A model generated the notes under the pieces. That model was not told where the DNA came from, searched no databases, and worked only from the letters and a program-made list of their open reading frames with translations. From Tannerella sp. (GTDB lineage Bacteria; Bacteroidota; Bacteroidia; Bacteroidales; Tannerellaceae), in NCBI GenBank assembly GCA_031257565.1, contig JAIROL010000009.1, positions 1-62,315 on the forward strand: a stretch of DNA of 62,315 nucleotides, given 5' to 3'. Position 1 is the stretch's first letter. The number at the start of each line of letters is the position of its first letter. Positions 1 to 62,315 of this stretch are shown here, piece after piece. The position numbers were made by a program, and so were the translations under genes.

Positions 1-581
1 CCGCGCTCATACTGGCGAACAAGATTCGCATGGCGGAGTACCAGGCGGTAATCGGACTGTGCCAGATGGAAAAACTCGAAGAACAACACAAAATACGGAA
101 CGAGAACGGAGCATACCTGAATAAAAAACTCGCTGCATATCCCGGTATCACGCCCGTCAAATTGCACAAGGGGGCGACTGCGGCATCCTATTACATTTAC
201 GCGATGGTTTACAATCAGGACAAGCTTGACGGACTTCCGCGTGATAAGTTTATTGAGGCGTTCAACGCCGAAGGGATTCCTCTGTCAACGGGTTATCCGA
301 ACGATCCGCTTTATGGTCAACCGATGATGCGGGAGGTATTCAACTCAGACTTTTATAAAAAGTTTTACACGGCAGACGAGCTGGATTTCGAAAAATACAA
401 ACAGAGAAATCACTGTCCGTCTTTGATTAAAACTTATAATTCAGCTCTTTGGATATGGAATGGCGGCGTCATGCTCGGAACGAAATCCGACATGGACGAT
501 ATCGTCAACGCCGTGGATAAAATTCATAATAATGTGGCAAGACTCAAAATTTTTGGGGCGACACTTCCAAACCGATGTTGA
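1..581 (+). CDS. DegT/DnrJ/EryC1/StrS aminotransferase, C-terminal part (5' end outside window)
   Basis: The reading frame is open from base 3, so the gene begins before the window. The protein aligns along its length with the C-terminal half of the complete DegT-type aminotransferase at 3677-5011: both have RMAEYQ/RITEFQ, then PGITPVKLHKG/PGITPAKLYEG, DKFIEAFNAEG/DKFIKALSAEG, and a final MLLGS-type strand and helix. This family makes PLP-dependent sugar aminotransferases; the PLP lysine would lie upstream of base 1. The last ten residues (IFGATLPNRC) do not match the paralogue and come from a deletion junction near 530-545 that joins this gene to the next one. The protein may still fold, since only the extreme C-terminus is replaced. 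Confidence 0.85.
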   Translation, partial: ALILANKIRMAEYQAVIGLCQMEKLEEQHKIRNENGAYLNKKLAAYPGITPVKLHKGATAASYYIYAMVYNQDKLDGLPRDKFIEAFNAEGIPLSTGYPNDPLYGQPMMREVFNSDFYKKFYTADELDFEKYKQRNHCPSLIKTYNSALWIWNGGVMLGTKSDMDDIVNAVDKIHNNVARLKIFGATLPNRC

Positions 582-1319
582 GTTGGGGCAATTATGATAA
601 TCCCGCATTCAGGGATTTTATCCGCATGAAAACAGACGGAATTGTCGATCACGTAAAACTGGTAAAGTTAACCGTAGGAGCCATGCCCCTTATGTCATGT
701 TGTTCAAGTACGGGACCTATAACGCTGAATGCGATTTCCCTCAACCTGGAACGAATGGCGCCATACCTGGATTTTTTCATGCTGGAAAATGTGGGAACCA
801 ATATCCGATCGACGGATTGGGTTCGTATGGACGCCGAAGCCATGCACCAGAAAGACATTGCCAAACAACGGGAAAACGTACCGGCCATGGCGTTAAGCTA
901 TACGATTTATGAAAAAGGAGGGTATCTGGGTTGGGCGTTGAGCCGTTTCTGGGGCGTCGCCAACTGGAGCAGCACCCTTAATCAACGCCTCGAAGAGGAC
1001 CCGGCCGATGCGCGGGAGATGGAAGATGTGATCCGGGAATGGAACAACTGGGAAGTAAACCACAGCGACCTCGATTACATCAAAGGCGAAGATGTCGCGG
1101 AAGTCAGGTTAGTCGGCAACAGCTATTGCAGAGATAACGGATGGCGGGACGAGCCGCCTCCGGCTGAACCTTAAAAACGATCTTACGCTGGAAGTGACGA
1201 GTCCCGAAACAAAAGAAAAGAAACAGATCATTACCCTGAAAAAAGAAAAAGGATACCATTCTTTACAGGTTGACTTATCCGATATGAAAATATATGCCGT
1301 GGCACAGCAATATGTATAA
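541..1319 (+). pseudogene. Remnant of a large glycan-locus protein, 5'-truncated and frameshifted
   Basis: From about 542 a new frame is open (reading NFWGDTSKPMLSWGNYDN) after a stop at 530, overlapping the tail of the aminotransferase; no start codon with a ribosome site is visible. It runs to a stop at 1172-1174, but the coding sense jumps to another frame near 1100-1155: the frame from 1155 (RLRLNLKNDLTLEV...) stays open to a stop at 1317-1319 and reads like a C-terminal beta domain. The aromatic-rich body (GWALSRFWGVANWSSTLNQRL) resembles TIM-barrel glycosidase-like proteins, but I cannot assign a family. A large deletion removed its N-terminus and an indel broke its C-terminus, so it is unlikely to be functional. 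Confidence 0.65.
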
Positions 1320-1338
1320 ATATGTCAAATTCGCAAAA

Positions 1339-1376
1339 TGACGTTTTTTGAGGGGAAAAAAACGTTTTTTGACTTG
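1339..1376 (+). promoter_or_regulatory. Predicted operator A: tandem half-sites 21 bp apart
   Basis: The 10-mer ACGTTTTTTG occurs at 1341-1350 and again at 1362-1371, exactly 21 bp (two helical turns) apart. The second copy ends 26 bp before the -7 box at 1398. The same layout recurs before three other operons in this window (10287, 12631, 30701). The inferred binder is the XylR/AraC regulator at 9113-10300. Confidence 0.6.
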
Positions 1377-1397
1377 AATAACATCTTCTTATTTCGT

Positions 1398-1405
1398 TAT
1401 TTTTG
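1398..1405 (+). promoter_or_regulatory. -7 box TATTTTTG of the ceramidase/murQ operon
   Basis: An exact TAnnTTTG match 18 bp before the ATG at 1424. No good -33 TTTG lies at the usual 19-20 bp spacing, as expected for an activator-dependent promoter. Confidence 0.6.
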
Positions 1406-1423
1406 TATAAAAATCAGATAGGT

Positions 1424-2803
1424 ATGCCACGATCTATATCATTAACAATCCTGTGTTTATTCTGTTTCTGCAGTTACCTGCTTGCGACGGAAACGGGAGG
1501 CGGACAAACAAATCCGGCTCCGGACAGCCTTTGTATTTCCGTATTTGATATCGACGCAACTCCGCCTGTCGGCAGTTGGTTGGCTTACGATCCCATGGCG
1601 AACCGATGGGATCTGAGCCTCCGCGCCAAAGGAATTGTAATTACAGGCATAGAAAAACCGGTCGTTTTATGCGCGATTGACTGGATCGGTATCGCCAATG
1701 AAAGCCAGGATGCTTTTAAGGAGGCACTGGCGGCAGCGGCAAATACGGATTTTCATCACGTGGCCGTTCACACGTTGCATCAACACGATGCGCCGATCTG
1801 TGATTTCACAGCCGAAACGATTTTAAAGGACGCCGGCATAACGCCGACCAGCTTCAACGGCGATTTTGCCCGTCAAACGATCGAAAGATTAAAAGTCGCC
1901 ATCAGCGAATCCCTCAAAAATCCGCAACCTGTTTCACATGTCAAAACAGGAAATGCGCCCGTTTATCAGGTGGCTTCGAATCGCCGGATTGCGAAAGCGG
2001 ACGGATCCATGGAAGCGATGCGTACGACCGCCTGTAGAGATTCGGCGCTCCGAGCCAAGCCGGAGGGGTTAATTGACCCGGATGTTTCGCTCATCAGTTT
2101 CTGGAATCAGGAAAAACCTATTGCCGCGCTCACCTTTTACGCTACGCACCCGCAAAGCTATTACCTGACGAAAATTGCCAATCCGGATTTTCCGGGAATA
2201 GCGCGGTTTATCCGGCAAATGGAAATACCTGAGGCCCTGCATATCCATTTCAACGGAGCCGGAGGCAATATCGGAGCCGGTAAATACAATGACGGATCGC
2301 CGGAAAACCGGTTGATATTGGCTCGGCGTCTGGCCGACGGAATGAAAAGAGCCTGGGAAAACAGCCTGACGTCTTCCGTTCGCATCAATGAAATTTCATG
2401 GAAAACCGAACCGGTTGCGCTTCCTGTCGCCGACGAAATGGAAGCGCACATTGAGGCGGATATGAAATCAAAAGACATGCGTTACCTTACCAATAATCTG
2501 GGACGTTTAGGCTGGATGAAACGCCGGAAAGCCGGAAAAACCATTGATATCGGATGCTTGGGTATCGGTAATGCCAGGGTCCTGTTCATGCCGGGCGAAC
2601 TGTTTATCGAATATCAGTTAGCGGCCAAAGCCCTGCGGAATGATCGCTTTGTCGCCATGGCGGCGTATGGCGATTACGGCCCTTTTTACATCGGGACAAA
2701 GGAAGCCTACCAACAAGGCGGATATGAAATCCAGTCCAGCCCCGTAACGAAAGAAGCGGAAGAAATCCTGATGAACGCGATTCGTACGCTTTTATCGGAA
2801 TAG
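1424..2803 (+). CDS. Neutral/alkaline ceramidase-like secreted protein
   Basis: An exported protein of about 459 residues with a signal peptide (MPRSISLTILCLFCFCSYLLA). I chose the ATG at 1424 because the upstream in-frame TTG at 1403 lies inside the -7 promoter box. The body resembles the neutral ceramidase N-terminal domain: VVLCAIDWIGIANES, HHVAVHTLHQHDAP (the histidine-rich metal-site strand), ALTFYATHPQSYY, HFNGAGGNIGAGKYND and, near the end, MPGELFIEYQLAAK. Characterised family members are Zn-dependent amidases acting on ceramide, but in Bacteroidota glycan loci the substrate is unknown and could be an N-acyl sugar. It is the first gene of an operon with murQ, an aminotransferase, a second ceramidase-like protein, a kinase and an esterase. 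Confidence 0.7.
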   Translation: MPRSISLTILCLFCFCSYLLATETGGGQTNPAPDSLCISVFDIDATPPVGSWLAYDPMANRWDLSLRAKGIVITGIEKPVVLCAIDWIGIANESQDAFKEALAAAANTDFHHVAVHTLHQHDAPICDFTAETILKDAGITPTSFNGDFARQTIERLKVAISESLKNPQPVSHVKTGNAPVYQVASNRRIAKADGSMEAMRTTACRDSALRAKPEGLIDPDVSLISFWNQEKPIAALTFYATHPQSYYLTKIANPDFPGIARFIRQMEIPEALHIHFNGAGGNIGAGKYNDGSPENRLILARRLADGMKRAWENSLTSSVRINEISWKTEPVALPVADEMEAHIEADMKSKDMRYLTNNLGRLGWMKRRKAGKTIDIGCLGIGNARVLFMPGELFIEYQLAAKALRNDRFVAMAAYGDYGPFYIGTKEAYQQGGYEIQSSPVTKEAEEILMNAIRTLLSE

Positions 2804-2835
2804 CGCTGATAATAATTACTCAAATACATCAACAA

Positions 2836-3672
2836 ATGAGAAAAGTAACGGAAGAACCTTCGCTGTACAATCGCCTTGAAAAAATGACGGTAGAGGAACT
2901 AACTGAGAATATTAACAAAGAGGATAAAAAAGTGGCCTTTGCCATCGAAAAATCGTTGCCCCAATTGGTCAATATGATGAAAGCGATTGAGGAAAAATTA
3001 AAAAAGGGAGGTCGCCTGTTTTATTTAGGAGCAGGTACGGGCGGCAGGTTGTCGGTACTCGATAAAGTGGAACTCCCGAACACGTACGGCATCGAAAAAG
3101 GAATCATCAATTGTATTCTGGCAGGCGGTGAGGAACATCTGGTCGAAGCGCTGGAAGAAAAAGAAGACGATGAAGCAGACGCCACCCGTCAAATGGAACG
3201 ATATCAAGTGAATCCGGACGATTTCGTCGTCGGGATTTCAGCCAGCGGCACAACTCCTTTTGTATTAGCCGGCCTGAAAAAATGCCGTATGGAAGGCATT
3301 GCCTGCGGATGCGTCGTAAATAACCCGGACTCTCCGATTGCAGCAACAAGCGACTATCCGGTAGAAATTGTCATAGGCCCTGAATTTGTCACGGGAAGCA
3401 CCCGGATGAAATGCGGGACGGCACAGAAAATGGTCTTCGACATGATAAGTACTACCGTATTAATTCGTCTGGGACGAGTCGAAGGAAACCAAATGGTGAA
3501 TGTCAGGCTTATCAATAACAAGGTGATTGACCGTTCAACTAAAATGTTAATGGAATTAAGCGGTATCAAAGACTATACGCAAGCGAAGAATCTTATTATT
3601 ACGCATCAAAACGTGAAAAATGCGATGGATTACCTGAAAACAAATACAGCAAATATAAACTTTAATATGTAA
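2836..3672 (+). CDS. murQ: N-acetylmuramic acid 6-phosphate etherase MurQ
   Basis: A cytoplasmic SIS-domain lyase that cleaves the D-lactyl ether of MurNAc-6-phosphate, giving GlcNAc-6-phosphate. At 278 residues it has the family length. It carries RLFYLGAGTGGRLSVLD, VVGISASGTTPFVLAGL and the signature TGSTRMKCGTAQKMVFD. It lies 32 bp after the ceramidase-like gene and 4 bp before the aminotransferase, in one operon. With the kinase at 7019, the MFS transporter at 30898 and NagA at 32300 it forms a full route from MurNAc or GlcNAc to glucosamine-6-phosphate. Tannerella forsythia has a comparable MurT-MurK-MurQ set (established knowledge). Confidence 0.92.
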   Translation: MRKVTEEPSLYNRLEKMTVEELTENINKEDKKVAFAIEKSLPQLVNMMKAIEEKLKKGGRLFYLGAGTGGRLSVLDKVELPNTYGIEKGIINCILAGGEEHLVEALEEKEDDEADATRQMERYQVNPDDFVVGISASGTTPFVLAGLKKCRMEGIACGCVVNNPDSPIAATSDYPVEIVIGPEFVTGSTRMKCGTAQKMVFDMISTTVLIRLGRVEGNQMVNVRLINNKVIDRSTKMLMELSGIKDYTQAKNLIITHQNVKNAMDYLKTNTANINFNM

Positions 3673-3676
3673 CGCT

Positions 3677-5011
3677 ATGAACAGACGTAATTTTATAGAA
3701 AAAGCAGCATTAGCCGGCGGTAGTTTATTATTTATGCCCTCTTTTACGAAAGCGGCTTTCACTGCAGGTAACATAAAACCGGCATTATTAGGTGGAAAAA
3801 AGGCTTATCCGGCAAGTTTCACAGCTTGGCCAATCTATAATGGCCGGGAGGAGGAAGCGCTTCTCAGTACGCTCAGATCCGGTAAATGGGGCCGTTTGGA
3901 TGGTCGGAAGTCCGCGACTTTCGAATCGGAATATGCAAAAGCATTAGGTGTGAAACATACATTGGGATTGGCAAGTGGTACGAGCGCCCTCTATACCATG
4001 TTAGGCGCCATTGGTATCGGTCCGGGAGATGAAGTAATTATCCCGCCTTATACTTTCGTCGCGACCTATAATGTAGTCGTTCTGAATTATGCATTGCCTA
4101 TTTTTGTTGATACGGATATCGAATCATTCCAGATCAATCCGGATAAAATAGAAGCGGCCATCACTAAACAAACGAAAATGATTATGCCTGTTCACATGGG
4201 CGGATCACCAGCAGATCTGGACCGGATTTTACCCATCGGAAAAAAATATAATATCCCGATCATCGAAGATGCCTGCCAGGCACACCTGGCCGAATGGAAA
4301 GGAAATAAAGTTGGCTCATACGGACTGGGTGGCGCCTTTAGTTTCCAATCTTCTAAAAATCTGAATTGTGCGGAAGGCGGGGCGATCTCTACAAACGACG
4401 ACGATTTCATAAGAAGATGTTACAGTTTCCACAACCAGGGACAAGGCGGAACATCTACCTCTTACGGCGTCGGATCCGGAACAAGAGGCGCTAACATGCG
4501 TATCACAGAATTTCAAACCAGTATATTACTGGCTCAGATGACACGTCTGGAGCAACAAGCAAAAACAAGATATGAAAATGCATTGTACCTGACTCAGTTA
4601 TTAAAGGATGTACCTGGCATCACTCCGGCGAAATTATACGAAGGCACAACGAACAGCGCTTACCACCTCTATATGTTCCGCTATAATCCGTCGCATTTTG
4701 CGGGACTAAGCCGCGACAAATTCATCAAGGCGCTTTCCGCCGAAGGTGTACCATCTTCTACCGGATATGGAAAGATGAATATCAGCGATTATGTGACCGG
4801 ACTGGCTAAAAATCCGCATTTCCTGAAAGTCTATGGGGAAAAAGTTATGAAAGAATGGTTGGAACGTAATCTTTGTCCGCAAAATGATAAGCTCACAGAA
4901 CAAGCGCTATGGTTCACGCAAACGATGTTACTGGGTTCCCGAAGCAACATGGAACAAATTGCCGATGCAATTCGTAAAATTCAAAAGTATGCAAAAGATT
5001 TGAATAAATAA
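3677..5011 (+). CDS. DegT/DnrJ/EryC1/StrS aminotransferase with a Tat-type signal
   Basis: A PLP-dependent fold-type-I aminotransferase of 444 residues. The PLP lysine is the K of SFQSSKNLNCAEGG; the upstream IIEDACQAH carries the pyridine-binding aspartate. The N-terminus reads MNRRNFIEKAALAGGSLLFMPS: a twin arginine, a hydrophobic stretch and an alanine-rich end, which is a Tat signal. Tat export would let the protein carry a pre-bound cofactor to the periplasm, which is unusual because most DegT enzymes build nucleotide sugars in the cytoplasm. It lies 4 bp after murQ and 12 bp before the next gene. It is paralogous to the fragment at 1-581. Substrate unknown. Confidence 0.85.
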   Translation: MNRRNFIEKAALAGGSLLFMPSFTKAAFTAGNIKPALLGGKKAYPASFTAWPIYNGREEEALLSTLRSGKWGRLDGRKSATFESEYAKALGVKHTLGLASGTSALYTMLGAIGIGPGDEVIIPPYTFVATYNVVVLNYALPIFVDTDIESFQINPDKIEAAITKQTKMIMPVHMGGSPADLDRILPIGKKYNIPIIEDACQAHLAEWKGNKVGSYGLGGAFSFQSSKNLNCAEGGAISTNDDDFIRRCYSFHNQGQGGTSTSYGVGSGTRGANMRITEFQTSILLAQMTRLEQQAKTRYENALYLTQLLKDVPGITPAKLYEGTTNSAYHLYMFRYNPSHFAGLSRDKFIKALSAEGVPSSTGYGKMNISDYVTGLAKNPHFLKVYGEKVMKEWLERNLCPQNDKLTEQALWFTQTMLLGSRSNMEQIADAIRKIQKYAKDLNK

Positions 5012-5023
5012 ATAAATAAATGG

Positions 5024-7015
5024 ATGAAGATGAAAAAAACACTTTTATATTATAGCCTGTTCTTCCTGCCGACAGTTAGTTCCTGTCATACGGATTATTA
5101 CGACGTCGGAGCTGCCGCCGTCAGTATCGAGCCGAACCGGGAAACCGTCTCGTTGACGCTGGCCGGCTTTGCAAGCCCGGACGAAGGCCGGTTCACGATC
5201 ACATGGGATGATTTGGGCGAATATCCGGTCACCTCATTATCCCGGATCGCCGATTCGGTACTTTTTTTAAACGACAACTACATGTTATCCATTTCGGGAA
5301 AGCAGGATTTACAATCCGGTAAACCATTAGCAATGAACATGCCTGTCAAAGAAATTGCTTTTTTTAAAAATGATTTTTACGGCATTAACCTGAAAGACGA
5401 ATTAGTCAAAGGCGCCAGGACGGATCAAACGATTTCATGGACGATCATAAAACCGGCGATCAAACTGGCGACGCTAACAGCCACAGACGATGGATTATAC
5501 ATTGTAAACCTTGAAAATAAATTATTGAAAGGCATACCGGATGAGGACGGACTTCGTTGGATAAGCGACGATCACATGCCTGGGATTATAAGCCTTACGT
5601 CCGACGCGAAACATTCCTCGCAGCCGTCGAGCGCAGCCCCCGAATCGATCATAAGCCTCGCTTCCGACACGAAACGGCTATATGGCCTGACCAGCCATAA
5701 TACCTTGTGGCAAAAATCGCTTTCCAAAGACGAACCCTGGGGAAAAATCGGCTATAAAAACAATGTGACGTATACGATTGACGCCATCCGGATTGCGTTT
5801 ATTAATAACAACCTGTATGCTATCGACGAAAAAAAACATTTGTATAAAAGCCGGCACAGTACCGTCGGCGACCTGCAGGCAACCGCCATGAGCATCCGGA
5901 AAAACGGCAGAACAGTCGTTATTGTCGGTGTTGATGTGTGTGGTTTTGACAAATCCTTTACCGACCTCATCAAAGAGGAGGTATACCAAAAAAGAGGCAT
6001 TGCCGGAGAGGCTATCCTGATCAATGCTTCGCATTCTCATTTTGCACCGGTGACGCAAAGCTGGATCACATGGCAACCTCCCAATCAAAAACCGGACAGC
6101 TTATATTTGCTGCAGGTAGTCCGGACGGGAATTATCAAAGCGATTGAAGAATCGCTTGATAACGCGCAACCTTCCCGCCTTTACCTTCAGCGGGGAAGCT
6201 GCGATATCGGAAAAAACAGGACGAGGATAGAAGGATATACCATATACGACAATACGGTCGACGTAATAACAGCCGTTTCCGTAAAAGATCAAAAAAAATG
6301 CATCCTTTACCTTGCCGGTTGTCACCCGGTATTTACAGAACCGGAAGTCGGTCATTTTACGATCAATGCGAATTTTCCCGGTTTTTCCCGGAAGTTGTTA
6401 GCGGACGATCCGGATATTGAACATGCCATTTTCCTGCAGGCTTTTGCCGGCGATATTAATCCGAAGGATCCTTTCCGGAAATCCGGCGAACAATTGGCAG
6501 ACAGCGTACTGCAAATCATGAACCGGGCGACGCGACATGAAATCAGGGGCGATCTTTCTTTCTTCATGGACACGATTGCCATTGCCATTACGCCGCCTAC
6601 CCTTTCCGAAATCGAATCGTTTAAAGCGGCAAACCTCCCAAAACAAGGAGAAATGGTGGCAAACAGAGATATAAGATGGGCCGATGTGATGCTTGAACAT
6701 CACCGCAAGAACCGGATGCCTGACGAAATGCCGGTTTATTATCAAACATTGAATGTCGGAAACTGGAAACTAATCGCACTTTCCAGAGAGGTTACAACCG
6801 AATTTGGCATCGTCATCCGGGATCTCTGGCCGGATCGGCACGTTTCGGCAATTGCCTATACGAATGATGTGCCGAGTTATTTAGCGACGGATCCGCATAT
6901 CCGGGCCAAAAATTACGAGGGATACGGATCTTTCTTCTGGTATGCACAACCGAAACCGTTTCCGCTGAAATCATTTGAAAAAGTCATTGACAAGATAAAA
7001 CACATAAATCATTAG
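5024..7015 (+). CDS. Ceramidase-like lipoprotein with an inserted beta-propeller
   Basis: A lipoprotein of 663 residues (lipobox VSSC near residue 21). The start of a neutral-ceramidase-like domain is visible (DVGAAAVSIEP, then LTLAGFASPDEGRF). It is interrupted from about residue 60 to 285 by four or five repeats with the pattern hydrophobic-x-LYxIxxxxxLxK (for example GLYIVNLENKLLKG, RLYGLTSHNTLWQK, NLYAIDEKKHLYKS), like a tectonin-type propeller. The ceramidase fold resumes at TAMSIRKNGRTVVIVGVDVC and continues with ILINASHSHFAP, LAGCHPVFTEP and QAFAGDINPKD. It sits between the Tat aminotransferase and the kinase, 3 bp before the latter. Probably cell-surface or periplasmic; a carbohydrate-amide substrate is inference. 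Confidence 0.7.
   Translation: MKMKKTLLYYSLFFLPTVSSCHTDYYDVGAAAVSIEPNRETVSLTLAGFASPDEGRFTITWDDLGEYPVTSLSRIADSVLFLNDNYMLSISGKQDLQSGKPLAMNMPVKEIAFFKNDFYGINLKDELVKGARTDQTISWTIIKPAIKLATLTATDDGLYIVNLENKLLKGIPDEDGLRWISDDHMPGIISLTSDAKHSSQPSSAAPESIISLASDTKRLYGLTSHNTLWQKSLSKDEPWGKIGYKNNVTYTIDAIRIAFINNNLYAIDEKKHLYKSRHSTVGDLQATAMSIRKNGRTVVIVGVDVCGFDKSFTDLIKEEVYQKRGIAGEAILINASHSHFAPVTQSWITWQPPNQKPDSLYLLQVVRTGIIKAIEESLDNAQPSRLYLQRGSCDIGKNRTRIEGYTIYDNTVDVITAVSVKDQKKCILYLAGCHPVFTEPEVGHFTINANFPGFSRKLLADDPDIEHAIFLQAFAGDINPKDPFRKSGEQLADSVLQIMNRATRHEIRGDLSFFMDTIAIAITPPTLSEIESFKAANLPKQGEMVANRDIRWADVMLEHHRKNRMPDEMPVYYQTLNVGNWKLIALSREVTTEFGIVIRDLWPDRHVSAIAYTNDVPSYLATDPHIRAKNYEGYGSFFWYAQPKPFPLKSFEKVIDKIKHINH
5585..5675 (+). 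repeat. Short internal duplication inside the propeller insertion
   Basis: Two near-identical stretches, around 5585-5612 and 5648-5676, encode IISLTSDAKH and IISLASDTKR. They are separated by a serine/proline-rich linker (SSQPSSAAPES) that looks like a recently expanded blade junction. Confidence 0.5.
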
Positions 7016-7018
7016 CGT

Positions 7019-7873
7019 ATGATATTAATAGCTGATAGCGGCTCCACGAAAACAAGCTGGCACTTAGTTAAGGATGGAAACGTCCGGACGACTTTTTCTT
7101 CGGAAGGGTACAATCCGTGTTACATGAAAAAAGAGGCGATAACGCGCTCCTTAAAAAAGCAACTACCTGAAAATTACGCCTGGGAGCAGGTAAAAGAAAT
7201 TGCATTTTACGGCGCGGGTTGCTACGAAGACAAATATACGGTCATACAAGAGGCCATGCGCCCACTCTTTCCCCAGGCGCGTATTTTTGTGGCAATGGAT
7301 TTGTTGGCTTCTGCCAGGGCATTGTTAGGTAATCAGCCCGGTTTCGCCGCGATTTTAGGTACCGGAACCAATTCCTGCCTGTATGACGGGCGTCAGATTA
7401 CTCATAACATTGACTCTTTGGGCTTTATGTTAGGAGATGAAGGAAGCGGAGCCTATATCGGAAAACGCCTGATTGGAGATTTCATTCGAGGCTATATGCC
7501 GGAAGATATTCAGCAGACTTTTCGTGAAACATACCGACTAACAGCCGATGAGCTGATCGACCGGATTTACTTAGGAGAAAATCCGAATCGGTATTGTGCC
7601 GGCTTTACCCGTTTTATTTCCGGTTACGGGAGAAAGAACGAATATCTGGATTCCGTCGTATATGAAGCCTTTACTGATTTCTTCAACAATATTGTTTGCG
7701 GTTATCCGTCGTTCAGCGACTATACGTTTAATTGCGTCGGAAATATAGGTTGGATATTTAAGGATACGCTGGTTCGCGTGGCCGAAAAATTCCGGATGAA
7801 AACGGGAAAAATTATCAGCGAACCGATGGAAGGGTTGATCGAATATCACAAACTGCCAAATTCAGCGACATAA
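7019..7873 (+). CDS. BadF/BadG-type N-acetylamino-sugar kinase (MurNAc/GlcNAc kinase candidate)
   Basis: An ASKHA-fold kinase of 284 residues. It carries the phosphate-1 motif LIADSGSTKTSWHL at the N-terminus, phosphate-2 AAILGTGTNSCLYDG near residue 115, and the GFMLGDEGSGAYIGKRL glycine-rich loop near residue 140, typical of the N-acetylglucosamine kinase/BadF family. In an operon with murQ it most likely makes MurNAc-6-phosphate or GlcNAc-6-phosphate in the cytoplasm. Starts 3 bp after the ceramidase-like gene. The choice between MurNAc and GlcNAc cannot be read from sequence; Tannerella MurK is the closest functional precedent I know of. Confidence 0.82.
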   Translation: MILIADSGSTKTSWHLVKDGNVRTTFSSEGYNPCYMKKEAITRSLKKQLPENYAWEQVKEIAFYGAGCYEDKYTVIQEAMRPLFPQARIFVAMDLLASARALLGNQPGFAAILGTGTNSCLYDGRQITHNIDSLGFMLGDEGSGAYIGKRLIGDFIRGYMPEDIQQTFRETYRLTADELIDRIYLGENPNRYCAGFTRFISGYGRKNEYLDSVVYEAFTDFFNNIVCGYPSFSDYTFNCVGNIGWIFKDTLVRVAEKFRMKTGKIISEPMEGLIEYHKLPNSAT

Positions 7874-7894
7874 GCTTAAACAATCTCAATTCCC

Positions 7895-8917
7895 ATGAAC
7901 AGAACATTATTCCTACTTGTATTATTGTTATTTCTCGCTACCTGTACAACAAAAAACGTTCAGGACTGGGAATATAAACGCACAGAAATACTGGACAGCA
8001 TGCAGGCGGCGATGGGCATCTTACCGGATCTAAAAAAACTGCCGCCACCTGCCATACAATATACGGATAGCGTTCGCCGATCCGGATATATCTGTTACAC
8101 AGTGATTCTTACCGTAGCGCCAGACGAAGTGGCGCCGGCGTTGCTATATATGCCGTATCCGGCAGAAATGCGAAAACCATGTCCGGCCATGTTGGTATTG
8201 CACTCCACAGGCGCTCCGGGCAAAAAAATTGTAGACGGCCAAAGTCCGCAGGAAAATCGGGCGTGCGGAAAAGAACTTGCTGAAAGAGGCTATATCGTCA
8301 TCGCACCCGATTATCCCGGGTTCGGAGACCTAAGTAATTATGATTTCGAACACGACCGCTACGAATCCGGGACGATGAAAGGTATCTTCAATCACATCCG
8401 GTGTATTGATTTACTATGCCAAATGCCTGAAGTTAATCCGGATAAAATCGGAGTGATCGGACATTCTCTCGGCGGCCACAATGCCATGTTTGTCGCGGCA
8501 TTCGACACGCGCATCAAAGTCATTGTTTCAAGTTGCGGCTGGACGCAGCATGAGTTCTATGACATAGGCCCCAAAGCCGCCGAACAGTACGGAGGCAGGT
8601 TAGGCCCTTACGCACAAGACAGATACATGCCGTTATTCCGGACTAAATATCAATTAGACCCCGAAAAGATACCCTTTAATTACCACGAAGTAATTACGGC
8701 TTTCGCCCCCCGTCCCTTTTTTTCCAATTCGCCGATAAATGATAGCAACTTTAGCGTGGAAGGCGTAAAAGTCGGCGTCGCACTTGCCTCCGAAGCATAT
8801 AAACGCTTCGGAAAAGAAGAAAACTTACAAGTCGTTTATCCGGATACGGGCCATCACTTTCCCCGGGAAATCCGGGAAATGGCCTATAAATTTATTGATT
8901 TACACCTTAAACAATAG
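7895..8917 (+). CDS. Alpha/beta-hydrolase lipoprotein (esterase)
   Basis: A lipoprotein of 340 residues with signal MNRTLFLLVLLLFLATC. An alpha/beta hydrolase of the dienelactone-hydrolase/acetyl-esterase type: the nucleophile serine is in IGVIGHSLGGHNAMF, the histidine in YPDTGHHFPRE, and an acidic residue lies between (FFSNSPINDSNF region). GYIVIAPDYPGFGD precedes the nucleophile as in these esterases. It closes the operon starting at 1424 (21 bp after the kinase), so it probably removes acyl groups from the glycan outside the cytoplasm. Exact ester unknown. Confidence 0.78.
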   Translation: MNRTLFLLVLLLFLATCTTKNVQDWEYKRTEILDSMQAAMGILPDLKKLPPPAIQYTDSVRRSGYICYTVILTVAPDEVAPALLYMPYPAEMRKPCPAMLVLHSTGAPGKKIVDGQSPQENRACGKELAERGYIVIAPDYPGFGDLSNYDFEHDRYESGTMKGIFNHIRCIDLLCQMPEVNPDKIGVIGHSLGGHNAMFVAAFDTRIKVIVSSCGWTQHEFYDIGPKAAEQYGGRLGPYAQDRYMPLFRTKYQLDPEKIPFNYHEVITAFAPRPFFSNSPINDSNFSVEGVKVGVALASEAYKRFGKEENLQVVYPDTGHHFPREIREMAYKFIDLHLKQ

Positions 8918-9075
8918 TTCGTTCTAATTTTAAATTACCGAAGGTTTCCCGGTCCCCTCACCCGTGCCCGCAACAAATAAAACCAAGTTCGTTTTTTTGT
9001 TTATACCGGACAAAACTTATTTCCGATACAACGCCTGTATTTTTTTCAAAACAAACAATCTATTGATATTTTTTT

Positions 9076-9083
9076 TATATTTG
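9076..9083 (+). promoter_or_regulatory. -7 box TATATTTG of the regulator gene
   Basis: An exact TAnnTTTG match 29 bp before the ATG at 9113, in an AT-rich stretch. A lone half-site-like TTCGTTTTTTTG lies farther upstream at 8988-8999, too far from the box to match the arrangement of operators A-D. Confidence 0.6.
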
Positions 9084-9112
9084 TCCCGATAATTTTTCCT
9101 AAAAATGTATCT

Positions 9113-10300
9113 ATGATTAAAATTCTGCTATTAACAGATTTCTCCAGCGAATATAGTAGAAACATATTAAAAGGAGTGGTAAAATATTCGAAAGAACAAG
9201 GGAGCTGGGCTTTTCAGCGTATGCCTTTGTATTACCGGATGGTTTATGGAGAAACAGGAGTATTGGACTGGGCGAAAAAGTGGAAAGCAGATGCAATAAT
9301 TGCATTGCTTAAAGATGTAAATGTTGAATTACTGAATAACCTTCATATACCGATCATTGTTCAGAACTACCGGGACAGGAATCCGCATGTATCCAACCTT
9401 ACCGGTAATTATTACGGAACAGGCGTTATGGCTGCCCGTTTTTTTATGAATAAAGGATACAAACAATTTGCCTATTACGGTTTCAAAGGCGCTATCTGGT
9501 CAAGAGAAAGAATGGAGGGCTACAGGGACGAAATAGAAAAACACAACTATTCGCTTTATACTTTTGAGGATAGGCCTCTCGATAAAGAGGAATGGAGTTA
9601 TAACAATACGGAGCTGGCACAGTGGATTGAAGAATTACCGAAACCCATTGCCCTCTTTGCTTGCGACGATATGTTCGCTCTGCGTATTTCTGAAACGTGT
9701 AACATCTGCAACATAAAAGTTCCGGATGAAATTGCGATTCTTGGCGTGGACAACGACGAATTGTTGTGCAATATCTCCGATCCTCCGCTATCTTCAATCA
9801 AAGTCGACGCTATTAACGGCGGATACCAGGCCGGGAAACTATTACACCAATTAATAAACAAAGAAATTTCACCGCCGGTAAATATTGTCGTAGAACCTCT
9901 AATGATTGAAAACAGAGGTTCTACAAATAAATACGCAGTCTCCAATAAATATATACGACACATTCTTAACTACATAGATAAGAATTATACCAATCCTGTT
10001 TCCGTCGCCGAATTAGTGAAACAAATACCGTTATCCAGAAGGGTTTTGGAAAAAAAGTTCAAAGCCGAGACAAATGATACATTATATCAATATATACAAA
10101 ATTACCGTATAAATGTATTCAAGCGATTATTACTTACTTCCAATGATTCTTTATTTGATATTGCCTTTCAGTCGGGATTTGATAACTACAAAAATGTCTT
10201 TCGGGTTTTCAAAAAATATAATGCAATCTCACCTGCAGAATATCGTCGGCGCTATACGAATAATAATATGGAAAACGCCACGGATATTGACGTTTTTTGA
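9113..10300 (+). CDS. XylR-type regulator: sugar-binding domain fused to AraC HTH
   Basis: A cytoplasmic transcription factor of 395 residues. Residues 1-270 form a LacI/periplasmic-binding-like sensor (MIKILLLTDFSSEYSRNILKGV, then LFACDDMFALRISE and IAILGVDNDELLC). Residues about 275-385 form an AraC-type double helix-turn-helix (VSVAELVKQIPLSRRVLEKKF and SLFDIAFQSGFDNYKNVFRVF). This is the architecture of XylR, an activator binding tandem direct repeats upstream of its promoters. Its own promoter is TATATTTG at 9076. The end of the gene contains the first half-site of operator B for the next operon. I infer that it senses a sugar and activates the four operons with operators A-D. Confidence 0.9.
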   Translation: MIKILLLTDFSSEYSRNILKGVVKYSKEQGSWAFQRMPLYYRMVYGETGVLDWAKKWKADAIIALLKDVNVELLNNLHIPIIVQNYRDRNPHVSNLTGNYYGTGVMAARFFMNKGYKQFAYYGFKGAIWSRERMEGYRDEIEKHNYSLYTFEDRPLDKEEWSYNNTELAQWIEELPKPIALFACDDMFALRISETCNICNIKVPDEIAILGVDNDELLCNISDPPLSSIKVDAINGGYQAGKLLHQLINKEISPPVNIVVEPLMIENRGSTNKYAVSNKYIRHILNYIDKNYTNPVSVAELVKQIPLSRRVLEKKFKAETNDTLYQYIQNYRINVFKRLLLTSNDSLFDIAFQSGFDNYKNVFRVFKKYNAISPAEYRRRYTNNNMENATDIDVF

Positions 10301-10324
10301 AGGTTTTGTTTCGTATTTAGGGGG
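10287..10324 (+). promoter_or_regulatory. Predicted operator B: tandem half-sites 21 bp apart
   Basis: TTGACGTTTTTTGA at 10287-10300 covers the last codons and stop of the regulator gene. A weaker copy, TCGTATTTAG (7 of 10 matches), starts 21 bp later at 10311 and ends 25 bp before the -7 box. Confidence 0.55.
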
Positions 10325-10345
10325 TTAATTTCTCAAAATTTACGG

Positions 10346-10353
10346 CATATTTG
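10346..10353 (+). promoter_or_regulatory. -7 box CATATTTG before the Gfo/Idh/MocA gene
   Basis: Seven of eight matches to TAnnTTTG, 27 bp before the ATG at 10380 and 25 bp after operator B. Confidence 0.5.
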
Positions 10354-10379
10354 CATCAGCAAATCTATAAATCAATATC

Positions 10380-11717
10380 ATGACAACCAGACGAAATTTT
10401 ATCAAACAAGCCGCTATCGGGACAGCGGCTCTTTCAGTAGGAGGCATTTCCGGAATGAGCGCAAAAAGTTATGCAAATGTCACTGGAGCCAACAACAAAA
10501 TAAGAGTGGGAGTAATTGGCGTAAACGCAAGAGGAACGGCTTTAGCCACTAATTTTGCCAAACGACCCGGGTGCGAAATAACGCACGTTTGCGATGTGGA
10601 TTCAAGGGCCATTACCAAATGCATATCATCCATAGAGAAAGCCATGGGTTACAAGCCAAAAGGAGAAAAAAACATACGCAAAGTACTCGAAGCAAAAGAT
10701 ACGGATGTATTTATCATTGCGACGCCGGACCATTGGCATGCTCCTGCAGCGTTAATGGCTATGCAGGCAGGCAAAGACGTTTACCTGGAAAAGCCGTGTA
10801 GCTATGCTCCCGCCGAAGGTGAAATCCTGATTCAGGCAGCCGAAAAATACAAACGGGTCTTACAGATGGGAAACCAACGCCGCTCATGGCCGAACGTACA
10901 GGAAGGAATCCGGGCGCTGAAAGAAGGCGTCATCGGAAAAGTACATTTCGGCAAATCCTGGTATACCAACAACCGGAAACCGATCGGTATCGGTAAAGAA
11001 GCGCCTGTTCCGGAATGGCTGGATTGGGATTTATGGCAAGGCCCTGCTCCACGTGCGCCTTATAAAGATAATGTGGTACATTATAACTGGCATTGGTTCT
11101 GGCGTTGGGGAACAGGCGAAGCCTTAAATAACGGAACGCACATGGTCGATATCCTTCGCTGGGGTATGGAGGTGGATTATCCAACGATGGTTAACTCGGT
11201 CGGAGGCCGATACTTCGCCGATGACGACTGGGAAACGCCGGATACTCAGGTGATCAATATGGAATTCGGCGATAAATTATCTATGACATGGGAAGGCAGA
11301 AGCTGTAACGGACGGCATGTGGAAGGCAGTAGTGTCGGCAGCATGTTTTATGGAGACAAAGGAAGTCTTTTAATTACAGGTAGCGACGGATATAAAATTT
11401 TCGACCTGAATAATAAATTAATGAAAGAACAAAACGGCAAGATCGCAATCGATCCGCGTAACCTGATGAATCCGGCGGAAAGCCTGGACGCTTTACATAT
11501 CGACAATTTCTTCGATGCGATTCAAAAAGGAGAAAAGCTCAACTCGGATATTGTTTCCGGCCATAAGAGCACGTTGCTCGTACAATTAGGTAACATATCT
11601 CAACGAATAGGACGCTCATTACGCATAGATCACATGAACGGACGTATTCTAAACGATCAAGAAGCCATGAAACTATGGAGTCGCGATTATGAACCCGGCT
11701 GGGAAATGAAATTATAA
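10380..11717 (+). CDS. Gfo/Idh/MocA-family oxidoreductase with Tat signal
   Basis: A protein of 445 residues. The Tat signal reads TTRRNFIKQAAIGTAALSVGG. The Rossmann part follows (KIRVGVIGVNARGTAL, then HVCDVDSR), with the family motif VYLEKPCSYAPAEG near residue 140 and a C-terminal alpha/beta domain (GTGEALNNGTHMVDILRWG). Proteins of this type bind NAD(P) and oxidise or rearrange sugars; the Tat-exported ones carry their cofactor into the periplasm. Some exported Gfo/Idh/MocA members act as glycosidases by NAD-assisted redox (family knowledge, for example GH109). Promoter and operator B lie just upstream. Substrate unknown. Confidence 0.87.
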   Translation: MTTRRNFIKQAAIGTAALSVGGISGMSAKSYANVTGANNKIRVGVIGVNARGTALATNFAKRPGCEITHVCDVDSRAITKCISSIEKAMGYKPKGEKNIRKVLEAKDTDVFIIATPDHWHAPAALMAMQAGKDVYLEKPCSYAPAEGEILIQAAEKYKRVLQMGNQRRSWPNVQEGIRALKEGVIGKVHFGKSWYTNNRKPIGIGKEAPVPEWLDWDLWQGPAPRAPYKDNVVHYNWHWFWRWGTGEALNNGTHMVDILRWGMEVDYPTMVNSVGGRYFADDDWETPDTQVINMEFGDKLSMTWEGRSCNGRHVEGSSVGSMFYGDKGSLLITGSDGYKIFDLNNKLMKEQNGKIAIDPRNLMNPAESLDALHIDNFFDAIQKGEKLNSDIVSGHKSTLLVQLGNISQRIGRSLRIDHMNGRILNDQEAMKLWSRDYEPGWEMKL

Positions 11718-11726
11718 TATTACTGA

Positions 11727-12415
11727 ATGAATACACGGTTTAATTATTTCGTAATATTGTTTTGTTTGCTTAGCCTCGCGTACTATTTTACTGGACGCCG
11801 AACCAGCAAACCGAAGGGTATCTGTTGATACCGGATAAAGAAGGGAAAAAACCTGCGGTAATTACCGTTTTTTATGAACCTGAAACTGCTGCGGGAATAG
11901 GTGGTAAACCTTATCGGGATTTTGCCCTCCAACTTGCCAAAAGAGGATTTATTACCTTATCACTGGGAACTTCCGAGACGACGAAAAACAAAACCTATTC
12001 AATCTATTATCCAAATATTGCCGACGCTTCCATGCAGCCCTTGTCGGCATTAGCATTTGCAGCGGCAAATGCATGGGAAGCATTAGCTAAAGTAGACAAC
12101 GTTGATTCTACCAAAATCGGTATTGTCGGACACTCTTATGGCGGCAAATGGGCCATGTTTGCATCTTGTCTGTACGATAAATTCGCCTGCTCCGCCTGGG
12201 TCGATCCCGGTATTGTTTTCGATGAAACTTGCAAACAACCGAAATCAAGCCGGGAGATATTGGATTTTGCTGGTGTTAGCTACCATAGTAAAAATATGAG
12301 CAGGTATATTTCACAATTAATTGACGCCGGATATTTATATTACACAATCCCTGAGAATACAAGTCATCGTAGCCAGAAATATTTTACAATCGAAAATCAT
12401 CTACCTAAGGAATAA
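11727..12415 (+). pseudogene. Broken alpha/beta-hydrolase (acetyl-esterase-like)
   Basis: An ATG at 11727 opens a signal peptide (MNTRFNYFVILFCLLSLA) that runs out of frame to a stop near 11824. The hydrolase continues in another frame (WTPNQQTEGYLLIPDKEGKK), with the nucleophile GIVGHSYGGKWAMFAS and DPGIVFDET. After FDET the protein drifts from the family and stops early at 12415, losing the catalytic histidine region. I see both a 5' deletion/frameshift between about 11785 and 11800 and a 3' truncation. It follows the Gfo/Idh/MocA gene by 9 bp and was probably its operon partner. Translation from the inner TTG at 11825 would give 196 residues, unlikely to be active. Confidence 0.7.
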
Positions 12416-12563
12416 AAAGTGTTAGGGTAGGTGTCAGGGTAATTCGTTGGAAGAAAATCATTTTTATTTTGTATTTATTTGATAATTATATGATTGTGAT
12501 TTTCCTCTGTTTTAATTATGAAAAAAATCATCCCCAAAAGTGTTAGGGTAGGCGTCAGGGTAA
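12415..12563 (+). repeat. Pair of 28-bp direct repeats 121 bp apart
   Basis: GTGTTAGGGTAGGTGTCAGG sits inside a 28-bp unit at 12415-12442. It recurs at 12536-12563 with one T-to-C change. Between them is AT-rich sequence. The second copy follows an ATG (12518) and would read MKKIIPKSVRVGVRV, but no ribosome site or longer protein supports a gene. Confidence 0.7.
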
Positions 12564-12630
12564 AGACTCTATCCTCAAATTCGGGGGGCAGCGCTCCCCA
12601 AATTCAAGACGTTTTATTAAGAACCAAATA

Positions 12631-12667
12631 TTTGACGTTTTTGGAATATATTTTTTCGGAATATTGG
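12631..12667 (+). promoter_or_regulatory. Predicted operator C: tandem half-sites 21 bp apart
   Basis: TTTGACGTTTTTGGAA at 12631-12646 matches the strong half-site; TTTTCGGAATATTGG at 12653-12667 is a degenerate second one on the same 21-bp register (conserved TTCG and trailing GG). It ends about 25 bp before the -7 box at 12691. Weakest of the four sites. Confidence 0.45.
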
Positions 12668-12690
12668 ATAATCTCACCGGCTTTGATACT

Positions 12691-12698
12691 TTTCTTTG
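12691..12698 (+). promoter_or_regulatory. -7 box TTTCTTTG of the first susC operon
   Basis: Seven of eight matches to TAnnTTTG, 35 bp before the ATG at 12734. Confidence 0.45.
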
Positions 12699-12733
12699 CA
12701 TTGTCAACCAAAACTTAAAAAAACTGTTAACTT

Positions 12734-15700
12734 ATGAAAATCACATCTTCAAAAATTTTATCAAAAAATTTCTTTTGTTTGAAGATATTCTTAGTTACCT
12801 TTTTGCTTTACCTGGTTGCGATGCCGGCGGCTTTTTCCCAGCATATCAATATCACAGGTAAAGTTACAGATACCGGTAATGAGCCGTTAGCCGGCGCTAC
12901 CGTATTTGAGGCGGGGATTACGAATGGAACAACAACTGACGCCGATGGAAATTACTCCATCCATGTGAAATCCGAAAATGCAAATTTGAAGTTTACCTAC
13001 ATTGGTTTTGAAGAGCAGCATATCAAAATCAATGGCAGAAGCGTCATCAATGTCATTCTAAAAGAAGAAACGAGCACGCTGGATGAAGTCGTAGTAGTTG
13101 GCTTTGGCGCTCAAAAACGAGTGAACCTTACCGGCTCCATAGCAAGTGTTACGCTTGATGAGAAGATCACCAGCCGTGCATTAACTAACTTAACAACAGC
13201 ATTAAGCGGACAATTGCCCGGTTTAGCGGTCAGCCAAAATAGCGGTATGGCAGGAAAAGATAATGTCTCCATTCTGATCAGGGGAATGGGGACAGTCAAT
13301 AATGCAAATCCATTAATCGTTGTTGACGGAATGCCTGACGTTAACATGAACAGACTGAATCTCAATGATGTAGAGAGCGTAACTGTTTTAAAAGACGCAA
13401 GCTCTGCAGCAATATACGGTTCAAGGGCTGCAAATGGCGTTATCTTAATTACAACAAAATCAGGAAAGGGGCAAGATAAAGCAAGGTTTGAGTTCTCCAG
13501 TAACCTGACCTTTAGTAATCCGACCAACCAGTATGAATATATGGCTGATTATCCAAGAGCTTTGACGCTTCATCAGGTAGCCCAGTCTCCGGGAACTTTA
13601 CGTCAAAACTACAATTTCAAAGATGGGACGATTGATCAATGGATGGCTTTAGGCATGATAGATCCGATAAAATATCCCAACACAGACTGGTGGGATATCA
13701 TCATCCGTACCGGAATGATGCAGAATTATAACCTGTCCGCATCCGGAAGTAATGATATCTCAAACTTCTTTGTATCCGTCGGAGTTATGGATGAGGAAGG
13801 GCTGCAGATCAACAATGATTACAAGAGATATAATGCCCGATTTAATTTCGATTACAAATTAAGAGAGAACCTGAAGATCGGGACGCGTTTTGGCGGAAAC
13901 TGGTCTGTCTATGAATATGCCGGCACGGATGGCTACACAGGAGGCGGTGGAGTCGGTACAGACTTATATGCTTCAGTTGCGGGAATAACGCCCTACGATC
14001 CCGTTACCGGTTATTTTGGCGGAAAAATGGCATACAATGAAAACTTACTTGCCTTTAATCCTTATCAATCATTTACCAATGTTTACAACCGGCAAAACAG
14101 ACAGGAAGTCAATCCTTCCATCTATATTGAATGGTTTCCGATTCAAGGCCTGAAAACGCAAATAGACTATACAATAAATTATTACAACCAGTTCCGGGTA
14201 AATGCCAATAATCCGGCCCGCGCCTATGATTTCCAGAACGAAATGATGACCGATCGCTGGTTCATACCGGAAAGCGCGCCCGTTAACAACTACACGAATA
14301 CAGGTTATAAAACGCAATTAAACGGTCTTCTCAATTATGATAAAAAGATAAATGAGCATCATCAAATAAATGCATTGTTTGTTTTTAGTCAGGAATATTG
14401 GTATAACAGGTCTCAAACGGCTTCACGAAACGACCGGTTACACCCTTCTCTGACTGAAATTGATGCAGCATTGGTTTCCATACAGTCTACGGGAGGAAAT
14501 TCGAATGAAGAAAGCATGCGTTCCTTTGTGTGGCGGGTAAATTACAATGCATACAATAAATATTTTCTGGAACTAAGCGCAAGATATGACGGATCTTCCA
14601 GGTTTATAGGCAATAAACAATATGGTTTTTTCCCGTCCGGGTCCCTCGGTTGGCGATTTTCAGAAGAAAACTTCATGAAAGCATATACAGAGGGTTTCTT
14701 AAGTAACGGAAAACTACGTATTTCATACGGCGGATTAGGGAACAATAGCGGCGTGGGCAGATATGAACAGCAAGAAACATTAACGACGAACAATTATGTC
14801 ATTGACGGACAGATCGTGAAAGGTTTTGTAAATAAAAAAATGATTAACAGGAATTTGTCGTGGGAAAGTACGTATGTGACAAACATTGGTTTGGATTTTG
14901 GCTTTTTCAGAAATCGATTGACGGCAGAATTTGACTATTATGACCGATTGACAAAGGGCATGAATCGTCCGTCGGAAATGTCCGTTCATTTAACGGGAGC
15001 ATATACCGCGCCAAGAACAAATATCGGTAATTTACGTAACCGGGGCATAGAAGGCAATTTCAGATGGCAAGACAAAATTGCGGATTTTTCCTATTATTTA
15101 CACTTTAATTTTTCACATAACAGTAACAGGCTTGAGAGTTGGAATGAGTACCTGGGCAGAGGCGCTACATTTATAGATATGCCCTATGGCTTTTTATACG
15201 CCTATGTGGATAAAGGAATAGCGCAGACCTGGGAAGATATTTATCGCAGTACGCCACAAGGAGCAGCGCCCGGCGATCTATTAAGGCTTGATTTAAACGG
15301 AGATGGAAGAATTGATGGGAACGATCAAAAAGCTTATCCCCAAATTGACCGGAACAGGCCACGGACCCATTACGGTTCCAGTCTCGGTATGAGCTGGAAA
15401 GGCATTGACGTCTCTACGTTATTGACAGGAGCGACCGGACGCAAAGATTATTGGTTAAATTCCTATAACAGCGTTAATCCGAGTATTATCAGTTATGCCT
15501 TCAGCCGGTGGCATATAGACAATCCCTGGAACCATGAAAACAGGAATGGCAGCTGGCCAAGATTAGGCGGATCAAACAATCGCGTTCAGACAACTTTATG
15601 GTTAGATAATTTCAATTATATCCGATTAAAGAATATTCAAATCGGATATACTTTAAAAAATAAGAATTTCTTATTCAAATCAGGCCTGAGCGATGTAAGA

Positions 15701-15832
15701 TTTTTTATTTCGGGTGAAAATTTAATGACAATAACCCATTACAGAGGATTAGACCCGGAGAAACAAGAAGACGCAAGTGATGCATATCCATTAGTTAAAT
15801 CCTACTCAATAGGCTTTCAAATTGGCATTTAA
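12734..15832 (+). CDS. SusC/RagA TonB-linked outer-membrane transporter
   Basis: A protein of 1032 residues with signal peptide (...LYLVAMPAAFSQ). It has a carboxypeptidase-D-like beta-sandwich (ITGKVTDTGNEPLAGATVFE), the TonB box region LDEVVVVGFG, a plug (RGMGTVNNANPLIVVDGMP, DASSAAIYGSRAANGVILI) and a 22-strand barrel ending in an aromatic-rich strand (SYSIGFQIGI). It imports oligosaccharides across the outer membrane, driven by TonB, with the SusD lid protein 20 bp downstream. First gene of an operon to 19088; preceded by operator C. Confidence 0.97.
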   Translation: MKITSSKILSKNFFCLKIFLVTFLLYLVAMPAAFSQHINITGKVTDTGNEPLAGATVFEAGITNGTTTDADGNYSIHVKSENANLKFTYIGFEEQHIKINGRSVINVILKEETSTLDEVVVVGFGAQKRVNLTGSIASVTLDEKITSRALTNLTTALSGQLPGLAVSQNSGMAGKDNVSILIRGMGTVNNANPLIVVDGMPDVNMNRLNLNDVESVTVLKDASSAAIYGSRAANGVILITTKSGKGQDKARFEFSSNLTFSNPTNQYEYMADYPRALTLHQVAQSPGTLRQNYNFKDGTIDQWMALGMIDPIKYPNTDWWDIIIRTGMMQNYNLSASGSNDISNFFVSVGVMDEEGLQINNDYKRYNARFNFDYKLRENLKIGTRFGGNWSVYEYAGTDGYTGGGGVGTDLYASVAGITPYDPVTGYFGGKMAYNENLLAFNPYQSFTNVYNRQNRQEVNPSIYIEWFPIQGLKTQIDYTINYYNQFRVNANNPARAYDFQNEMMTDRWFIPESAPVNNYTNTGYKTQLNGLLNYDKKINEHHQINALFVFSQEYWYNRSQTASRNDRLHPSLTEIDAALVSIQSTGGNSNEESMRSFVWRVNYNAYNKYFLELSARYDGSSRFIGNKQYGFFPSGSLGWRFSEENFMKAYTEGFLSNGKLRISYGGLGNNSGVGRYEQQETLTTNNYVIDGQIVKGFVNKKMINRNLSWESTYVTNIGLDFGFFRNRLTAEFDYYDRLTKGMNRPSEMSVHLTGAYTAPRTNIGNLRNRGIEGNFRWQDKIADFSYYLHFNFSHNSNRLESWNEYLGRGATFIDMPYGFLYAYVDKGIAQTWEDIYRSTPQGAAPGDLLRLDLNGDGRIDGNDQKAYPQIDRNRPRTHYGSSLGMSWKGIDVSTLLTGATGRKDYWLNSYNSVNPSIISYAFSRWHIDNPWNHENRNGSWPRLGGSNNRVQTTLWLDNFNYIRLKNIQIGYTLKNKNFLFKSGLSDVRFFISGENLMTITHYRGLDPEKQEDASDAYPLVKSYSIGFQIGI

Positions 15833-15852
15833 ACAAATAAAACATCAAAAAA

Positions 15853-17688
15853 ATGAAAAGAAAGACAGTTTATACAAACATGAAAAATATCATGCTGATA
15901 GGCACGCTATACATGTGTTTTTCATGTAATGATTTTCTGGACAATCAGCCCACGACGGAACTGGGGGCTGCAGCTTTCTGGAAAACGACCGATGATGCAA
16001 CAATCGCACTGATGGGAGCTTATGCTGATATACGTTCACTTTTTGAATGGGATTGGTATTGGGACGGACAAGGTGAGTATGTAAAAGTATTAAATACGAC
16101 GGCTGTTGAAAGATCACCCGGATTTACTAACGGAAGTTTCAATCCGAGCGGCTACGGCAGTTCTTTTAATTCGATGTACCAATACCTCTACGGAGGAGTG
16201 CACCGGGCTAACTACGTCATTGAAAATGTGGAGAAAATGCTCCAGGATCATACATCGCCGGATCTCATACGGGAACTCGAAGCCGTAATAGGCGAAGCGC
16301 GCCTGTTAAGAGGCATGATCTATTTCCGGCTTATTTCGCTTTGGGGAGATGTACCTTATATTGGAAAAATCATATACGATAATTCTGAAGTAGAGAGTAT
16401 TACAAGAACGCCCATCAATCAGGTTAAAGATTTAATATATGCCGATTTCACTTATGCGGCCGAAAAACTTCCGGACCGGATTCCGGCGTTGGGAAGGGCG
16501 GCCAAACCGGCAGCTTTAGCTTTCAGGGGCAAACTGCAACTGTATTGGGCTTGCTGGAATAATTTCGGTTGGCCGGAATTAGATGGATTCACGCCTGATA
16601 AGGAGGAAGCCGGAAGAGCGTACATCGAGGCCGCAAATGATTTCAAAAGCGTGATTGATGATTTCGGACTGACATTGTTCAGAAACGGAGAACCCGGGGC
16701 ATGTAGCGGATTAGGAGACGCCGGCGTATTGCCAAACTACTTCGATTTATTTATTCCTACCTCCAATGGAAATCCGGAAGTTATTATGTGCTTTACACAT
16801 GGAGGTCAGGGATCAGGACAGGGAGAATCGCTCATGAGGGCTTTGGGCGGTCGCCAGATGCAGAGCGGTCAGTTGCAGGTTTATCCCCGCTATGAAATTG
16901 CGGACCGATATCAATCTACGATCACCGGAGACTTTTGCGATCCGTTAATTCCTATGCATCCCACTGCCTCGAATGCGAGAACAGCCGAAAATTCCGCATT
17001 AAATCCCGAAAGTTATAAGGATAGAGACTACAGGATGAAAGCATCCATTCTGTGGGACTATGAAATGATCATGGGAATCATCGATTTTCAGGATGCCGGA
17101 TGGGCGCCGTATATCTATAAAACCTGGACGGCTCCTGTTACCATAGACGGAGTAGAATATGTTACCTATACAGGACACGGAACGGTCAATTCCGGTTATG
17201 TTTTCCGTAAATTTATAAGAAACTATCCGGGTCAGGACAGAACTTCAGGAGATTACGCCTGGCCGGTAATGAGGTTAGCCGACGTATTTTTAATGTATGC
17301 CGAGGCTACAAATGAAGTGAACGGACCTCAGTCGGACGCCATCGAATTAGTTAATAAAATAAGGCATAGAGGCAATCTTCCTCCGCTTAAACCGGAGAAA
17401 TATGCAGACAAAAATACATTTTTCGACGCCATTGAACAAGAACGGATTGTCGAATTATTAGGTGAAGGACACAGAGCATTTGATTTGCGCCGTTGGAGAG
17501 CGATCGAAAAAGCATGGGTTGGACCCTACAATCCCGGCGTGTGGTGCATTGACGCACACGGATCTCAAATAACCAGATATTTCAATAACGCTTCGGAGAG
17601 AACATACGAACAATGTTATATCTTCAGAATACCACCGGCAGAAAGGGACAGAAACCCGAATCTGACCCAGAACAAACCGTGGATGTAA
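15853..17688 (+). CDS. SusD/RagB glycan-binding lipoprotein
   Basis: A surface lipoprotein of 611 residues that forms the lid of the SusC transporter before it. The lipobox is in MLIGTLYMCFSC, and NDFLDNQPTTELG follows as in nearly all SusD proteins. Helical TPR-like signatures: EARLLRGMIYFRLISLWGDVPY, and the C-terminal LADVFLMYAEATNEVNGP and GEGHRAFDLRRWRA. An in-frame ATG nine codons in (15880) is an alternative start that gives a more usual signal peptide. Confidence 0.96.
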   Translation: MKRKTVYTNMKNIMLIGTLYMCFSCNDFLDNQPTTELGAAAFWKTTDDATIALMGAYADIRSLFEWDWYWDGQGEYVKVLNTTAVERSPGFTNGSFNPSGYGSSFNSMYQYLYGGVHRANYVIENVEKMLQDHTSPDLIRELEAVIGEARLLRGMIYFRLISLWGDVPYIGKIIYDNSEVESITRTPINQVKDLIYADFTYAAEKLPDRIPALGRAAKPAALAFRGKLQLYWACWNNFGWPELDGFTPDKEEAGRAYIEAANDFKSVIDDFGLTLFRNGEPGACSGLGDAGVLPNYFDLFIPTSNGNPEVIMCFTHGGQGSGQGESLMRALGGRQMQSGQLQVYPRYEIADRYQSTITGDFCDPLIPMHPTASNARTAENSALNPESYKDRDYRMKASILWDYEMIMGIIDFQDAGWAPYIYKTWTAPVTIDGVEYVTYTGHGTVNSGYVFRKFIRNYPGQDRTSGDYAWPVMRLADVFLMYAEATNEVNGPQSDAIELVNKIRHRGNLPPLKPEKYADKNTFFDAIEQERIVELLGEGHRAFDLRRWRAIEKAWVGPYNPGVWCIDAHGSQITRYFNNASERTYEQCYIFRIPPAERDRNPNLTQNKPWM

Positions 17689-17707
17689 AATAATAAATAA
17701 TGCACCT

Positions 17708-18109
17708 ATGAAAAAATATAGTATCATCTTATTATTAATATTTGCCTGTTTACAGTGTTGTTATGAGTATCCTATCGACGAAGACGGACTATTAATAACG
17801 GAACGTGGAGAATGTTATGTCAGTAATTTCGAACTATTAAATACGGATTACCAGACCGTAAGAACACAAAATGCAGTTATTGACACATTAGCCCAAACGA
17901 TCCATGTGGAAGTTCGCTGGGGAACCAATTTAACAAAATTATGGCCCCAGTTTACTTTAGTGACGGATGCTAAATTAGACCCTAAGATAACGGAATGGAC
18001 CGATTTTTCCGACTTAAATTCACCGAAACAATGGACCGTTATTTCCGGAAATCGTAAAGTGAAAAAAATTTATACTGTTAATATAACCGTCCAACCATTA
18101 AATCCTTAA
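17708..18109 (+). CDS. Small PUL lipoprotein (DUF5018-like domain)
   Basis: A lipoprotein of 133 residues (LLIFACLQCCYEYPID). The body has one Ig-like beta domain reading IHVEVRWGTNLTKLWPQFTL, PKITEWTDFSDLNSPKQWTV and KVKKIYTVNITVQP. This pattern of a rising-value beta strand, then DFS-P-W/YTV and a final YTV, is that of DUF5018-like domains placed after SusD. Probably a surface glycan-binding or spacer protein; family call moderate. It lies 20 bp after susD and 4 bp before the next gene. Confidence 0.65.
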   Translation: MKKYSIILLLIFACLQCCYEYPIDEDGLLITERGECYVSNFELLNTDYQTVRTQNAVIDTLAQTIHVEVRWGTNLTKLWPQFTLVTDAKLDPKITEWTDFSDLNSPKQWTVISGNRKVKKIYTVNITVQPLNP

Positions 18110-18113
18110 TATT

Positions 18114-19088
18114 ATGTATGCAAAATATCACAGAATATATCTACTGATCGTTTCGTTAAGTTGCCTGTTGACGGCTTGTGATGATGAGTATACCGTACCG
18201 GAAGCAAACGCCAAATTACAGAATGATTGCATTAAAAGATCGTTAGGTCCTAATATCGCCGGACTTGATCTGGAGTTTGCTTACGCAATGGCTTTAGGCT
18301 ATGACAGAGGCAATATTATTTCCGCCGAAGTGGAAGCGTCAATATCCGGTGATGACGGAACATTTTTAGAACACCGTTCCTTTCATACCGATAACGGAGG
18401 GATAGATGTCGGTATTCCTGTCGCTGAACCGTCTATTACGACCGGCAATACCACAAAAATTACTTTTACGAAAGACACCTGCGCAGCGACGCTTCGATAT
18501 TATTATATTATTCCGGAAAACGCAAAGGGCAAATCGGTAAGTTTCAGGTTTTCATCCACTGCAAGCACGGGAGAAACCGTATCCTGCGAAATGGGACCCT
18601 ATCGGATAACAAAAATGGATATGAAAAGAAACATTGTCTTATCCGATGATCATACATGCTATTTTTCGATCGCAGACATGGTCGCTTACGACAAAACGGA
18701 AGCTGCGTCAAAAGCGGATAAAATAGATTTGGTTTATTTATACAAAGCCATTTCCGGCATAAATTTTAACCATGCGTTAGTAGCTCCCGGTGCGAATGCC
18801 GAATTTTTACAGGGAAAAGAAGCGCCCAATCATAATTCAACAAAAATTCAGAAAGCGTATAGTCTGGCGGATCGTCATTTGGCCAATTTACAATACGGGG
18901 TATATGTAGACGATCCCGATTTTGAGGCGTTAAATATCTCCGATGCGCCGGATTATGCCATCGACCTGCGAGCGGAATATGGGATCTGGGTAGAAACTTC
19001 AGACAAAAAGTATCGTGCGTATATCTATATCAATAGTGTCAACAATACAAAAACGATGACCATTAGCATTAAAAGATATGCCATATAA
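18114..19088 (+). CDS. DUF4466-like surface lipoprotein
   Basis: A lipoprotein of 324 residues (SLSCLLTAC). The mature start DDEYTVPEANAKLQNDCIKR and the repeated strand patterns (ATLRYYYIIPENAKGKSVSF, KIDLVYLYKAI) match the DUF4466 proteins found downstream of SusCD as putative surface glycan-binding proteins. Last gene of the first SusCD operon; a long hairpin follows at 19101. Confidence 0.7.
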   Translation: MYAKYHRIYLLIVSLSCLLTACDDEYTVPEANAKLQNDCIKRSLGPNIAGLDLEFAYAMALGYDRGNIISAEVEASISGDDGTFLEHRSFHTDNGGIDVGIPVAEPSITTGNTTKITFTKDTCAATLRYYYIIPENAKGKSVSFRFSSTASTGETVSCEMGPYRITKMDMKRNIVLSDDHTCYFSIADMVAYDKTEAASKADKIDLVYLYKAISGINFNHALVAPGANAEFLQGKEAPNHNSTKIQKAYSLADRHLANLQYGVYVDDPDFEALNISDAPDYAIDLRAEYGIWVETSDKKYRAYIYINSVNNTKTMTISIKRYAI

Positions 19089-19100
19089 AAACGGTTCAAT

Positions 19101-19175
19101 ATTGAGTCTGCTCCGGAAAGCGTTTGTAACCGATAAGCTACAATTGGTTTGAAACACTTCCGGGATAGACTCAAT
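19101..19175 (+). repeat. 75-bp imperfect hairpin between PUL sections
   Basis: Arms 19101-19120 (ATTGAGTCTGCTCCGGAAAG) and 19156-19175 are near-perfect reverse complements. An inner stem pairs GTTTGTAACC (19122-19131) with GGTTTGAAAC (19146-19155), leaving a 14-nt loop. No T-tract follows directly, so it may be an attenuator or RNA-stability element rather than a simple terminator, or a small mobile repeat. Confidence 0.65.
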
Positions 19176-19227
19176 CATTACTATTTTGATTACATTTACA
19201 AAAAATAAATGGACAGGAGATTATATT

Positions 19228-21609
19228 ATGCGATTTACACTCATCCTTTTTTTTGCGATAGGCCTGGGATTATATACTTCATGCACATCGCCAAAAGCAA
19301 ATATAGACGAGTTACAGCCAGGAGAATGGACGCCTAAAACAGGGAGTTGCGGAGGCGTTTTCTTTTATGCGCAGGAAGGCCCGTTAGTTGTTGAAATTGA
19401 AAAAACAGACCTGAAAAACGACGCCCGCTCAAGAACGCTACGCGCCGTTTTCGTTGGTCCCGACCGGAAAATAATACAAGATTTGAACACGTATACGCCC
19501 GGAAAGGGTAACGGCAAAAATGTGTTGCGCTTAGAAACACACGTTGACAGGGCCGGGATTTATGTCGTAATGATCACGGTATCCAATGATCGCTACGGTG
19601 AAAATACGGCCTGGAGATTCAAAACAAACTGTGATAAATACATCATTGAAACCTCAAGAGGACATAAAGACCAGTACCACGAAGAACCTATTGTACTAGT
19701 CGATCCTGATAAAGAGACAGACCTATGTTTTTTACCGCAACGAAACGGTTTTGATATTTTGATAACCAATCTGCCGGACAATATAAAAACGATCGCATTG
19801 AAAGATGTAAAAGATCAGGATATTACACGCTTAGAAATAAAAAATGATACCATCCGCCATCACATAGAAGCGGGAGAGAGGCTTTCTGTTCCTTGGAAAT
19901 TACATTTCCCCAAAGCGCAGGCAAAAGTAGAAATTGAGGGAGTGACACGCTGGGATGCGGATGATCAATCGGACTATTTCTATGAGTATCCCGATGGCGC
20001 ATTATGGACGCCAAACGCAGCGAATTGGTTTCATCTTCCCGGAAACAGGCGACTATTAACACCTTATAGCCTCATGTCTTATAGTCGTAATGCAGATGCA
20101 CAAAAATCGGCGGTCTTTAAAGTGCATAATAATGGAACGACGCCGCAAAAAATAAAATTAAAATTGGAATTTCCGGAAAATCGCTGGAACATACAGCTAT
20201 CACACAAGGAGGTTGAGCTGAAACCGAATGAAGAAAAAGAAATCACACTGATGTGGAAAGGAAATAAGAAAGACCAATCGGTACATTTACGTGCAACAAA
20301 CGGAGATTTTTCGACCTATTCTACGTTGTATGTAAAAGCTCAAAATTCCAATACGGACACTCCATTCAAAATACCGGTCATACTGAAACCGTTTTTCCAC
20401 GAACAGGAACAATTCGGTTATTCACCCGATTATCCTGCGAGCAATCAACCTTATTTCAACGTAGATAACAAAATGTACGTCCTATCCTCGAACAGTGTGT
20501 TATCTTACCAAAACGGCCAGTGGAATGAAACGTTTACAGATAGACTTCAAAGTTCAATCGCCGCTTTTGATGCAGATGGCGACGTCTATGTCTTAGGTCG
20601 TGAAAATGACAAAACGGTTTTACTACACTCTGCAGACAATGGGCTCACGTTTAAGTCGTACGCAATACCGGGGGCGTCCGGCAGCAGTTTCGACATAGAG
20701 CAATTTACCGGCCATAATACGCCGGACGGTCCGCCGCCAATCATGAAATACACTCGTACAGCCGCTGACAAACAACACTTTTGGAGAAGATCCGGAAATC
20801 TGGAATTATTAATTCCGAAAAAAACAAATGCAGGCATCGAATGGGAACAACCCGTCCTGATCTCCGGTAAATGCCTCGGCGTATCGTCCCATTCGGGGCT
20901 TCCGTCATCCGTTGTGTCGCATAAAGACAAAATTTTTATCGTATGGGGCGAAGTTTCAGACGTACATATAAGTAAAGAAAAAATACCCGGAGTTCCTGTT
21001 TTTGTTGTTTCGTACGACAAAAAGACAAAAAAAACAAGTACGCCGGTTTTAGTCGGATTCGGGCCTCCACCGAACGATATACATAATATTCCCGGTATCA
21101 CCCTGGATAGCGAAGGTTTCCTGCATGTGTTAACCGGAACGCACGGCAGGCCTTTCCAGTATGCTACATCCTTACAGCCTCTAAGCGTGAATGACGGATG
21201 GACAAAGGCGGAATCTCTTATGGATACGAAAATACCTCATTCAACCCAGACTTATTTAGGTTTGGTAACGGACCAGGATAATACATTACATACGATTTTC
21301 AGATATTGGCAACACAATGCAGAACCTTTTCCGGATACTCATTATGCGACACTGGCATACATGTCTAAAAGGAAAGGCCGGAAATGGTCGGAGCCTCAGA
21401 TATTAGTACAAGCCCCGTTATCCCATTACAGCAACTTCCGCCATCGCCTGACGATCGACCGTAAAGGGCGGCTCTTTATTTCCTATTATTATTGGTCGAC
21501 ATACTGGTTTTACAGAACCGATAGAAAGTATGTGGACAGAGTTTTATTTATGTCTTCCGACGGAGGAAAAACATGGCATTTAGCTTCCGGCGACGACATT
21601 ATTTCATAA
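19228..21609 (+). CDS. BNR_4-type beta-propeller lipoprotein (polysaccharide lyase candidate)
   Basis: A large lipoprotein of about 793 residues. I place the start at the ATG 19228, preceded by GGAGA, which gives a clean signal (MRFTLILFFAIGLGLYTSC); the frame extends upstream to 19186 without a ribosome site. The N-terminal ~380 residues are beta-sandwich-like; from about residue 400 come propeller repeats: NNVDGK-like blades, HNIPGITLDSEGFLHVLTGTHG, QTYLGLVTDQDNTLHTIFRYWQ and ISYYYWSTYWFYRTD. These resemble BNR_4 propellers that include ulvan and related uronate lyases (PL24/PL25). Enzyme class is inferred; it could instead bind glycan. Confidence 0.65.
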   Translation: MRFTLILFFAIGLGLYTSCTSPKANIDELQPGEWTPKTGSCGGVFFYAQEGPLVVEIEKTDLKNDARSRTLRAVFVGPDRKIIQDLNTYTPGKGNGKNVLRLETHVDRAGIYVVMITVSNDRYGENTAWRFKTNCDKYIIETSRGHKDQYHEEPIVLVDPDKETDLCFLPQRNGFDILITNLPDNIKTIALKDVKDQDITRLEIKNDTIRHHIEAGERLSVPWKLHFPKAQAKVEIEGVTRWDADDQSDYFYEYPDGALWTPNAANWFHLPGNRRLLTPYSLMSYSRNADAQKSAVFKVHNNGTTPQKIKLKLEFPENRWNIQLSHKEVELKPNEEKEITLMWKGNKKDQSVHLRATNGDFSTYSTLYVKAQNSNTDTPFKIPVILKPFFHEQEQFGYSPDYPASNQPYFNVDNKMYVLSSNSVLSYQNGQWNETFTDRLQSSIAAFDADGDVYVLGRENDKTVLLHSADNGLTFKSYAIPGASGSSFDIEQFTGHNTPDGPPPIMKYTRTAADKQHFWRRSGNLELLIPKKTNAGIEWEQPVLISGKCLGVSSHSGLPSSVVSHKDKIFIVWGEVSDVHISKEKIPGVPVFVVSYDKKTKKTSTPVLVGFGPPPNDIHNIPGITLDSEGFLHVLTGTHGRPFQYATSLQPLSVNDGWTKAESLMDTKIPHSTQTYLGLVTDQDNTLHTIFRYWQHNAEPFPDTHYATLAYMSKRKGRKWSEPQILVQAPLSHYSNFRHRLTIDRKGRLFISYYYWSTYWFYRTDRKYVDRVLFMSSDGGKTWHLASGDDIIS

Positions 21610-21648
21610 CCACCCATCAGGAAAAGCAACTCATTATTATTTATACGT

Positions 21649-24003
21649 ATGTATTCAATCTACACATTTTTTTTCGCTGTAACAATCAGTTGTTTTTGTA
21701 TTCAAATCACAGCTAAGGAGATCCATTCGGATGCACAAAAAAGAAAATCCGAATTGGACTGGATCTTATCGGTATTACCGCCTGACAGGACCTCCAATGG
21801 AAGAGTATCCTATTTAGATGAAACATTCACGGACTGGCTACGGAGAACCGGAGAACTGCCTCCGGATTTCGAAAATATGCCTTCCATTCCTTTCTTACCG
21901 AATCCTTTGGTGATGGATGAAGGAGGCGAAAATATACCCGTCACATCCGGAAGCCAATGGGAAGCCCGGAGAGTATGGATGAAAACAGAGTTAGCCCGCT
22001 ACATCACAGGAACAACTCCCCCCGTCCCTGATAATTTAAAATCAGAGATACGATCCGAAATAAAAGACGGCGAGGTTACGATTCGAACCGTAGAATTATC
22101 TTTTGGCCCCGGCCATAGAGCAAAACTCACTTTAGAGATCATGATCCCATCCGGCGAAGGTCCTTTTCCTGTTTTCCTGACAAATTGGACGCATAAAGAC
22201 TGGGCGCGTATAGCGGTCAGAAGAGGCTATATTGGTTGCATGTATGCCGGCGCTGATTCCAAAGATGATACGGAAGCATATTCCGAAATCTGGGCCGGTC
22301 AATACGACTTTACCCGGTTGATGAGAAGAGCATACGGCGCTTCCCGGGCAATCGATTATTTATACACATTACCTTCTGTTGACAAAGAAAAAATCGGCAT
22401 CACCGGTCATTCAAGAAATGGAAAGACATCCTTAATGGCGGCCGCTTTTGACGAACGGATAGGAGCATGTGTTCCCAGCAGTGGCGGAACCGGCGCCGAA
22501 GTTCCCTGGCGCTATACGGCGCATAAATATGACGTAGAGGATATAGCGCTTCTTTCTTGCGCCCAACCGGCCTGGTTGCATCCGAGGTTAAGGTTCTTCA
22601 TCGGCAGGGAGCATAAACTGCCCGTCGACCAGCATTTTTTTATGTCTTTAATCGCTCCCCGGGGATTGATGTTAAGTACCGCCATAACCGAAGAAGCAAG
22701 CAACATATTCGGCATAGAACAAGCGTTCCATTCAACCCAAAGAGTCTATCAATTTCTGAATGCCGGAAATCATCTGGCTATCACCTCACGCTATGGTTTA
22801 CATGGCGTAAATGCGAAGGACATAGAAGGTTACGTGGATTTTTTCGATTATGTATTCGGAAGAACCGACAGACAACCCGAAAACAGATTGTTTTGCAACT
22901 ATTCTTTCGACAGATGGCGTGAAATAAGCCGGATACAAATAAATCCGTCGGACTACGAGATAAAGACCCATCATCTGAACCGGAATAAAAAAAACAGTCG
23001 CATTTCTTTGAATGTCTGGGAGGAACAAAAAAAAGTAATCCGGGAAAATATCCGATGGTTATTAGGTGATGAACCGACCGGGGTCACGAATCCGGGACCT
23101 GTAAGTTTGAAAAACGGAGGTATGGGGGAACAAAGATTTGGTTCTTTTCTGACACGGCCTCACGAAACCGACTCCATGAAAATAATGGCAATTACTCCCT
23201 ATAGCGGTTTCGGGGACAATTTATTCGGATATCTGTATTATCCCGTAGACAAAATAGGCGAACTGAAAAATAAAAACCTTCCGATCGTCATCTATTTGCA
23301 TGAGTATGACTATTCCAAAGGATTTTCTTCGATGAAATTCGACCATGAAATACAATCCGTTTTTTCGAATCTGACTCAAATGGGATTTGGCGTATTTGCT
23401 TTTGATATGATTGGTTTCGGGAATAGAATAGAAGAAGGAACCTGTTTTTATGAACGCTACCCCCACTGGTCGAAAATGGGTAAAATGGTCGCAGATGTAA
23501 AAGGAGCGGTAGATGCGGTTTTCAACCTGGATTTTGCGGATAACTCAAAAATTTTCGTCACGGGCTATTCATTAGGCGGAACCGCAGGACTTTTTTCCGC
23601 AGCTTTGGATGACAGAATTGCCGGTGTTATATCCATAGCCGGTTTCACTCCTATGCGTACAAACACGCCGGATACAGGAACAGAGGGCATTAAATTCTAT
23701 TCGCACCTGCATGGGACCATACCTAAATTAGGGTTTTTTGCAGGATATGAAAACCATATTCCTGTAGATTTTAACGAAATCATTGCTTGCATCGCACCAC
23801 GTCTGGTATTGCTGATAACTCCCTTTCGCGATAAAGATGCGCACATAGACGACATAAGGCTATGCATTGATGAAGTTGAAAAAATTTATGGTTTATACAA
23901 TGCTGAAAATCGTATTCAGTCATATGCTCCCGATGATTATAATCGATTTTCGGCCATGATGCGCCAAAAAGTATACGACTTGCTTAAAACACTTAAACAA
24001 TGA
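21649..24003 (+). CDS. Double alpha/beta-hydrolase: CE15-like plus acetyl-esterase-like
   Basis: A secreted protein of 784 residues with two hydrolase domains. Domain 1 (about 100-420) has GITGHSRNGKTSLMAAAFD, the GxSRxGK-type nucleophile of CE15 glucuronoyl esterases. Domain 2 (about 480-780) has FVTGYSLGGTAGLFSAALD and RLVLLITPFRDKDAH. CE15 enzymes cut ester bonds to uronic acids; the second domain may remove acetyl groups. The stop overlaps the next gene's start (ATGA at 24000), showing tight coupling to the second BNR_4 protein. It implies an esterified uronic-acid polysaccharide (inference). Confidence 0.75.
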   Translation: MYSIYTFFFAVTISCFCIQITAKEIHSDAQKRKSELDWILSVLPPDRTSNGRVSYLDETFTDWLRRTGELPPDFENMPSIPFLPNPLVMDEGGENIPVTSGSQWEARRVWMKTELARYITGTTPPVPDNLKSEIRSEIKDGEVTIRTVELSFGPGHRAKLTLEIMIPSGEGPFPVFLTNWTHKDWARIAVRRGYIGCMYAGADSKDDTEAYSEIWAGQYDFTRLMRRAYGASRAIDYLYTLPSVDKEKIGITGHSRNGKTSLMAAAFDERIGACVPSSGGTGAEVPWRYTAHKYDVEDIALLSCAQPAWLHPRLRFFIGREHKLPVDQHFFMSLIAPRGLMLSTAITEEASNIFGIEQAFHSTQRVYQFLNAGNHLAITSRYGLHGVNAKDIEGYVDFFDYVFGRTDRQPENRLFCNYSFDRWREISRIQINPSDYEIKTHHLNRNKKNSRISLNVWEEQKKVIRENIRWLLGDEPTGVTNPGPVSLKNGGMGEQRFGSFLTRPHETDSMKIMAITPYSGFGDNLFGYLYYPVDKIGELKNKNLPIVIYLHEYDYSKGFSSMKFDHEIQSVFSNLTQMGFGVFAFDMIGFGNRIEEGTCFYERYPHWSKMGKMVADVKGAVDAVFNLDFADNSKIFVTGYSLGGTAGLFSAALDDRIAGVISIAGFTPMRTNTPDTGTEGIKFYSHLHGTIPKLGFFAGYENHIPVDFNEIIACIAPRLVLLITPFRDKDAHIDDIRLCIDEVEKIYGLYNAENRIQSYAPDDYNRFSAMMRQKVYDLLKTLKQ

Positions 24004-25367
24004 AGAAAAAACAACAGATAATACCAATCGTCATTTTATTATTTTCCCCGCCGCTTCATTCATGGCATGTGAATGTACGCGTAATAACACAGCAAGGGAA
24101 AGAGGATGTATCCCCCATGGATGAAAATAGGCATCCTGTCGTAGCTGAAGATGCGTCCTGGTGTTGGTTTTCGGATCCCCGAGCCATTTACCGCAAGGGT
24201 AAAAAGGAAGCGGTTTATTTTGGTTATATAAATTCAAAAGGCGATGTAATGATTAAATCTTATGATTTGAAAACAAAAGAAACAGACGAATTTACGTTAC
24301 ATAAACAATTACAATCGGATGATCATAACGTACCGGGCTTATTATTTTTACCTGATGGCAAACTGCTGGCTTTTTACGGTCGCCACAACGGAGATATTTT
24401 TATGAGGAAAAGTAAAGCAACGGAGAACATTCGCGAATGGGAAGATGAAATTATTTTACTTAAAAAGGACGACAAAAACCGCTATTGTTATGTTAATCCG
24501 GTTATGTTAAGCGAAGAAAATAACCGCATCTATCTCTTTGGACGAAACATTGTAAAAAACACAAAAGGGACTTATACCGATACGAGAACCTATTGTATTT
24601 ATAGTGATGACTTAGGCGATACATGGAGCGGAGAATTAAACATATTGGACAATTCAGGTATGAACAGTCGTCAATACGTTAAAGTCGCTTCCGATAATAA
24701 GTCCCGAATCGATTTTCTGTTTACAAACGGCCATCCCGGACAGGAAGACCCTGTTTCTGTTTATCATATGTATTACAAGAAAGGGGCTTTTTATCAAACG
24801 AACGGTAACCGTATCACCTCACCGGAAAAGGGAATACCCGTTAAAATCAATGAAGTAAATAAAGTGTACGATACCGGTTCCACCTCTATCAGAGCCTGGA
24901 TCTGGGATATTGCTTTAGACAATAAAAACAGGCCGGTTATCACATATACCCGCTATCCCTCTTATACGAACCATCAGTATTATTACGCAAAATGGAACGG
25001 CAAAAAATGGAATGAACATAAAATAGTCGATGCCGGAAAATACATCACTACGGTTAAGCCCGGAAAAAAAATATCGGAATATTACTACTCCGGAGGGATC
25101 GTATTAGATCCTAATAATCCGGATGTAGTTTTCTTATCAAGGGAAATCAATGGAATATTCGAGATTGAACAACGGACAATTAAAGAAGGCGACATTCAAA
25201 TTATAAAAACAATAACGGGCAGTTCAACATCCGACAATATACGTCCATACGTTGCAGCAGGCAAAAATCACGGATTACCGGTCATGATGTGGATGACGGG
25301 GCGTTACTATCACTACACCGATTACGAGACGAAACTCAAACTGCTTCATACGGCGGACGATTCGTAA
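24000..25367 (+). CDS. BNR_4-type beta-propeller protein (lyase candidate)
   Basis: A secreted protein of 455 residues (signal IVILLFSPPLHSW). BNR_4 hallmarks: DASWCWFSDPRAIYRKGKKE at residue ~50, then YFGYINSKGDVMIKSYDLK, DDHNVPGLLFLPDGKLLAFY, and the late IWDIALDNKNRPVITYTRYP. Single-propeller proteins of this type include ulvan lyases of family PL25; the substrate here is unknown. Starts inside the preceding gene's stop (ATGA), so the two are co-translated. Confidence 0.72.
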   Translation: MKKKQQIIPIVILLFSPPLHSWHVNVRVITQQGKEDVSPMDENRHPVVAEDASWCWFSDPRAIYRKGKKEAVYFGYINSKGDVMIKSYDLKTKETDEFTLHKQLQSDDHNVPGLLFLPDGKLLAFYGRHNGDIFMRKSKATENIREWEDEIILLKKDDKNRYCYVNPVMLSEENNRIYLFGRNIVKNTKGTYTDTRTYCIYSDDLGDTWSGELNILDNSGMNSRQYVKVASDNKSRIDFLFTNGHPGQEDPVSVYHMYYKKGAFYQTNGNRITSPEKGIPVKINEVNKVYDTGSTSIRAWIWDIALDNKNRPVITYTRYPSYTNHQYYYAKWNGKKWNEHKIVDAGKYITTVKPGKKISEYYYSGGIVLDPNNPDVVFLSREINGIFEIEQRTIKEGDIQIIKTITGSSTSDNIRPYVAAGKNHGLPVMMWMTGRYYHYTDYETKLKLLHTADDS

Positions 25368-25391
25368 ACCCGCCATCGCCACGGAGTTCTT
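25366..25391 (+). repeat. 26-bp repeat, copy 1
   Basis: This stretch, containing CGCCATCGCCACGGAGTTCT and starting within the stop codon of the BNR_4 gene, is identical to 30651-30676 downstream of the second susD. The five bases before it (TTCGT) are also shared apart from a one-base indel. Confidence 0.85.
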
Positions 25392-25428
25392 TACAGTCAA
25401 ACTTTTATTAATTCAAGAATCCTTTTTT

Positions 25429-28400
25429 ATGAACAACCATAAAACTAATATGACAACACACAAGAGATCCTGTACGATCATATGCTGCATTTGTATCCTG
25501 TTTTTTTGCCACAATCTGATAAAGGCCGACCAGTATAAGCAGGCGATATCTCTCATAAGCGCCAATCAAATAACAAACCCGCAACAAAATTATATAATTA
25601 CAGGTACGGTGACCGACGAGAATGGGGAGGCGGTCATTGGAGCTAATATCTCCGTTAAAGGCGCTACGCGCGGGATTATAACTGATATTGACGGAAATTA
25701 CAGCATTGAAGTTTCTTCCGGAGAAACGCTTATTGTAACCTATATCGGCTACCTGTCGCAGGAAATCAAAATTGACAAACAAACACGGATTGACGTAAAA
25801 CTGACAGAAAGTTTACTGGCGTTGGACGAAGTCGTTGTCGTAGGATACGGAACGATGCGGAAACAGGATTTAACCGGTTCGATCGGTACGATGCGGGCAT
25901 CCAAATACGAAGATGAAAAGCCGAAGAATATCCAGGACTTGTTACGTGGTAATATTGCCGGCCTGAATATTGGAATGACAACAAGCGCAAAAGGCGGAGG
26001 CGATCTGCTGGTAAGGGGAAAAAGAACGCTCAAAGCTTCTGCTACACCTCTCCTGGTATTGGATGGCGTCATCTATAACGGATCGCTGGACGACGTCAAT
26101 CCTAACGATATAGAATCTATAGACGTCCTGAAAGACGCCAGTTCGGCTGCCGTATATGGAGCCAAATCAGCAAATGGAGTCGTCATTATCAATACGAAAA
26201 AAGGAACGTTAGGCAAACCCGCTATCGGAGTCAATGTTGGCATTGGTATTGCCGATCTGTTTCGTTCCGCGGACGTCTATGAAGGAGAAAAATTCATTGA
26301 CTGGCGGTCGGATGTTTTACAGAGCATAAACCGAAACGCTCCGGCTTATGTTTTCCGAGATCCGAGAAAACTGCCTTCAGGCGTATCGCTTGACGAATGG
26401 AAAGCTTATGACGGTTCAACGGGAGATGAGATGAATATCTGGCTTCGAAGGATAGGGATGTCGCAACCTGAAAGGGAAAATTATGTGAAAGGTCAGACGA
26501 CCGACTGGAAAGACATGGTTTTCAGAACAGCATTACAGCAAAATTATAACGTAAGCGTTTCGGGAAAAAGCGACAAGGTAACCTACTACTGGTCTATGGG
26601 GTATACAAACAACGAAGGGGTTATTGAAAAAGACGACTATTCGATTTTCAGAAGTCGCCTTCGCTTGGAAGCAGACGTCGCAAATTTCTTAGCCGTGGGA
26701 TTAAATACTTTACTTTCATACCGGATGGAAAATGGCGGAGGAGGCGTTGCCTGGAGTCAAATTGAAAAACTATCTCCTTACGGACAACCAACCAATCCCG
26801 ACGGTTCTTATAAAATATATCCGACCGACGACGCCGTAGCTGCCAAACATCCGCTGATCGACCGGGAATTCACGCAACGCGATTACACATATAAATCATT
26901 GGACAACACGCTGTTTGCCAAACTGACGCTTCCTTTCGGCATATCCTATGAATTTAATTATTCGCCCCGGATCACCAATAATGATTTATACATCTACCAA
27001 TCAGCCGAACATCCGGAATATGCCAACGACGGAGGCATTGCCACCCGCACGCCCAGCAGTACATTCTTATGGCAGATTGACAATATTCTGAGATGGAAGC
27101 ACACATTTAAAACAGATCATAATGTGGATGTGACATTACTGGCTAATGCGGAAAAAAATCAGACATGGGAACAGAGTATGACCGGAAAACAATTTGTACC
27201 AAGCGATGTATTAGGATATCATAATATGGGGTCGGCAACCGTTGTCGCCATAAGAAGTACGGATAGCTATAGCACGGGCGACGCATATATGGGGCGTTTA
27301 TTTTATTCTTACAAATCAAAATACCTGTTCACAGGAACAATCCGGCGAGATGGTTATTCAGCCTTCGGAACCAGTAATCCACGGGCAACATTCCCATCTA
27401 TTGCATTAGGATGGGTTTTTACGAATGAATCATTTATAAATCAAGCAGAATGGCTCAATTACGGGAAATTACGCCTGTCATGGGGATCTAATGGAAACCG
27501 CTCTATCGGTATATACGACGCTTTATCATCCATGCAAAATGGGATGATTACGTATATGAGTTCAAATGGAACACTCTATCAGGAATCCTATTTAAACTCC
27601 AATCGCATGAGTAATCAGTTTCTCAAATGGGAAAAAACAGAATCATACAACATCGGATTTGACTTGTCTTTTTTAAATGAAAGGTTAAACGCTAATCTGG
27701 ATGTATATACAATGAATACAAACGACCTGTTGGTAGACAGATCATTACCTAATATCACCGGATACGCCTCCGTCGCTTCCAATCTTGGAGAAATTAACAA
27801 CAAAGGATTTGAAATCACGTTATACTCAAATAACATCGATACCGAAAATTTTTCATGGAGAACTTCATTCAACTACTCTATGAACAGAAATAAAATAAAG
27901 TCGCTATACGGCGATAGGGTCGACGTCTATGATACCAATGGAGATGTGATCGGCCAAAAAGAAGCCGACGATATAGCGAATAAATGGTTTATCGGACATG
28001 CTACGGATGAGATATGGGATTATAAGGTAGACGGCGTATGGCAAGCCGGAGAAGAGGAAGAAGCGGCCAAATACAAATTGGCTCCGGGCGATTTTAAACT
28101 AAGAGATGTAGACGGAGATGGTCAATTCACAAACGATGACAAAGTATTTCAGGGATATACGACCCCTCGTTTCAGATGGTCTATGCGTAATGAGTTTAAT
28201 TTTCTGAAGCATTTCGATTTTTCCTTCTCTATGTATTCTTACTGGGGACATAAAAGAGTTTTTAACCAGGCAAAACACAATCCGACGATGACATTGGAAC
28301 GGTTTAATTCGTATGTCCTGCCCTATTGGACGCCCGAAAATAAACAAAATGACTTTGCCCGTTTAAATTCCAACATGGCGGGCGTAACATTTGACGTACA

Positions 28401-28611
28401 CCAGGACATGTCATTCGTCCGGCTGGATAATATCACGTTAGGATATAACGTATCGCAAGCATTACTGAGCAACTATAAAATTTCACGGTTAAAGTTGACA
28501 TTAAGCGCCAGAAACGTGGCCGTTTGGACGAAGAAGTTTGTTCTGTGGGATCCTGAGTATAGCGGCCCGACGCCTTCTTATGTAACATTCGGATTAAACC
28601 TATCAATGTAA
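25429..28611 (+). CDS. SusC/RagA TonB-linked outer-membrane transporter (second)
   Basis: A protein of 1060 residues. It has a beta-sandwich (ITGTVTDENGEAVIGANISV), TonB-box region LDEVVVVGYGTMRKQDLTGS, plug (DASSAAVYGAKSANGVVII) and barrel, ending PSYVTFGLNLSM. The start at 25429 has a long cationic/hydrophobic N-terminus (two Met options; the second at 25450). It pairs with the SusD 39 bp downstream. No promoter of the TAnnTTTG type is obvious in the 61-bp gap, so it may be read through from the upstream genes. Confidence 0.96.
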   Translation: MNNHKTNMTTHKRSCTIICCICILFFCHNLIKADQYKQAISLISANQITNPQQNYIITGTVTDENGEAVIGANISVKGATRGIITDIDGNYSIEVSSGETLIVTYIGYLSQEIKIDKQTRIDVKLTESLLALDEVVVVGYGTMRKQDLTGSIGTMRASKYEDEKPKNIQDLLRGNIAGLNIGMTTSAKGGGDLLVRGKRTLKASATPLLVLDGVIYNGSLDDVNPNDIESIDVLKDASSAAVYGAKSANGVVIINTKKGTLGKPAIGVNVGIGIADLFRSADVYEGEKFIDWRSDVLQSINRNAPAYVFRDPRKLPSGVSLDEWKAYDGSTGDEMNIWLRRIGMSQPERENYVKGQTTDWKDMVFRTALQQNYNVSVSGKSDKVTYYWSMGYTNNEGVIEKDDYSIFRSRLRLEADVANFLAVGLNTLLSYRMENGGGGVAWSQIEKLSPYGQPTNPDGSYKIYPTDDAVAAKHPLIDREFTQRDYTYKSLDNTLFAKLTLPFGISYEFNYSPRITNNDLYIYQSAEHPEYANDGGIATRTPSSTFLWQIDNILRWKHTFKTDHNVDVTLLANAEKNQTWEQSMTGKQFVPSDVLGYHNMGSATVVAIRSTDSYSTGDAYMGRLFYSYKSKYLFTGTIRRDGYSAFGTSNPRATFPSIALGWVFTNESFINQAEWLNYGKLRLSWGSNGNRSIGIYDALSSMQNGMITYMSSNGTLYQESYLNSNRMSNQFLKWEKTESYNIGFDLSFLNERLNANLDVYTMNTNDLLVDRSLPNITGYASVASNLGEINNKGFEITLYSNNIDTENFSWRTSFNYSMNRNKIKSLYGDRVDVYDTNGDVIGQKEADDIANKWFIGHATDEIWDYKVDGVWQAGEEEEAAKYKLAPGDFKLRDVDGDGQFTNDDKVFQGYTTPRFRWSMRNEFNFLKHFDFSFSMYSYWGHKRVFNQAKHNPTMTLERFNSYVLPYWTPENKQNDFARLNSNMAGVTFDVHQDMSFVRLDNITLGYNVSQALLSNYKISRLKLTLSARNVAVWTKKFVLWDPEYSGPTPSYVTFGLNLSM

Positions 28612-28650
28612 ATATAAACCCTGAAGATATTAACACAAATACGATATATC

Positions 28651-30495
28651 ATGAAGAAGTTTAAAAATATAATTTCAATGAAAAGCATATGCTGGATATG
28701 TATCTTAAGCATACTATTAGGATGTTCCGACGACTACCTGACGCCAAAACCTCTTTCGTTTATCACAACGGAAGCCGGATTGGTAAATGCAGAATCGATG
28801 TATTCGACCCTGTCGGCAAGCACGATACTTATCCGAAACCATTACATGGACGGAAGTTTTGCGCCTTGTATGTTCACGGAATATTTATTCACGGAAGTGA
28901 TGATTGACGGAACAACAGATAAGACGTTTCCTTGTCGCGACATGAACCGACTGGTTATACCGGACGGAGTCTTGACCGACGCCAGCTACAATCGGATCGA
29001 AACATGTTGGTCGGAAGCTTATGCCGGCATAAAAAGCGCATCCAACGTGATTACCAATATTGACTATCCCACCTATACAGATGAAAGCGAAAGAAACGCA
29101 ATACTGGGGACAGCTTATTTTCACAGAGCTTTCTGGTTTTATCTGTTAACGCATCGATTCGGAGACGCTCCCTGGATCAATTCACAGATAAAAGAACCGA
29201 AACTGAATTTTTACTCAACAAAAAGAGAAGTTATCCTCGAACAATTGAAAAAAGACCTCGAATTTGCCGTCCGGTGGGTACCCGAAAAAATGGACAAAGG
29301 AAAAGTATCCAGAGGCGCATGTTATCACTTGCTAACGAAAGTTTATCTTGCGTTGAATCTGTTTGATGACGCTGTAAAATCGGCGTCGGCTATTATCAAT
29401 GGAGACTATTCCCTCATGACAAACCGTTTCGGCTCAGATAAAGACGACGATACAAAAAATGTCATCTGGGATTTGCACCGTCCTGCAAATAAGACGCTTC
29501 CGGAAAATAATGAAGAAATTTTTTCCGTTATCGACCGCTATGGAATGACCGGTAATATTGCAAGCGGCATGACTTCCATGTATATTTTTGTTCCAAATTG
29601 GGGTAATACGACAAACGCCATTATGACCCCTAACGGAAACCCGGGAATGTCGGAGCTCCTCGCCAATGAAATTGATATTATTCATGAAATCGGAAGAGGC
29701 GTAAACAAGGGTCGGGGAACAAATTACTATACCCGTTATATCAATGACGATTCAAACGATTTACGCTATACAAAAGGAAACTGGTATGTGATGGAAGATC
29801 TCAGATATAATAATCCGGCGATAAAAGGCAAGGATGATTATTATGGAAAAAACCTGCAATTATATGATGATGAAGGAAATATCCTCACAAGAGACACGAT
29901 CCGAAATTGGACCGGCGGATGGCCTCATTATAAATTCTTCATTCCTGATCCGATCCGTACACAACCCCGCGGGGGAAATACCGACTGGTATATCTTCAGA
30001 CTGGCAGAGACATACCTGCTACGTGCAGAAGCCTATTTTTGGTTAGATAACAAAGCAAATGCTATCGCTGACGTAAACAGGGTAAGGACGCGCGCCGGAG
30101 CCTCGCCGCTCACGGATATAGCGAATTTTAATATCGGAACCATTCTGGATGAACGCGCCCGTGAACTATTTTATGAAGAAACGCGCAAATGCGAGTTAAC
30201 GCGTATTGCTTTTACCTATGCACGGACAGGAAAACCATGTTACAATGGAAAAACATATAGCCTGTCTTCATTTTCCGAGTCGAACTTCTGGTATGACCGC
30301 ATGATGGAAAAAACCGAATTCTTTAATAAAGGCATCGCAACGGTTGCGGGCGATGAATTTACAATGAGTCCATATCACGTACTATGGCCCATTCCTCAAC
30401 GCGTAATTGATGCAAATTCGTTGGGGATAATCAATCAAAACAAAGGATACGCCGGCTATGAAAATAATGTAGCTCCATTGGATAAAATCGAATAA
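28651..30495 (+). CDS. SusD/RagB glycan-binding lipoprotein (second)
   Basis: A lipoprotein of 614 residues (SICWICILSILLGCSDDYLTPKPLSF). SusD signatures: NAILGTAYFHRAFWFYLLTHRFGDAPW, and RLAETYLLRAEAYFWLDNKA with ELFYEETRKCELTRIAF near the C-terminus. It lies directly after the second susC and closes the central part of the polysaccharide utilisation locus. Confidence 0.96.
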   Translation: MKKFKNIISMKSICWICILSILLGCSDDYLTPKPLSFITTEAGLVNAESMYSTLSASTILIRNHYMDGSFAPCMFTEYLFTEVMIDGTTDKTFPCRDMNRLVIPDGVLTDASYNRIETCWSEAYAGIKSASNVITNIDYPTYTDESERNAILGTAYFHRAFWFYLLTHRFGDAPWINSQIKEPKLNFYSTKREVILEQLKKDLEFAVRWVPEKMDKGKVSRGACYHLLTKVYLALNLFDDAVKSASAIINGDYSLMTNRFGSDKDDDTKNVIWDLHRPANKTLPENNEEIFSVIDRYGMTGNIASGMTSMYIFVPNWGNTTNAIMTPNGNPGMSELLANEIDIIHEIGRGVNKGRGTNYYTRYINDDSNDLRYTKGNWYVMEDLRYNNPAIKGKDDYYGKNLQLYDDEGNILTRDTIRNWTGGWPHYKFFIPDPIRTQPRGGNTDWYIFRLAETYLLRAEAYFWLDNKANAIADVNRVRTRAGASPLTDIANFNIGTILDERARELFYEETRKCELTRIAFTYARTGKPCYNGKTYSLSSFSESNFWYDRMMEKTEFFNKGIATVAGDEFTMSPYHVLWPIPQRVIDANSLGIINQNKGYAGYENNVAPLDKIE

Positions 30496-30650
30496 TGAAC
30501 CGACCTGCTCTCGGACGCAAAAAAACTTATGATATTTTGGTGAAATTTGATGAAAATGCCGAAAATTTCTCTGTTCGACCATATAAGAATAACGCACAAA
30601 TTACCGGTGGTATTAGGTGCAAATGCCGTGAGCTTATCGCCTAATTCGTG

Positions 30651-30676
30651 AAACCCGCCATCGCCACGGAGTTCTT
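30651..30676 (+). repeat. 26-bp repeat, copy 2
   Basis: Identical to 25366-25391. Here it stands 25 bp upstream of operator D, not at a stop codon. Confidence 0.85.
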
Positions 30677-30700
30677 CCGATCTCCTCCGCCGACAGATAA

Positions 30701-30737
30701 TTGACGCTTTTTGAAGATTCAAATTCGTTTTTAAGGC
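30701..30737 (+). promoter_or_regulatory. Predicted operator D: tandem half-sites 21 bp apart
   Basis: TTGACGCTTTTTGAAG at 30701-30716 and ATTCGTTTTTAAGGC at 30723-30737; the ACG and TCG cores are 21 bp apart. The second core ends 25 bp before the -7 box at 30760. Confidence 0.6.
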
Positions 30738-30759
30738 ATTTTTAGATCATATTGAATAA

Positions 30760-30767
30760 TATCTTTG
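30760..30767 (+). promoter_or_regulatory. -7 box TATCTTTG of the transporter/nagA operon
   Basis: An exact TAnnTTTG match in register with operator D; it implies a leader of about 125 nt. A second exact match, TAGCTTTG at 30832-30839, would give a shorter leader and could be a constitutive start. Confidence 0.6.
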
Positions 30768-30897
30768 TATGCCGAACGTTACTAAAGCGCCGTTTTAATG
30801 CAATTTTTGTTTCATGAATGGTACGCGGCAATAGCTTTGTTTTTATATTTTTATAATTGGGTTACATACCTGTCCATGATTTTAAAAATTAATCAAG

Positions 30898-32250
30898 ATG
30901 AACACAACTTCTCTAAACAATCAAATCCGGGATAAAAAGACCACTATCAAATCTATGATCATCCTGGCGCTGCTTTTCTTTATTTTCGGGTTGGTATCCT
31001 GGGTAAACACCATTTTAATACCTTATTTCCAATTAACCCTCCAGCTATCGAATTTCCAATCCTATCTGGTCACGTTTGCCTTTTATATTGCCTATCTGGT
31101 GATGGCTATACCATCTTCATTCCTCTTGAATAAGGTCGGATATAAAAAAGGAATGATGTTCGGATTATGGTGTATGGCTATAGGGGCGCTGCTTTTTGTT
31201 CCCGCAGCATATTGGCGCATCTATCAGATATTCCTCCTGGGCCTCTTCTTGCTGGGGGTAGGGTTGGCGATTTTACAATCCGCCGCGAATCCTTATGTAA
31301 CCATTGTCGGACCGATAGAAAGTGCAGCCAAACGAATGAGCATTGTCGGCACAGGTAACAAACTGGCAGGAGTAATAGCAAACCTCATATTCGCCGCTGT
31401 TGTTATCCGGGAATCCGACAGGGTTCTTATGCGGGAGATCGATTCGGGCGTCTACTCCGGAGAAGCGCTTGAAACAGCTTTAGATACATTGATTAAAGGG
31501 GTAATGACGCCTTATCTTATTTTAAGTATTGCATTATTTATTTTCGGCATTATCGTCCGTTACTCCATATTACCCGAATTAGATCCGTCGGTAGTAAATA
31601 AACGTTCTACCGAAGATGAAAAATCGCATAAATCCATCCTCCAATATCCGGCTCTAATACTTGGAGTGATAGCCCTGTTCTTTCATATAGGAACACAGAT
31701 GATCGCATTAGGGACCAGCATTCAATATGCCGGAACCATGGGCGAAAGCCTTGCAGGATCTGCTAAAAACATTCCCTCTTATACCATGTTCCTGACTTTC
31801 ATCGGCTATTTCATTGGAATCGCCCTCATCCCCAAATATCTGCTGCAGCGAAACGCTCTATTAATCTGCGCCTCAATAAATCTGGCATTATCCGTACTGA
31901 TTATTACCACATCGGGAACCGTTCATTTTCTGGGTCTGACCACCGACATTTCCCTCTGGTACCTGGTCACGATGGGACTCCCGAATGCCCTGCTGTATGC
32001 CGGCATATGGCCTTTGGCTATCAACGGTTTAGGAAAATACACCAATCTGGGGTCAGCTTTCCTTGTCATGGCGCTAAGCGGTAGCGCTATCATGCCTATC
32101 GTTTATAATTCTTTTGTCGAGATGAATGCTTCTCTATCGCCATTTGCGGCTATGAAGCAAGGATACCGGATTCTTATCCCATGCTTCGCCTATATAGTTT
32201 GGTATGCCGCATACGGATATCAAATAAAATCGTGGACAGGAAAGAAATAA
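30898..32250 (+). CDS. MFS sugar transporter (FucP/MurT-like)
   Basis: An inner-membrane protein of 450 residues with about 12 hydrophobic helices. It belongs to the FucP-like sugar:proton symporter group: ALLFFIFGLVSWVNTILIPYF in helix 1, GVGLAILQSAANPYVTIVGP in the middle, and GLPNALLYAGIWPLAINGLG late. Members carry fucose, glucose, GlcNAc or MurNAc. Co-transcribed with nagA (49 bp apart) and under operator D, so GlcNAc or MurNAc is the likeliest cargo; fucose is an alternative given the GH29 gene downstream. Confidence 0.85.
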   Translation: MNTTSLNNQIRDKKTTIKSMIILALLFFIFGLVSWVNTILIPYFQLTLQLSNFQSYLVTFAFYIAYLVMAIPSSFLLNKVGYKKGMMFGLWCMAIGALLFVPAAYWRIYQIFLLGLFLLGVGLAILQSAANPYVTIVGPIESAAKRMSIVGTGNKLAGVIANLIFAAVVIRESDRVLMREIDSGVYSGEALETALDTLIKGVMTPYLILSIALFIFGIIVRYSILPELDPSVVNKRSTEDEKSHKSILQYPALILGVIALFFHIGTQMIALGTSIQYAGTMGESLAGSAKNIPSYTMFLTFIGYFIGIALIPKYLLQRNALLICASINLALSVLIITTSGTVHFLGLTTDISLWYLVTMGLPNALLYAGIWPLAINGLGKYTNLGSAFLVMALSGSAIMPIVYNSFVEMNASLSPFAAMKQGYRILIPCFAYIVWYAAYGYQIKSWTGKK

Positions 32251-32299
32251 AAACAGAATGAATTTGTTTCGAGAAAATTAATCCGGCTAATTAATAGCA

Positions 32300-33490
32300 A
32301 TGAAGAATCGATTAATCATAAAAAACGGGAAAGTGATTTTTCCGGATCGGACGGAAGAGAACCTGGACATCATTTGCGAAAATGGGAAGATTATTGAAAT
32401 TTTGAAATCCGAAGATGTTTCACTTGACGGAAGCGAAATGGTTATAGACGCCGGCAAGAAATACATAGCGCCCGGATTTATAGACATTCACACACACGGC
32501 GGCGGCGGTCATGATTTTATGGACGGAACCGTAGAATCTTATCTGGGAGCGGCAGAGATGCATGCCCGATACGGAACAACAGCTTTGTTGCCCACAACTC
32601 TTACAAGTACGTCCGAAGAGTTGACTAAAACATTTTCGGTTTATAAAGATGCGGTTAAACAAAATAAAAAGGGAGCTAAATTTCTCGGTCTGCATCTGGA
32701 AGGCCCTTATTTTGCCTATAGTCAGCGCGGCGCTCAGGATCCCCGGTATCTCAGAAATCCCGAACCGGAAGAATATAACCGGATTCTGGAAGAAACGAAC
32801 GATATCGTCCGCTGGAGCCTGGCTCCCGAACTACCCGGAGCATTTGCATTCGGCAAAGTATTGGCGTCAAAAAACATCCTCCCTTCCATTGCTCATAGCG
32901 ACGCCATATACGAAGAAGCGCTGGACGCTTATCATGCAGGGTTTACCCATGTCACTCATCTTTACTCGGCCATGTCGACCGTTACCAGAAAAAACGCTTT
33001 CAGGTATGCCGGCGTTCTGGAAACTGCCTATTTAATCGATGATATGACGGTGGAAATTATTGCCGATGGCGTGCATTTACCGAAACCGCTCCTTCAGTTC
33101 GTATATAAATTCAAAGGACCTGATAAAACGGCATTGTGCACGGATTCCATGCGCGGAGCCGGTATGCCCGACGGAGAATCCATCATCGGAAGCCTGGAAA
33201 AAGGTCAAAAGGCGATTATCGAAGACGGTGTTGCAAAATTACCTGATCGTACGGCTTTTGCCGGAAGTGTAGCCACAACCGACAGATTAGTAAGGACAAT
33301 GGTGAATATAGCCGGAATACCTTTGCAGGACGCAGTTAAAATGATGACGCTTACTCCTGCCCGTATTATTCACGTAGATGAGCATAAGGGTTCAATCCAA
33401 AAAGGCAAAGATGCGGATTTTGTGATCTTTGACGATCATATCCATGTTTCATACACAATCTTAGAAGGAAATGTCATATACGCAGACTAA
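32300..33490 (+). CDS. nagA: N-acetylglucosamine-6-phosphate deacetylase NagA
   Basis: An amidohydrolase of 396 residues that turns GlcNAc-6-phosphate into glucosamine-6-phosphate and acetate. Metal and active-site motifs: PGFIDIHTHGGGGHDFMDG, FLGLHLEGPYF, IAHSDAIYEEALDA, FTHVTHLYSAMS (commonly HLYNAM) and ADGVHLPKPLL, then LCTDSMRGAGMPDG carrying the catalytic aspartate. It is the common end step for the products of MurQ and the BadF-type kinase. Confidence 0.94.
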   Translation: MKNRLIIKNGKVIFPDRTEENLDIICENGKIIEILKSEDVSLDGSEMVIDAGKKYIAPGFIDIHTHGGGGHDFMDGTVESYLGAAEMHARYGTTALLPTTLTSTSEELTKTFSVYKDAVKQNKKGAKFLGLHLEGPYFAYSQRGAQDPRYLRNPEPEEYNRILEETNDIVRWSLAPELPGAFAFGKVLASKNILPSIAHSDAIYEEALDAYHAGFTHVTHLYSAMSTVTRKNAFRYAGVLETAYLIDDMTVEIIADGVHLPKPLLQFVYKFKGPDKTALCTDSMRGAGMPDGESIIGSLEKGQKAIIEDGVAKLPDRTAFAGSVATTDRLVRTMVNIAGIPLQDAVKMMTLTPARIIHVDEHKGSIQKGKDADFVIFDDHIHVSYTILEGNVIYAD

Positions 33491-33630
33491 CGCAATTGTC
33501 AATGAGGTTAAGAAAAAGAACCGGCGTTCCGTGTTCCGTACTCTCTGCCTGTGTCGATATTGGCAATGGAAAAAAGTAAGTAAATGTTCATTTTTTTAGG
33601 AGAAAACTATTTTTGAATAAAAAAAATCAC

Positions 33631-33638
33631 TTTCTTTG
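33631..33638 (+). promoter_or_regulatory. Possible -7 box TTTCTTTG before the fucosidase
   Basis: Seven of eight matches to TAnnTTTG, 86 bp before the chosen ATG at 33725. No operator of the A-D type stands at the expected distance. Confidence 0.4.
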
Positions 33639-33724
33639 TTACTTCATATTTTAAAACTACGGATACAATGATACTCAAGCAGGCAAAGCAAGCAATCATA
33701 TTATTTTACTATAAATTTATTACG

Positions 33725-35062
33725 ATGAAAACAAAAAACATTCTTTTATGCGTACTATTTTCTTTAGCCGGAAGTATTTCCGTAATGGCGCAACCGGATT
33801 ATACGCCCTCGAAAGAAAATATGCAGTCCCGGGAAACATTTCAGGATGACAAATTCGGGATATTCATCCATTGGGGTATCTACAGTATGCTTGCCGATGG
33901 GGAATGGATTCTACACAGCAAAAACCTGAACCACAAAGAGTATGCAAAACTGGCGTCCGGCTTCTATCCGTCAAAATTCAGCGCGAAAGCATGGGTTTCC
34001 GACATTAAGGCGTCAGGAGCCAAATACATAACGATTACATCGCGTCATCACGATGGATTTTCTATGTTCGACACACAATATTCGGATTATAACATTGTCG
34101 ACGCTACGCCTTTCAAACGCGATATTATAAAAGAACTCGCCGACGAATGCCGGCAACAAGGCATACGCTTGCACTTTTATTATTCCCATCTGGATTGGAC
34201 AAGGGAAGACTACTACCCTCTGGGACGTACCGGAAAAAATACGGGCCGGACTTCGCACGGCGAATGGAAAGATTATTGTACGTTTATGAATAACCAGTTG
34301 ACGGAACTGCTCTCCAATTATGGCCCTATCGGCGCCATCTGGTTCGACGGAATGTGGGACAAAGATATTTATGAGGACGGTATGACCGCCAAAACATGGA
34401 ACCTGGATGAACAGTATAGCATCATCCACAAATTACAACCGGGATGCCTCATCGGGAACAATCATCATATAACGCCATTTCCCGGAGAAGATATACAAAT
34501 ATTCGAACGCGACCTGCCGGGAGAAAACAAAGCAGGACTATCCGGACAGAATATCAGTCCCCTGGCTCTTGAAACATGCGAAACGATGAACGGAATGTGG
34601 GGCTATCGAATCGTCGATCAGAATTACAAATCTACGGAAACCCTGATCCGGCTCCTGGTAAAAGCGGCCGGAAAAAATGCAAACCTGCTGATGAATATCG
34701 GCCCTCAGCCAAACGGGGAACTGCCTGCCGTATCCGTAGAACGCCTCCATGAAATAGGCGAATGGATGAAGACCTATGGCGAAACTATTTATGGAACGCG
34801 CGGCGGCGTCGTGGAACCGCACGATTGGGGCGTAACCACACAAAAAGGAAAAACGCTTTATGTGCACATCCTAAATTCGGAAGATAAAGCCTTGTTCCTC
34901 CCATACAGTGGAAACAAACTGAAAAACGCGGTACTGTTCCATAACCGCGAAGCCGTAAAATTCACGCAGGACAAAGACGGTATTCTGCTAAAATTCAAAG
35001 AAGCGCCTGCCGATCCTGACTATGTGATCGAACTGACTTTTACAAACGAACTTGGCAAATAA
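33725..35062 (+). CDS. Alpha-L-fucosidase, GH29
   Basis: A secreted glycosidase of about 445 residues. I chose the ATG at 33725, which gives a standard signal peptide (MKTKNILLCVLFSLAGSISVMAQ); an upstream in-frame ATG at 33668 would put 19 odd residues before it. GH29 motifs: DDKFGIFIHWGIYSMLADGEW, KYITITSRHHDGFSMFDTQ, and the nucleophile aspartate in PIGAIWFDGMWD; LLMNIGPQPNGELP near the end. It releases terminal fucose from the glycan. 14 bp before the next gene. Confidence 0.92.
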   Translation: MKTKNILLCVLFSLAGSISVMAQPDYTPSKENMQSRETFQDDKFGIFIHWGIYSMLADGEWILHSKNLNHKEYAKLASGFYPSKFSAKAWVSDIKASGAKYITITSRHHDGFSMFDTQYSDYNIVDATPFKRDIIKELADECRQQGIRLHFYYSHLDWTREDYYPLGRTGKNTGRTSHGEWKDYCTFMNNQLTELLSNYGPIGAIWFDGMWDKDIYEDGMTAKTWNLDEQYSIIHKLQPGCLIGNNHHITPFPGEDIQIFERDLPGENKAGLSGQNISPLALETCETMNGMWGYRIVDQNYKSTETLIRLLVKAAGKNANLLMNIGPQPNGELPAVSVERLHEIGEWMKTYGETIYGTRGGVVEPHDWGVTTQKGKTLYVHILNSEDKALFLPYSGNKLKNAVLFHNREAVKFTQDKDGILLKFKEAPADPDYVIELTFTNELGK

Positions 35063-35075
35063 TTTATGTGTACGC

Positions 35076-36149
35076 ATGAGACAAAGTTGTTTATTACTAC
35101 TCGCAATACTGCTCCTGACCTATGGATATCAGGGATATAAAACAGTATATAAATATACTAATGACGATGTGAAGGTAAAATACCGGGGACAGCTGTCCGA
35201 CGTCGCAGAAAAAGTCTTATCCGTTCCGCTGGAAACGCCCGATAGCGGAGTTGTACGACATGTAAAACGGGTGCAAAAGGATGAAAATAATATTTTTATG
35301 TTAAGCGACCGGAGACTGCTCCATTTTGACGTATCCGGTAAGTTCATCAATCAGATGATGACGGAAACAAGCGGCAGGGAAGATGTTTTTATCGCGGATT
35401 ATACGCTCGACGCCGACCGCCATCAGGTAATCGCCATAGACAGTCGGCGCAATGTCTGCAAATATGACTACTCCGGAAACCTGATATCAAGGACAAAACT
35501 GACGCAACCCTGGCATAAGATTACCGCATTCGCCTGTCATGACGGATATTTATGGGCGACAGCCGAAAAACTTGTGAAGATTGCAGGCCATAACGATTCA
35601 TATCAGATAGTACACAGTTTATATCAACTGGATTCCGATATGAATGAAATATCAAGCCTGAAATTGCACATTGCAGACGTCGGACGCGACGTCATGTTCA
35701 GGTCGCTCTGTGTCGATGAACTTCTGGTAGACGAATACGGCGTCTACGCGTACTCGTCTCCGGCCGACATGAAACATCTGTTAAGCGACACGCTGCATAT
35801 CGTACAACGTCAAAACCTGCCGACGACGTCCGGAAACGAACACGACGGAAAAGCATGCATTTATCCCGTACGTAAAGGAAAACGGCAGTTCCTGTCGACC
35901 TGTCGTCATACAATCGATAATTGCTATACATTCTGTTATGATAACGCCGGCCATACCGCATACCTCCTGTCAAAAGGATTTAAAGACGATTTTTACGACA
36001 CGGGATATATTACGGATTTTCAATCCATGGACATTTATAACGAATCATACTGCTACCTGAAATCCGGAGCCGATCTTTCCGGATACTTTCCGGAAAGGGC
36101 AGTTAGCGACGACCATCCGATTCTTTTTATGGTAACATTAAAATCCTGA
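35076..36149 (+). CDS. 6-bladed beta-propeller family protein
   Basis: A protein of about 357 residues. Start taken at the ATG 35076, which avoids overlap with the fucosidase gene. An N-terminal hydrophobic anchor (SCLLLLAILLLTYGYQGY) is followed by the typical family opening LSDVAEKVLSVPLETPDSG and blade strands such as NIFMLSDRRLLHFDVSGKFI and QVIAIDSRRNVCKYDYSGNLI. These proteins are frequent in Bacteroidota glycan loci and have no established enzyme activity. Possibly a periplasmic sensor or binder. Confidence 0.75.
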   Translation: MRQSCLLLLAILLLTYGYQGYKTVYKYTNDDVKVKYRGQLSDVAEKVLSVPLETPDSGVVRHVKRVQKDENNIFMLSDRRLLHFDVSGKFINQMMTETSGREDVFIADYTLDADRHQVIAIDSRRNVCKYDYSGNLISRTKLTQPWHKITAFACHDGYLWATAEKLVKIAGHNDSYQIVHSLYQLDSDMNEISSLKLHIADVGRDVMFRSLCVDELLVDEYGVYAYSSPADMKHLLSDTLHIVQRQNLPTTSGNEHDGKACIYPVRKGKRQFLSTCRHTIDNCYTFCYDNAGHTAYLLSKGFKDDFYDTGYITDFQSMDIYNESYCYLKSGADLSGYFPERAVSDDHPILFMVTLKS

Positions 36150-36164
36150 CGCCCGACAATAATC

Positions 36165-36274
36165 ATGACAATAGACTTTCTTCCCTGCTTATCTCAGCGC
36201 TGTTATTCGCATCATGCATAATAAAAGACGAAGCGCCGAATGCCGAAGCAGACACGTTTAGATATTTTACTTAG
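36165..36274 (+). pseudogene. Lipoprotein remnant (N-terminus only)
   Basis: From 36179 a frame reads SSLLISALLFASC followed by IIKDEAPNAEADTFRYFT and a stop at 36272. This is a lipoprotein signal with a short mature start like those of PCMD-type Bacteroidota surface proteins (xxKDEAPNAECD). The ATG at 36165 is in another frame, so a frameshift separates start and signal, and the rest of the gene is gone. Confidence 0.55.
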
Positions 36275-36318
36275 AAAGAAAACAGGCAAAAGACCCGTCA
36301 AAATCACGATAAAAGTAC

Positions 36319-36326
36319 TACCTTTG
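36319..36326 (+). promoter_or_regulatory. -7 box TACCTTTG of the PatB-like gene
   Basis: An exact TAnnTTTG match 26 bp before the ATG at 36353. Confidence 0.55.
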
Positions 36327-36352
36327 CGGATAAAACCAAAAAAGTACGACTT

Positions 36353-37519
36353 ATGACACTTTATCATTTTGATGAAATCATTGAAAGAAAAGATACGGAT
36401 TGCGTAAAATATGATAGATTGAAAGAGCATTTCGGACGGGAAGACCTGATACCGTTATGGGTTGCCGATATGGACTTCCGGACGCCGGATTTTATTATCG
36501 ATGCAATGAAAAAACGTTGTGAACATCCGGTTTTCGGATACACCTATCCTTCGGACGAATATTTTAACAGCATCATCAACTGGATTCGGGAACTTCATGA
36601 TTGGAATATACGTAAAGAATGGATCAGCTATATACCGGGGATCGTAAAAGGCATTGCCTTTGCGATCGAACACTTCACCCGAAAAGGCGACAAAGTAATC
36701 ATACAACCGCCCATTTACCATCCGTTCCGGTTGGTTCCGGACAGCTTGGGACGCGAAGTCGTTAACAATCCATTGCGCCTTGTCAATGGCGTCTACGAAA
36801 TGGATTTTGACCATCTGGAGGCAATAATCGACGAGAAATGCAAGATTCTGATCTTATCAAATCCGCATAATCCTGCGGGTATCGTATGGAAGAAAGAAAC
36901 ATTGCAGCGCCTGGCGTCTATATGCGCCGGACGCCATATAATCGTCATATCCGACGAGATCCATGCGGAGATGATCTATCCGTCTTACGCCCACCATCCG
37001 TTCCCGACAGTATCCGACGAAGCCGCATCATGCAGTATCACATTTGCCGCTCCGAGCAAAACGTTCAATATTGCCGGAATTGTATCGTCCTATGCGATCG
37101 TTCCGGACGATTCCCTGCGTAAAGCCTTCTATTCTTTTCTGGAAGCCGGAGAATTCAACCATGGAACAATATTTGCATACACGGCGGTAGTGGCCGCTTA
37201 TACGCAGGGAACGGAATGGCGTCGCCGGATGATCGATTATGTCATAAAAAACGTACATTTTGTTGACCGGTACCTCAAAAACGGTATCCCGCAAATAAAA
37301 GCGTATATGCCGCAGGCTTCTTTTCTGGTATGGTTGGATTGTGCCGGATTAGGTCTTAATCATAAAGAATTGATTGGCCTGTTCAGAGATCGTGCAAATC
37401 TGGCGCTGAACGACGGAGCGATGTTCGGCTCCGAAGGAAACGGCTACATGCGGCTCAATGTGGGATGCCCGCGCAGCCAACTCGAAACGGCGCTCGGCAA
37501 ACTGAAAAATGCAATATGA
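36353..37519 (+). CDS. PatB/MalY-type PLP aminotransferase / C-S lyase
   Basis: A cytoplasmic fold-type-I PLP enzyme of 388 residues. Family marks: LIPLWVADMDFRTPDFI near the N-terminus, ILSNPHNPAGIVW, VISDEIHAEMIYP (binding aspartate) and the PLP lysine in FAAPSKTFNIAG; MRLNVGCPRS at the end binds the carboxylate. Members are cystathionine beta-lyases (PatB/MalY), making homocysteine, pyruvate and ammonia. It has its own promoter and no operon partner, so it is probably a housekeeping gene next to the locus. Confidence 0.85.
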   Translation: MTLYHFDEIIERKDTDCVKYDRLKEHFGREDLIPLWVADMDFRTPDFIIDAMKKRCEHPVFGYTYPSDEYFNSIINWIRELHDWNIRKEWISYIPGIVKGIAFAIEHFTRKGDKVIIQPPIYHPFRLVPDSLGREVVNNPLRLVNGVYEMDFDHLEAIIDEKCKILILSNPHNPAGIVWKKETLQRLASICAGRHIIVISDEIHAEMIYPSYAHHPFPTVSDEAASCSITFAAPSKTFNIAGIVSSYAIVPDDSLRKAFYSFLEAGEFNHGTIFAYTAVVAAYTQGTEWRRRMIDYVIKNVHFVDRYLKNGIPQIKAYMPQASFLVWLDCAGLGLNHKELIGLFRDRANLALNDGAMFGSEGNGYMRLNVGCPRSQLETALGKLKNAI

Positions 37520-37648
37520 ACCCGTTATCCGGAAAACCGAACATCGCACAGCAACAGGAGAGGGACTGTATAGATACCTGTATTTATCGCATATCTACGA
37601 ATATATGTGCGAAATTAATACTTAAAAGTTCTGTTTTTTCTTCCTTAC

Positions 37649-37837
37649 TTACCTCTTGTTATAAACAAAGCTCAATCCCCGGGAAACATAGTTTTTAAAT
37701 GCATGGTCGGAAGATATGAGCGGTATTTTGTCTGATATCGACCGGGCGATGATCATGTGGTCTATTACGTCCTTATGATTTTCGTTTATGTTTAATGCCA
37801 GATACTGTTTAAAGTGAAACTCATTAAAAAGTATCAT
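37649..37837 (-). pseudogene. PIN-domain toxin (VapC-like), C-terminal fragment
   Basis: The reading FHFKQYLALNINENHKDVID then MIIARSISDKIPLISSDHAF and a terminal GLSFVYNKR is the C-terminal third of VapC-type PIN toxins (usually DPFDRMLIAQA...PLISSD), with the two late acidic residues kept. The first two thirds are missing: an ATG overlapping the antitoxin stop reads only MRYQYPDDTF before a stop. Not functional as a nuclease. Confidence 0.65.
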
Positions 37838-37849
37838 CCGGATATTGAT

Positions 37850-38008
37850 ATCTCATCTTAAAACCGCCCGCATGTCCACTATTTTTGTAATAATCGGTTC
37901 TCTTTTTGGGTCCATTGCCAATTCCCAAACGGATTTTTTTCTACTTTCACAACTTAACACTTCTTGTGACGTCTCTTTTTTTTCTGCTTTTTTGTTCTTC
38001 TTTTCCAT
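37850..38008 (-). CDS. Small antitoxin-like protein paired with the PIN fragment
   Basis: A 52-residue basic ORF (MEKKNKKAEKKETSQEVL...KKSVWELAMDPK) ending in TGA that overlaps the ATG of the broken PIN gene (ATGA), the usual antitoxin-toxin layout. An exact -7 box (TATATTTG) lies at 38046-38053 on the same strand. It may still be expressed. No database-level family match is claimed. Confidence 0.4.
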
Positions 38009-38045
38009 ACTGATTCTTTTATTTTTTTTCTTTGAATCTGCACCG

Positions 38046-38053
38046 CAAATATA
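38046..38053 (-). promoter_or_regulatory. -7 box TATATTTG of the decayed toxin-antitoxin pair
   Basis: An exact TAnnTTTG match on the minus strand, 37 bp upstream of the small ORF's ATG. Confidence 0.5.
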
Positions 38054-38157
38054 TAAATAAACAATAAAGAGTGAACATAAAAAAATATAACAACTTGCAC
38101 TTTATTCAAGAAAATGAAGATAGGCGGCGCCTCGGCAATGAAAACAAATAAATTTGT

Positions 38158-38188
38158 TTTGCATTTCTCTCGGCTTGCATTATCTTTG
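38158..38188 (+). promoter_or_regulatory. Consensus promoter of the FKBP gene
   Basis: TTTG at 38158-38161, a 19-bp spacer, then TATCTTTG at 38181-38188: a full match to the Bacteroides sigma consensus. The ATG follows at 38212. Confidence 0.75.
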
Positions 38189-38211
38189 TCGTTTATTTAA
38201 ATTACATATCT

Positions 38212-38796
38212 ATGAAAATTTCAAAAAACAAATTCGTTGCGGTCGCTTACGATCTTAACGTTGGCCAAGACGATGAACGCGAATTAATGGAGCGTGCAAC
38301 AGAAGAACATCCGTTAGAATTTATATTCGGTACAGAGACCATGTTGCCCGCTTTTGAAGAAAACATCAAAGGCCTTGAGAAAGGAAGCACGTTCATGTTT
38401 TCTCTTGCGCCCGAAAACGCATACGGAGAATACATTGGAGAAAACGTAGTGGACGTCCCGAAAAATATATTCGAAGTAAACGGGAAATTTGACGATGAAT
38501 GCGTAAAAGAAGGAGTAATCCTTCCCATGATGAATTCAAATGGCGAACGCATGCATGGCGCCGTTCTCGAAGTGAAAGACAACGTTGTTGTGATGGACTT
38601 TAATCATCCGCTGGCAGGCGAAACGTTACACTTCAGCGGAGAGGTCGTCGATGTGCACGACCCTACGGAAGAAGAAATAGCAGCCGTCAACCGGACAATG
38701 AGCGGAGGATGCGGATGCGGATGCGGCGAATGCGGCGACCAGGGCTGCGAGGGAGGTTGTGGCGATCATGACTGCGACTGCGGATGTAATCATTAA
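38212..38796 (+). CDS. slyD: SlyD-like FKBP peptidyl-prolyl isomerase with metal-binding tail
   Basis: A protein of 194 residues. Residues 1-70 and 125-160 form the FKBP fold (AYDLNVGQDDERELMERATE, FIFGTETMLPAFEENIKGLE) with the insert-in-flap domain between (FSLAPENAYGEYIGENVVDV). DFNHPLAGETLHFSGEVVDV is the typical SlyD end. The last ~30 residues are almost only Cys, Gly, His and Asp (GGCGCGCGECG, CDCGCNH), a nickel or other metal-binding tail as in E. coli SlyD. It folds proteins by proline isomerisation and may deliver metal. Strong promoter upstream. Confidence 0.9.
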   Translation: MKISKNKFVAVAYDLNVGQDDERELMERATEEHPLEFIFGTETMLPAFEENIKGLEKGSTFMFSLAPENAYGEYIGENVVDVPKNIFEVNGKFDDECVKEGVILPMMNSNGERMHGAVLEVKDNVVVMDFNHPLAGETLHFSGEVVDVHDPTEEEIAAVNRTMSGGCGCGCGECGDQGCEGGCGDHDCDCGCNH

Positions 38797-38811
38797 TACA
38801 AATATCAGGAC

Positions 38812-39879
38812 TTGAATACTTTCGGAAATATCTTCAGACTGACGTCTTTCGGCGAGTCGCATGGCGTTGCCGTAGGAGGAATTGTGGATGGTTGTCCGGC
38901 AGGAATAACCCTTGATATGGACTTTATCCGGCAGGAACTGAATCGCCGCAGACCCGGACAATCATCGCTGACCACCCCACGTAAGGAAGCCGACAAAGTC
39001 GAATTCATTTCAGGCCTGTACGAAGGAAAAACTACCGGAACGCCGATAGGGTTCATCGTAAGAAACGAAAATCAACACTCCGCAGACTACGACAACTTGA
39101 AAGAAGTATTCCGCCCTTCTCATGCCGATTATGCTTATCATATAAAGTACGGTATACGCGATCCGCGCGGAGGAGGACGTAGCTCGGCGCGTGAAACGAT
39201 CGCGCGTTGCGTTGCCGGAGCGATCGCCAAATTAATCCTCAATCAAAGAAATATCAGGATACAGGCATATACGTCCCGGATTGGCAATATACGCCTGAAA
39301 GGATCGTATAAAGATTATGACCTGGATGCAACAGAGACAAACGCCGTACGTTGCCCCGACGCCCTCAAAGCCTCCGAGATGGCAGCTCTGATCGAAAAGG
39401 CAAAGTCTGAAGGCGATTCTGTTGGAGGAATGATTAACTGTGTTATCAAAGGAGCGCCGGCCGGCATCGGCGAACCGGTTTTCGGTAAGTTACACGCCGC
39501 CTTAGGCGGCGCGATGTTAAGTATCAACGCGGTGAAAGGTTTTGACTATGGAGACGGATTCGACGCCCCGCTTTATAAAGGCTCGGAACATAATGACGAA
39601 TTTTTCAATGACAACGGGACGATAAACGTCCGGACCAATCATTCCGGCGGAATACAAGGAGGCGTCTCCAACGGACAGGATATCTATTTCCGCGTAGTAT
39701 TCAAGGCTACGGCTACTTTGTTGCGCGACCAGCATACCGTCGACAAAGACGGGAACGAAACCGTCTTAAAAGCAAAAGGACGCCACGACGCATGCGTTAT
39801 CCCGCGCGCCGTACCCATTGTCGAAGCGATGGCGGCCATGACAATGCTCGATTACCTGTTACTCTCCGAAGCCAAATAA
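38812..39879 (+). CDS. aroC: Chorismate synthase AroC (TTG start)
   Basis: 355 residues; converts 5-enolpyruvylshikimate-3-phosphate to chorismate with reduced FMN, the last step of the shikimate pathway. Signatures: [40 protein letters not shown] and [20 protein letters not shown]. The start is TTG at 38812: the conserved family N-terminus (MNTFGN) begins exactly there and no ATG fits. 15 bp after the FKBP gene, with AGGA just upstream. Its stop codon lies inside the first unit of a tandem repeat. Confidence 0.95.
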
Positions 39880-39942
39880 CTCCAAATAACTCCAAATAAC
39901 TCCAAATAACCCGATAACTCCAAATAACCCGAAGGGAGTTAT
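39871..39942. repeat. 10-bp tandem repeat with hairpin between convergent genes
   Basis: Four units of (T/G)CCAAATAAC at 39871-39910, then a degenerate fifth and sixth. ATAACTCC (39914-39921) pairs with GGAGTTAT (39935-39942). The stops of aroC (39877-39879) and of the facing protease gene (39939-39941) both lie within it; it may serve as a shared terminator. Confidence 0.75.
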
Positions 39943-41402
39943 TTCGGATCGACACGTACCGGAAATGAAGGTTCGGCAATTAACATGCCGTCGATGGGTC
40001 TTTTCTTATCCGGTAAAGGAATCAGTGGCTGAAGGATTTTCCCCGAACGCTTTTCGACATAATTTTCACCCAGTATGTGCGCCAGCGCCCGGCCCAGCAA
40101 TGGATCGGTTTCATCCCCAAACGGCTTCAGGTCAAAGACGTTCTCGGCGGCGAGCATGTTCTCCGCCGGAACAAGTCCGCCTGTAAACGACGTGATACCT
40201 TTTACGTTGGCATACCTGTAAATCATAATGTACATACCCCAGTTTGAAAAAGTCGCATAATAATTTTTATTCTTTTCACCGTAAAGGCTCTCGGGAGAAA
40301 GTAATATTCCGCCGCAATATTTACCGGAAGTCGTATCGCCGATCTGAATAACATTCAAATAAGGCTCCAGTCCCACCATGGTAGCCTCGGAGGCCGACGC
40401 CGTATTTTTGCCTGTCAATACATAAAGGCGCTCCAGATTCATACAGGCGGATTCGGGCAACGTATCGATAAAAGTCTCGCTCAGTTCGCGACCGTTTTCT
40501 TTCAGGTAAGCCGTATAGAGATCATTATAGTAATGCTCAAGGTAAACCTTCTTACCCTTTACGGCATGCTCCGGCGCGAGAAGGCTACTAAGAATCAGCG
40601 CCGTACGCGAATAGCCTCCGGGATTATAACGCAGGTCGAGAACCACATCCGTCACTCCCGCAGATTTGAAATCCGAAAAAACCCGAACCAACTCCGGCTC
40701 GGATTCTATCTGATAACCGGTATAGCATAAATACCCTACCCGACGTCCTGCTTTTTCTATGATCTTCGACGTATTGACCGGATTTTCATACATCCGGACA
40801 GCCGCCATATTTTTTACGCCGGGTACAGGCGAAATCGATCCGGCTTCCGTATCTAACACGCCGCACTGCAAAACAAGGGACGACGCCAAATAAAGATCCT
40901 GATAATTGAGATCCGTTATCTTTCCGCCATTCATTCCAACAATGATATCCCCTCGTTTTAATCCGGCGCTTGCCGCCGGAGAACCGGGAGTCGTATATAA
41001 AACGATCGCAATCACCTCGTTATTTCCGGTAAAAGGATGATAGTAAAATTTCAACGTATAACCGAACGTAGTACTTATACCTTCAAATTGATTTTCCAGA
41101 TCATCGATATTCTCCGTCAATAAAGACCAGTAGTCGTCTTTATAAATAAACCTTTCAAACAACTTTTTATGATCGGAATAGGCCGCAAACGTTTTACTAT
41201 CGTCATACAGGCTCCAGTCGGTTTCGGATTCCCACAAATAATAAGTTCCTACCCCTTCGATTATAAACTTATTGATTTTCTCCGTATCGGCAATAGTCGG
41301 ATCCAGCGTGCCGGCGGCCTCCTCTACCTCTCCATTATTACAGCCCGATAGAACAAATACAAATATTGTACATAAATCTAAGAAAAAAATCTTTATCCTC
41401 AT
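39939..41402 (-). CDS. S41-family C-terminal-processing peptidase lipoprotein
   Basis: An exported lipoprotein of 487 residues (CTIFVFVLSGC). A PDZ domain (TPGSPAASAGLKRGDIIVGMN) is followed by the S41 protease fold: VGYLCYTGYQ, VTDVVLDLRYNPGGY and the catalytic region LTGKNTASASEATMVGL (Ser of the SAS motif), with a lysine further on expected for the Ser/Lys dyad. Family members cut periplasmic proteins near their C-terminus. It stands alone on the minus strand, convergent with aroC. Confidence 0.85.
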   Translation of the reverse strand: MRIKIFFLDLCTIFVFVLSGCNNGEVEEAAGTLDPTIADTEKINKFIIEGVGTYYLWESETDWSLYDDSKTFAAYSDHKKLFERFIYKDDYWSLLTENIDDLENQFEGISTTFGYTLKFYYHPFTGNNEVIAIVLYTTPGSPAASAGLKRGDIIVGMNGGKITDLNYQDLYLASSLVLQCGVLDTEAGSISPVPGVKNMAAVRMYENPVNTSKIIEKAGRRVGYLCYTGYQIESEPELVRVFSDFKSAGVTDVVLDLRYNPGGYSRTALILSSLLAPEHAVKGKKVYLEHYYNDLYTAYLKENGRELSETFIDTLPESACMNLERLYVLTGKNTASASEATMVGLEPYLNVIQIGDTTSGKYCGGILLSPESLYGEKNKNYYATFSNWGMYIMIYRYANVKGITSFTGGLVPAENMLAAENVFDLKPFGDETDPLLGRALAHILGENYVEKRSGKILQPLIPLPDKKRPIDGMLIAEPSFPVRVDPK

Positions 41403-41494
41403 AAACGCTTTTTTATTTTTGAATTTCCGGTAAAACTTTTGAATCCTCGGTAAAACAATCCGCCGCGGCGCTTCGATACGTTCAGCGCGCGCTG

Positions 41495-41968
41495 TTACTC
41501 ATGATGATACGGCTCCCCGCGAAGTATTGTCATAGCGCGGTATAACTGTTCAATAAAGATCGGGCGGATCATCTGATGCGAAAAAGTCATCTTGCTCAAA
41601 GAAAGCCGCTCCGAAGCTCTCGCATACACGTCGTCGCTGAATCCGTAAGGACCGCCTGTCACAAAAACAAGCCTCCCGGGAACAGCCTGCATCTTCTTGT
41701 CTATATAAGAAGCAAATTGTTTTGACGTATACTCTTTCCCCCGTTCATCCAGCAATATACAACAATCCCCTCCCTGTAGCGACTTTAAGATCAAACGACC
41801 TTCCTGCTCCTTTTGTTGCAATTCCGTCATGTTTTTCACATTTTTCACATCAGGAATCACTTCCGTTTCAAAAGGAATATAATGCTTCAAACGTCCCGTA
41901 TAATCGTCCAGCGCCCTATCCCAGCTTCCGGAATCAGTCTTTCCGACTACGAGCAAAACTACTTTCAT
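41495..41968 (-). CDS. rlmH: 23S rRNA pseudouridine-1915 N3-methyltransferase RlmH
   Basis: A SPOUT methyltransferase of 157 residues that methylates pseudouridine 1915 in helix 69. Motifs: MKVVLLVVGKTDSGSWDRAL, CCILLDERGKEYTSKQFA, FVTGGPYGFSDDVYARA and a C-terminal knot ending MRPIFIEQLYRAMTILRGEPYHH-like. Its promoter (-7 TATCTTTG at 41987-41994) lies 18 bp upstream, inside the end of the small orphan ORF. Confidence 0.95.
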   Translation of the reverse strand: MKVVLLVVGKTDSGSWDRALDDYTGRLKHYIPFETEVIPDVKNVKNMTELQQKEQEGRLILKSLQGGDCCILLDERGKEYTSKQFASYIDKKMQAVPGRLVFVTGGPYGFSDDVYARASERLSLSKMTFSHQMIRPIFIEQLYRAMTILRGEPYHHE

Positions 41969-41975
41969 TTTTCAG

Positions 41976-42230
41976 CTATTTAGGTACAAAGATACGAAAA
42001 GTTTCCGTACAAACCTCTAAGACGGGTAAGTTCCGGCGTATGTTTTTCAAGTTTTGCAGCAGGCTGTTTACATGGTCGCACAGGAAACGCCCACCTTCTG
42101 CCACGGCGCGGATGCCTCCCGGTACTTCTTCCGGCAAGGTAACATAGAACTCGCTATGTTCATAAATCTTTGGCGCAAGCCGTTTTTTTAACGCTTCGCT
42201 AAAAGACCGTTGGTTGCCTGTTCGTTTCAT
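41976..42230 (-). CDS. 84-residue orphan ORF, family unknown
   Basis: I do not recognise this protein. It is small and basic (MKRTGNQRSFSEALKKRLAP...), with FLCDHVNSLLQNLKNIRRNL as a likely helix. Its last codons run through the rlmH promoter, so the natural C-terminus may have been lost on insertion. A decayed copy of its first third lies at 52157-52235, which shows the sequence is multi-copy. It follows the subtilase gene by 11 bp on the same strand and could belong to that unit, or be a non-coding part of an inserted element. A 7-bp inverted repeat (AACATAG/CTATGTT, 42141-42160) lies inside it. Confidence 0.35.
   Translation of the reverse strand: MKRTGNQRSFSEALKKRLAPKIYEHSEFYVTLPEEVPGGIRAVAEGGRFLCDHVNSLLQNLKNIRRNLPVLEVCTETFRIFVPK
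41987..41994 (-). promoter_or_regulatory. -7 box TATCTTTG of rlmH
   Basis: An exact TAnnTTTG match on the minus strand, 18 bp before the rlmH ATG. It marks the probable left edge of the inserted segment. Confidence 0.6.
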
Positions 42231-42241
42231 AATTCAAATAT

Positions 42242-44590
42242 TTAACCGTTAATAATTACTCTTTCGTCCACTCTGATATTCTCATGAAAAAAGTTGTATT
42301 GTGTCAAAAGATTTGTAACCTCATTATAAACAGCGCCTCTTTTCTTCGGGTCTTTGATAGTCATAATCATCACAAATTCCTGATTAATATCCTTACTGTC
42401 TTTCATCCTTGTATCATAATCGTTCCGGTATGCAGCCTCTATTCGTAAGAACCAGCGCCGGTCTTTATAGAGGCTTGTTCTTTTGACTCTTTCCTGCAAT
42501 TCTTCAAAATCAACACACCATTTCTTTATCGGCAAAAACAATTTCGACCGATTATCGCTATAGCTATGTAATAATCGTTCACTCTTGAATGGCGCCGATG
42601 CCGACTTTTGTTTTCTAACACTGTATTTAGATGGAGAAAGCAGGTCTTGAGGGTCTTCCATATCAATCGGATTCCGCTTAATTTTGCTGTTTGTTACTTC
42701 AATCTTTCTCTCATACGTTCCAAAAGCAATATCTACATCACTTTGAACATATTCCGCACCTTGATACGAATTAATTTCGGGTGAAGTAACCAAAGTAATT
42801 TTCACTTGACCATAAAAATACCCATCTTCAATTAGACTTTGAGGAAATGGAAAATCCATAATTTTAATAGAAGAGCCTTTATCCACAGCATCCATCAAAA
42901 TTAAAGTAACTTCATTAGGGTCATTGAAAAGAATATCATTGACTTTAGAGGGTAATCCAAACCCAATTTGGCTGATTCTGTCCATCAGTTCCGCATCAAA
43001 TTCTTCCGGATGTTTCGCTGAATGTATCAATAAGGATTTGATAAATTCAGGGTTAAATTCCTCATTCATGGACCCGGCCAATTCCGCTGCTAAAGCAGTT
43101 ACGCGAGGAGCGCTATAACTTGTTCCGACAGCACAGCTTATTTGACCATTTTCCGAAAATGATTTTACGCCGTTAATATCCGGTTTGCCATTCTTAATTC
43201 CGGCATTACCGCCATAATGTACAAGGTCGGGTTTAATAACGTCCGCACTACCCGGACCAACAGCAGAAAATGGGGAAGGATGATTGACATGCGTAATATC
43301 CTGCTCTCTTTTATCGTGGGATAATGAGCCGACGACCAATGTTTTAATGCTTTCCGAACCTTCGGTTATTCTACCTCTTGGCGCGCCTTTTACAAAATTT
43401 GTGCAATTGCCCGCTGCTTTTACTATCAATATATTATGCTCTGTTTGCAAATCATCCAAATATGTTGCAAAATCGGAATATTTATCATCTTGAATGGCGG
43501 TTTCGTTACCAATGGAAAAATTCCACACTTTGACGTCCGGGTACGCTTTTACGGCATCCCGCATAAACTCCACCATCATAGGCTCATCAATATATCCAAA
43601 TTTATCATTTGGGAATATTACGGCTTCGGTAATCTTAAACGGTTTTGTACCCGTCCAATCTTTTCCCTCAAGTACATCTCCATAATTGAGGATGCCTGCG
43701 ACAAATGTGCCATGCGCTTTGTCATATTCATCTGTCCCGAAAGCAACATAGCTGCCATTTTTCCATTGTTTTAAATGTTTAATGTCGCTAATTCCCTCAT
43801 CAAATACACCCACTTTATAATAATCTACACCTTCTTCAGGTGTCTTGATTTCGATGGTTTCATTTACGATTAAATCATTTTTAGTCAACTTAATGACAGG
43901 AATTTTTGTGATTGAAAAAATGCTCTCGCTCTCATTGGAATTTGTCAATGATTGTGGCTTAACCGATGAAACACGGTAAAGAATCAAATTTTTCGTATAA
44001 TTCAGTTTATCACACCTAACCCCTAACTCTTTGCAGAGATTTTCAAAGCTTCTTTCGGCAATTTCATTCAATTTATAATCGCCATAGTTGATAAGTTTAA
44101 CTTTCAAGTCGCTGTTATCCTCAACATCAATATCAATGACAGGAGTAAAATCGGATGCCTGTTCGATTGCAGATATACCTATGATATTTTTTTCTGTATC
44201 TTGAATTTTCTTTTCGAGTTCTTCCAAATCTTTGACATCATCAATTTTTACTAACAGTTCATCATCGCCGATTAATCCTATAATATTGATTTTCCTTGAT
44301 TTGCTATTGAATATTTTGCCGATTTCACTTCTATGACTTTTAGCGTGAGCATACTCATTCAATTTTAATTTTACAACGGTAGGCAGATAATTATCATGAC
44401 TTATTTTCTCTTGGAATTTAGTTTTTAATCCGCCAAAATAACTTCTGAAATGATTTACCCGCATCTCCAAGCGTTCTCCTTCCAATCGGAAGCGTAATCC
44501 CTGATTGTCGCTGATTATAACCGAAAGATTATTTTTTGCCGTATCGTGATCCCTTTTCTTGAACAATTTTATCGGTAAATTCTTTTCCAT
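42242..44590 (-). CDS. ietS: Subtilisin-like serine protease, IetS-like defence effector
   Basis: An S8 peptidase of 782 residues without signal peptide, so cytoplasmic. The catalytic residues are all present: Asp264 in KVGVFDEGIS, His293 in KAHGTFVAGI, oxyanion Asn395 in VKAAGNCTN and Ser491 in AVGTSYSAPR. About 255 residues precede the protease domain and about 230 follow it, both unassigned. It starts 1 bp after the AAA+ ATPase gene. The pair matches IetAS, named from Agrobacterium plasmids and later reported as antiphage (AAA+ ATPase plus subtilase). Presumably the ATPase gates or delivers substrates to the protease; the target is unknown. Confidence 0.85.
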   Translation of the reverse strand: MEKNLPIKLFKKRDHDTAKNNLSVIISDNQGLRFRLEGERLEMRVNHFRSYFGGLKTKFQEKISHDNYLPTVVKLKLNEYAHAKSHRSEIGKIFNSKSRKINIIGLIGDDELLVKIDDVKDLEELEKKIQDTEKNIIGISAIEQASDFTPVIDIDVEDNSDLKVKLINYGDYKLNEIAERSFENLCKELGVRCDKLNYTKNLILYRVSSVKPQSLTNSNESESIFSITKIPVIKLTKNDLIVNETIEIKTPEEGVDYYKVGVFDEGISDIKHLKQWKNGSYVAFGTDEYDKAHGTFVAGILNYGDVLEGKDWTGTKPFKITEAVIFPNDKFGYIDEPMMVEFMRDAVKAYPDVKVWNFSIGNETAIQDDKYSDFATYLDDLQTEHNILIVKAAGNCTNFVKGAPRGRITEGSESIKTLVVGSLSHDKREQDITHVNHPSPFSAVGPGSADVIKPDLVHYGGNAGIKNGKPDINGVKSFSENGQISCAVGTSYSAPRVTALAAELAGSMNEEFNPEFIKSLLIHSAKHPEEFDAELMDRISQIGFGLPSKVNDILFNDPNEVTLILMDAVDKGSSIKIMDFPFPQSLIEDGYFYGQVKITLVTSPEINSYQGAEYVQSDVDIAFGTYERKIEVTNSKIKRNPIDMEDPQDLLSPSKYSVRKQKSASAPFKSERLLHSYSDNRSKLFLPIKKWCVDFEELQERVKRTSLYKDRRWFLRIEAAYRNDYDTRMKDSKDINQEFVMIMTIKDPKKRGAVYNEVTNLLTQYNFFHENIRVDERVIING

Positions 44591-44591
44591 G

Positions 44592-45686
44592 TCAGTTTTC
44601 TTTTAGATTGTTTCTTATTTGGCGAATAGACATGTTCAGTAAATCCGCGATTTGTAATTGAGGAACACCATTATCATTCAGATATTTGATTAGCTCGTCG
44701 GAAGTAAAACAGCCATGCCTGTCAAATTGGAAATTTTCTATCAACAAGTCATCAGCTGTAATACTATCTCGCCCCCGAATAACAGCCTGCATTATTGCAT
44801 TTGTTACAATAGTCCTTATATCCGACGGTGTTTTTTGAGAAAGTAATTGAACAAGTTTTTCCAATTTTCGTTTATCCGATACAAAGTCGTGGTTAAAACT
44901 ACCGGTATATATGTCTAACAATTTATATACGCCATCAATTCCCGGTTGAACTACCTCAATAACATTGTTAAATCTGCGCCAGATAGCCTTATCCAATAAT
45001 TCGGGATGATTCGTCGCTGCAATCAAAATATTATTTTGCACATAAATATCAATGTTTTGTAACAGACTATTAATAACCCTTTTTAATTCACCCATCTCAT
45101 GTTGGTCATCTCTCGCTTTAGCAATGGCGTCAAATTCATCCAAAAACAGGATACACGGTTTACTGTCGGCATATTCAAAAACCCTCCGGATATTTTTTGA
45201 TGTATTGCCGAGCAAAGATGAAACCAGGGTATCCAGTCTTGCTGTAACCAAAGGCAGTTTTGTTTGAATGGATATATATTTTGCAATCGTAGTTTTTCCG
45301 ACGCCGGGTAAACCATATAGCAATAATGTACTTTGTAACGGTAGTCCCAAAGAAAGGATTTTATCTTTATTCTCTATTAACTTGACAAAATCAGCGACCT
45401 TGCGTTCAATATTTTCCGGCAATACTATTTCCAAATCAGTATCGGAAGGATTGAAAACATCCACTATACTCATTCGTGTTTCCGCATCAACCGGGACAGT
45501 AGTGATTAATTGCTCCATTGATAATGTAGTAATACCATTGTTATCAATAATGTTCCTTATGCCCTTAGCAAGTTGCGGATTCCCATCCTGAAGGGCTTTA
45601 TCCGCCAACTTTCTTGCATATTGTATTACTTTGGAGGGCTCTTTTTTAAGACCACCTTCTATTATTTTTATTATTTCGGAATACAT
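44592..45686 (-). CDS. ietA: AAA+ ATPase, IetA-like
   Basis: 364 residues. Walker A GLPGVGKT (125-132), Walker B ILFLDEFD (179-186), sensor-1 Asn226 in IAATNHPELL, and arginine fingers in AIWRRF (R237/R238) place it among classical AAA+ proteins. Residues 1-90 are a helical N-domain; the C-terminus (LIKYLNDNGVPQLQIADLLN) looks like a helix-turn-helix, which is unusual and could bind DNA or act in self-control. It is first in the two-gene unit and has a full promoter (TTTG, 20 bp, TATCTTTG on the minus strand). Confidence 0.85.
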   Translation of the reverse strand: MYSEIIKIIEGGLKKEPSKVIQYARKLADKALQDGNPQLAKGIRNIIDNNGITTLSMEQLITTVPVDAETRMSIVDVFNPSDTDLEIVLPENIERKVADFVKLIENKDKILSLGLPLQSTLLLYGLPGVGKTTIAKYISIQTKLPLVTARLDTLVSSLLGNTSKNIRRVFEYADSKPCILFLDEFDAIAKARDDQHEMGELKRVINSLLQNIDIYVQNNILIAATNHPELLDKAIWRRFNNVIEVVQPGIDGVYKLLDIYTGSFNHDFVSDKRKLEKLVQLLSQKTPSDIRTIVTNAIMQAVIRGRDSITADDLLIENFQFDRHGCFTSDELIKYLNDNGVPQLQIADLLNMSIRQIRNNLKEN

Positions 45687-45715
45687 AAGACCTGTTTTTG
45701 AAATTTAATCCGGCA

Positions 45716-45747
45716 CAAAGATACAATGGCTCGTTCAAATAATCAAA
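45716..45747 (-). promoter_or_regulatory. Consensus promoter of the ATPase/subtilase pair
   Basis: On the minus strand, TTTG (45744-45747), a 20-bp spacer, and TATCTTTG (45716-45723), 29 bp before the ATPase ATG. Confidence 0.7.
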
Positions 45748-45905
45748 TAATTTGTGGCGTTTTCTTTATTTTCGTGATAAAAATAACTTAAACCGTTATT
45801 TTTATAGCGCTTAATGGAAAAACAAAAACATGATAAAGATACGCAGAAAAAAGAGGAAACCGGCTTTTTTTACGTTTTTTATGCTTCTATCCCAAAATAT
45901 ATGCA

Positions 45906-45913
45906 TACCTTTG
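45906..45913 (+). promoter_or_regulatory. -7 box TACCTTTG of the DUF4783 gene
   Basis: An exact TAnnTTTG match 35 bp before the ATG at 45949; it rules out the longer reading that opens at 45814. Confidence 0.6.
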
Positions 45914-45948
45914 TCATTGTATATAGTCTAAATAAGGAGGAAATACTT

Positions 45949-46320
45949 ATGAGAAAGATATTGTTTACCTTAGCGCTGATAATCTCGCTCTCGAGTATTC
46001 AGGCAGCAGATATCACGCCGGTTTCGGATGCGATCAAGGCCGGAAATACGGATATGCTTAAAAACAAAATGGCCGGCGAGGTGGATATTGTAGCGCCGGG
46101 CGTATCAAAAAAAGGAACCGGCAGCGACGCCATCGCTATACTGAAGTCTTTTTTTCAGGCAAATAAACCTGTCGGCTTCACAGTCGCTCATCATGCAGAC
46201 AAAAACGATTCCGGCTTTTTTGTCGGAAAATTAACTACGGAAAACAAAGAGTTTCGCGTGAACATAACATACGCGATCAAGGAAGGAAAGATCCTTATCT
46301 CCATTATAAGGATCGAATAA
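45949..46320 (+). CDS. DUF4783 family secreted protein
   Basis: A small exported protein of about 123 residues, function unknown. I start it at the ATG 45949: a perfect AAGGAGG lies 8 bp upstream and a signal peptide follows (MRKILFTLALIISLSSIQA), with the -7 box in between the longer frame's first codons. Body: TPVSDAIKAGNTDMLKNKMA, SFFQANKPVGFTVAHHADKN and GFFVGKLTTENKEFRVNITY, a cystatin/NTF2-like beta fold found only in Bacteroidota, usually beside nadC. The last codons form a 9-bp hairpin (46290-46314). Confidence 0.85.
   Translation: MRKILFTLALIISLSSIQAADITPVSDAIKAGNTDMLKNKMAGEVDIVAPGVSKKGTGSDAIAILKSFFQANKPVGFTVAHHADKNDSGFFVGKLTTENKEFRVNITYAIKEGKILISIIRIE
46290..46314 (+). terminator. 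9-bp hairpin at the end of the DUF4783 gene
   Basis: GATCCTTAT (46290-46298) pairs perfectly with ATAAGGATC (46306-46314) around a 7-nt loop, within the last codons. No T-tract follows, so it may be an attenuator or RNA-processing site. Confidence 0.35.
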
Positions 46321-46418
46321 CAGGCATGGCTCACTTAATACGGATATCGAGTCTTTTTTGTAATATAACATATTGATAATAAATGCGATATTTGACTGAA
46401 ATCGATACATAATCAGCC

Positions 46419-47306
46419 ATGCCGAATAATAAAGAATTAAAAACGATGACGAATAAAGTAAAAACCCCGGACGAATTAACAGACGACCTGATTACCCTTG
46501 CACTTGCCGAAGATACAGGCGACGGCGACCATACGACATTGTGTTGTATACCGCCCGAAGCGACAGGGAAAAGTCGTCTTATCATAAAAGAAAACGGGAT
46601 TCTGGCCGGCGTTGAAATGGCAAAACGTATCTTCTGCTATTTCGACGCGTCCATGATAATGAAAATATTCATTCCTGACGGAGCCGAAGTCAAAAAAGGC
46701 GATATCGCTTTTACTATCGAAGGAAAAATACAATCCATCCTTCAGACGGAACGCCTCGTCCTTAACGTGATGCAACGCATGAGCGGCATTGCGACTACTA
46801 CGCGACGTTATGTGAAAGCGCTCGAAGGAACAAATACCCGCGTGCTGGATACGCGCAAAACGACTCCCGGCATGCGTATACTCGAAAAGGAGGCGGTTCG
46901 CATAGGAGGCGGGGTAAACCATCGCATCGGTCTTTTCGACATGATCCTGCTGAAAGACAATCATGTCGATTTTGCAGGAGGCATAAAACAGGCGATTACC
47001 CGCGCCCGGAATTATCTGAAAGAAAAAGATAAAAACCTGAAAATAGAAATCGAAGTCCGGAATTTCGACGAACTGGAGGAAGTCCTGCAAACAGGCGGCG
47101 TAGACCGTATTATGCTGGACAATTTCAATACGGACGATACCCGCGAGGCGATACGGCGCATTGCCGGACGGTATGAAACCGAATCGTCGGGAGGGATCGC
47201 ATTCGACACGTTACGCAGCTATGCCGAATGCGGCGTCGACTTTATTTCCGTCGGAGCGCTTACGCACTCGGTTAAAAGTCTCGATATGAGCCTGAAAGCC
47301 GTATAA
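46419..47306 (+). CDS. nadC: Nicotinate-nucleotide pyrophosphorylase (quinolinate phosphoribosyltransferase) NadC
   Basis: 295 residues; makes nicotinate mononucleotide from quinolinate and PRPP in de novo NAD synthesis. Signatures: ALAEDTGDGDHTTLCCIPPE, MQRMSGIATTTRRYVKALEG, LDTRKTTPGMRILEKEAVRIGGG (DTRKT loop), LLKDNHV and HSVKSLDMSL. Either the ATG at 46419 or the one at 46446 could be used; the latter gives a start closer to family length. GATATTTG at 46387 (7 of 8) may be a weak own promoter. Confidence 0.95.
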   Translation: MPNNKELKTMTNKVKTPDELTDDLITLALAEDTGDGDHTTLCCIPPEATGKSRLIIKENGILAGVEMAKRIFCYFDASMIMKIFIPDGAEVKKGDIAFTIEGKIQSILQTERLVLNVMQRMSGIATTTRRYVKALEGTNTRVLDTRKTTPGMRILEKEAVRIGGGVNHRIGLFDMILLKDNHVDFAGGIKQAITRARNYLKEKDKNLKIEIEVRNFDELEEVLQTGGVDRIMLDNFNTDDTREAIRRIAGRYETESSGGIAFDTLRSYAECGVDFISVGALTHSVKSLDMSLKAV

Positions 47307-47335
47307 AAAAACATCACAAAACACATACCCCACCG

Positions 47336-49951
47336 ATGAGATCATTCTTTTTCATAATGATTGGATGCTTATTTGCCCTTACGCTACCGGCGCAAATGCT
47401 TACCGTGAAAATTGTCGACGACAAGGGACAACCCATTCCGAATGCGACATTCTACATACGCGAAACGGCGCGCGGCGTCATAGCCGACGAACGCGGAGAA
47501 TTTCAGACTGAATTAGACGCCGGCGAGTACGCCTGCGAAATTTCCTCGCTCGGATACGAAAGAAAAACAATGACGGTCGCCGTACCGCCGCAAGGACTAA
47601 CGCTCAACGTAGAACTGACCGAAAAAACATATACGCTTCGGGGGGTGACCGTAAGCCCCGGCAAAGAAGATCCGGCCTACCGTATCATGCGAAACGTCAT
47701 AGCGCGCGCTCCGTACCATCTTAATCAGGTGAAAAGCTACGAATCGGACGCGTACCTGAAAGGCTCGTTCAAAATCGAGAAAATGCCGGCATTACTAAAA
47801 TCACAGATAACAGACCCGAATATGAAAAACATGATCGGAAAACTACTCGTGTATGAATCGCAAAGCGAAGTGAAATACAGCGAGCCGGATAAATATGAGC
47901 TGCGCATAATCGCCGTATCGACCTCTTTCCCTGAAAATTTTAATATTGACGATAACGTGCCGCTAATCGCCGTCACCAGCAACATCTACAGCCCGGCGTC
48001 ATTCGGCGGACTGTTGGCGCCAGGCTCTTTCGCCGTCTATAAATTCAAACTGGAAGATTCCTATCAGGAAGACGACCATCTGATAAACAAAATCCGCGTG
48101 ATCCCCCGGAAAAAAAGCGGCCGGTTAGTCGACGGATGGCTTTATATTGCGGATGACGCCTGGACCGTACAGCAGGCCAACCTGAGTCTTTCACAGACTG
48201 GCGCAACCGTCCGCTTCAACCTTACATACCAGGAGGTCAAACCGGGCGCGTTCCTCCTTTCCGCATACGACATGTCACTGAATTTCAGCCTGATGGGAGT
48301 AAAAGGAAACGGACGGCTTTATGCGTCCGTCAAATATGACAAACTCGAAACGAATGAGAACTATGTCCTGACAAAAGCCGACACGATCAGCGTTATCAAA
48401 CCGGTCATAGCCGGTCAAAAAGCGCCGACAAAACAACAACAAAAGAATCTGCTGAAAATAGAAGAACTTGCAGGTAAGGAAAAACTAACTACCCGCGAAG
48501 CCTACAAAATGGCGCAATTAGTAAAAAAAACGGTCGAATCGGATGAAGTCAAAGAACAAAAACGCCGGCTCGAAAGACGACCGTTAGACTCCATGGTTAT
48601 CGTCGCGCGCGACAGCCTTGCACTAAAACGCGACACTTCTTTCTGGAACAAAACGCGCATCCTGCCGTTGAAGGAAGAAGAACTCCTAAGCTATCTGCAA
48701 CGCGACAGCCTTAAATTCGTCGCCGATTCCATGAAAAGCGCCGATTCGCTGAAAAACCGTACATTCGAGAAATGGATAATCCGCCTGCTTCTCGGAGAAA
48801 AAATAAATTTTGGTAAAAATTATTACTTCCTGTACGACGGTCTGTTATCGGCCTGTCCGGAATACAATTTCGTCGACGGATTCCGCGTCGGACAATCGCT
48901 GGAAGCGGGCGTCAACCTCGGCGGGAACAGATCGCTCTCCCTTGCGCCGGCCATATACTACGCCACGGCGCGCAAAGAGATCGATATCACAATAAACGGC
49001 GCGCTCTCCTACGCTCCCTTGCGAAACGGGAAGTTGTCCCTGTCGACAGGAAATACGATAACCGACTATGCCGGAAAGAACGGGACCGGACGCTTCGGAA
49101 ATACATTAGCCTCTCTGTTCCTTGCAAATAATACGGCTATGTTCTATCAAAAAAAATACGCGGCTATATCCAACAGGATCGATATTGCAAACGGACTGAT
49201 CCTGACCGCCGGCTTCAATTATGAAAAAAGAAACGATCTTACAAACAATACGAGTTATAGCGTTTTCGGGGGACGACCGGCTCCAAACATTCCTCATGGG
49301 CAAACCGGCATGATGCCCGACCATGAAGCGTATGTGGCGAATATCGCTTTCGAATATACCCCAAGATATTATTATAGTATATGGAAAGGACAAAAAATCT
49401 ACCTTAACTCCAACTATCCGACAATCCGGATGAGCTATCAAAAAGCCTTTGCGGGAGGAAGCAACAGAAATTCCTCTTTCGATCAGATAGAAATATCCGT
49501 ATTCCATAACATCCGACTCAGTCTGTTCAACAGACTGTCATACGAAATCGATGCAGGGATATTCCCGTCTTCCGGACAAACCTGTCTTCCGGACTTTAAA
49601 CACTTCCGGACGAACGAACTGTTTCTGACCGGCAAGTTGCTTGAAAACAGTTTCACGATGGACAATTACAGGTATGCGACAGACGACAAATGGTTGCAGG
49701 CGCACGTTTCATACGCATCCGATTTCCTGCTGCTGAAACAAATACCATTCATGCAAAGCTTCCTTTTCGACGAGGCCCTGCACGCAAAGACATTATGGAC
49801 TCCCGACCTGAACCGCAACGAGATCGGATACTCGATCGGACTTGGAGAATCAGGAAGAATCGGGGTCTTTGCCTGTTTCAAACAATTGCAATACGAAAGC
49901 GCCGGAATTGTCGTCAGTTTGCCGTTATTACTGAATATGCTTACAAAATAA
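47336..49951 (+). CDS. DUF5686/carboxypeptidase-regulatory-like outer-membrane protein
   Basis: 871 residues with a signal peptide (FFFIMIGCLFALTLPAQ). An N-terminal carboxypeptidase-D-like domain (VDDKGQPIPNATFYIRETAR, CEISSLGYERKT) is followed by the DUF5686 body: DPAYRIMRNVIARAPYHLNQ, YESDAYLKGSFKIEKMPALL, and a C-terminal half rich in alternating aromatic strands, probably an outer-membrane barrel. Function unknown in this family. 30 bp after nadC, so perhaps co-transcribed. Confidence 0.82.
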   Translation: MRSFFFIMIGCLFALTLPAQMLTVKIVDDKGQPIPNATFYIRETARGVIADERGEFQTELDAGEYACEISSLGYERKTMTVAVPPQGLTLNVELTEKTYTLRGVTVSPGKEDPAYRIMRNVIARAPYHLNQVKSYESDAYLKGSFKIEKMPALLKSQITDPNMKNMIGKLLVYESQSEVKYSEPDKYELRIIAVSTSFPENFNIDDNVPLIAVTSNIYSPASFGGLLAPGSFAVYKFKLEDSYQEDDHLINKIRVIPRKKSGRLVDGWLYIADDAWTVQQANLSLSQTGATVRFNLTYQEVKPGAFLLSAYDMSLNFSLMGVKGNGRLYASVKYDKLETNENYVLTKADTISVIKPVIAGQKAPTKQQQKNLLKIEELAGKEKLTTREAYKMAQLVKKTVESDEVKEQKRRLERRPLDSMVIVARDSLALKRDTSFWNKTRILPLKEEELLSYLQRDSLKFVADSMKSADSLKNRTFEKWIIRLLLGEKINFGKNYYFLYDGLLSACPEYNFVDGFRVGQSLEAGVNLGGNRSLSLAPAIYYATARKEIDITINGALSYAPLRNGKLSLSTGNTITDYAGKNGTGRFGNTLASLFLANNTAMFYQKKYAAISNRIDIANGLILTAGFNYEKRNDLTNNTSYSVFGGRPAPNIPHGQTGMMPDHEAYVANIAFEYTPRYYYSIWKGQKIYLNSNYPTIRMSYQKAFAGGSNRNSSFDQIEISVFHNIRLSLFNRLSYEIDAGIFPSSGQTCLPDFKHFRTNELFLTGKLLENSFTMDNYRYATDDKWLQAHVSYASDFLLLKQIPFMQSFLFDEALHAKTLWTPDLNRNEIGYSIGLGESGRIGVFACFKQLQYESAGIVVSLPLLLNMLTK

Positions 49952-50008
49952 AGGTTTTATATTTAATTCTTCGCGCGTAAAAAAAAATAAAACTTTATCG
50001 GATAATTC

Positions 50009-50039
50009 TTTGCAATTACAATAAATATTCTTATCTTTG
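50009..50039 (+). promoter_or_regulatory. Consensus promoter of the fimbrillin-like gene
   Basis: TTTG (50009-50012), a 19-bp spacer, TATCTTTG (50032-50039), and about 68 nt of leader before the ATG at 50108. Confidence 0.75.
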
Positions 50040-50107
50040 GCGCGTTTAATTTCATTTTATAAGAAATGAGCGTATGTTTTTTTTTTAACGTTTAAAGTCA
50101 CAAAGTA

Positions 50108-51466
50108 ATGAAACGAATAACATTTTTTATACTAAGCATTTTTTGTCTCGCAGCATGTAACAGTGAGATGGTAGACCTTTCGGAAAAAAAGCCGGAGCCA
50201 AAACCGCAGATCGAATTACGTATATCCGATGCGGAACAAGTAAAATTGTACAGCGTTGCGGAAGGAAATGAATGTCTGATCGATTCCATCTGGGTACTCG
50301 TTTTCGACAGCAGCACAGGAAACCTGAAAGCTGCGGAACATATTGGCGGCGATAAAATTGTGAAAAACGGCCAGGCAACCCAGCTAATGCCGCAATTAAC
50401 CATTGACGTCGAAACAGGAGACCGCGTTGTCTGTATAGCAAATACAGATCCGAATCCGGATACGGCTACCGTAAAACTGAATACAATAAACAGCTGTTTT
50501 GCATTGAAAAAGAACACCTATTACAATGGAATAGAATGTCTGCCGATGTATGGCGCCATGGAGTGGACGGCGTCAACAGGATACGCTTGCGAGATGATCC
50601 GCGCAGTGGCTAAGATACAGGTACAAATGGGCGCCGGCGTTTCCGACGTAACCGGTCATTTCACGGCAGAAAATGTCTATTCCCGCATTTATAGATGCAA
50701 CTTCGAAGGAGGATTTATACAACCCATCCCGGGCGTTGTTTCAGGTATAACTGATCCTCGACCCAATGATTATCGTCGCACGCGCGACTTTTTTCTTGTA
50801 CAAAAAGATAATGAACCAAAACAAAATACGCATGTATACCTGTATGAGTTTCCATCAAGTAACAGAACCGTACTGGATATAACTATTCCGATCGACAACA
50901 AAACATTTAACGCTAATCGCCAGCATATTATGCTCATAAATAAGTTCGCCCCCACCGATTCTACATTTTATCGTCTGGACTTTTACGACGCTATGGACTC
51001 TGTATATTTAGACACAAAACGGAATCATTTTTATCTTTTTACCATTAACAAAGTTCGTAGCGAAGGGTACAAAACCATAGACGAAGCGAGGGTAAACCCG
51101 GGCAGCAATATCGAATACACGGTCTACATCAACGACGGTTCGAGTTCTGTTACGTCTAACGGACAATATGCCATTGTAACAAGCGTCGATACGGCTTATA
51201 TAGCAAGCGGGGCGACGGGGGTGACAATCGCCACGGCAAGATACCAGCTTCCGGCGAAGATGCCGTCCCTGACTGCAACAACCAATACGATAGTGGCGAC
51301 AGGCGCTCTGGCGCTTGCCGCCGGCAGCATAACGTCCTTAACGAACGTGAATGGTAATGTGATAGTAAACGCAACAGGCGCCGGTCTGACGTCAGGCAGC
51401 ATTCAGGGTAGGGTCGTATTTACGCTTGGAAATATAACGCATACGCTTGTCGTAAAGGTGAGATAA
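50108..51466 (+). CDS. FimA/Mfa1-type fimbrillin-like lipoprotein
   Basis: A lipoprotein of 452 residues (FFILSIFCLAAC). The N-domain has the fimbrillin pattern IDSIWVLVFDSSTGNLKAAE and MPQLTIDVETGDRVVCIANT with ECLPMYGAMEW and EMIRAVAKIQVQM, as in Bacteroidales FimA/Mfa1 pilins or their tip and anchor subunits. The last ~120 residues are a low-complexity Ala/Thr/Gly beta domain (TIVATGALALAAGSITSLTN). No other fimbrial genes stand beside it, so it is an orphan pilus or adhesin subunit. Confidence 0.72.
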   Translation: MKRITFFILSIFCLAACNSEMVDLSEKKPEPKPQIELRISDAEQVKLYSVAEGNECLIDSIWVLVFDSSTGNLKAAEHIGGDKIVKNGQATQLMPQLTIDVETGDRVVCIANTDPNPDTATVKLNTINSCFALKKNTYYNGIECLPMYGAMEWTASTGYACEMIRAVAKIQVQMGAGVSDVTGHFTAENVYSRIYRCNFEGGFIQPIPGVVSGITDPRPNDYRRTRDFFLVQKDNEPKQNTHVYLYEFPSSNRTVLDITIPIDNKTFNANRQHIMLINKFAPTDSTFYRLDFYDAMDSVYLDTKRNHFYLFTINKVRSEGYKTIDEARVNPGSNIEYTVYINDGSSSVTSNGQYAIVTSVDTAYIASGATGVTIATARYQLPAKMPSLTATTNTIVATGALALAAGSITSLTNVNGNVIVNATGAGLTSGSIQGRVVFTLGNITHTLVVKVR

Positions 51467-51568
51467 AAAGCGCTTTATAATCGGAAGCGCGATCCGCGAC
51501 GTCAAAGGCTTCAGACAAACGTCGCAGGTTACTCCGGTATAGGAGGATCTGACAATCCGGGGATAAGT

Positions 51569-52141
51569 TTATTTCTTCATCACCCTGCCTTCTTTGAAAA
51601 GATAAGTTTCCTTGCTTTCCGGACAAACGGCGACGCCGTTCTCGTCAAAATCCAGCCGATGACCATATTCGCTCGCCCAGCCGGTCTGACGCGCAGGATT
51701 ACCTGCGACTAAAGCGTAAGCCGGAACATCTTTTGTTACGACGGCGCCTGCTCCTATCATCGCATACGTTCCGATGACGCAGCCGCATATAATCGTAGCA
51801 TTAGCCCCTATCGAGGCGCCTTTACATACTTTTGTGGCGATAAATTCATCCCTGCGGGAAACGGCGCTCCTCGGATTGATTACATTTGTAAAAACGCAGG
51901 AAGGTCCCAGAAAAACGTCATCCTCGCAGGTTACCCCGGTATATACCGATACATTATTCTGCACTTTTACATTATCGCCCAACACTACTCCGGGAGCAAT
52001 CACTATATTCTGGCCGATAGTGCAGTTCTTTCCTATCGCGCATCCGGCCATCAGGTGCGAAAAATGCCATATTTTCGTGCCGTCGCCGATCAGGCAACCT
52101 TCATCTATTATAGCCGTTTCATGTGCAGTATATCCTTTCAT
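51569..52141 (-). CDS. Hexapeptide-repeat N-acetyltransferase (WbpD/WlbB-like)
   Basis: A left-handed beta-helix acyltransferase of 190 residues. Repeats run from TAIIDEGCLIGDGTKIWHFS through GKNCTIGQNIVIAPGVVLGD and GASIGANATIICGCVIGTYA to VTKDVPAYALVAGNPARQTG. The opening (IWHFSHLMAGC) and ending match UDP-sugar 3-N-acetyltransferases such as WbpD/WlbB that make diacetamido uronic acids for O-antigen. No sugar-pathway neighbours are present here. Its start codon lies inside a 21-bp direct repeat (52136-52156) that is copied at 52230. Confidence 0.85.
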   Translation of the reverse strand: MKGYTAHETAIIDEGCLIGDGTKIWHFSHLMAGCAIGKNCTIGQNIVIAPGVVLGDNVKVQNNVSVYTGVTCEDDVFLGPSCVFTNVINPRSAVSRRDEFIATKVCKGASIGANATIICGCVIGTYAMIGAGAVVTKDVPAYALVAGNPARQTGWASEYGHRLDFDENGVAVCPESKETYLFKEGRVMKK

Positions 52142-52250
52142 GTATACATTGTTTATTTTTTAACATTTCGGTAACATAGAACTCACAGCATGTTCATAAC
52201 TCTTTGGCGCAAGCCGTTTTGCATGTTCGTTTCATGTATACATTATTTAT
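52136..52250. repeat. Decayed copy of the orphan-ORF sequence, flanked by 21-bp direct repeats
   Basis: 52136-52156 and 52230-52250 are direct repeats with one mismatch (core TTTCATGTATACATT). Between them, 52157-52229 reads like 42135-42235: shared blocks GGTAACATAGAACTC, ATGTTCATAA and CTTTGGCGCAAGCCGTTTT, with about 30 bp missing before the MKRT codons. Confidence 0.8.
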
Positions 52251-52269
52251 AAAAATCATCCATCGTCGT

Positions 52270-52977
52270 TCATCGCTTATACATCAGAAAAATGGCCGGT
52301 TTCTTTTTCAGGTCGGGCATATTCCCTGCCCACTCTTTCACCGGACGCGTATGTATACGCTCGTCGTCGCAAGTAATGGCCGAAGCCACGCACAATAACG
52401 TCGACGGCCTGCAGACGCGGATAAAGTCTTCCAGCAGCTTGTTATTCCGGTACGGGGTTTCTATAAATATCTGCGTTTCCTTTTCGGCATACATCCGCGA
52501 TTCCAACGCCTTAATACGCGCTGCGCGTCCGGTAGCCTCGACAGGCAGGTATCCATGAAAAGCAAAGCTCTGTCCGTTAAATCCCGAAGCCATCAAAGCC
52601 ATTAAAATCGACGAAGGACCGACAAGCGGCGCCACACGATACCCTTTACGTTGCGCTATGGCAACCACATCCGCTCCCGGATCGGCAACAGCCGGACATC
52701 CGGCCTCCGACATGACGCCTACAGATTCTCCGGCAGCCATCGGAGCCAACATCCCTGAAACGTCTTCCGGCGAAGTATGTTCGTTCAGCTCCGTAAAGCT
52801 CAGACGATCGATCGCAATCGACGGCTCCGTCTTCTTCAGGAAACGGCGCGCCGTACGTACATTCTCCACAATAAAATGCTTCAATGACAGGATCACTTCG
52901 CGGTTATAAGCCGGCAGCGCGCGCGAATGCTCCGTCTCGCCCAACGTAACGGGGATCAAGTATAATGTTGCTTCCAT
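52270..52977 (-). CDS. RsmI-like SAM-dependent methyltransferase (short form)
   Basis: A tetrapyrrole-methylase-fold protein of 235 residues. The order LYLIPVTLGETEHSRAL, VRTARRFLKKT, LNEHTSPEDV, VGVMSEAGCPAVADPGADVV, LVGPSSILMALMASGF and IFIETPYRNNKLLEDF matches the RsmI family, which 2'-O-methylates 16S rRNA C1402, but the sequence is shorter and divergent, as in Bacteroidota paralogues. Its substrate may differ. A TAGTTTTG box (52982-52989, minus) sits only 5 bp before the ATG. Confidence 0.82.
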   Translation of the reverse strand: MEATLYLIPVTLGETEHSRALPAYNREVILSLKHFIVENVRTARRFLKKTEPSIAIDRLSFTELNEHTSPEDVSGMLAPMAAGESVGVMSEAGCPAVADPGADVVAIAQRKGYRVAPLVGPSSILMALMASGFNGQSFAFHGYLPVEATGRAARIKALESRMYAEKETQIFIETPYRNNKLLEDFIRVCRPSTLLCVASAITCDDERIHTRPVKEWAGNMPDLKKKPAIFLMYKR

Positions 52978-53074
52978 CGGACAAAACTAACAAAAGTTTG
53001 CATAATTTGCGCTATCTTTATTCAAAAAAAACTTTTTTTCACTGCACGCGCTTGGAGATCGTAAGGCTTTCACG

Positions 53075-53082
53075 TAATTTTG
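53075..53082 (+). promoter_or_regulatory. -7 box TAATTTTG of the rRNA methyltransferase gene
   Basis: An exact TAnnTTTG match 31 bp before the ATG at 53114. Confidence 0.5.
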
Positions 53083-53113
53083 CCGTGCATGCGCGATAAA
53101 ACTTGAATAAAAC

Positions 53114-54616
53114 ATGCTTAAACAGGAATTCATACAAAACGCAAAACAATTATTACCGGACGACTATCAGGCTTTTGAAGCGTCTTTGGAAACCGAACCG
53201 CCGGTAAGCATAAGGATCAATCCGTCGAAACATGCGGCGCCGGATTTGTACGGTAAAGGAGATCATACCGTAAACGATCCTATCGTCGGCGACAAAGCGC
53301 AAAAAGAAACCGGACAGGACGCAGGCGCGCTTTCCGGTATAAAAAAAGTACCCTGGTGCGAAACGGGATATTACCTCCCGAAGCGACCTTTTTTTACTTT
53401 CGATCCGTTATTCCATGCCGGAACATACTATGTGCAGGAAGCGGCGTCGATGTTTCCGGAACAGGCCCTGCTGAAAATATTCGCCGACACGGAATTTCTC
53501 CGGGATCGGATAACCGTTCTCGACCTGTGCGCCGCGCCGGGGGGCAAATCGACGCATATCCAGGCGCTACTGCCGGAAAACAGTTTATTAGTAAGCAACG
53601 AAGCGATCCGGAGCCGCGCCATGATCCTCTCCGGGAATATCGCAAAATGGGGCCGCGCCGACAATATCGTTACCCATAACGATCCGAAAACGCTCGGAAG
53701 ATTAACCCATCTTTTTGATCTCATACTGGCCGATCTGCCCTGCTCCGGCGAAGGCATGTTCCGCAAGTACCCGCCCGGCCGCGACAAATGGAGCTCCGAC
53801 AACGTAAAGCTGTGCGCATCACGGCAAAAACGCATCATACGCGATGTATGGGAATGTCTTAAACCGGGAGGCTACCTGATCTACAGTACTTGTACATTCA
53901 ATACGGAGGAGAATGAAGACAATGTCTTTATTCTTACGGAAGAACTCGGCGCCGAACTCATTCCCGTTCCGGTGAAAGAAGAATGGAATATCGCCGGCGC
54001 ACTCCGCCACGACATACCGGCATACCGTTTTTTCCCGCATCGCACGCAAGGGGAAGGGTTTTTCTTAGCCCTGATGAGGAAGAACGACAAAACGGCGGAC
54101 ACGAAAGTAATAAAGGCCGGGCATCAGAACGACAAACGGCCGTTAACCATCCCTGATCCGATAAAAAACATGTTGCTGAGAGCGGACAGGTATATCTTCC
54201 GGACAGGACCGGGCGCAACAAACGACGATCCGAAAACCTCCGGAAAGCAGGCAGGTTCATTATACGCCATTCCTGCAGTCCACGAAAACATCTATACGAT
54301 TCTTTCCGAACGGCTAAACGTCCTTTCTGCCGGCATACGGCTGGGCGAGTTCAAAGGCGCCGATTTTTTACCGTCCGCATCGCTGGCCTTGAGTACGGAA
54401 CTGAATACAAGCGCATTTCCCGCAGTAGAATTATCCTGTGAGCGGGCAATCGCCTATTTGCAACGGGAAGCAGTTACAATGCCCGAGGGTACGCCCAAAG
54501 GATATGCGCTTGTGACATATAAAGGAACGCCTCTTGGTTTTGTTAAAAATACAGGAACCCGCGCGAACAACCTGTATCCTCGGGAATGGCGCATCAGAAG
54601 CCGGAAAAGTCCGTGA
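53114..54616 (+). CDS. RsmF-like rRNA cytosine-C5 methyltransferase
   Basis: A NOL1/NOP2/Sun family protein of 500 residues. SAM site DLCAAPGGKSTHIQALLPE, motif IV DLILADLPCSGEGMFRKYP (PC catalytic loop) and motif VI YSTCTFNTEENEDN carrying the nucleophile cysteine. VPWCETGYYLPKRPFFTFDP before the SAM domain and a C-terminal RNA-binding tail (KGYALVTYKGTPLGFVKN) resemble E. coli RsmF/YebU. It probably methylates 16S rRNA; the exact base is not readable. An insertion around residues 60-80 is not in the family core. Confidence 0.88.
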   Translation: MLKQEFIQNAKQLLPDDYQAFEASLETEPPVSIRINPSKHAAPDLYGKGDHTVNDPIVGDKAQKETGQDAGALSGIKKVPWCETGYYLPKRPFFTFDPLFHAGTYYVQEAASMFPEQALLKIFADTEFLRDRITVLDLCAAPGGKSTHIQALLPENSLLVSNEAIRSRAMILSGNIAKWGRADNIVTHNDPKTLGRLTHLFDLILADLPCSGEGMFRKYPPGRDKWSSDNVKLCASRQKRIIRDVWECLKPGGYLIYSTCTFNTEENEDNVFILTEELGAELIPVPVKEEWNIAGALRHDIPAYRFFPHRTQGEGFFLALMRKNDKTADTKVIKAGHQNDKRPLTIPDPIKNMLLRADRYIFRTGPGATNDDPKTSGKQAGSLYAIPAVHENIYTILSERLNVLSAGIRLGEFKGADFLPSASLALSTELNTSAFPAVELSCERAIAYLQREAVTMPEGTPKGYALVTYKGTPLGFVKNTGTRANNLYPREWRIRSRKSP

Positions 54617-56665
54617 TCAACCGCTCGCATTACGTTTTTTAATATATTCATAAATAGCCTGCTGCGCCCTGACAGGCGGCTTACCGTTCCGTTTAAAAAT
54701 ATTATTCAGATGTTCGTCGATCATACAGGCTTTCGTATTATCCTGCAACTGGATATTCAGAATCCCGATAATCTCCTGCCTGATATCGGGCGATAAGATC
54801 GGAAACGCAGTTTCTATACGGCGATTCAGGTTCCGTCGCATCCAGTCGGCCGACGCAAGGTACAGGTCTTCCGCGCCATCGTTATAAAAATACCATATAC
54901 GCGAATGTTCCAGGAACACATCCACAATACGCGTAATACGTATGTTCTTACTATACGGTTGATTCGGCACAAGGCAGCATATCCCGCGTATGATCAGGTC
55001 AATCTCCACCCCGTTTTCGGAGGCCTCATACAAAGCGTCGATCATCTGCTTATCATGCAGCCCGTTCATTTTCAGAATGAGATAGCCCCGCCGTCCCTGC
55101 TTGACATGCTCGATCTCGCGCGCTATCATACGCATGATCTCCGGTATCATATTGAAACGCGCAACAAGAAGGCGCTTAAAATCAGGACGGGTATGCCGGC
55201 GTTCAAGCGCCGAGAACAAGCTGTTTACGTCTTCAATGATCCCTTCATCAGACGTCAGAAGAGCCATATCCGAATATATCCTTGCCGTTTTTTCATTGAA
55301 GTTGCCGGTACTCAGGTAAGCCAGGTTCCGGCTTTCGCCTTTCCGCCATATAACGGCGACCTTGGCGTGCACTTTCAATCCGGGTATACTGTAGAAAATC
55401 TTGATACCCGCCTGTTCCATACGCTCGGCGGCGCTTACGTTATTCTCTTCGTCAAACCGCGCCTTCAGCTCTACAAACACCGTCGCCTTCTTCCCGTTTT
55501 TCGCCGCGCTGATCAGCGAGTTTATAACGGCCGAATTTTCGGCCACGCGGTACTGCGTAATTTTTATTTCTTCCACATCCGGTTCAAAAGCCGCCTCCAT
55601 CAGGAAACGCAACAAGTAATCAAAGGACTGATACGGGAAATGAAGCAGCACGTCGCGCCGCATAATCGCGTTGAAGATCGAACCCGCTTCGTCAAGGAAA
55701 GGCGACCGCATCGGCGGCGGAATGGCCCGTTCCAGCTTATTTCCTACAGGATTCGGCAATTTAACCAGGTCCTGCAGGTTCATATAACGTCCTCCCACAA
55801 TCAGGTCATCTCCGGTAATGCCCAACGCCTCGCAGACATACTCCAGCATATCTTCCGGCATCGCGCGGTCATACATAAAACGACTTAACGCGCCGATCTT
55901 ACGCTTTCCGACCTTTGTCTTTATCTCGTTCACAAACTTTTTAGCGTCGCCCACGCTCTTGTCATCCACATAAATATCCGCATCGCGCGAGATCTTGATA
56001 CTATAGCATCCTTCGACGTCATAGCCGGGAAATATGACCGGCAGATTGACCCGGATCACATCGTCTACAAACATGTAATAATACATCCCCTCGTGCGACG
56101 GCAACGGGATAAAACGGGGCGCTTTCAAAAAGGGGATTTTTATCAGGACGTAATACGGATCTTTCGTTACCTTATTCCGCATGCTGACGATCAGATACAG
56201 CCTGCGGTCGCGAATAAAAGTCTTAACGCCCTTTTGTATCGTTACCGGCGAAAGGAATGGGAATACTTCTTCATTAAAATAATTTTGCACAAAAGAACGG
56301 TGAAATTCTTTCGGTTCGCTATCCTGGTAAAGATATATATTTTGTTTACGCAACCCCGGCAGTATCCCTTCATTGAATATACGATAAAAATCCTGCTGCT
56401 GGCGGTTCACTTCGCGCGTTATATTTTCAAGCCGTTCCTCCGAAGTCTCCGCGCTCTCGTCGATATAATTCTTCTTGATAATATCGCCGCGGTGTTCCGA
56501 GACCCGCACTTCATAAAACTCCTCCAGGTTAGAGGCATAAATAGACAGGAAACGAATACGTTCATAGATGGGCAGAGAGGCGTCGTCCGCCTCCATCAGT
56601 ACCCTGTAATTGAACGACAGCCAGCTGGTATCGCGTTTAAAATAGCTATAATTCTTCTCTCCCAT
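54617..56665 (-). CDS. ppk1: Polyphosphate kinase 1 (PPK1)
   Basis: 682 residues, family length. It makes polyphosphate from ATP reversibly. N-domain: KRDTSWLSFNYRVLMEADD, FLSIYASNLEEFYEVRVSE; catalytic domains: HFPYQSFDYLLRFLMEAAFE, ARFDEENNVSAAERMEQAG, and GLKVHAKVAVIWRKGE carrying the phospho-accepting histidine; IWYFYNDGAEDLYLASADWM carries the second. Its minus-strand stop meets the stop of the rRNA methyltransferase (convergent). An exact TATCTTTG lies only 5 bp before the ATG. Confidence 0.96.
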   Translation of the reverse strand: MGEKNYSYFKRDTSWLSFNYRVLMEADDASLPIYERIRFLSIYASNLEEFYEVRVSEHRGDIIKKNYIDESAETSEERLENITREVNRQQQDFYRIFNEGILPGLRKQNIYLYQDSEPKEFHRSFVQNYFNEEVFPFLSPVTIQKGVKTFIRDRRLYLIVSMRNKVTKDPYYVLIKIPFLKAPRFIPLPSHEGMYYYMFVDDVIRVNLPVIFPGYDVEGCYSIKISRDADIYVDDKSVGDAKKFVNEIKTKVGKRKIGALSRFMYDRAMPEDMLEYVCEALGITGDDLIVGGRYMNLQDLVKLPNPVGNKLERAIPPPMRSPFLDEAGSIFNAIMRRDVLLHFPYQSFDYLLRFLMEAAFEPDVEEIKITQYRVAENSAVINSLISAAKNGKKATVFVELKARFDEENNVSAAERMEQAGIKIFYSIPGLKVHAKVAVIWRKGESRNLAYLSTGNFNEKTARIYSDMALLTSDEGIIEDVNSLFSALERRHTRPDFKRLLVARFNMIPEIMRMIAREIEHVKQGRRGYLILKMNGLHDKQMIDALYEASENGVEIDLIIRGICCLVPNQPYSKNIRITRIVDVFLEHSRIWYFYNDGAEDLYLASADWMRRNLNRRIETAFPILSPDIRQEIIGILNIQLQDNTKACMIDEHLNNIFKRNGKPPVRAQQAIYEYIKKRNASG

Positions 56666-56670
56666 GGAAG

Positions 56671-56678
56671 CAAAGATA
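56671..56678 (-). promoter_or_regulatory. -7 box TATCTTTG just upstream of ppk1
   Basis: An exact TAnnTTTG match on the minus strand, 5 bp before the ATG. If used, the message would be leaderless or nearly so. Confidence 0.4.
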
Positions 56679-56716
56679 AGATATTTTTTTATCTTTACGT
56701 CATGTCAAAAACAGGA

Positions 56717-58897
56717 TTAAAGGTTATCAAAAATAAAATTCGACATGCGCGTATACAGATGCATCCGCGTATGGCCGCCGGATATGCCATGATCCCGGTC
56801 CCGGTATATCTGCATTTCAAATTGTTTACCGGCCTGTACCAACGCTTCCGCATAATCCATGCTTTGCTTGAAATGTACATTATCGTCTGCCGTTCCGTGA
56901 ACAAGCAACAGTTTGCCCTGCAGGTTTTTTGCCAGTTTTATCGGCGAGGTCTCGTCATACCCTTTCAGGTTCTCCTTCGGCGTACGCATATAACGTTCCG
57001 TGTAAACCGTATCATAATAACGCCAGTCGGTCGGAGGCGCTACGGCGATACCGGCCTTAAAGACGCCGTCTCCTGCGCTCATGGCCATCAGCGTATTATA
57101 GCCTCCGAAGCTCCATCCCCATATTGCGATACGATCCTTATCGACATACGGCAGTTTGCCGAGAGCTACCGCCGCAGCCGCCTGGTCGCGCGATTCAAGA
57201 TACCCCATACGCAGGTAGGCGCATTTACGGAAAGCTTCTCCGCGCGCGCCGGTGCCACGTCCGTCCACGCAAACGTAAATATATCCGTTAGCCGCCATAT
57301 ACTGTTCCCAATCCATACCGAAACGATCCAATACCGATTGCGAATTGGGTCCGCTATATTGATACATCACAACCGGATATTTTTTCGATTCTGCGAAGTT
57401 TGCAGGCTTAACGATCCAGGCGTTGAACTCCTCTCCGGTCGATGTGGTGACGGTAATAAACTCCTTTGTCGAAAAAGCATATTCCGGCAACTTTGTTTTC
57501 AACGCCGCATTATCCTCAAGAACGCGCAACTCCCTACCCGTTTTCGATTCATGGACGCTGATACGCATCGGCTCTTTCACATTCGAAAAGCGGTTTACAT
57601 AGTACGCATAATTAGCGCTGAAGGCCGCGCTGTTCGTGCCCTGCATCGTCGAGAGGCGCGTTTTTTTCCCTTTTACGTCGACACAATAGACCGAACGGCG
57701 TAGCGGACTCTCTTCCGCCGATTCGTAATAGATCGTCCCCGTCGCTTCATCTTTGCCGATCAGTCGCGTTACGTCCCAGTTCCCGGAAGTCGCCTGCCGC
57801 AGCATCACGCCCGTCGGCGAATACTGGTAGATATGCGCATAGCCGTCTCTCTCGCTCACATACAGGAATCCGCTCTTTGAAAACCGAATGGCGCTCATCC
57901 ATTCGGAATCGATATACGCCTTGTTTTCATCTTTCATTATCAACTTAAACACGCCGCTCTTAGGATTGGCGTAATAAAGATTGAATATATTCTGCCGGCG
58001 GTTAAGCGTCATGACGGCCAGTTGCGAAGGCTCGGCCGCAAAACGGATATACGGAATATAAATCTCCTCGTTAAGGGGCGCTTTCAACTCTTTGATATCT
58101 TTCGTTACAACACAGTAGGAATAAACCGTTACCTTCGAATTCTTCTCTCCCGCTTTCGGATATTTGAATTTCCGTTCAGACGGGTAACAGGAATCTCCGT
58201 ACATCGCCATGGAATATTCCGGTACGTCCGTTTCGTCAAAGCGCGCATAAGCCAGGTATTCGTTATCCGGCGACCAGGCCATCAGGTTGGTCGCGGCAAA
58301 CTCTTCCTCATAAACCCAATCCGTAGCGCCGTTGATGATCTTATTGGCTTCTCCGTCTTTTGTCACCTGCGTTTCGACGTCGTAATCAAATTTCCTGATC
58401 CATATATTATGATCTTCCACATAAGCGCACATACGCCCGTCGGGAGAGAATGTCGGTATCATAATCTTCTTTCCCGATCCGTTCAATCGTTTTACCATAC
58501 GGCGGCGCACATCGTAATCATATACGTCGGCGCGAAACGAATGTCGGTAAATAGGCTCCCTCTCGCGAATGATCAGAACGTGGCGCCCTGTGGAACTGAT
58601 TTCATATCCTTCAAAATCATCAAACGTACATTCTCGCGCATTCTTGACGTCGAACAGCGTATCGACAGGCGCTCCCGTACGATACGAATATTTGACGATC
58701 ATCGTACGCTCCCTGTTCATCGCCGTATAATGTTCCCCGTCAGGCAGCGAACGCATTTCCCCGACGGACGTTTTCTGCCGGAATGTCCCATTCACAATAT
58801 CAGACAGGCTGATACGTTTGCTTCCCTGTTGCGCAAAAACATTTACGGACAACAGGATCATCAAGAATAAGTTCCACTTTTTTTTCATACGAATCAT
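56717..58897 (-). CDS. Dipeptidyl-peptidase IV-like S9 serine protease
   Basis: 726 residues with signal peptide (KWNLFLMILLSVNVFAQ; the second Met at 58888 is an alternative start). N-terminal eight-bladed propeller of the DPP-IV type (ATDWVYEEEFAATNLMAWSPD: the EE pair that binds the substrate N-terminus) and a C-terminal hydrolase with nucleophile Ser in IWGWSFGGYNTLMAMS, Asp in VHGTADDNVHF and His in YRDRDHGISGG. It removes X-Pro dipeptides or tripeptides in the periplasm, as in Porphyromonas DPP4/PtpA. Confidence 0.92.
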   Translation of the reverse strand: MIRMKKKWNLFLMILLSVNVFAQQGSKRISLSDIVNGTFRQKTSVGEMRSLPDGEHYTAMNRERTMIVKYSYRTGAPVDTLFDVKNARECTFDDFEGYEISSTGRHVLIIREREPIYRHSFRADVYDYDVRRRMVKRLNGSGKKIMIPTFSPDGRMCAYVEDHNIWIRKFDYDVETQVTKDGEANKIINGATDWVYEEEFAATNLMAWSPDNEYLAYARFDETDVPEYSMAMYGDSCYPSERKFKYPKAGEKNSKVTVYSYCVVTKDIKELKAPLNEEIYIPYIRFAAEPSQLAVMTLNRRQNIFNLYYANPKSGVFKLIMKDENKAYIDSEWMSAIRFSKSGFLYVSERDGYAHIYQYSPTGVMLRQATSGNWDVTRLIGKDEATGTIYYESAEESPLRRSVYCVDVKGKKTRLSTMQGTNSAAFSANYAYYVNRFSNVKEPMRISVHESKTGRELRVLEDNAALKTKLPEYAFSTKEFITVTTSTGEEFNAWIVKPANFAESKKYPVVMYQYSGPNSQSVLDRFGMDWEQYMAANGYIYVCVDGRGTGARGEAFRKCAYLRMGYLESRDQAAAAVALGKLPYVDKDRIAIWGWSFGGYNTLMAMSAGDGVFKAGIAVAPPTDWRYYDTVYTERYMRTPKENLKGYDETSPIKLAKNLQGKLLLVHGTADDNVHFKQSMDYAEALVQAGKQFEMQIYRDRDHGISGGHTRMHLYTRMSNFIFDNL

Positions 58898-58972
58898 TAT
58901 TTTTAATCAATAAATTGCACCTCTTGTCTAATGTTGTCGTTGCCATACCCTGTCGTTTTATAATTATACCCG

Positions 58973-58980
58973 CAAAGATA
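58973..58980 (-). promoter_or_regulatory. -7 box TATCTTTG of the DPP-IV-like gene
   Basis: An exact TAnnTTTG match on the minus strand, 75 bp before the ATG. Confidence 0.55.
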
Positions 58981-58989
58981 CAACTTTTC

Positions 58990-59057
58990 AGTTGATAGTT
59001 GACAGTTGACAGTTGAAATTTACTGATTTCCTTTCATTTTCAACTATCAACTGTCAA
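58990..59057. repeat. 7-bp tandem repeat forming a long hairpin
   Basis: Four AGTTGAY/A units at 58990-59017. The block 58999-59018 pairs with 59038-59057 at 19 of 20 positions, loop 19 nt. It separates the DPP-IV promoter from the integrase remnant. Confidence 0.75.
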
Positions 59058-59067
59058 TTGAATAAGC

Positions 59068-59301
59068 GTGTTTACCTGTGTGTGGAAAGGAAACTCAAAC
59101 CCGCATCGGTTAACAGCGTTATCGTCCAACTGCTGTCCGCATCAAGATGGAAAAGTATTCAAAATAAGGACGAAGGAAAACCTGAATATACAATTGAAGA
59201 GCATTGCCAAAGCAGCGGGGATAGACAGGCGGGTTACGTGGCATCAAAGCAGGCGCTCGTTCGGAACGACGGTTTGCCTGACCAACGGCGTGCCTCAAGA
59301 A
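59068..59301 (+). pseudogene. Tyrosine recombinase (integrase) remnant
   Basis: From about 59152 the reading VFKIRTKENLNIQLKSIAK then AAGIDRRVTWHQSRRSFGTT and VCLTNGVPQERL matches the catalytic core of Bacteroidota integrases (LKEIA..AGI...LTFHxxRHTFATTV.L.NGVP.E). The HxxR pair is kept, but the GH(T/S) box and nucleophile tyrosine are missing: coding stops at the edge of the PIN gene. Upstream frames are scrambled. A scar of an integrative element. Confidence 0.7.
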
Positions 59302-59304
59302 CGA

Positions 59305-59814
59305 TTATATTTTCCAATTTTTTAAACGCTTTTCCATTTCCATTATTAGTTCAGTGTTATTTTGATATACGATATTTGTTTGTATCAGTATCTTCAATTT
59401 GGCGGCGGCATCTAATAATGAAAGAGAACCACATTCTGTTAACCTGTCAAATATCCAAAGCATGCCATGATATTCAATACACTTCTTTTTCGCACAATTC
59501 CTAACTACTTTATCGCTGCTTAAAACCATTGCATCTATTTTTTTAGCAAGGAATAATACTGTTTTATCGTTTTCAGACAATGATTTGGGATAATCCTGTT
59601 TTTGCATATTTATTCTGTCTTCCGCCGATATGTTATGGATGGTTAATTTTCCGACAGAATGAAATGCCGATAAAACATCTTGCTGATGAGGATATAGTTC
59701 ATTGAAAACATCTAAAGATGTATGTATATCCAGTTCCAAGGAAAAAAGATGGTTTGTTAACTTCAACTCGTACAAGTCTATAAAAATGCAGGCATCTGTA
59801 ATGGCTATTTTCAT
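59305..59814 (-). CDS. PIN-domain protein, toxin partner
   Basis: 169 residues. PIN-type acidic residues: Asp7 in IAITDACIFIDL, Glu39 in DVFNELYP, Asp83 in LSENDKTVLFLAKK and Asp101 in AMVLSSDKVVRNCAKK, forming the RNase metal site. Its ATG overlaps the stop of the XRE/ImmA gene (ATGA), so it is translationally coupled, antitoxin first. Such PIN partners of XRE-COG2856 proteins have been noted computationally as toxin-antitoxin modules. Likely a nuclease toxin; a phage-defence role is possible. Confidence 0.75.
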   Translation of the reverse strand: MKIAITDACIFIDLYELKLTNHLFSLELDIHTSLDVFNELYPHQQDVLSAFHSVGKLTIHNISAEDRINMQKQDYPKSLSENDKTVLFLAKKIDAMVLSSDKVVRNCAKKKCIEYHGMLWIFDRLTECGSLSLLDAAAKLKILIQTNIVYQNNTELIMEMEKRLKNWKI

Positions 59815-60869
59815 TGCACCGTTGTGATTTGTTTACGAAAATCAACCAAAGACTGGTTATTCAATATGGCAGCTTTATTCATGGATATAAGTTCTTCTGC
59901 CAATGCGCGAAATAAAAGCTGGGTGAAACGACCGGATTCTTCCATGCCCGTATATTGTACCGGTTCTGTAATTTTCCAATTATTATGTACAATGATAAAC
60001 ACCAATTGATTTAAATGACTTTCAGTAATAATGTTAAGGTCTTTACAGCGATATATTAAAGCCTGAATAGAGATGCCATATTGTTTTTTAAGTTCGCCCA
60101 ATTCCTGAATAAACAATTTTTTACGTGATATACCTAATTCTTTTTGAATAGCAGTTTGGGGAATAAGCATTGCCGCTGCAAACTGATTACAATACTTTTC
60201 TTTTGTTTTATCGGGAAGATTTCCTAGCGGCAGTAACAGATGCCCCAACTCATGCAATACGGTAAACCGGATTCTGTCTGCCGATTTTAGATTATTTCTG
60301 TTTATTACGATAACGGGAATTATTTGATTAAGCCATGTTTGCATCCCATCAAAACTGTCTTCCGAATAAACCGAAACAACTTTGATGTGATTATCTTCCA
60401 ACAGTTCAATCGTGTTATAAACAGGGTCAAATCCCAAATGCCAACATTCCCTTACTTTCGATGCCGCTCTTTCAATATCCTCAAAAGACGATATGACAGG
60501 CACATCTTTCAGTGGATTTTCAAAATTCGTTTCAATTCCTATAATTTCTTCCAACTCCAAATATCTGGATAATACATCTTTAGTCGATTCGATTATTTTA
60601 TGTTGTTCTTTTACAGGCAATCGGGTTAATTTTCTAAATTCCAACTTTCCCAATTCTACTTTGGTATCCCTGAAAAAGAAATCCGGCTGCACATGAAGCG
60701 CTTTGCTTAAATGATTAATCATGCTGCTATCGGGAATTACTTCCCCTTTTTCATATTTGTGCAATGCCTGTCGTGATATTTTATTATCAAGAGCATCTGC
60801 TAAATCCTGCAATGAAAAACCGTTTAAAATGCGGGCTGACTTGAATCGTTCCGAGAATAACTTGCTCAT
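59811..60869 (-). CDS. XRE helix-turn-helix plus ImmA/IrrE metallopeptidase
   Basis: 352 residues. N-terminal HTH (FSLQDLADALDNKISRQALHKYE, residues 18-40), then an ImmA/IrrE Zn-peptidase with HELGH at 206-210 in RFTVLHELGHLLLPL and the downstream glutamate helix EKYCNQFAAAMLIP. Family members cut repressors when a signal appears; here the protein likely acts as antitoxin and autorepressor for the PIN protein. Promoter -7 TATCTTTG at 60922-60929 (minus). Confidence 0.85.
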   Translation of the reverse strand: MSKLFSERFKSARILNGFSLQDLADALDNKISRQALHKYEKGEVIPDSSMINHLSKALHVQPDFFFRDTKVELGKLEFRKLTRLPVKEQHKIIESTKDVLSRYLELEEIIGIETNFENPLKDVPVISSFEDIERAASKVRECWHLGFDPVYNTIELLEDNHIKVVSVYSEDSFDGMQTWLNQIIPVIVINRNNLKSADRIRFTVLHELGHLLLPLGNLPDKTKEKYCNQFAAAMLIPQTAIQKELGISRKKLFIQELGELKKQYGISIQALIYRCKDLNIITESHLNQLVFIIVHNNWKITEPVQYTGMEESGRFTQLLFRALAEELISMNKAAILNNQSLVDFRKQITTVQ

Positions 60870-60921
60870 ATATAAATATTTTCTTTTATTGTTACAACAT
60901 TATATTGCCTTGTTTGGTTGA

Positions 60922-60929
60922 CAAAGATA
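60922..60929 (-). promoter_or_regulatory. -7 box TATCTTTG of the XRE-ImmA/PIN pair
   Basis: An exact TAnnTTTG match on the minus strand, with TTGA 19 bp upstream, 52 bp before the ATG. Confidence 0.6.
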
Positions 60930-61072
60930 CTATATTTATCTTGAATCGTCAATCTGTCATGTGATTTTTTATTGTTGGATTAGAAAATAACTGTTGCAGA
61001 ATGCTAAGGCGTTGAAGTTGGTGTGAGAAATTATTGTTTGTCTGCATATTTTTGCTTATCTTTGTCGGCGAA

Positions 61073-61165
61073 ATGAGTTATTTGAAAACAGTGGTAAAAC
61101 GCAGCAAACAAAAGCAGTCCGTTCGTTTCTATATCGTTACCCATTTATACTTTTCTTTCGGGTAA
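61073..61165 (+). pseudogene. 30-codon ORF, possible integrase N-terminal remnant
   Basis: MSYLKTVVKRSKQKQSVRFY... with its own exact -7 box (61057-61064) just upstream. The lysine-rich start with a FYI strand resembles the beginning of some Bacteroidota integrases, but the match is short. The integrase C-terminal scar lies 1.8 kb away, before the toxin-antitoxin pair. Confidence 0.3.
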
Positions 61166-61202
61166 AATTGTATTTTTTAGAGGATTGTACGGAATTTTTT
61201 CG

Positions 61203-61210
61203 TACTTTTG
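61203..61210 (+). promoter_or_regulatory. -7 box TACTTTTG of the radical SAM gene
   Basis: An exact TAnnTTTG match that overlaps the first in-frame TTG (61208), so translation must start farther downstream. Confidence 0.55.
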
Positions 61211-61243
61211 CAAAAAACAACGAAGCAGTTAAACGACCCCAAG

Positions 61244-62149
61244 GTGCTTATTAATACAAAAAACAATACGTCGCATCCCGAATTTACCGATTACCTGCGG
61301 AAAAGATTCCCGTTTTTCAAGGTTCAGAAAATCTCTCTGGACGCAGGATTTACCTGTCCCAACCGCGACGGCGCCAAAGGGCGCGGCGGATGCTCCTATT
61401 GTAACAATCAGACATTCCGTCCGGATTACTGTTCCGGAAATAAAAGCATTACCGAACAACTCCGCGAAGGGATTCGATTCTTTTCCCGTAAATATCCGGC
61501 GATGAAGTATCTTGCCTATTTTCAGGCGTACACCGGTACGTATGATCAGGTCGAATCGCTAAAACGCAAATATGACGAAGCCTTAAGTACGGACAACGTA
61601 GCAGGTATTATAATCGGCTCCCGCCCCGATTCTGTTTCCGACGAACTGCTCGATTACCTGAAAGAACTCGGCAGGCATACTTTCGTAATGATAGAATACG
61701 GTATCGAAAGCACGTCTGACGAAACGCTGCAACGCATCAACCGCGGACACACGTATGAAGAAGCCGAAGAGGCGGTCAGGCGTACGGCAGAACGCGGAAT
61801 ACCTGTCGGGGCGCATATCATATTAGGGCTTCCCTGCGAAACGCGGGAGCAAATTCTCCGGCATGCGGACCGCCTTTCGACTCTCCCTCTGACGTCCGTG
61901 AAACTGCACCAGCTCCAGATTATCCGGGGAACGGCCATGGAAAGCGAATTTGAGCGTTATCCCGAACGCTTCCGGCTATATACCGCCGACGAGTACATCA
62001 AACTTGTCATCGAATTTATGAACCGTTTACGGAAAGATATCCATATCGACCGTTTCGTATCGCAATCTCCGAAAGAACTGCTTATCGCGCCCGACTGGGG
62101 CCTGAAAAATCATGAATTCAGGGACCGACTGGAACAACGCCTGAAATAG
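61244..62149 (+). CDS. Radical SAM protein, YhcC/TIGR01212 family (GTG start proposed)
   Basis: About 301 residues. The iron-sulfur cluster motif is CPNRDGAKGRGGCSYC, as in the YhcC/TIGR01212 family, followed by the family's YFQAYTGTYDQVESL and GIIIGSRPDSVSDELLDYL, EYGIESTSDETLQRINRGHT and VGAHIILGLPCETREQIL. The function is not established. In-frame TTG at 61208 lies within the -7 box, so I propose the GTG at 61244 (no ATG occurs in the first 90 codons). A strong terminator begins at the stop codon. Confidence 0.85.
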   Translation: MLINTKNNTSHPEFTDYLRKRFPFFKVQKISLDAGFTCPNRDGAKGRGGCSYCNNQTFRPDYCSGNKSITEQLREGIRFFSRKYPAMKYLAYFQAYTGTYDQVESLKRKYDEALSTDNVAGIIIGSRPDSVSDELLDYLKELGRHTFVMIEYGIESTSDETLQRINRGHTYEEAEEAVRRTAERGIPVGAHIILGLPCETREQILRHADRLSTLPLTSVKLHQLQIIRGTAMESEFERYPERFRLYTADEYIKLVIEFMNRLRKDIHIDRFVSQSPKELLIAPDWGLKNHEFRDRLEQRLK

Positions 62150-62191
62150 AAGAAAAAGCCCGGCGTCTGCCGGGCTTTTTCTTCTATTTTT
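62149..62191. terminator. Strong bidirectional intrinsic terminator
   Basis: A perfect 16-bp stem (GAAGAAAAAGCCCGGC, 62149-62164, with 62169-62184) and a 4-nt loop GTCT, followed by TATTTTTTT. A-rich and T-rich flanks make it work in both directions, for the radical SAM gene and the facing transposase-family gene. Confidence 0.95.
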
Positions 62192-62315
62192 TTAAAATTG
62201 CATTTATTTCTTCTATCGTCAGACCGGTGATGTCGGCAATGGTTTCTACTGTCAAACCTGCTTTATTACTTTTCCTGACTGTTTCGGCTTTCTCTTTGGC
62301 TATTCCTTCGGCTAT
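62184..62315 (-). CDS. Rpn/PD-(D/E)XK nuclease transposase-family protein, C-terminus only
   Basis: The minus-strand frame is open from the window end to a TAG at 62184-62186. It reads IAEGIAKEKAETVRKSNKAG then LTVETIADITGLTIEEINAI: the charged EGxAxEKAE repeats and final (LS/T)VETIAxITGL(T/S)xEEI helix are typical of the C-terminus of Rpn-type recombination-promoting nucleases (PD-(D/E)XK transposase family). The nuclease domain lies beyond the window. The stop overlaps the terminator stem. Confidence 0.75.
   Translation of the reverse strand: MAEGIAKEKAETVRKSNKAGLTVETIADITGLTIEEINAILKK

Follow-up and report, generated by a model that had tools for sequence, protein, structure and literature searches.

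How are SusCD loci controlled? In the available portions of the published accounts (PMC3878776 and PMC10766802), control is exerted by hybrid two-component systems, SusR-like regulators and sigma/anti-sigma systems. The hybrid two-component regulons of Bacteroides thetaiotaomicron resemble the locus described here in combining an AraC-type domain with ~21-bp direct repeats at polysaccharide-use loci (available parts of PMC3878776), whereas our locus has a one-component regulator with a LacI-like sensor and neither histidine kinase nor receiver. Escherichia coli XylR (structures 4fe4 and 4fe7) shares the domain order of our regulator and aligns with it over its full length, and the E. coli xyl promoters also carry tandem sites upstream of the promoter (PMC12125979, in part, and general knowledge of the system). 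In contrast to E. coli, however, the annotated targets here include neither xylose isomerase nor xylulokinase, the half-site is WTGACGYTTTTTGARG, the -7 box is that of the Bacteroidota, and many operons, including SusCD, are addressed. The Vibrio XylRA xylan/xylose regulon is likewise run by a XylR-type activator through AT-rich direct repeats at several polysaccharide-locus operons, but differs in its xylose ligand, its gammaproteobacterial hosts and its unrelated targets (PMC12125979, in part). The protein called "XylR" in B. thetaiotaomicron belongs to the NrtR family (PMC3878776, in part). Within the same family as our genome, the murTKQ operon of Tannerella forsythia pairs MurQ with a BadF/BadG-type kinase, as does the operon analyzed here, in which no murT is seen and ceramidase-like and DegT genes are added; the main text of the murTKQ paper does not use the word "regulator" (PMC5790795). 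Titles and abstract openings in open-licence PubMed Central yielded no paper describing the present regulon. The regulon is new; its kind of control is already known.

The analyzed stretch of DNA—hereafter the window, 62,315 nucleotides in length—comes from a gut Bacteroidales genome of 4.47 Mb that is 94% complete, and all window features given below lie on the plus strand. The first gene among them is ceramidase-like, cerA1 (1424..2803; Ceramidase_alk, 21.1 bits, below the Pfam cut-off of 32.1), for which the ATG at 1424 was preferred over a TTG at 1403 because the latter sits within a -7 box. There follow murQ, of the N-acetylmuramic acid 6-phosphate etherase family (2836..3672; 311.5 bits against NF003915, cut-off 168, and 253 against TIGR00274, under its cut-off of 302), a DegT/DnrJ/EryC1/StrS aminotransferase (3677..5011), a second ceramidase-like gene (5024..7015; 21.7 bits, also below the Pfam cut-off), a MurK-like sugar kinase of the BadF/BadG type (7019..7873; 24.4 bits, below the Pfam cut-off of 31.5; structure match 8ow9, "Putative novel MurNAc kinase," E=6.3e-59) and a glucuronyl-esterase-like alpha/beta hydrolase (7895..8917). 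The xylR-type gene occupies 9113..10300; in the gap before it (8917-9113), the window scan found no operator for xylR itself, and no terminator-like site is listed; xylR may be transcribed from operon 1. Next comes a Gfo/Idh/MocA oxidoreductase with a twin-arginine signal (10380..11717), whose nearest NCBIfam model is glycoside 3-dehydrogenase BT_2158 (152.5 bits, cut-off of 750 not reached) and which possibly shares an operon with a short esterase-like ORF (11825..12415; Pfam matches below cut-offs). The run SusC-SusD-133aa-DUF4466-BNR-esterase-BNR-SusC-SusD (12734..30495) is probably one long operon, judging from the common strand and short gaps. Downstream lie a NagP-like MFS sugar transporter (30898..32250; NF046060, 324 bits, cut-off of 625 not reached) and nagA, for N-acetylglucosamine-6-phosphate deacetylase (32300..33490; TIGR00221, 278 bits, cut-off 225.65).

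Four putative tandem operators precede these genes, at 1338..1374, 10287..10323 (overlapping the 3' end of xylR, whose stop codon lies within it), 12632..12668 and 30701..30737. Their first half-sites read ATGACGTTTTTTGAGG at 1338 (spanning 1338-1353, with half-site 2 at ~1360-1374 in 21-bp register), TTGACGTTTTTTGAAG at 10287, TTGACGTTTTTGGAAT at 12632 and TTGACGCTTTTTGAAG at 30701. The (A/T)CG of the second copy begins at 1362, 10311, 12656 and 30725; in all four pairs its distance from the first ACG is exactly 21 bp. Each pair is followed by a -7 box: TATTTTTG (1398..1405), CATATTTG (10346..10353), TTTCTTTG (12691..12698) and TATCTTTG (30760..30767), starting at motif positions 61, 60, 60 and 60, respectively, with half-site 2 ending ~23-25 bp upstream in every case. 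The Bacteroidota housekeeping -7 consensus is TAnnTTTG (PMC7366714, in part); the window boxes carry its TTTG exactly at 4/4 sites and its TA at 2/4. A -7 box at a fixed position downstream of the operator, as at all four sites, is characteristic of a Bacteroidota housekeeping promoter, and tandem direct repeats abutting a promoter are the arrangement of a XylR-type operator, with binding itself predicted. No -33 element is conserved among the aligned sites. The half-site and -7 coordinates of the original prediction hold to within one to three bases.

Could AT-rich promoter regions simply resemble each other by chance? T-runs are common, and at up to two mismatches the half-site TTGACGTTTTTTGA alone is no rarer in the genome than its reversed control (85 vs. 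84 matches). The signal lies instead in close matches joined to a 21-bp partner and a -7 box. At no more than one mismatch, TTGACGTTTTTTGA occurs eight times genome-wide, four of them at the window sites; although selected on the first half only, seven of the eight have CG at +21 (p=1.5e-8, taking as background the CG frequency of the window and three further loci, 0.057), and the -7 TTTG stands at position 60 or 61 in six of them, the exceptions being the minus-strand site on contig C237 and the match on C167. We discarded the C167 match, which lies inside the coding sequence of a Na+/H+ exchanger with neither partner half-site nor box. A position-weight scan of the window returned exactly four sites (39.8 to 50.2 bits), and its reversed sequence none of at least 12 bits. 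Across 318 kb of loci, most of them chosen as site carriers, 28 forward sites reached at least 18 bits, while nothing in the reversed sequence exceeded 11 bits. Sixteen of 148 relatives contain the composite pattern, at 33 places in total; its reversed control has no match in the 148 genomes.

We then scanned the genome with a profile, R1, trained on 22 sites from 13 relatives to the exclusion of this genome and its two nearest kin; some circularity remains, in that the pattern used to gather the training sites came from the sites of this genome. With 150 of 4984 first-look candidates scored, R1 gave nine matches at E<=1e-4, the next lying at E=0.016, and the score fell from 25.1 to 17.6 bits across that gap. 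Five of the nine lie on contigs C229, C237 and C254, and the other four are the window sites (E=8.0e-8, 1.3e-8, 6.8e-5 and 3.4e-11 in order of coordinate). The third is the weakest of the four, which fits the earlier description of the second copy at 12656 as weak. The proposed check, whether hits of a genome-wide tandem-motif search cluster at this locus, came out in favour, with four of nine matches here, and the opposite outcome, a scatter over random AT-rich intergenic sites, did not occur. For the site set as a whole, chance is refuted by the partner test on TTGACGTTTTTTGA, the R1 and window scans and the reversed controls; we give it almost no probability.

Which protein would act at these sites? 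A XylR-type gene had been placed in the middle of the locus, and annotation agrees: the 395-aa product of 9113..10300 joins a LacI-like sensor (Peripla_BP_3, residues 109-271) and an AraC DNA-binding domain (HTH_18, residues 303-380) in one chain, the hallmark of the XylR type, and these two domains are all it has, so that it is not built like a hybrid two-component regulator. It aligns with E. coli XylR end to end (query 3-379 to 4fe4 7-385, E=5.6e-45). In this 94%-complete genome it is the one full-length XylR found, the next match (E=5.8e-11) covering the DNA-binding domain only. "XylR" names the protein type and nothing else: no xylose isomerase or xylulokinase occurs among the annotated proteins of the window, of the other site loci and of the relatives' loci, and these annotated targets do not mark the protein as a xylose regulator.

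Do the sites travel with this gene? Sites and XylR co-occur in 148 genomes (both, site only, XylR only and neither: 13/3/12/120, p=1.5e-9) and in 123 genomes of the family (18/7/8/90, p=2.5e-10), both values ignoring kinship; the association is weaker in the 107 genomes outside the training set (5/4/8/90, p=0.0012). A site of 23.3 bits or more lies near xylR in 19 of 21 orthologue loci, at a distance within ~170 bp in 18 and of 202 bp in the remaining one (L046). When the XylR flanks were scanned without requiring a -7 box, TTTG stood at the expected place in 17 of 21 matches. Two of nine XylR paralogue loci (L041 and L049) have a tandem site of this kind that has diverged but keeps the spacing and box, and the orthologues are therefore not alone in having such operators; eight of the nine paralogues group in one clade, whose branch is long and has full support. 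The targets are conserved as well: an ORF follows 26 of 27 composite sites in relatives, and in 25 of the 26 cases it matches a regulon protein (Gfo/Idh/MocA, 13; DegT, 6; the 425-aa family of C229, 3; SusC, 2; NagP, 1). Genome G043 has the order xylR-site-Gfo/Idh-NagP-NagA-NagB, G033 holds the C229 gene set and xylR on one 20-kb piece, and in G034 the C254 Gfo/Idh gene adjoins a xylR end. In G071 (locus L045), xylR may control itself, for there a partial xylR has a site of like orientation 117 bp upstream. A supposed internal stop in the G159 xylR was rejected, being the terminal stop.

These patterns also bear on whether the sites are bound by a different regulator with an AraC domain, in all likelihood one of the hybrid two-component kind, with xylR a passenger or target. 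Such systems in Bacteroides recognize direct repeats at an average distance of 21 bp (PMC3878776, in part), and this genome encodes many AraC domains, eight of which belong to reading frames ~1,300-1,500 codons long, possibly those of hybrid two-component systems. In addition, seven of 25 site-bearing family genomes (G010, G023, G029, G037, G050, G149 and G154) have no XylR at E<=1e-60, five of them none at E<=1e-20 either. Six of the seven, however, are assemblies only 63-90% complete; the other, G050, is a single contig of 99% completeness whose one site is marginal (E=5.2e-5). Full-strength sites follow the XylR orthologues and not the paralogue clade, they adjoin xylR across genera, and xylR encodes the sole AraC-domain protein that the XylR search detects in the window. 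We therefore regard a different regulator as quite unlikely.

The best explanation of the whole is that the XylR-type protein encoded at 9113-10300 controls a single regulon, with the four sites as its operators, a reading to which, from comparative sequence evidence, we assign a probability of about 0.84. The proposal that one XylR/AraC regulator joins the four operons is supported by the R1 clustering and, in relatives, by sites beside xylR orthologues and by related targets. The regulon is larger than proposed, with sites on C229 and C254 added. Three of the five R1 matches outside the window precede functionally related genes, and the other two are a decayed pair. Neither C237 site was accepted as a working promoter: the plus-strand site heads just a short Gfo/Idh-like remnant, as judged by eye, and the minus-strand site has no -7 box and points at the 3' end of a PEPCK gene. 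Predicted targets overall are nagA, nagB-like, NagP-like MFS, murQ, MurK-like kinase, Gfo/Idh/MocA, DegT, ceramidase-like and SusCD genes. Counting against the reading, operon 3 also carries BNR, esterase and DUF4466 genes with no obvious link to amino sugars.

How might such a regulator work? At promoters of class II AraC activators, the downstream half-site overlaps the -33/-35 region, and AraC half-sites are spaced 21 bp apart. The geometry here is the same, with half-site 2 at the -33/-35 position and 21-bp spacing. The cytoplasmic regulator would act as a dimer. Its LacI-like sensor domain would bind a sugar, the probable ligand being an N-acetylated amino sugar, a derivative of such a sugar or a short oligosaccharide containing one, and its two AraC domains would then occupy the two same-orientation half-sites, two helical turns apart. 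The downstream half-site would fill the place where a -33 element would lie, and since no such element is conserved, it is probably the bound regulator that brings in the housekeeping RNA polymerase of the Bacteroidota, in the manner of a class II activator. LacI-type sensors frequently belong to repressors, and promoter-proximal operators can block RNA polymerase; XylR might thus bind the same sites to repress, or to repress and activate. Yet the sites in this genome lie entirely upstream of the -7 box, which starts at position 60 or 61 in each of the six sites that were selected on the first half and have a box, no -33 element is conserved, and activation is indicated both by the AraC-type DNA-binding domain and by the homologue in E. 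coli (PMC12125979, in part, and general knowledge); we consider repression, alone or combined with activation, unlikely. Under activation, the regulon would switch on outer-membrane (SusCD) and inner-membrane (NagP-like) uptake together with breakdown by MurQ, the MurK-like kinase, NagA, NagB-like, Gfo/Idh/MocA, DegT and ceramidase-like proteins, and its genes are probably induced together when an amino-sugar-rich glycan is available.

Can the substrate be named? Relatives' loci hold GH20, GH123, GH2 and GH16 genes, and the ceramidase-like copy at C229, in contrast to the window copies, scores above the Pfam cut-off; ceramidase-like genes and relatives' GH genes together suggested a glycosphingolipid or other amino-sugar glycan, but were too weak a basis for naming the substrate. 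More tentatively, and at less than even odds, we suggest that Tannerellaceae possess a one-component, cytoplasmic XylR-type master switch for an N-acetyl-amino-sugar substrate, which would respond to an amino-sugar signal inside the cell, not to an oligosaccharide in the periplasm, and would command a little-understood pathway made up of exported aminotransferase, glycoside-3-dehydrogenase-like and ceramidase-like enzymes. Muropeptides or a hexosaminidase-dependent glycan are possible substrates of such a switch.

Overall, the comparative evidence gives an operator-regulator-target link strong enough for direct testing, and it points to a one-component protein with AraC and LacI-sensor domains at a SusCD locus. 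Control shared with nagA, nagB-like, murQ and MurK-like kinase genes provides a functional handle on obscure genes, namely those of the Gfo/Idh/MocA, DegT, ceramidase-like and unnamed 425-aa families. If true, the master switch would mean one more class of regulator beside those usual at loci of this kind.

Do the four tandem sites of the window belong to a coherent set, and how far does that set extend through the genome (4.47 Mb in 294 contigs, 94% complete), of which the window is contig C222? The original prediction held that the sites join four operons into one XylR/AraC-type regulon. The sites themselves stood up to re-examination, with a first ACG at 1341, 10290, 12635, and 30704, a second (A/T)CG 21 bp later, and -7 boxes at 1398, 10346, 12691, and 30760. 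The first half-site of operator 2 (10287-10300) also encodes the final codons and the stop codon of xylR. The half-site alone, with up to two mismatches, had 85 genome matches versus 84 for a reversed control; because it is no rarer than the control, the short motif by itself is no proof. At most one mismatch left eight matches, four of them at the window locus. Among these eight, which were chosen by the first half only, CG followed at +21 in seven (P = 1.5e-8) and TTTG stood at the -7 place in six. A composite pattern—half-site, CG at +21, and TTTG at +61/62, counted from the pattern's first base—matched 33 places, spread over 16 of the 148 relatives' genomes, while its reversed form had zero places across the same 148.

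A sequence-only profile (R1) was trained on 22 of the 33 composite places, from 13 relatives, leaving out this genome's six, four from its nearest kin (G034 and G039), and one site in G033 (7405-7469). The shared operator also held in a whole-genome search with R1: with 150 of 4,984 first-look candidates scored, there were nine matches (E = 4.5e-12 to 7.6e-5), the next being at E = 0.016. Four lie in the window, two each on contigs C229 and C237, and one on C254; the 12632 and C254 sites were recovered although neither conforms to the collecting pattern. The test is only partly independent, because that pattern was derived from this genome's own sites. The predicted regulon would be larger than first proposed, extending beyond the window's four sites.

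A dispersed repeat of ~100 bp occurs in the window (42136-42230 and 52136-52248), in the C229 locus (9643-9764, 11076-11177, and 18008-18169), and in the C237 locus (1352-1480 and 3883-4029), one copy lying directly before a C229 operator and one after the C237 Gfo/Idh-like remnant. The C229 and C237 contig ends share an identical 119 bp. Positions 3240-4029 of the C237 locus are a decayed divergent operator pair. The minus site, which has no -7 box, points toward the PEPCK 3' end, and downstream of the plus site there is only a short Gfo/Idh-like start.

Do these sites travel with XylR? This genome has one full-length copy, the next match covering the DNA-binding domain only (E = 5.8e-11); the regulator's closest named relatives come from two Tannerella sp. 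MAGs, Ct408_bin163 (91%) and TD116_bin54 (92-94%, in two pieces). XylR (E ≤ 1e-60) is present in 25 of the 148 relatives, and its co-occurrence with the composite motif (both, motif only, XylR only, neither: 13/3/12/120) gave P = 1.5e-9, kinship ignored. Among 123 family genomes, R1 (E ≤ 1e-4; 25 genomes) and XylR (26 genomes) were distributed 18/7/8/90 (P = 2.5e-10, again ignoring kinship), and, once this genome, both of its nearest kin, and the 13 genomes used for training were removed, 5/4/8/90 over the remaining 107 (P = 0.0012, kinship likewise ignored). These multi-genome R1 searches used stricter filters and lost weak matches. XylR was undetected in 7 of the 25 site-bearing family genomes. 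In five XylR-less genomes (G010, G023, G037, G149, and G154) the sites precede regulon-protein matches; in G050 (one contig, 99% complete), where XylR was undetected, the gene downstream of a single marginal site had no match to regulon proteins.

We examined 30 XylR loci. A site of at least 23.3 bits lies near xylR in 19 of 21 orthologue loci (49-100% identity), within about 170 bp in 18 and at 202 bp in L046. Apart from L045, where the site precedes xylR in the same direction, each lies either at the gene's 3' end and points the same way or at its 5' end on the opposite strand; the two orthologue loci with no nearby site (L023 and L038) come from genomes with sites elsewhere. In nine paralogue loci (39-45% identity), by contrast, the weight matrix yielded one weak site (L041, 19.0 bits; 19/2 versus 1/8, P = 6.4e-5). 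R1 added a second, at the 3' end in L049 (E = 1.0e-4). In these two of nine loci (L041 of G048, near 1468, minus strand; L049 of G038, near 1413, plus strand), TGCRTAAWATGAGGAT replaces the first half-site, and the 21-bp CG partner and TTTG -7 box are kept. This diverged form suggests that XylR paralogues bind a related operator and hints at operator divergence after duplication. Eight paralogues share one long branch of the tree (support 100/100); L047, the remaining one, forms a long branch whose placement is uncertain.

Which genes follow the sites? An ORF of at least 80 codons lay within 450 bp downstream of 26 of the 27 relatives' composite sites read, and 25 of these ORFs match a regulon protein: Gfo/Idh/MocA (13), DegT (6), a C229 425-aa family (3), SusC (2), and NagP (1). 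The DegT and SusC matches (30-45% identity) and one Gfo/Idh match (28%) weigh less because these are large families. The gene order in G043 is xylR, site, Gfo/Idh, NagP, NagA, NagB-like, and second Gfo/Idh. G033 holds xylR, three sites, NagA, NagP, and C229-type genes (NagB-like 88%, DegT 91%, ceramidase-like 79%, SusC 80%, and SusD 83% identity) together within 17 kb; all four R1 matches in the 4.8-Mb G042 genome fall within about 41 kb of xylR; and the C254 Gfo/Idh orthologue in G034 (92%) adjoins the xylR start. In G155 and G159, both outside the training set, Gfo/Idh (77% and 67%) and NagA are preceded by sites, and xylR has a site at its 3' end. One G155 site heads unnamed genes. At 592-2284 of G155 locus L165, an operator is followed by two ORFs (168 and 329 aa) and a SusC-like gene; from size and order the ORFs could be a sigma/anti-sigma pair, in which case the regulon would include a cascade. 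The 425-aa family is a recurrent member (C229 locus, 6956-8233, minus strand). Neither Pfam nor NCBIfam has a match to it, and PDB has no good one; copies in four relatives are 70-75% identical, with operators ahead in G033, G029, and G037. The site re-examined in G029, another genome with XylR undetected, had no regulon match there (L129), though the gene after that site (L070) had matched this family.

The half-site repeats share one orientation, 21 bp apart, and the -7 box of this genome occupies two registers one base apart. No -33 element is conserved in 22 aligned sites, and when XylR flanks were scanned with a pattern lacking the box, 17 of 21 matches had TTTG in place. The layouts of the E. 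coli XylR operator and of AraC I1-I2 are the points of comparison. A XylR dimer would bind both half-sites on one DNA face, the second occupying the place of the sigma -33 contact, and ligand-bound XylR would recruit RNA polymerase. The -7 consensus used here is from PMC7366714, which also remarks that no -33 motif was observed in Flavobacterium johnsoniae; PMC3878776 describes direct repeats at an average distance of 21 bp as the layout for hybrid two-component regulators.

Site-xylR co-occurrence, adjacency, and shared targets all favor the predicted single XylR/AraC-type regulon, which would be a new regulon of a known mechanism type. What might it serve? In the window, murQ passes its subfamily cut-off and nagA its equivalog cut-off, the NagP-like transporter falls under its cut-off, and a BadF-type kinase matches solved MurNAc-kinase entries. 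The C229 NagB-like protein is under equivalog cut-offs, the nearest model to the exported Gfo/Idh is glycoside 3-dehydrogenase, at a score far under cut-off, and relatives' loci additionally encode GH20, GH123, GH2, and GH16. Together, murQ, nagA, the NagP-like, MurNAc-type kinase, and NagB-like genes, and the glycoside hydrolases point to a regulon serving N-acetyl-amino-sugar catabolism.
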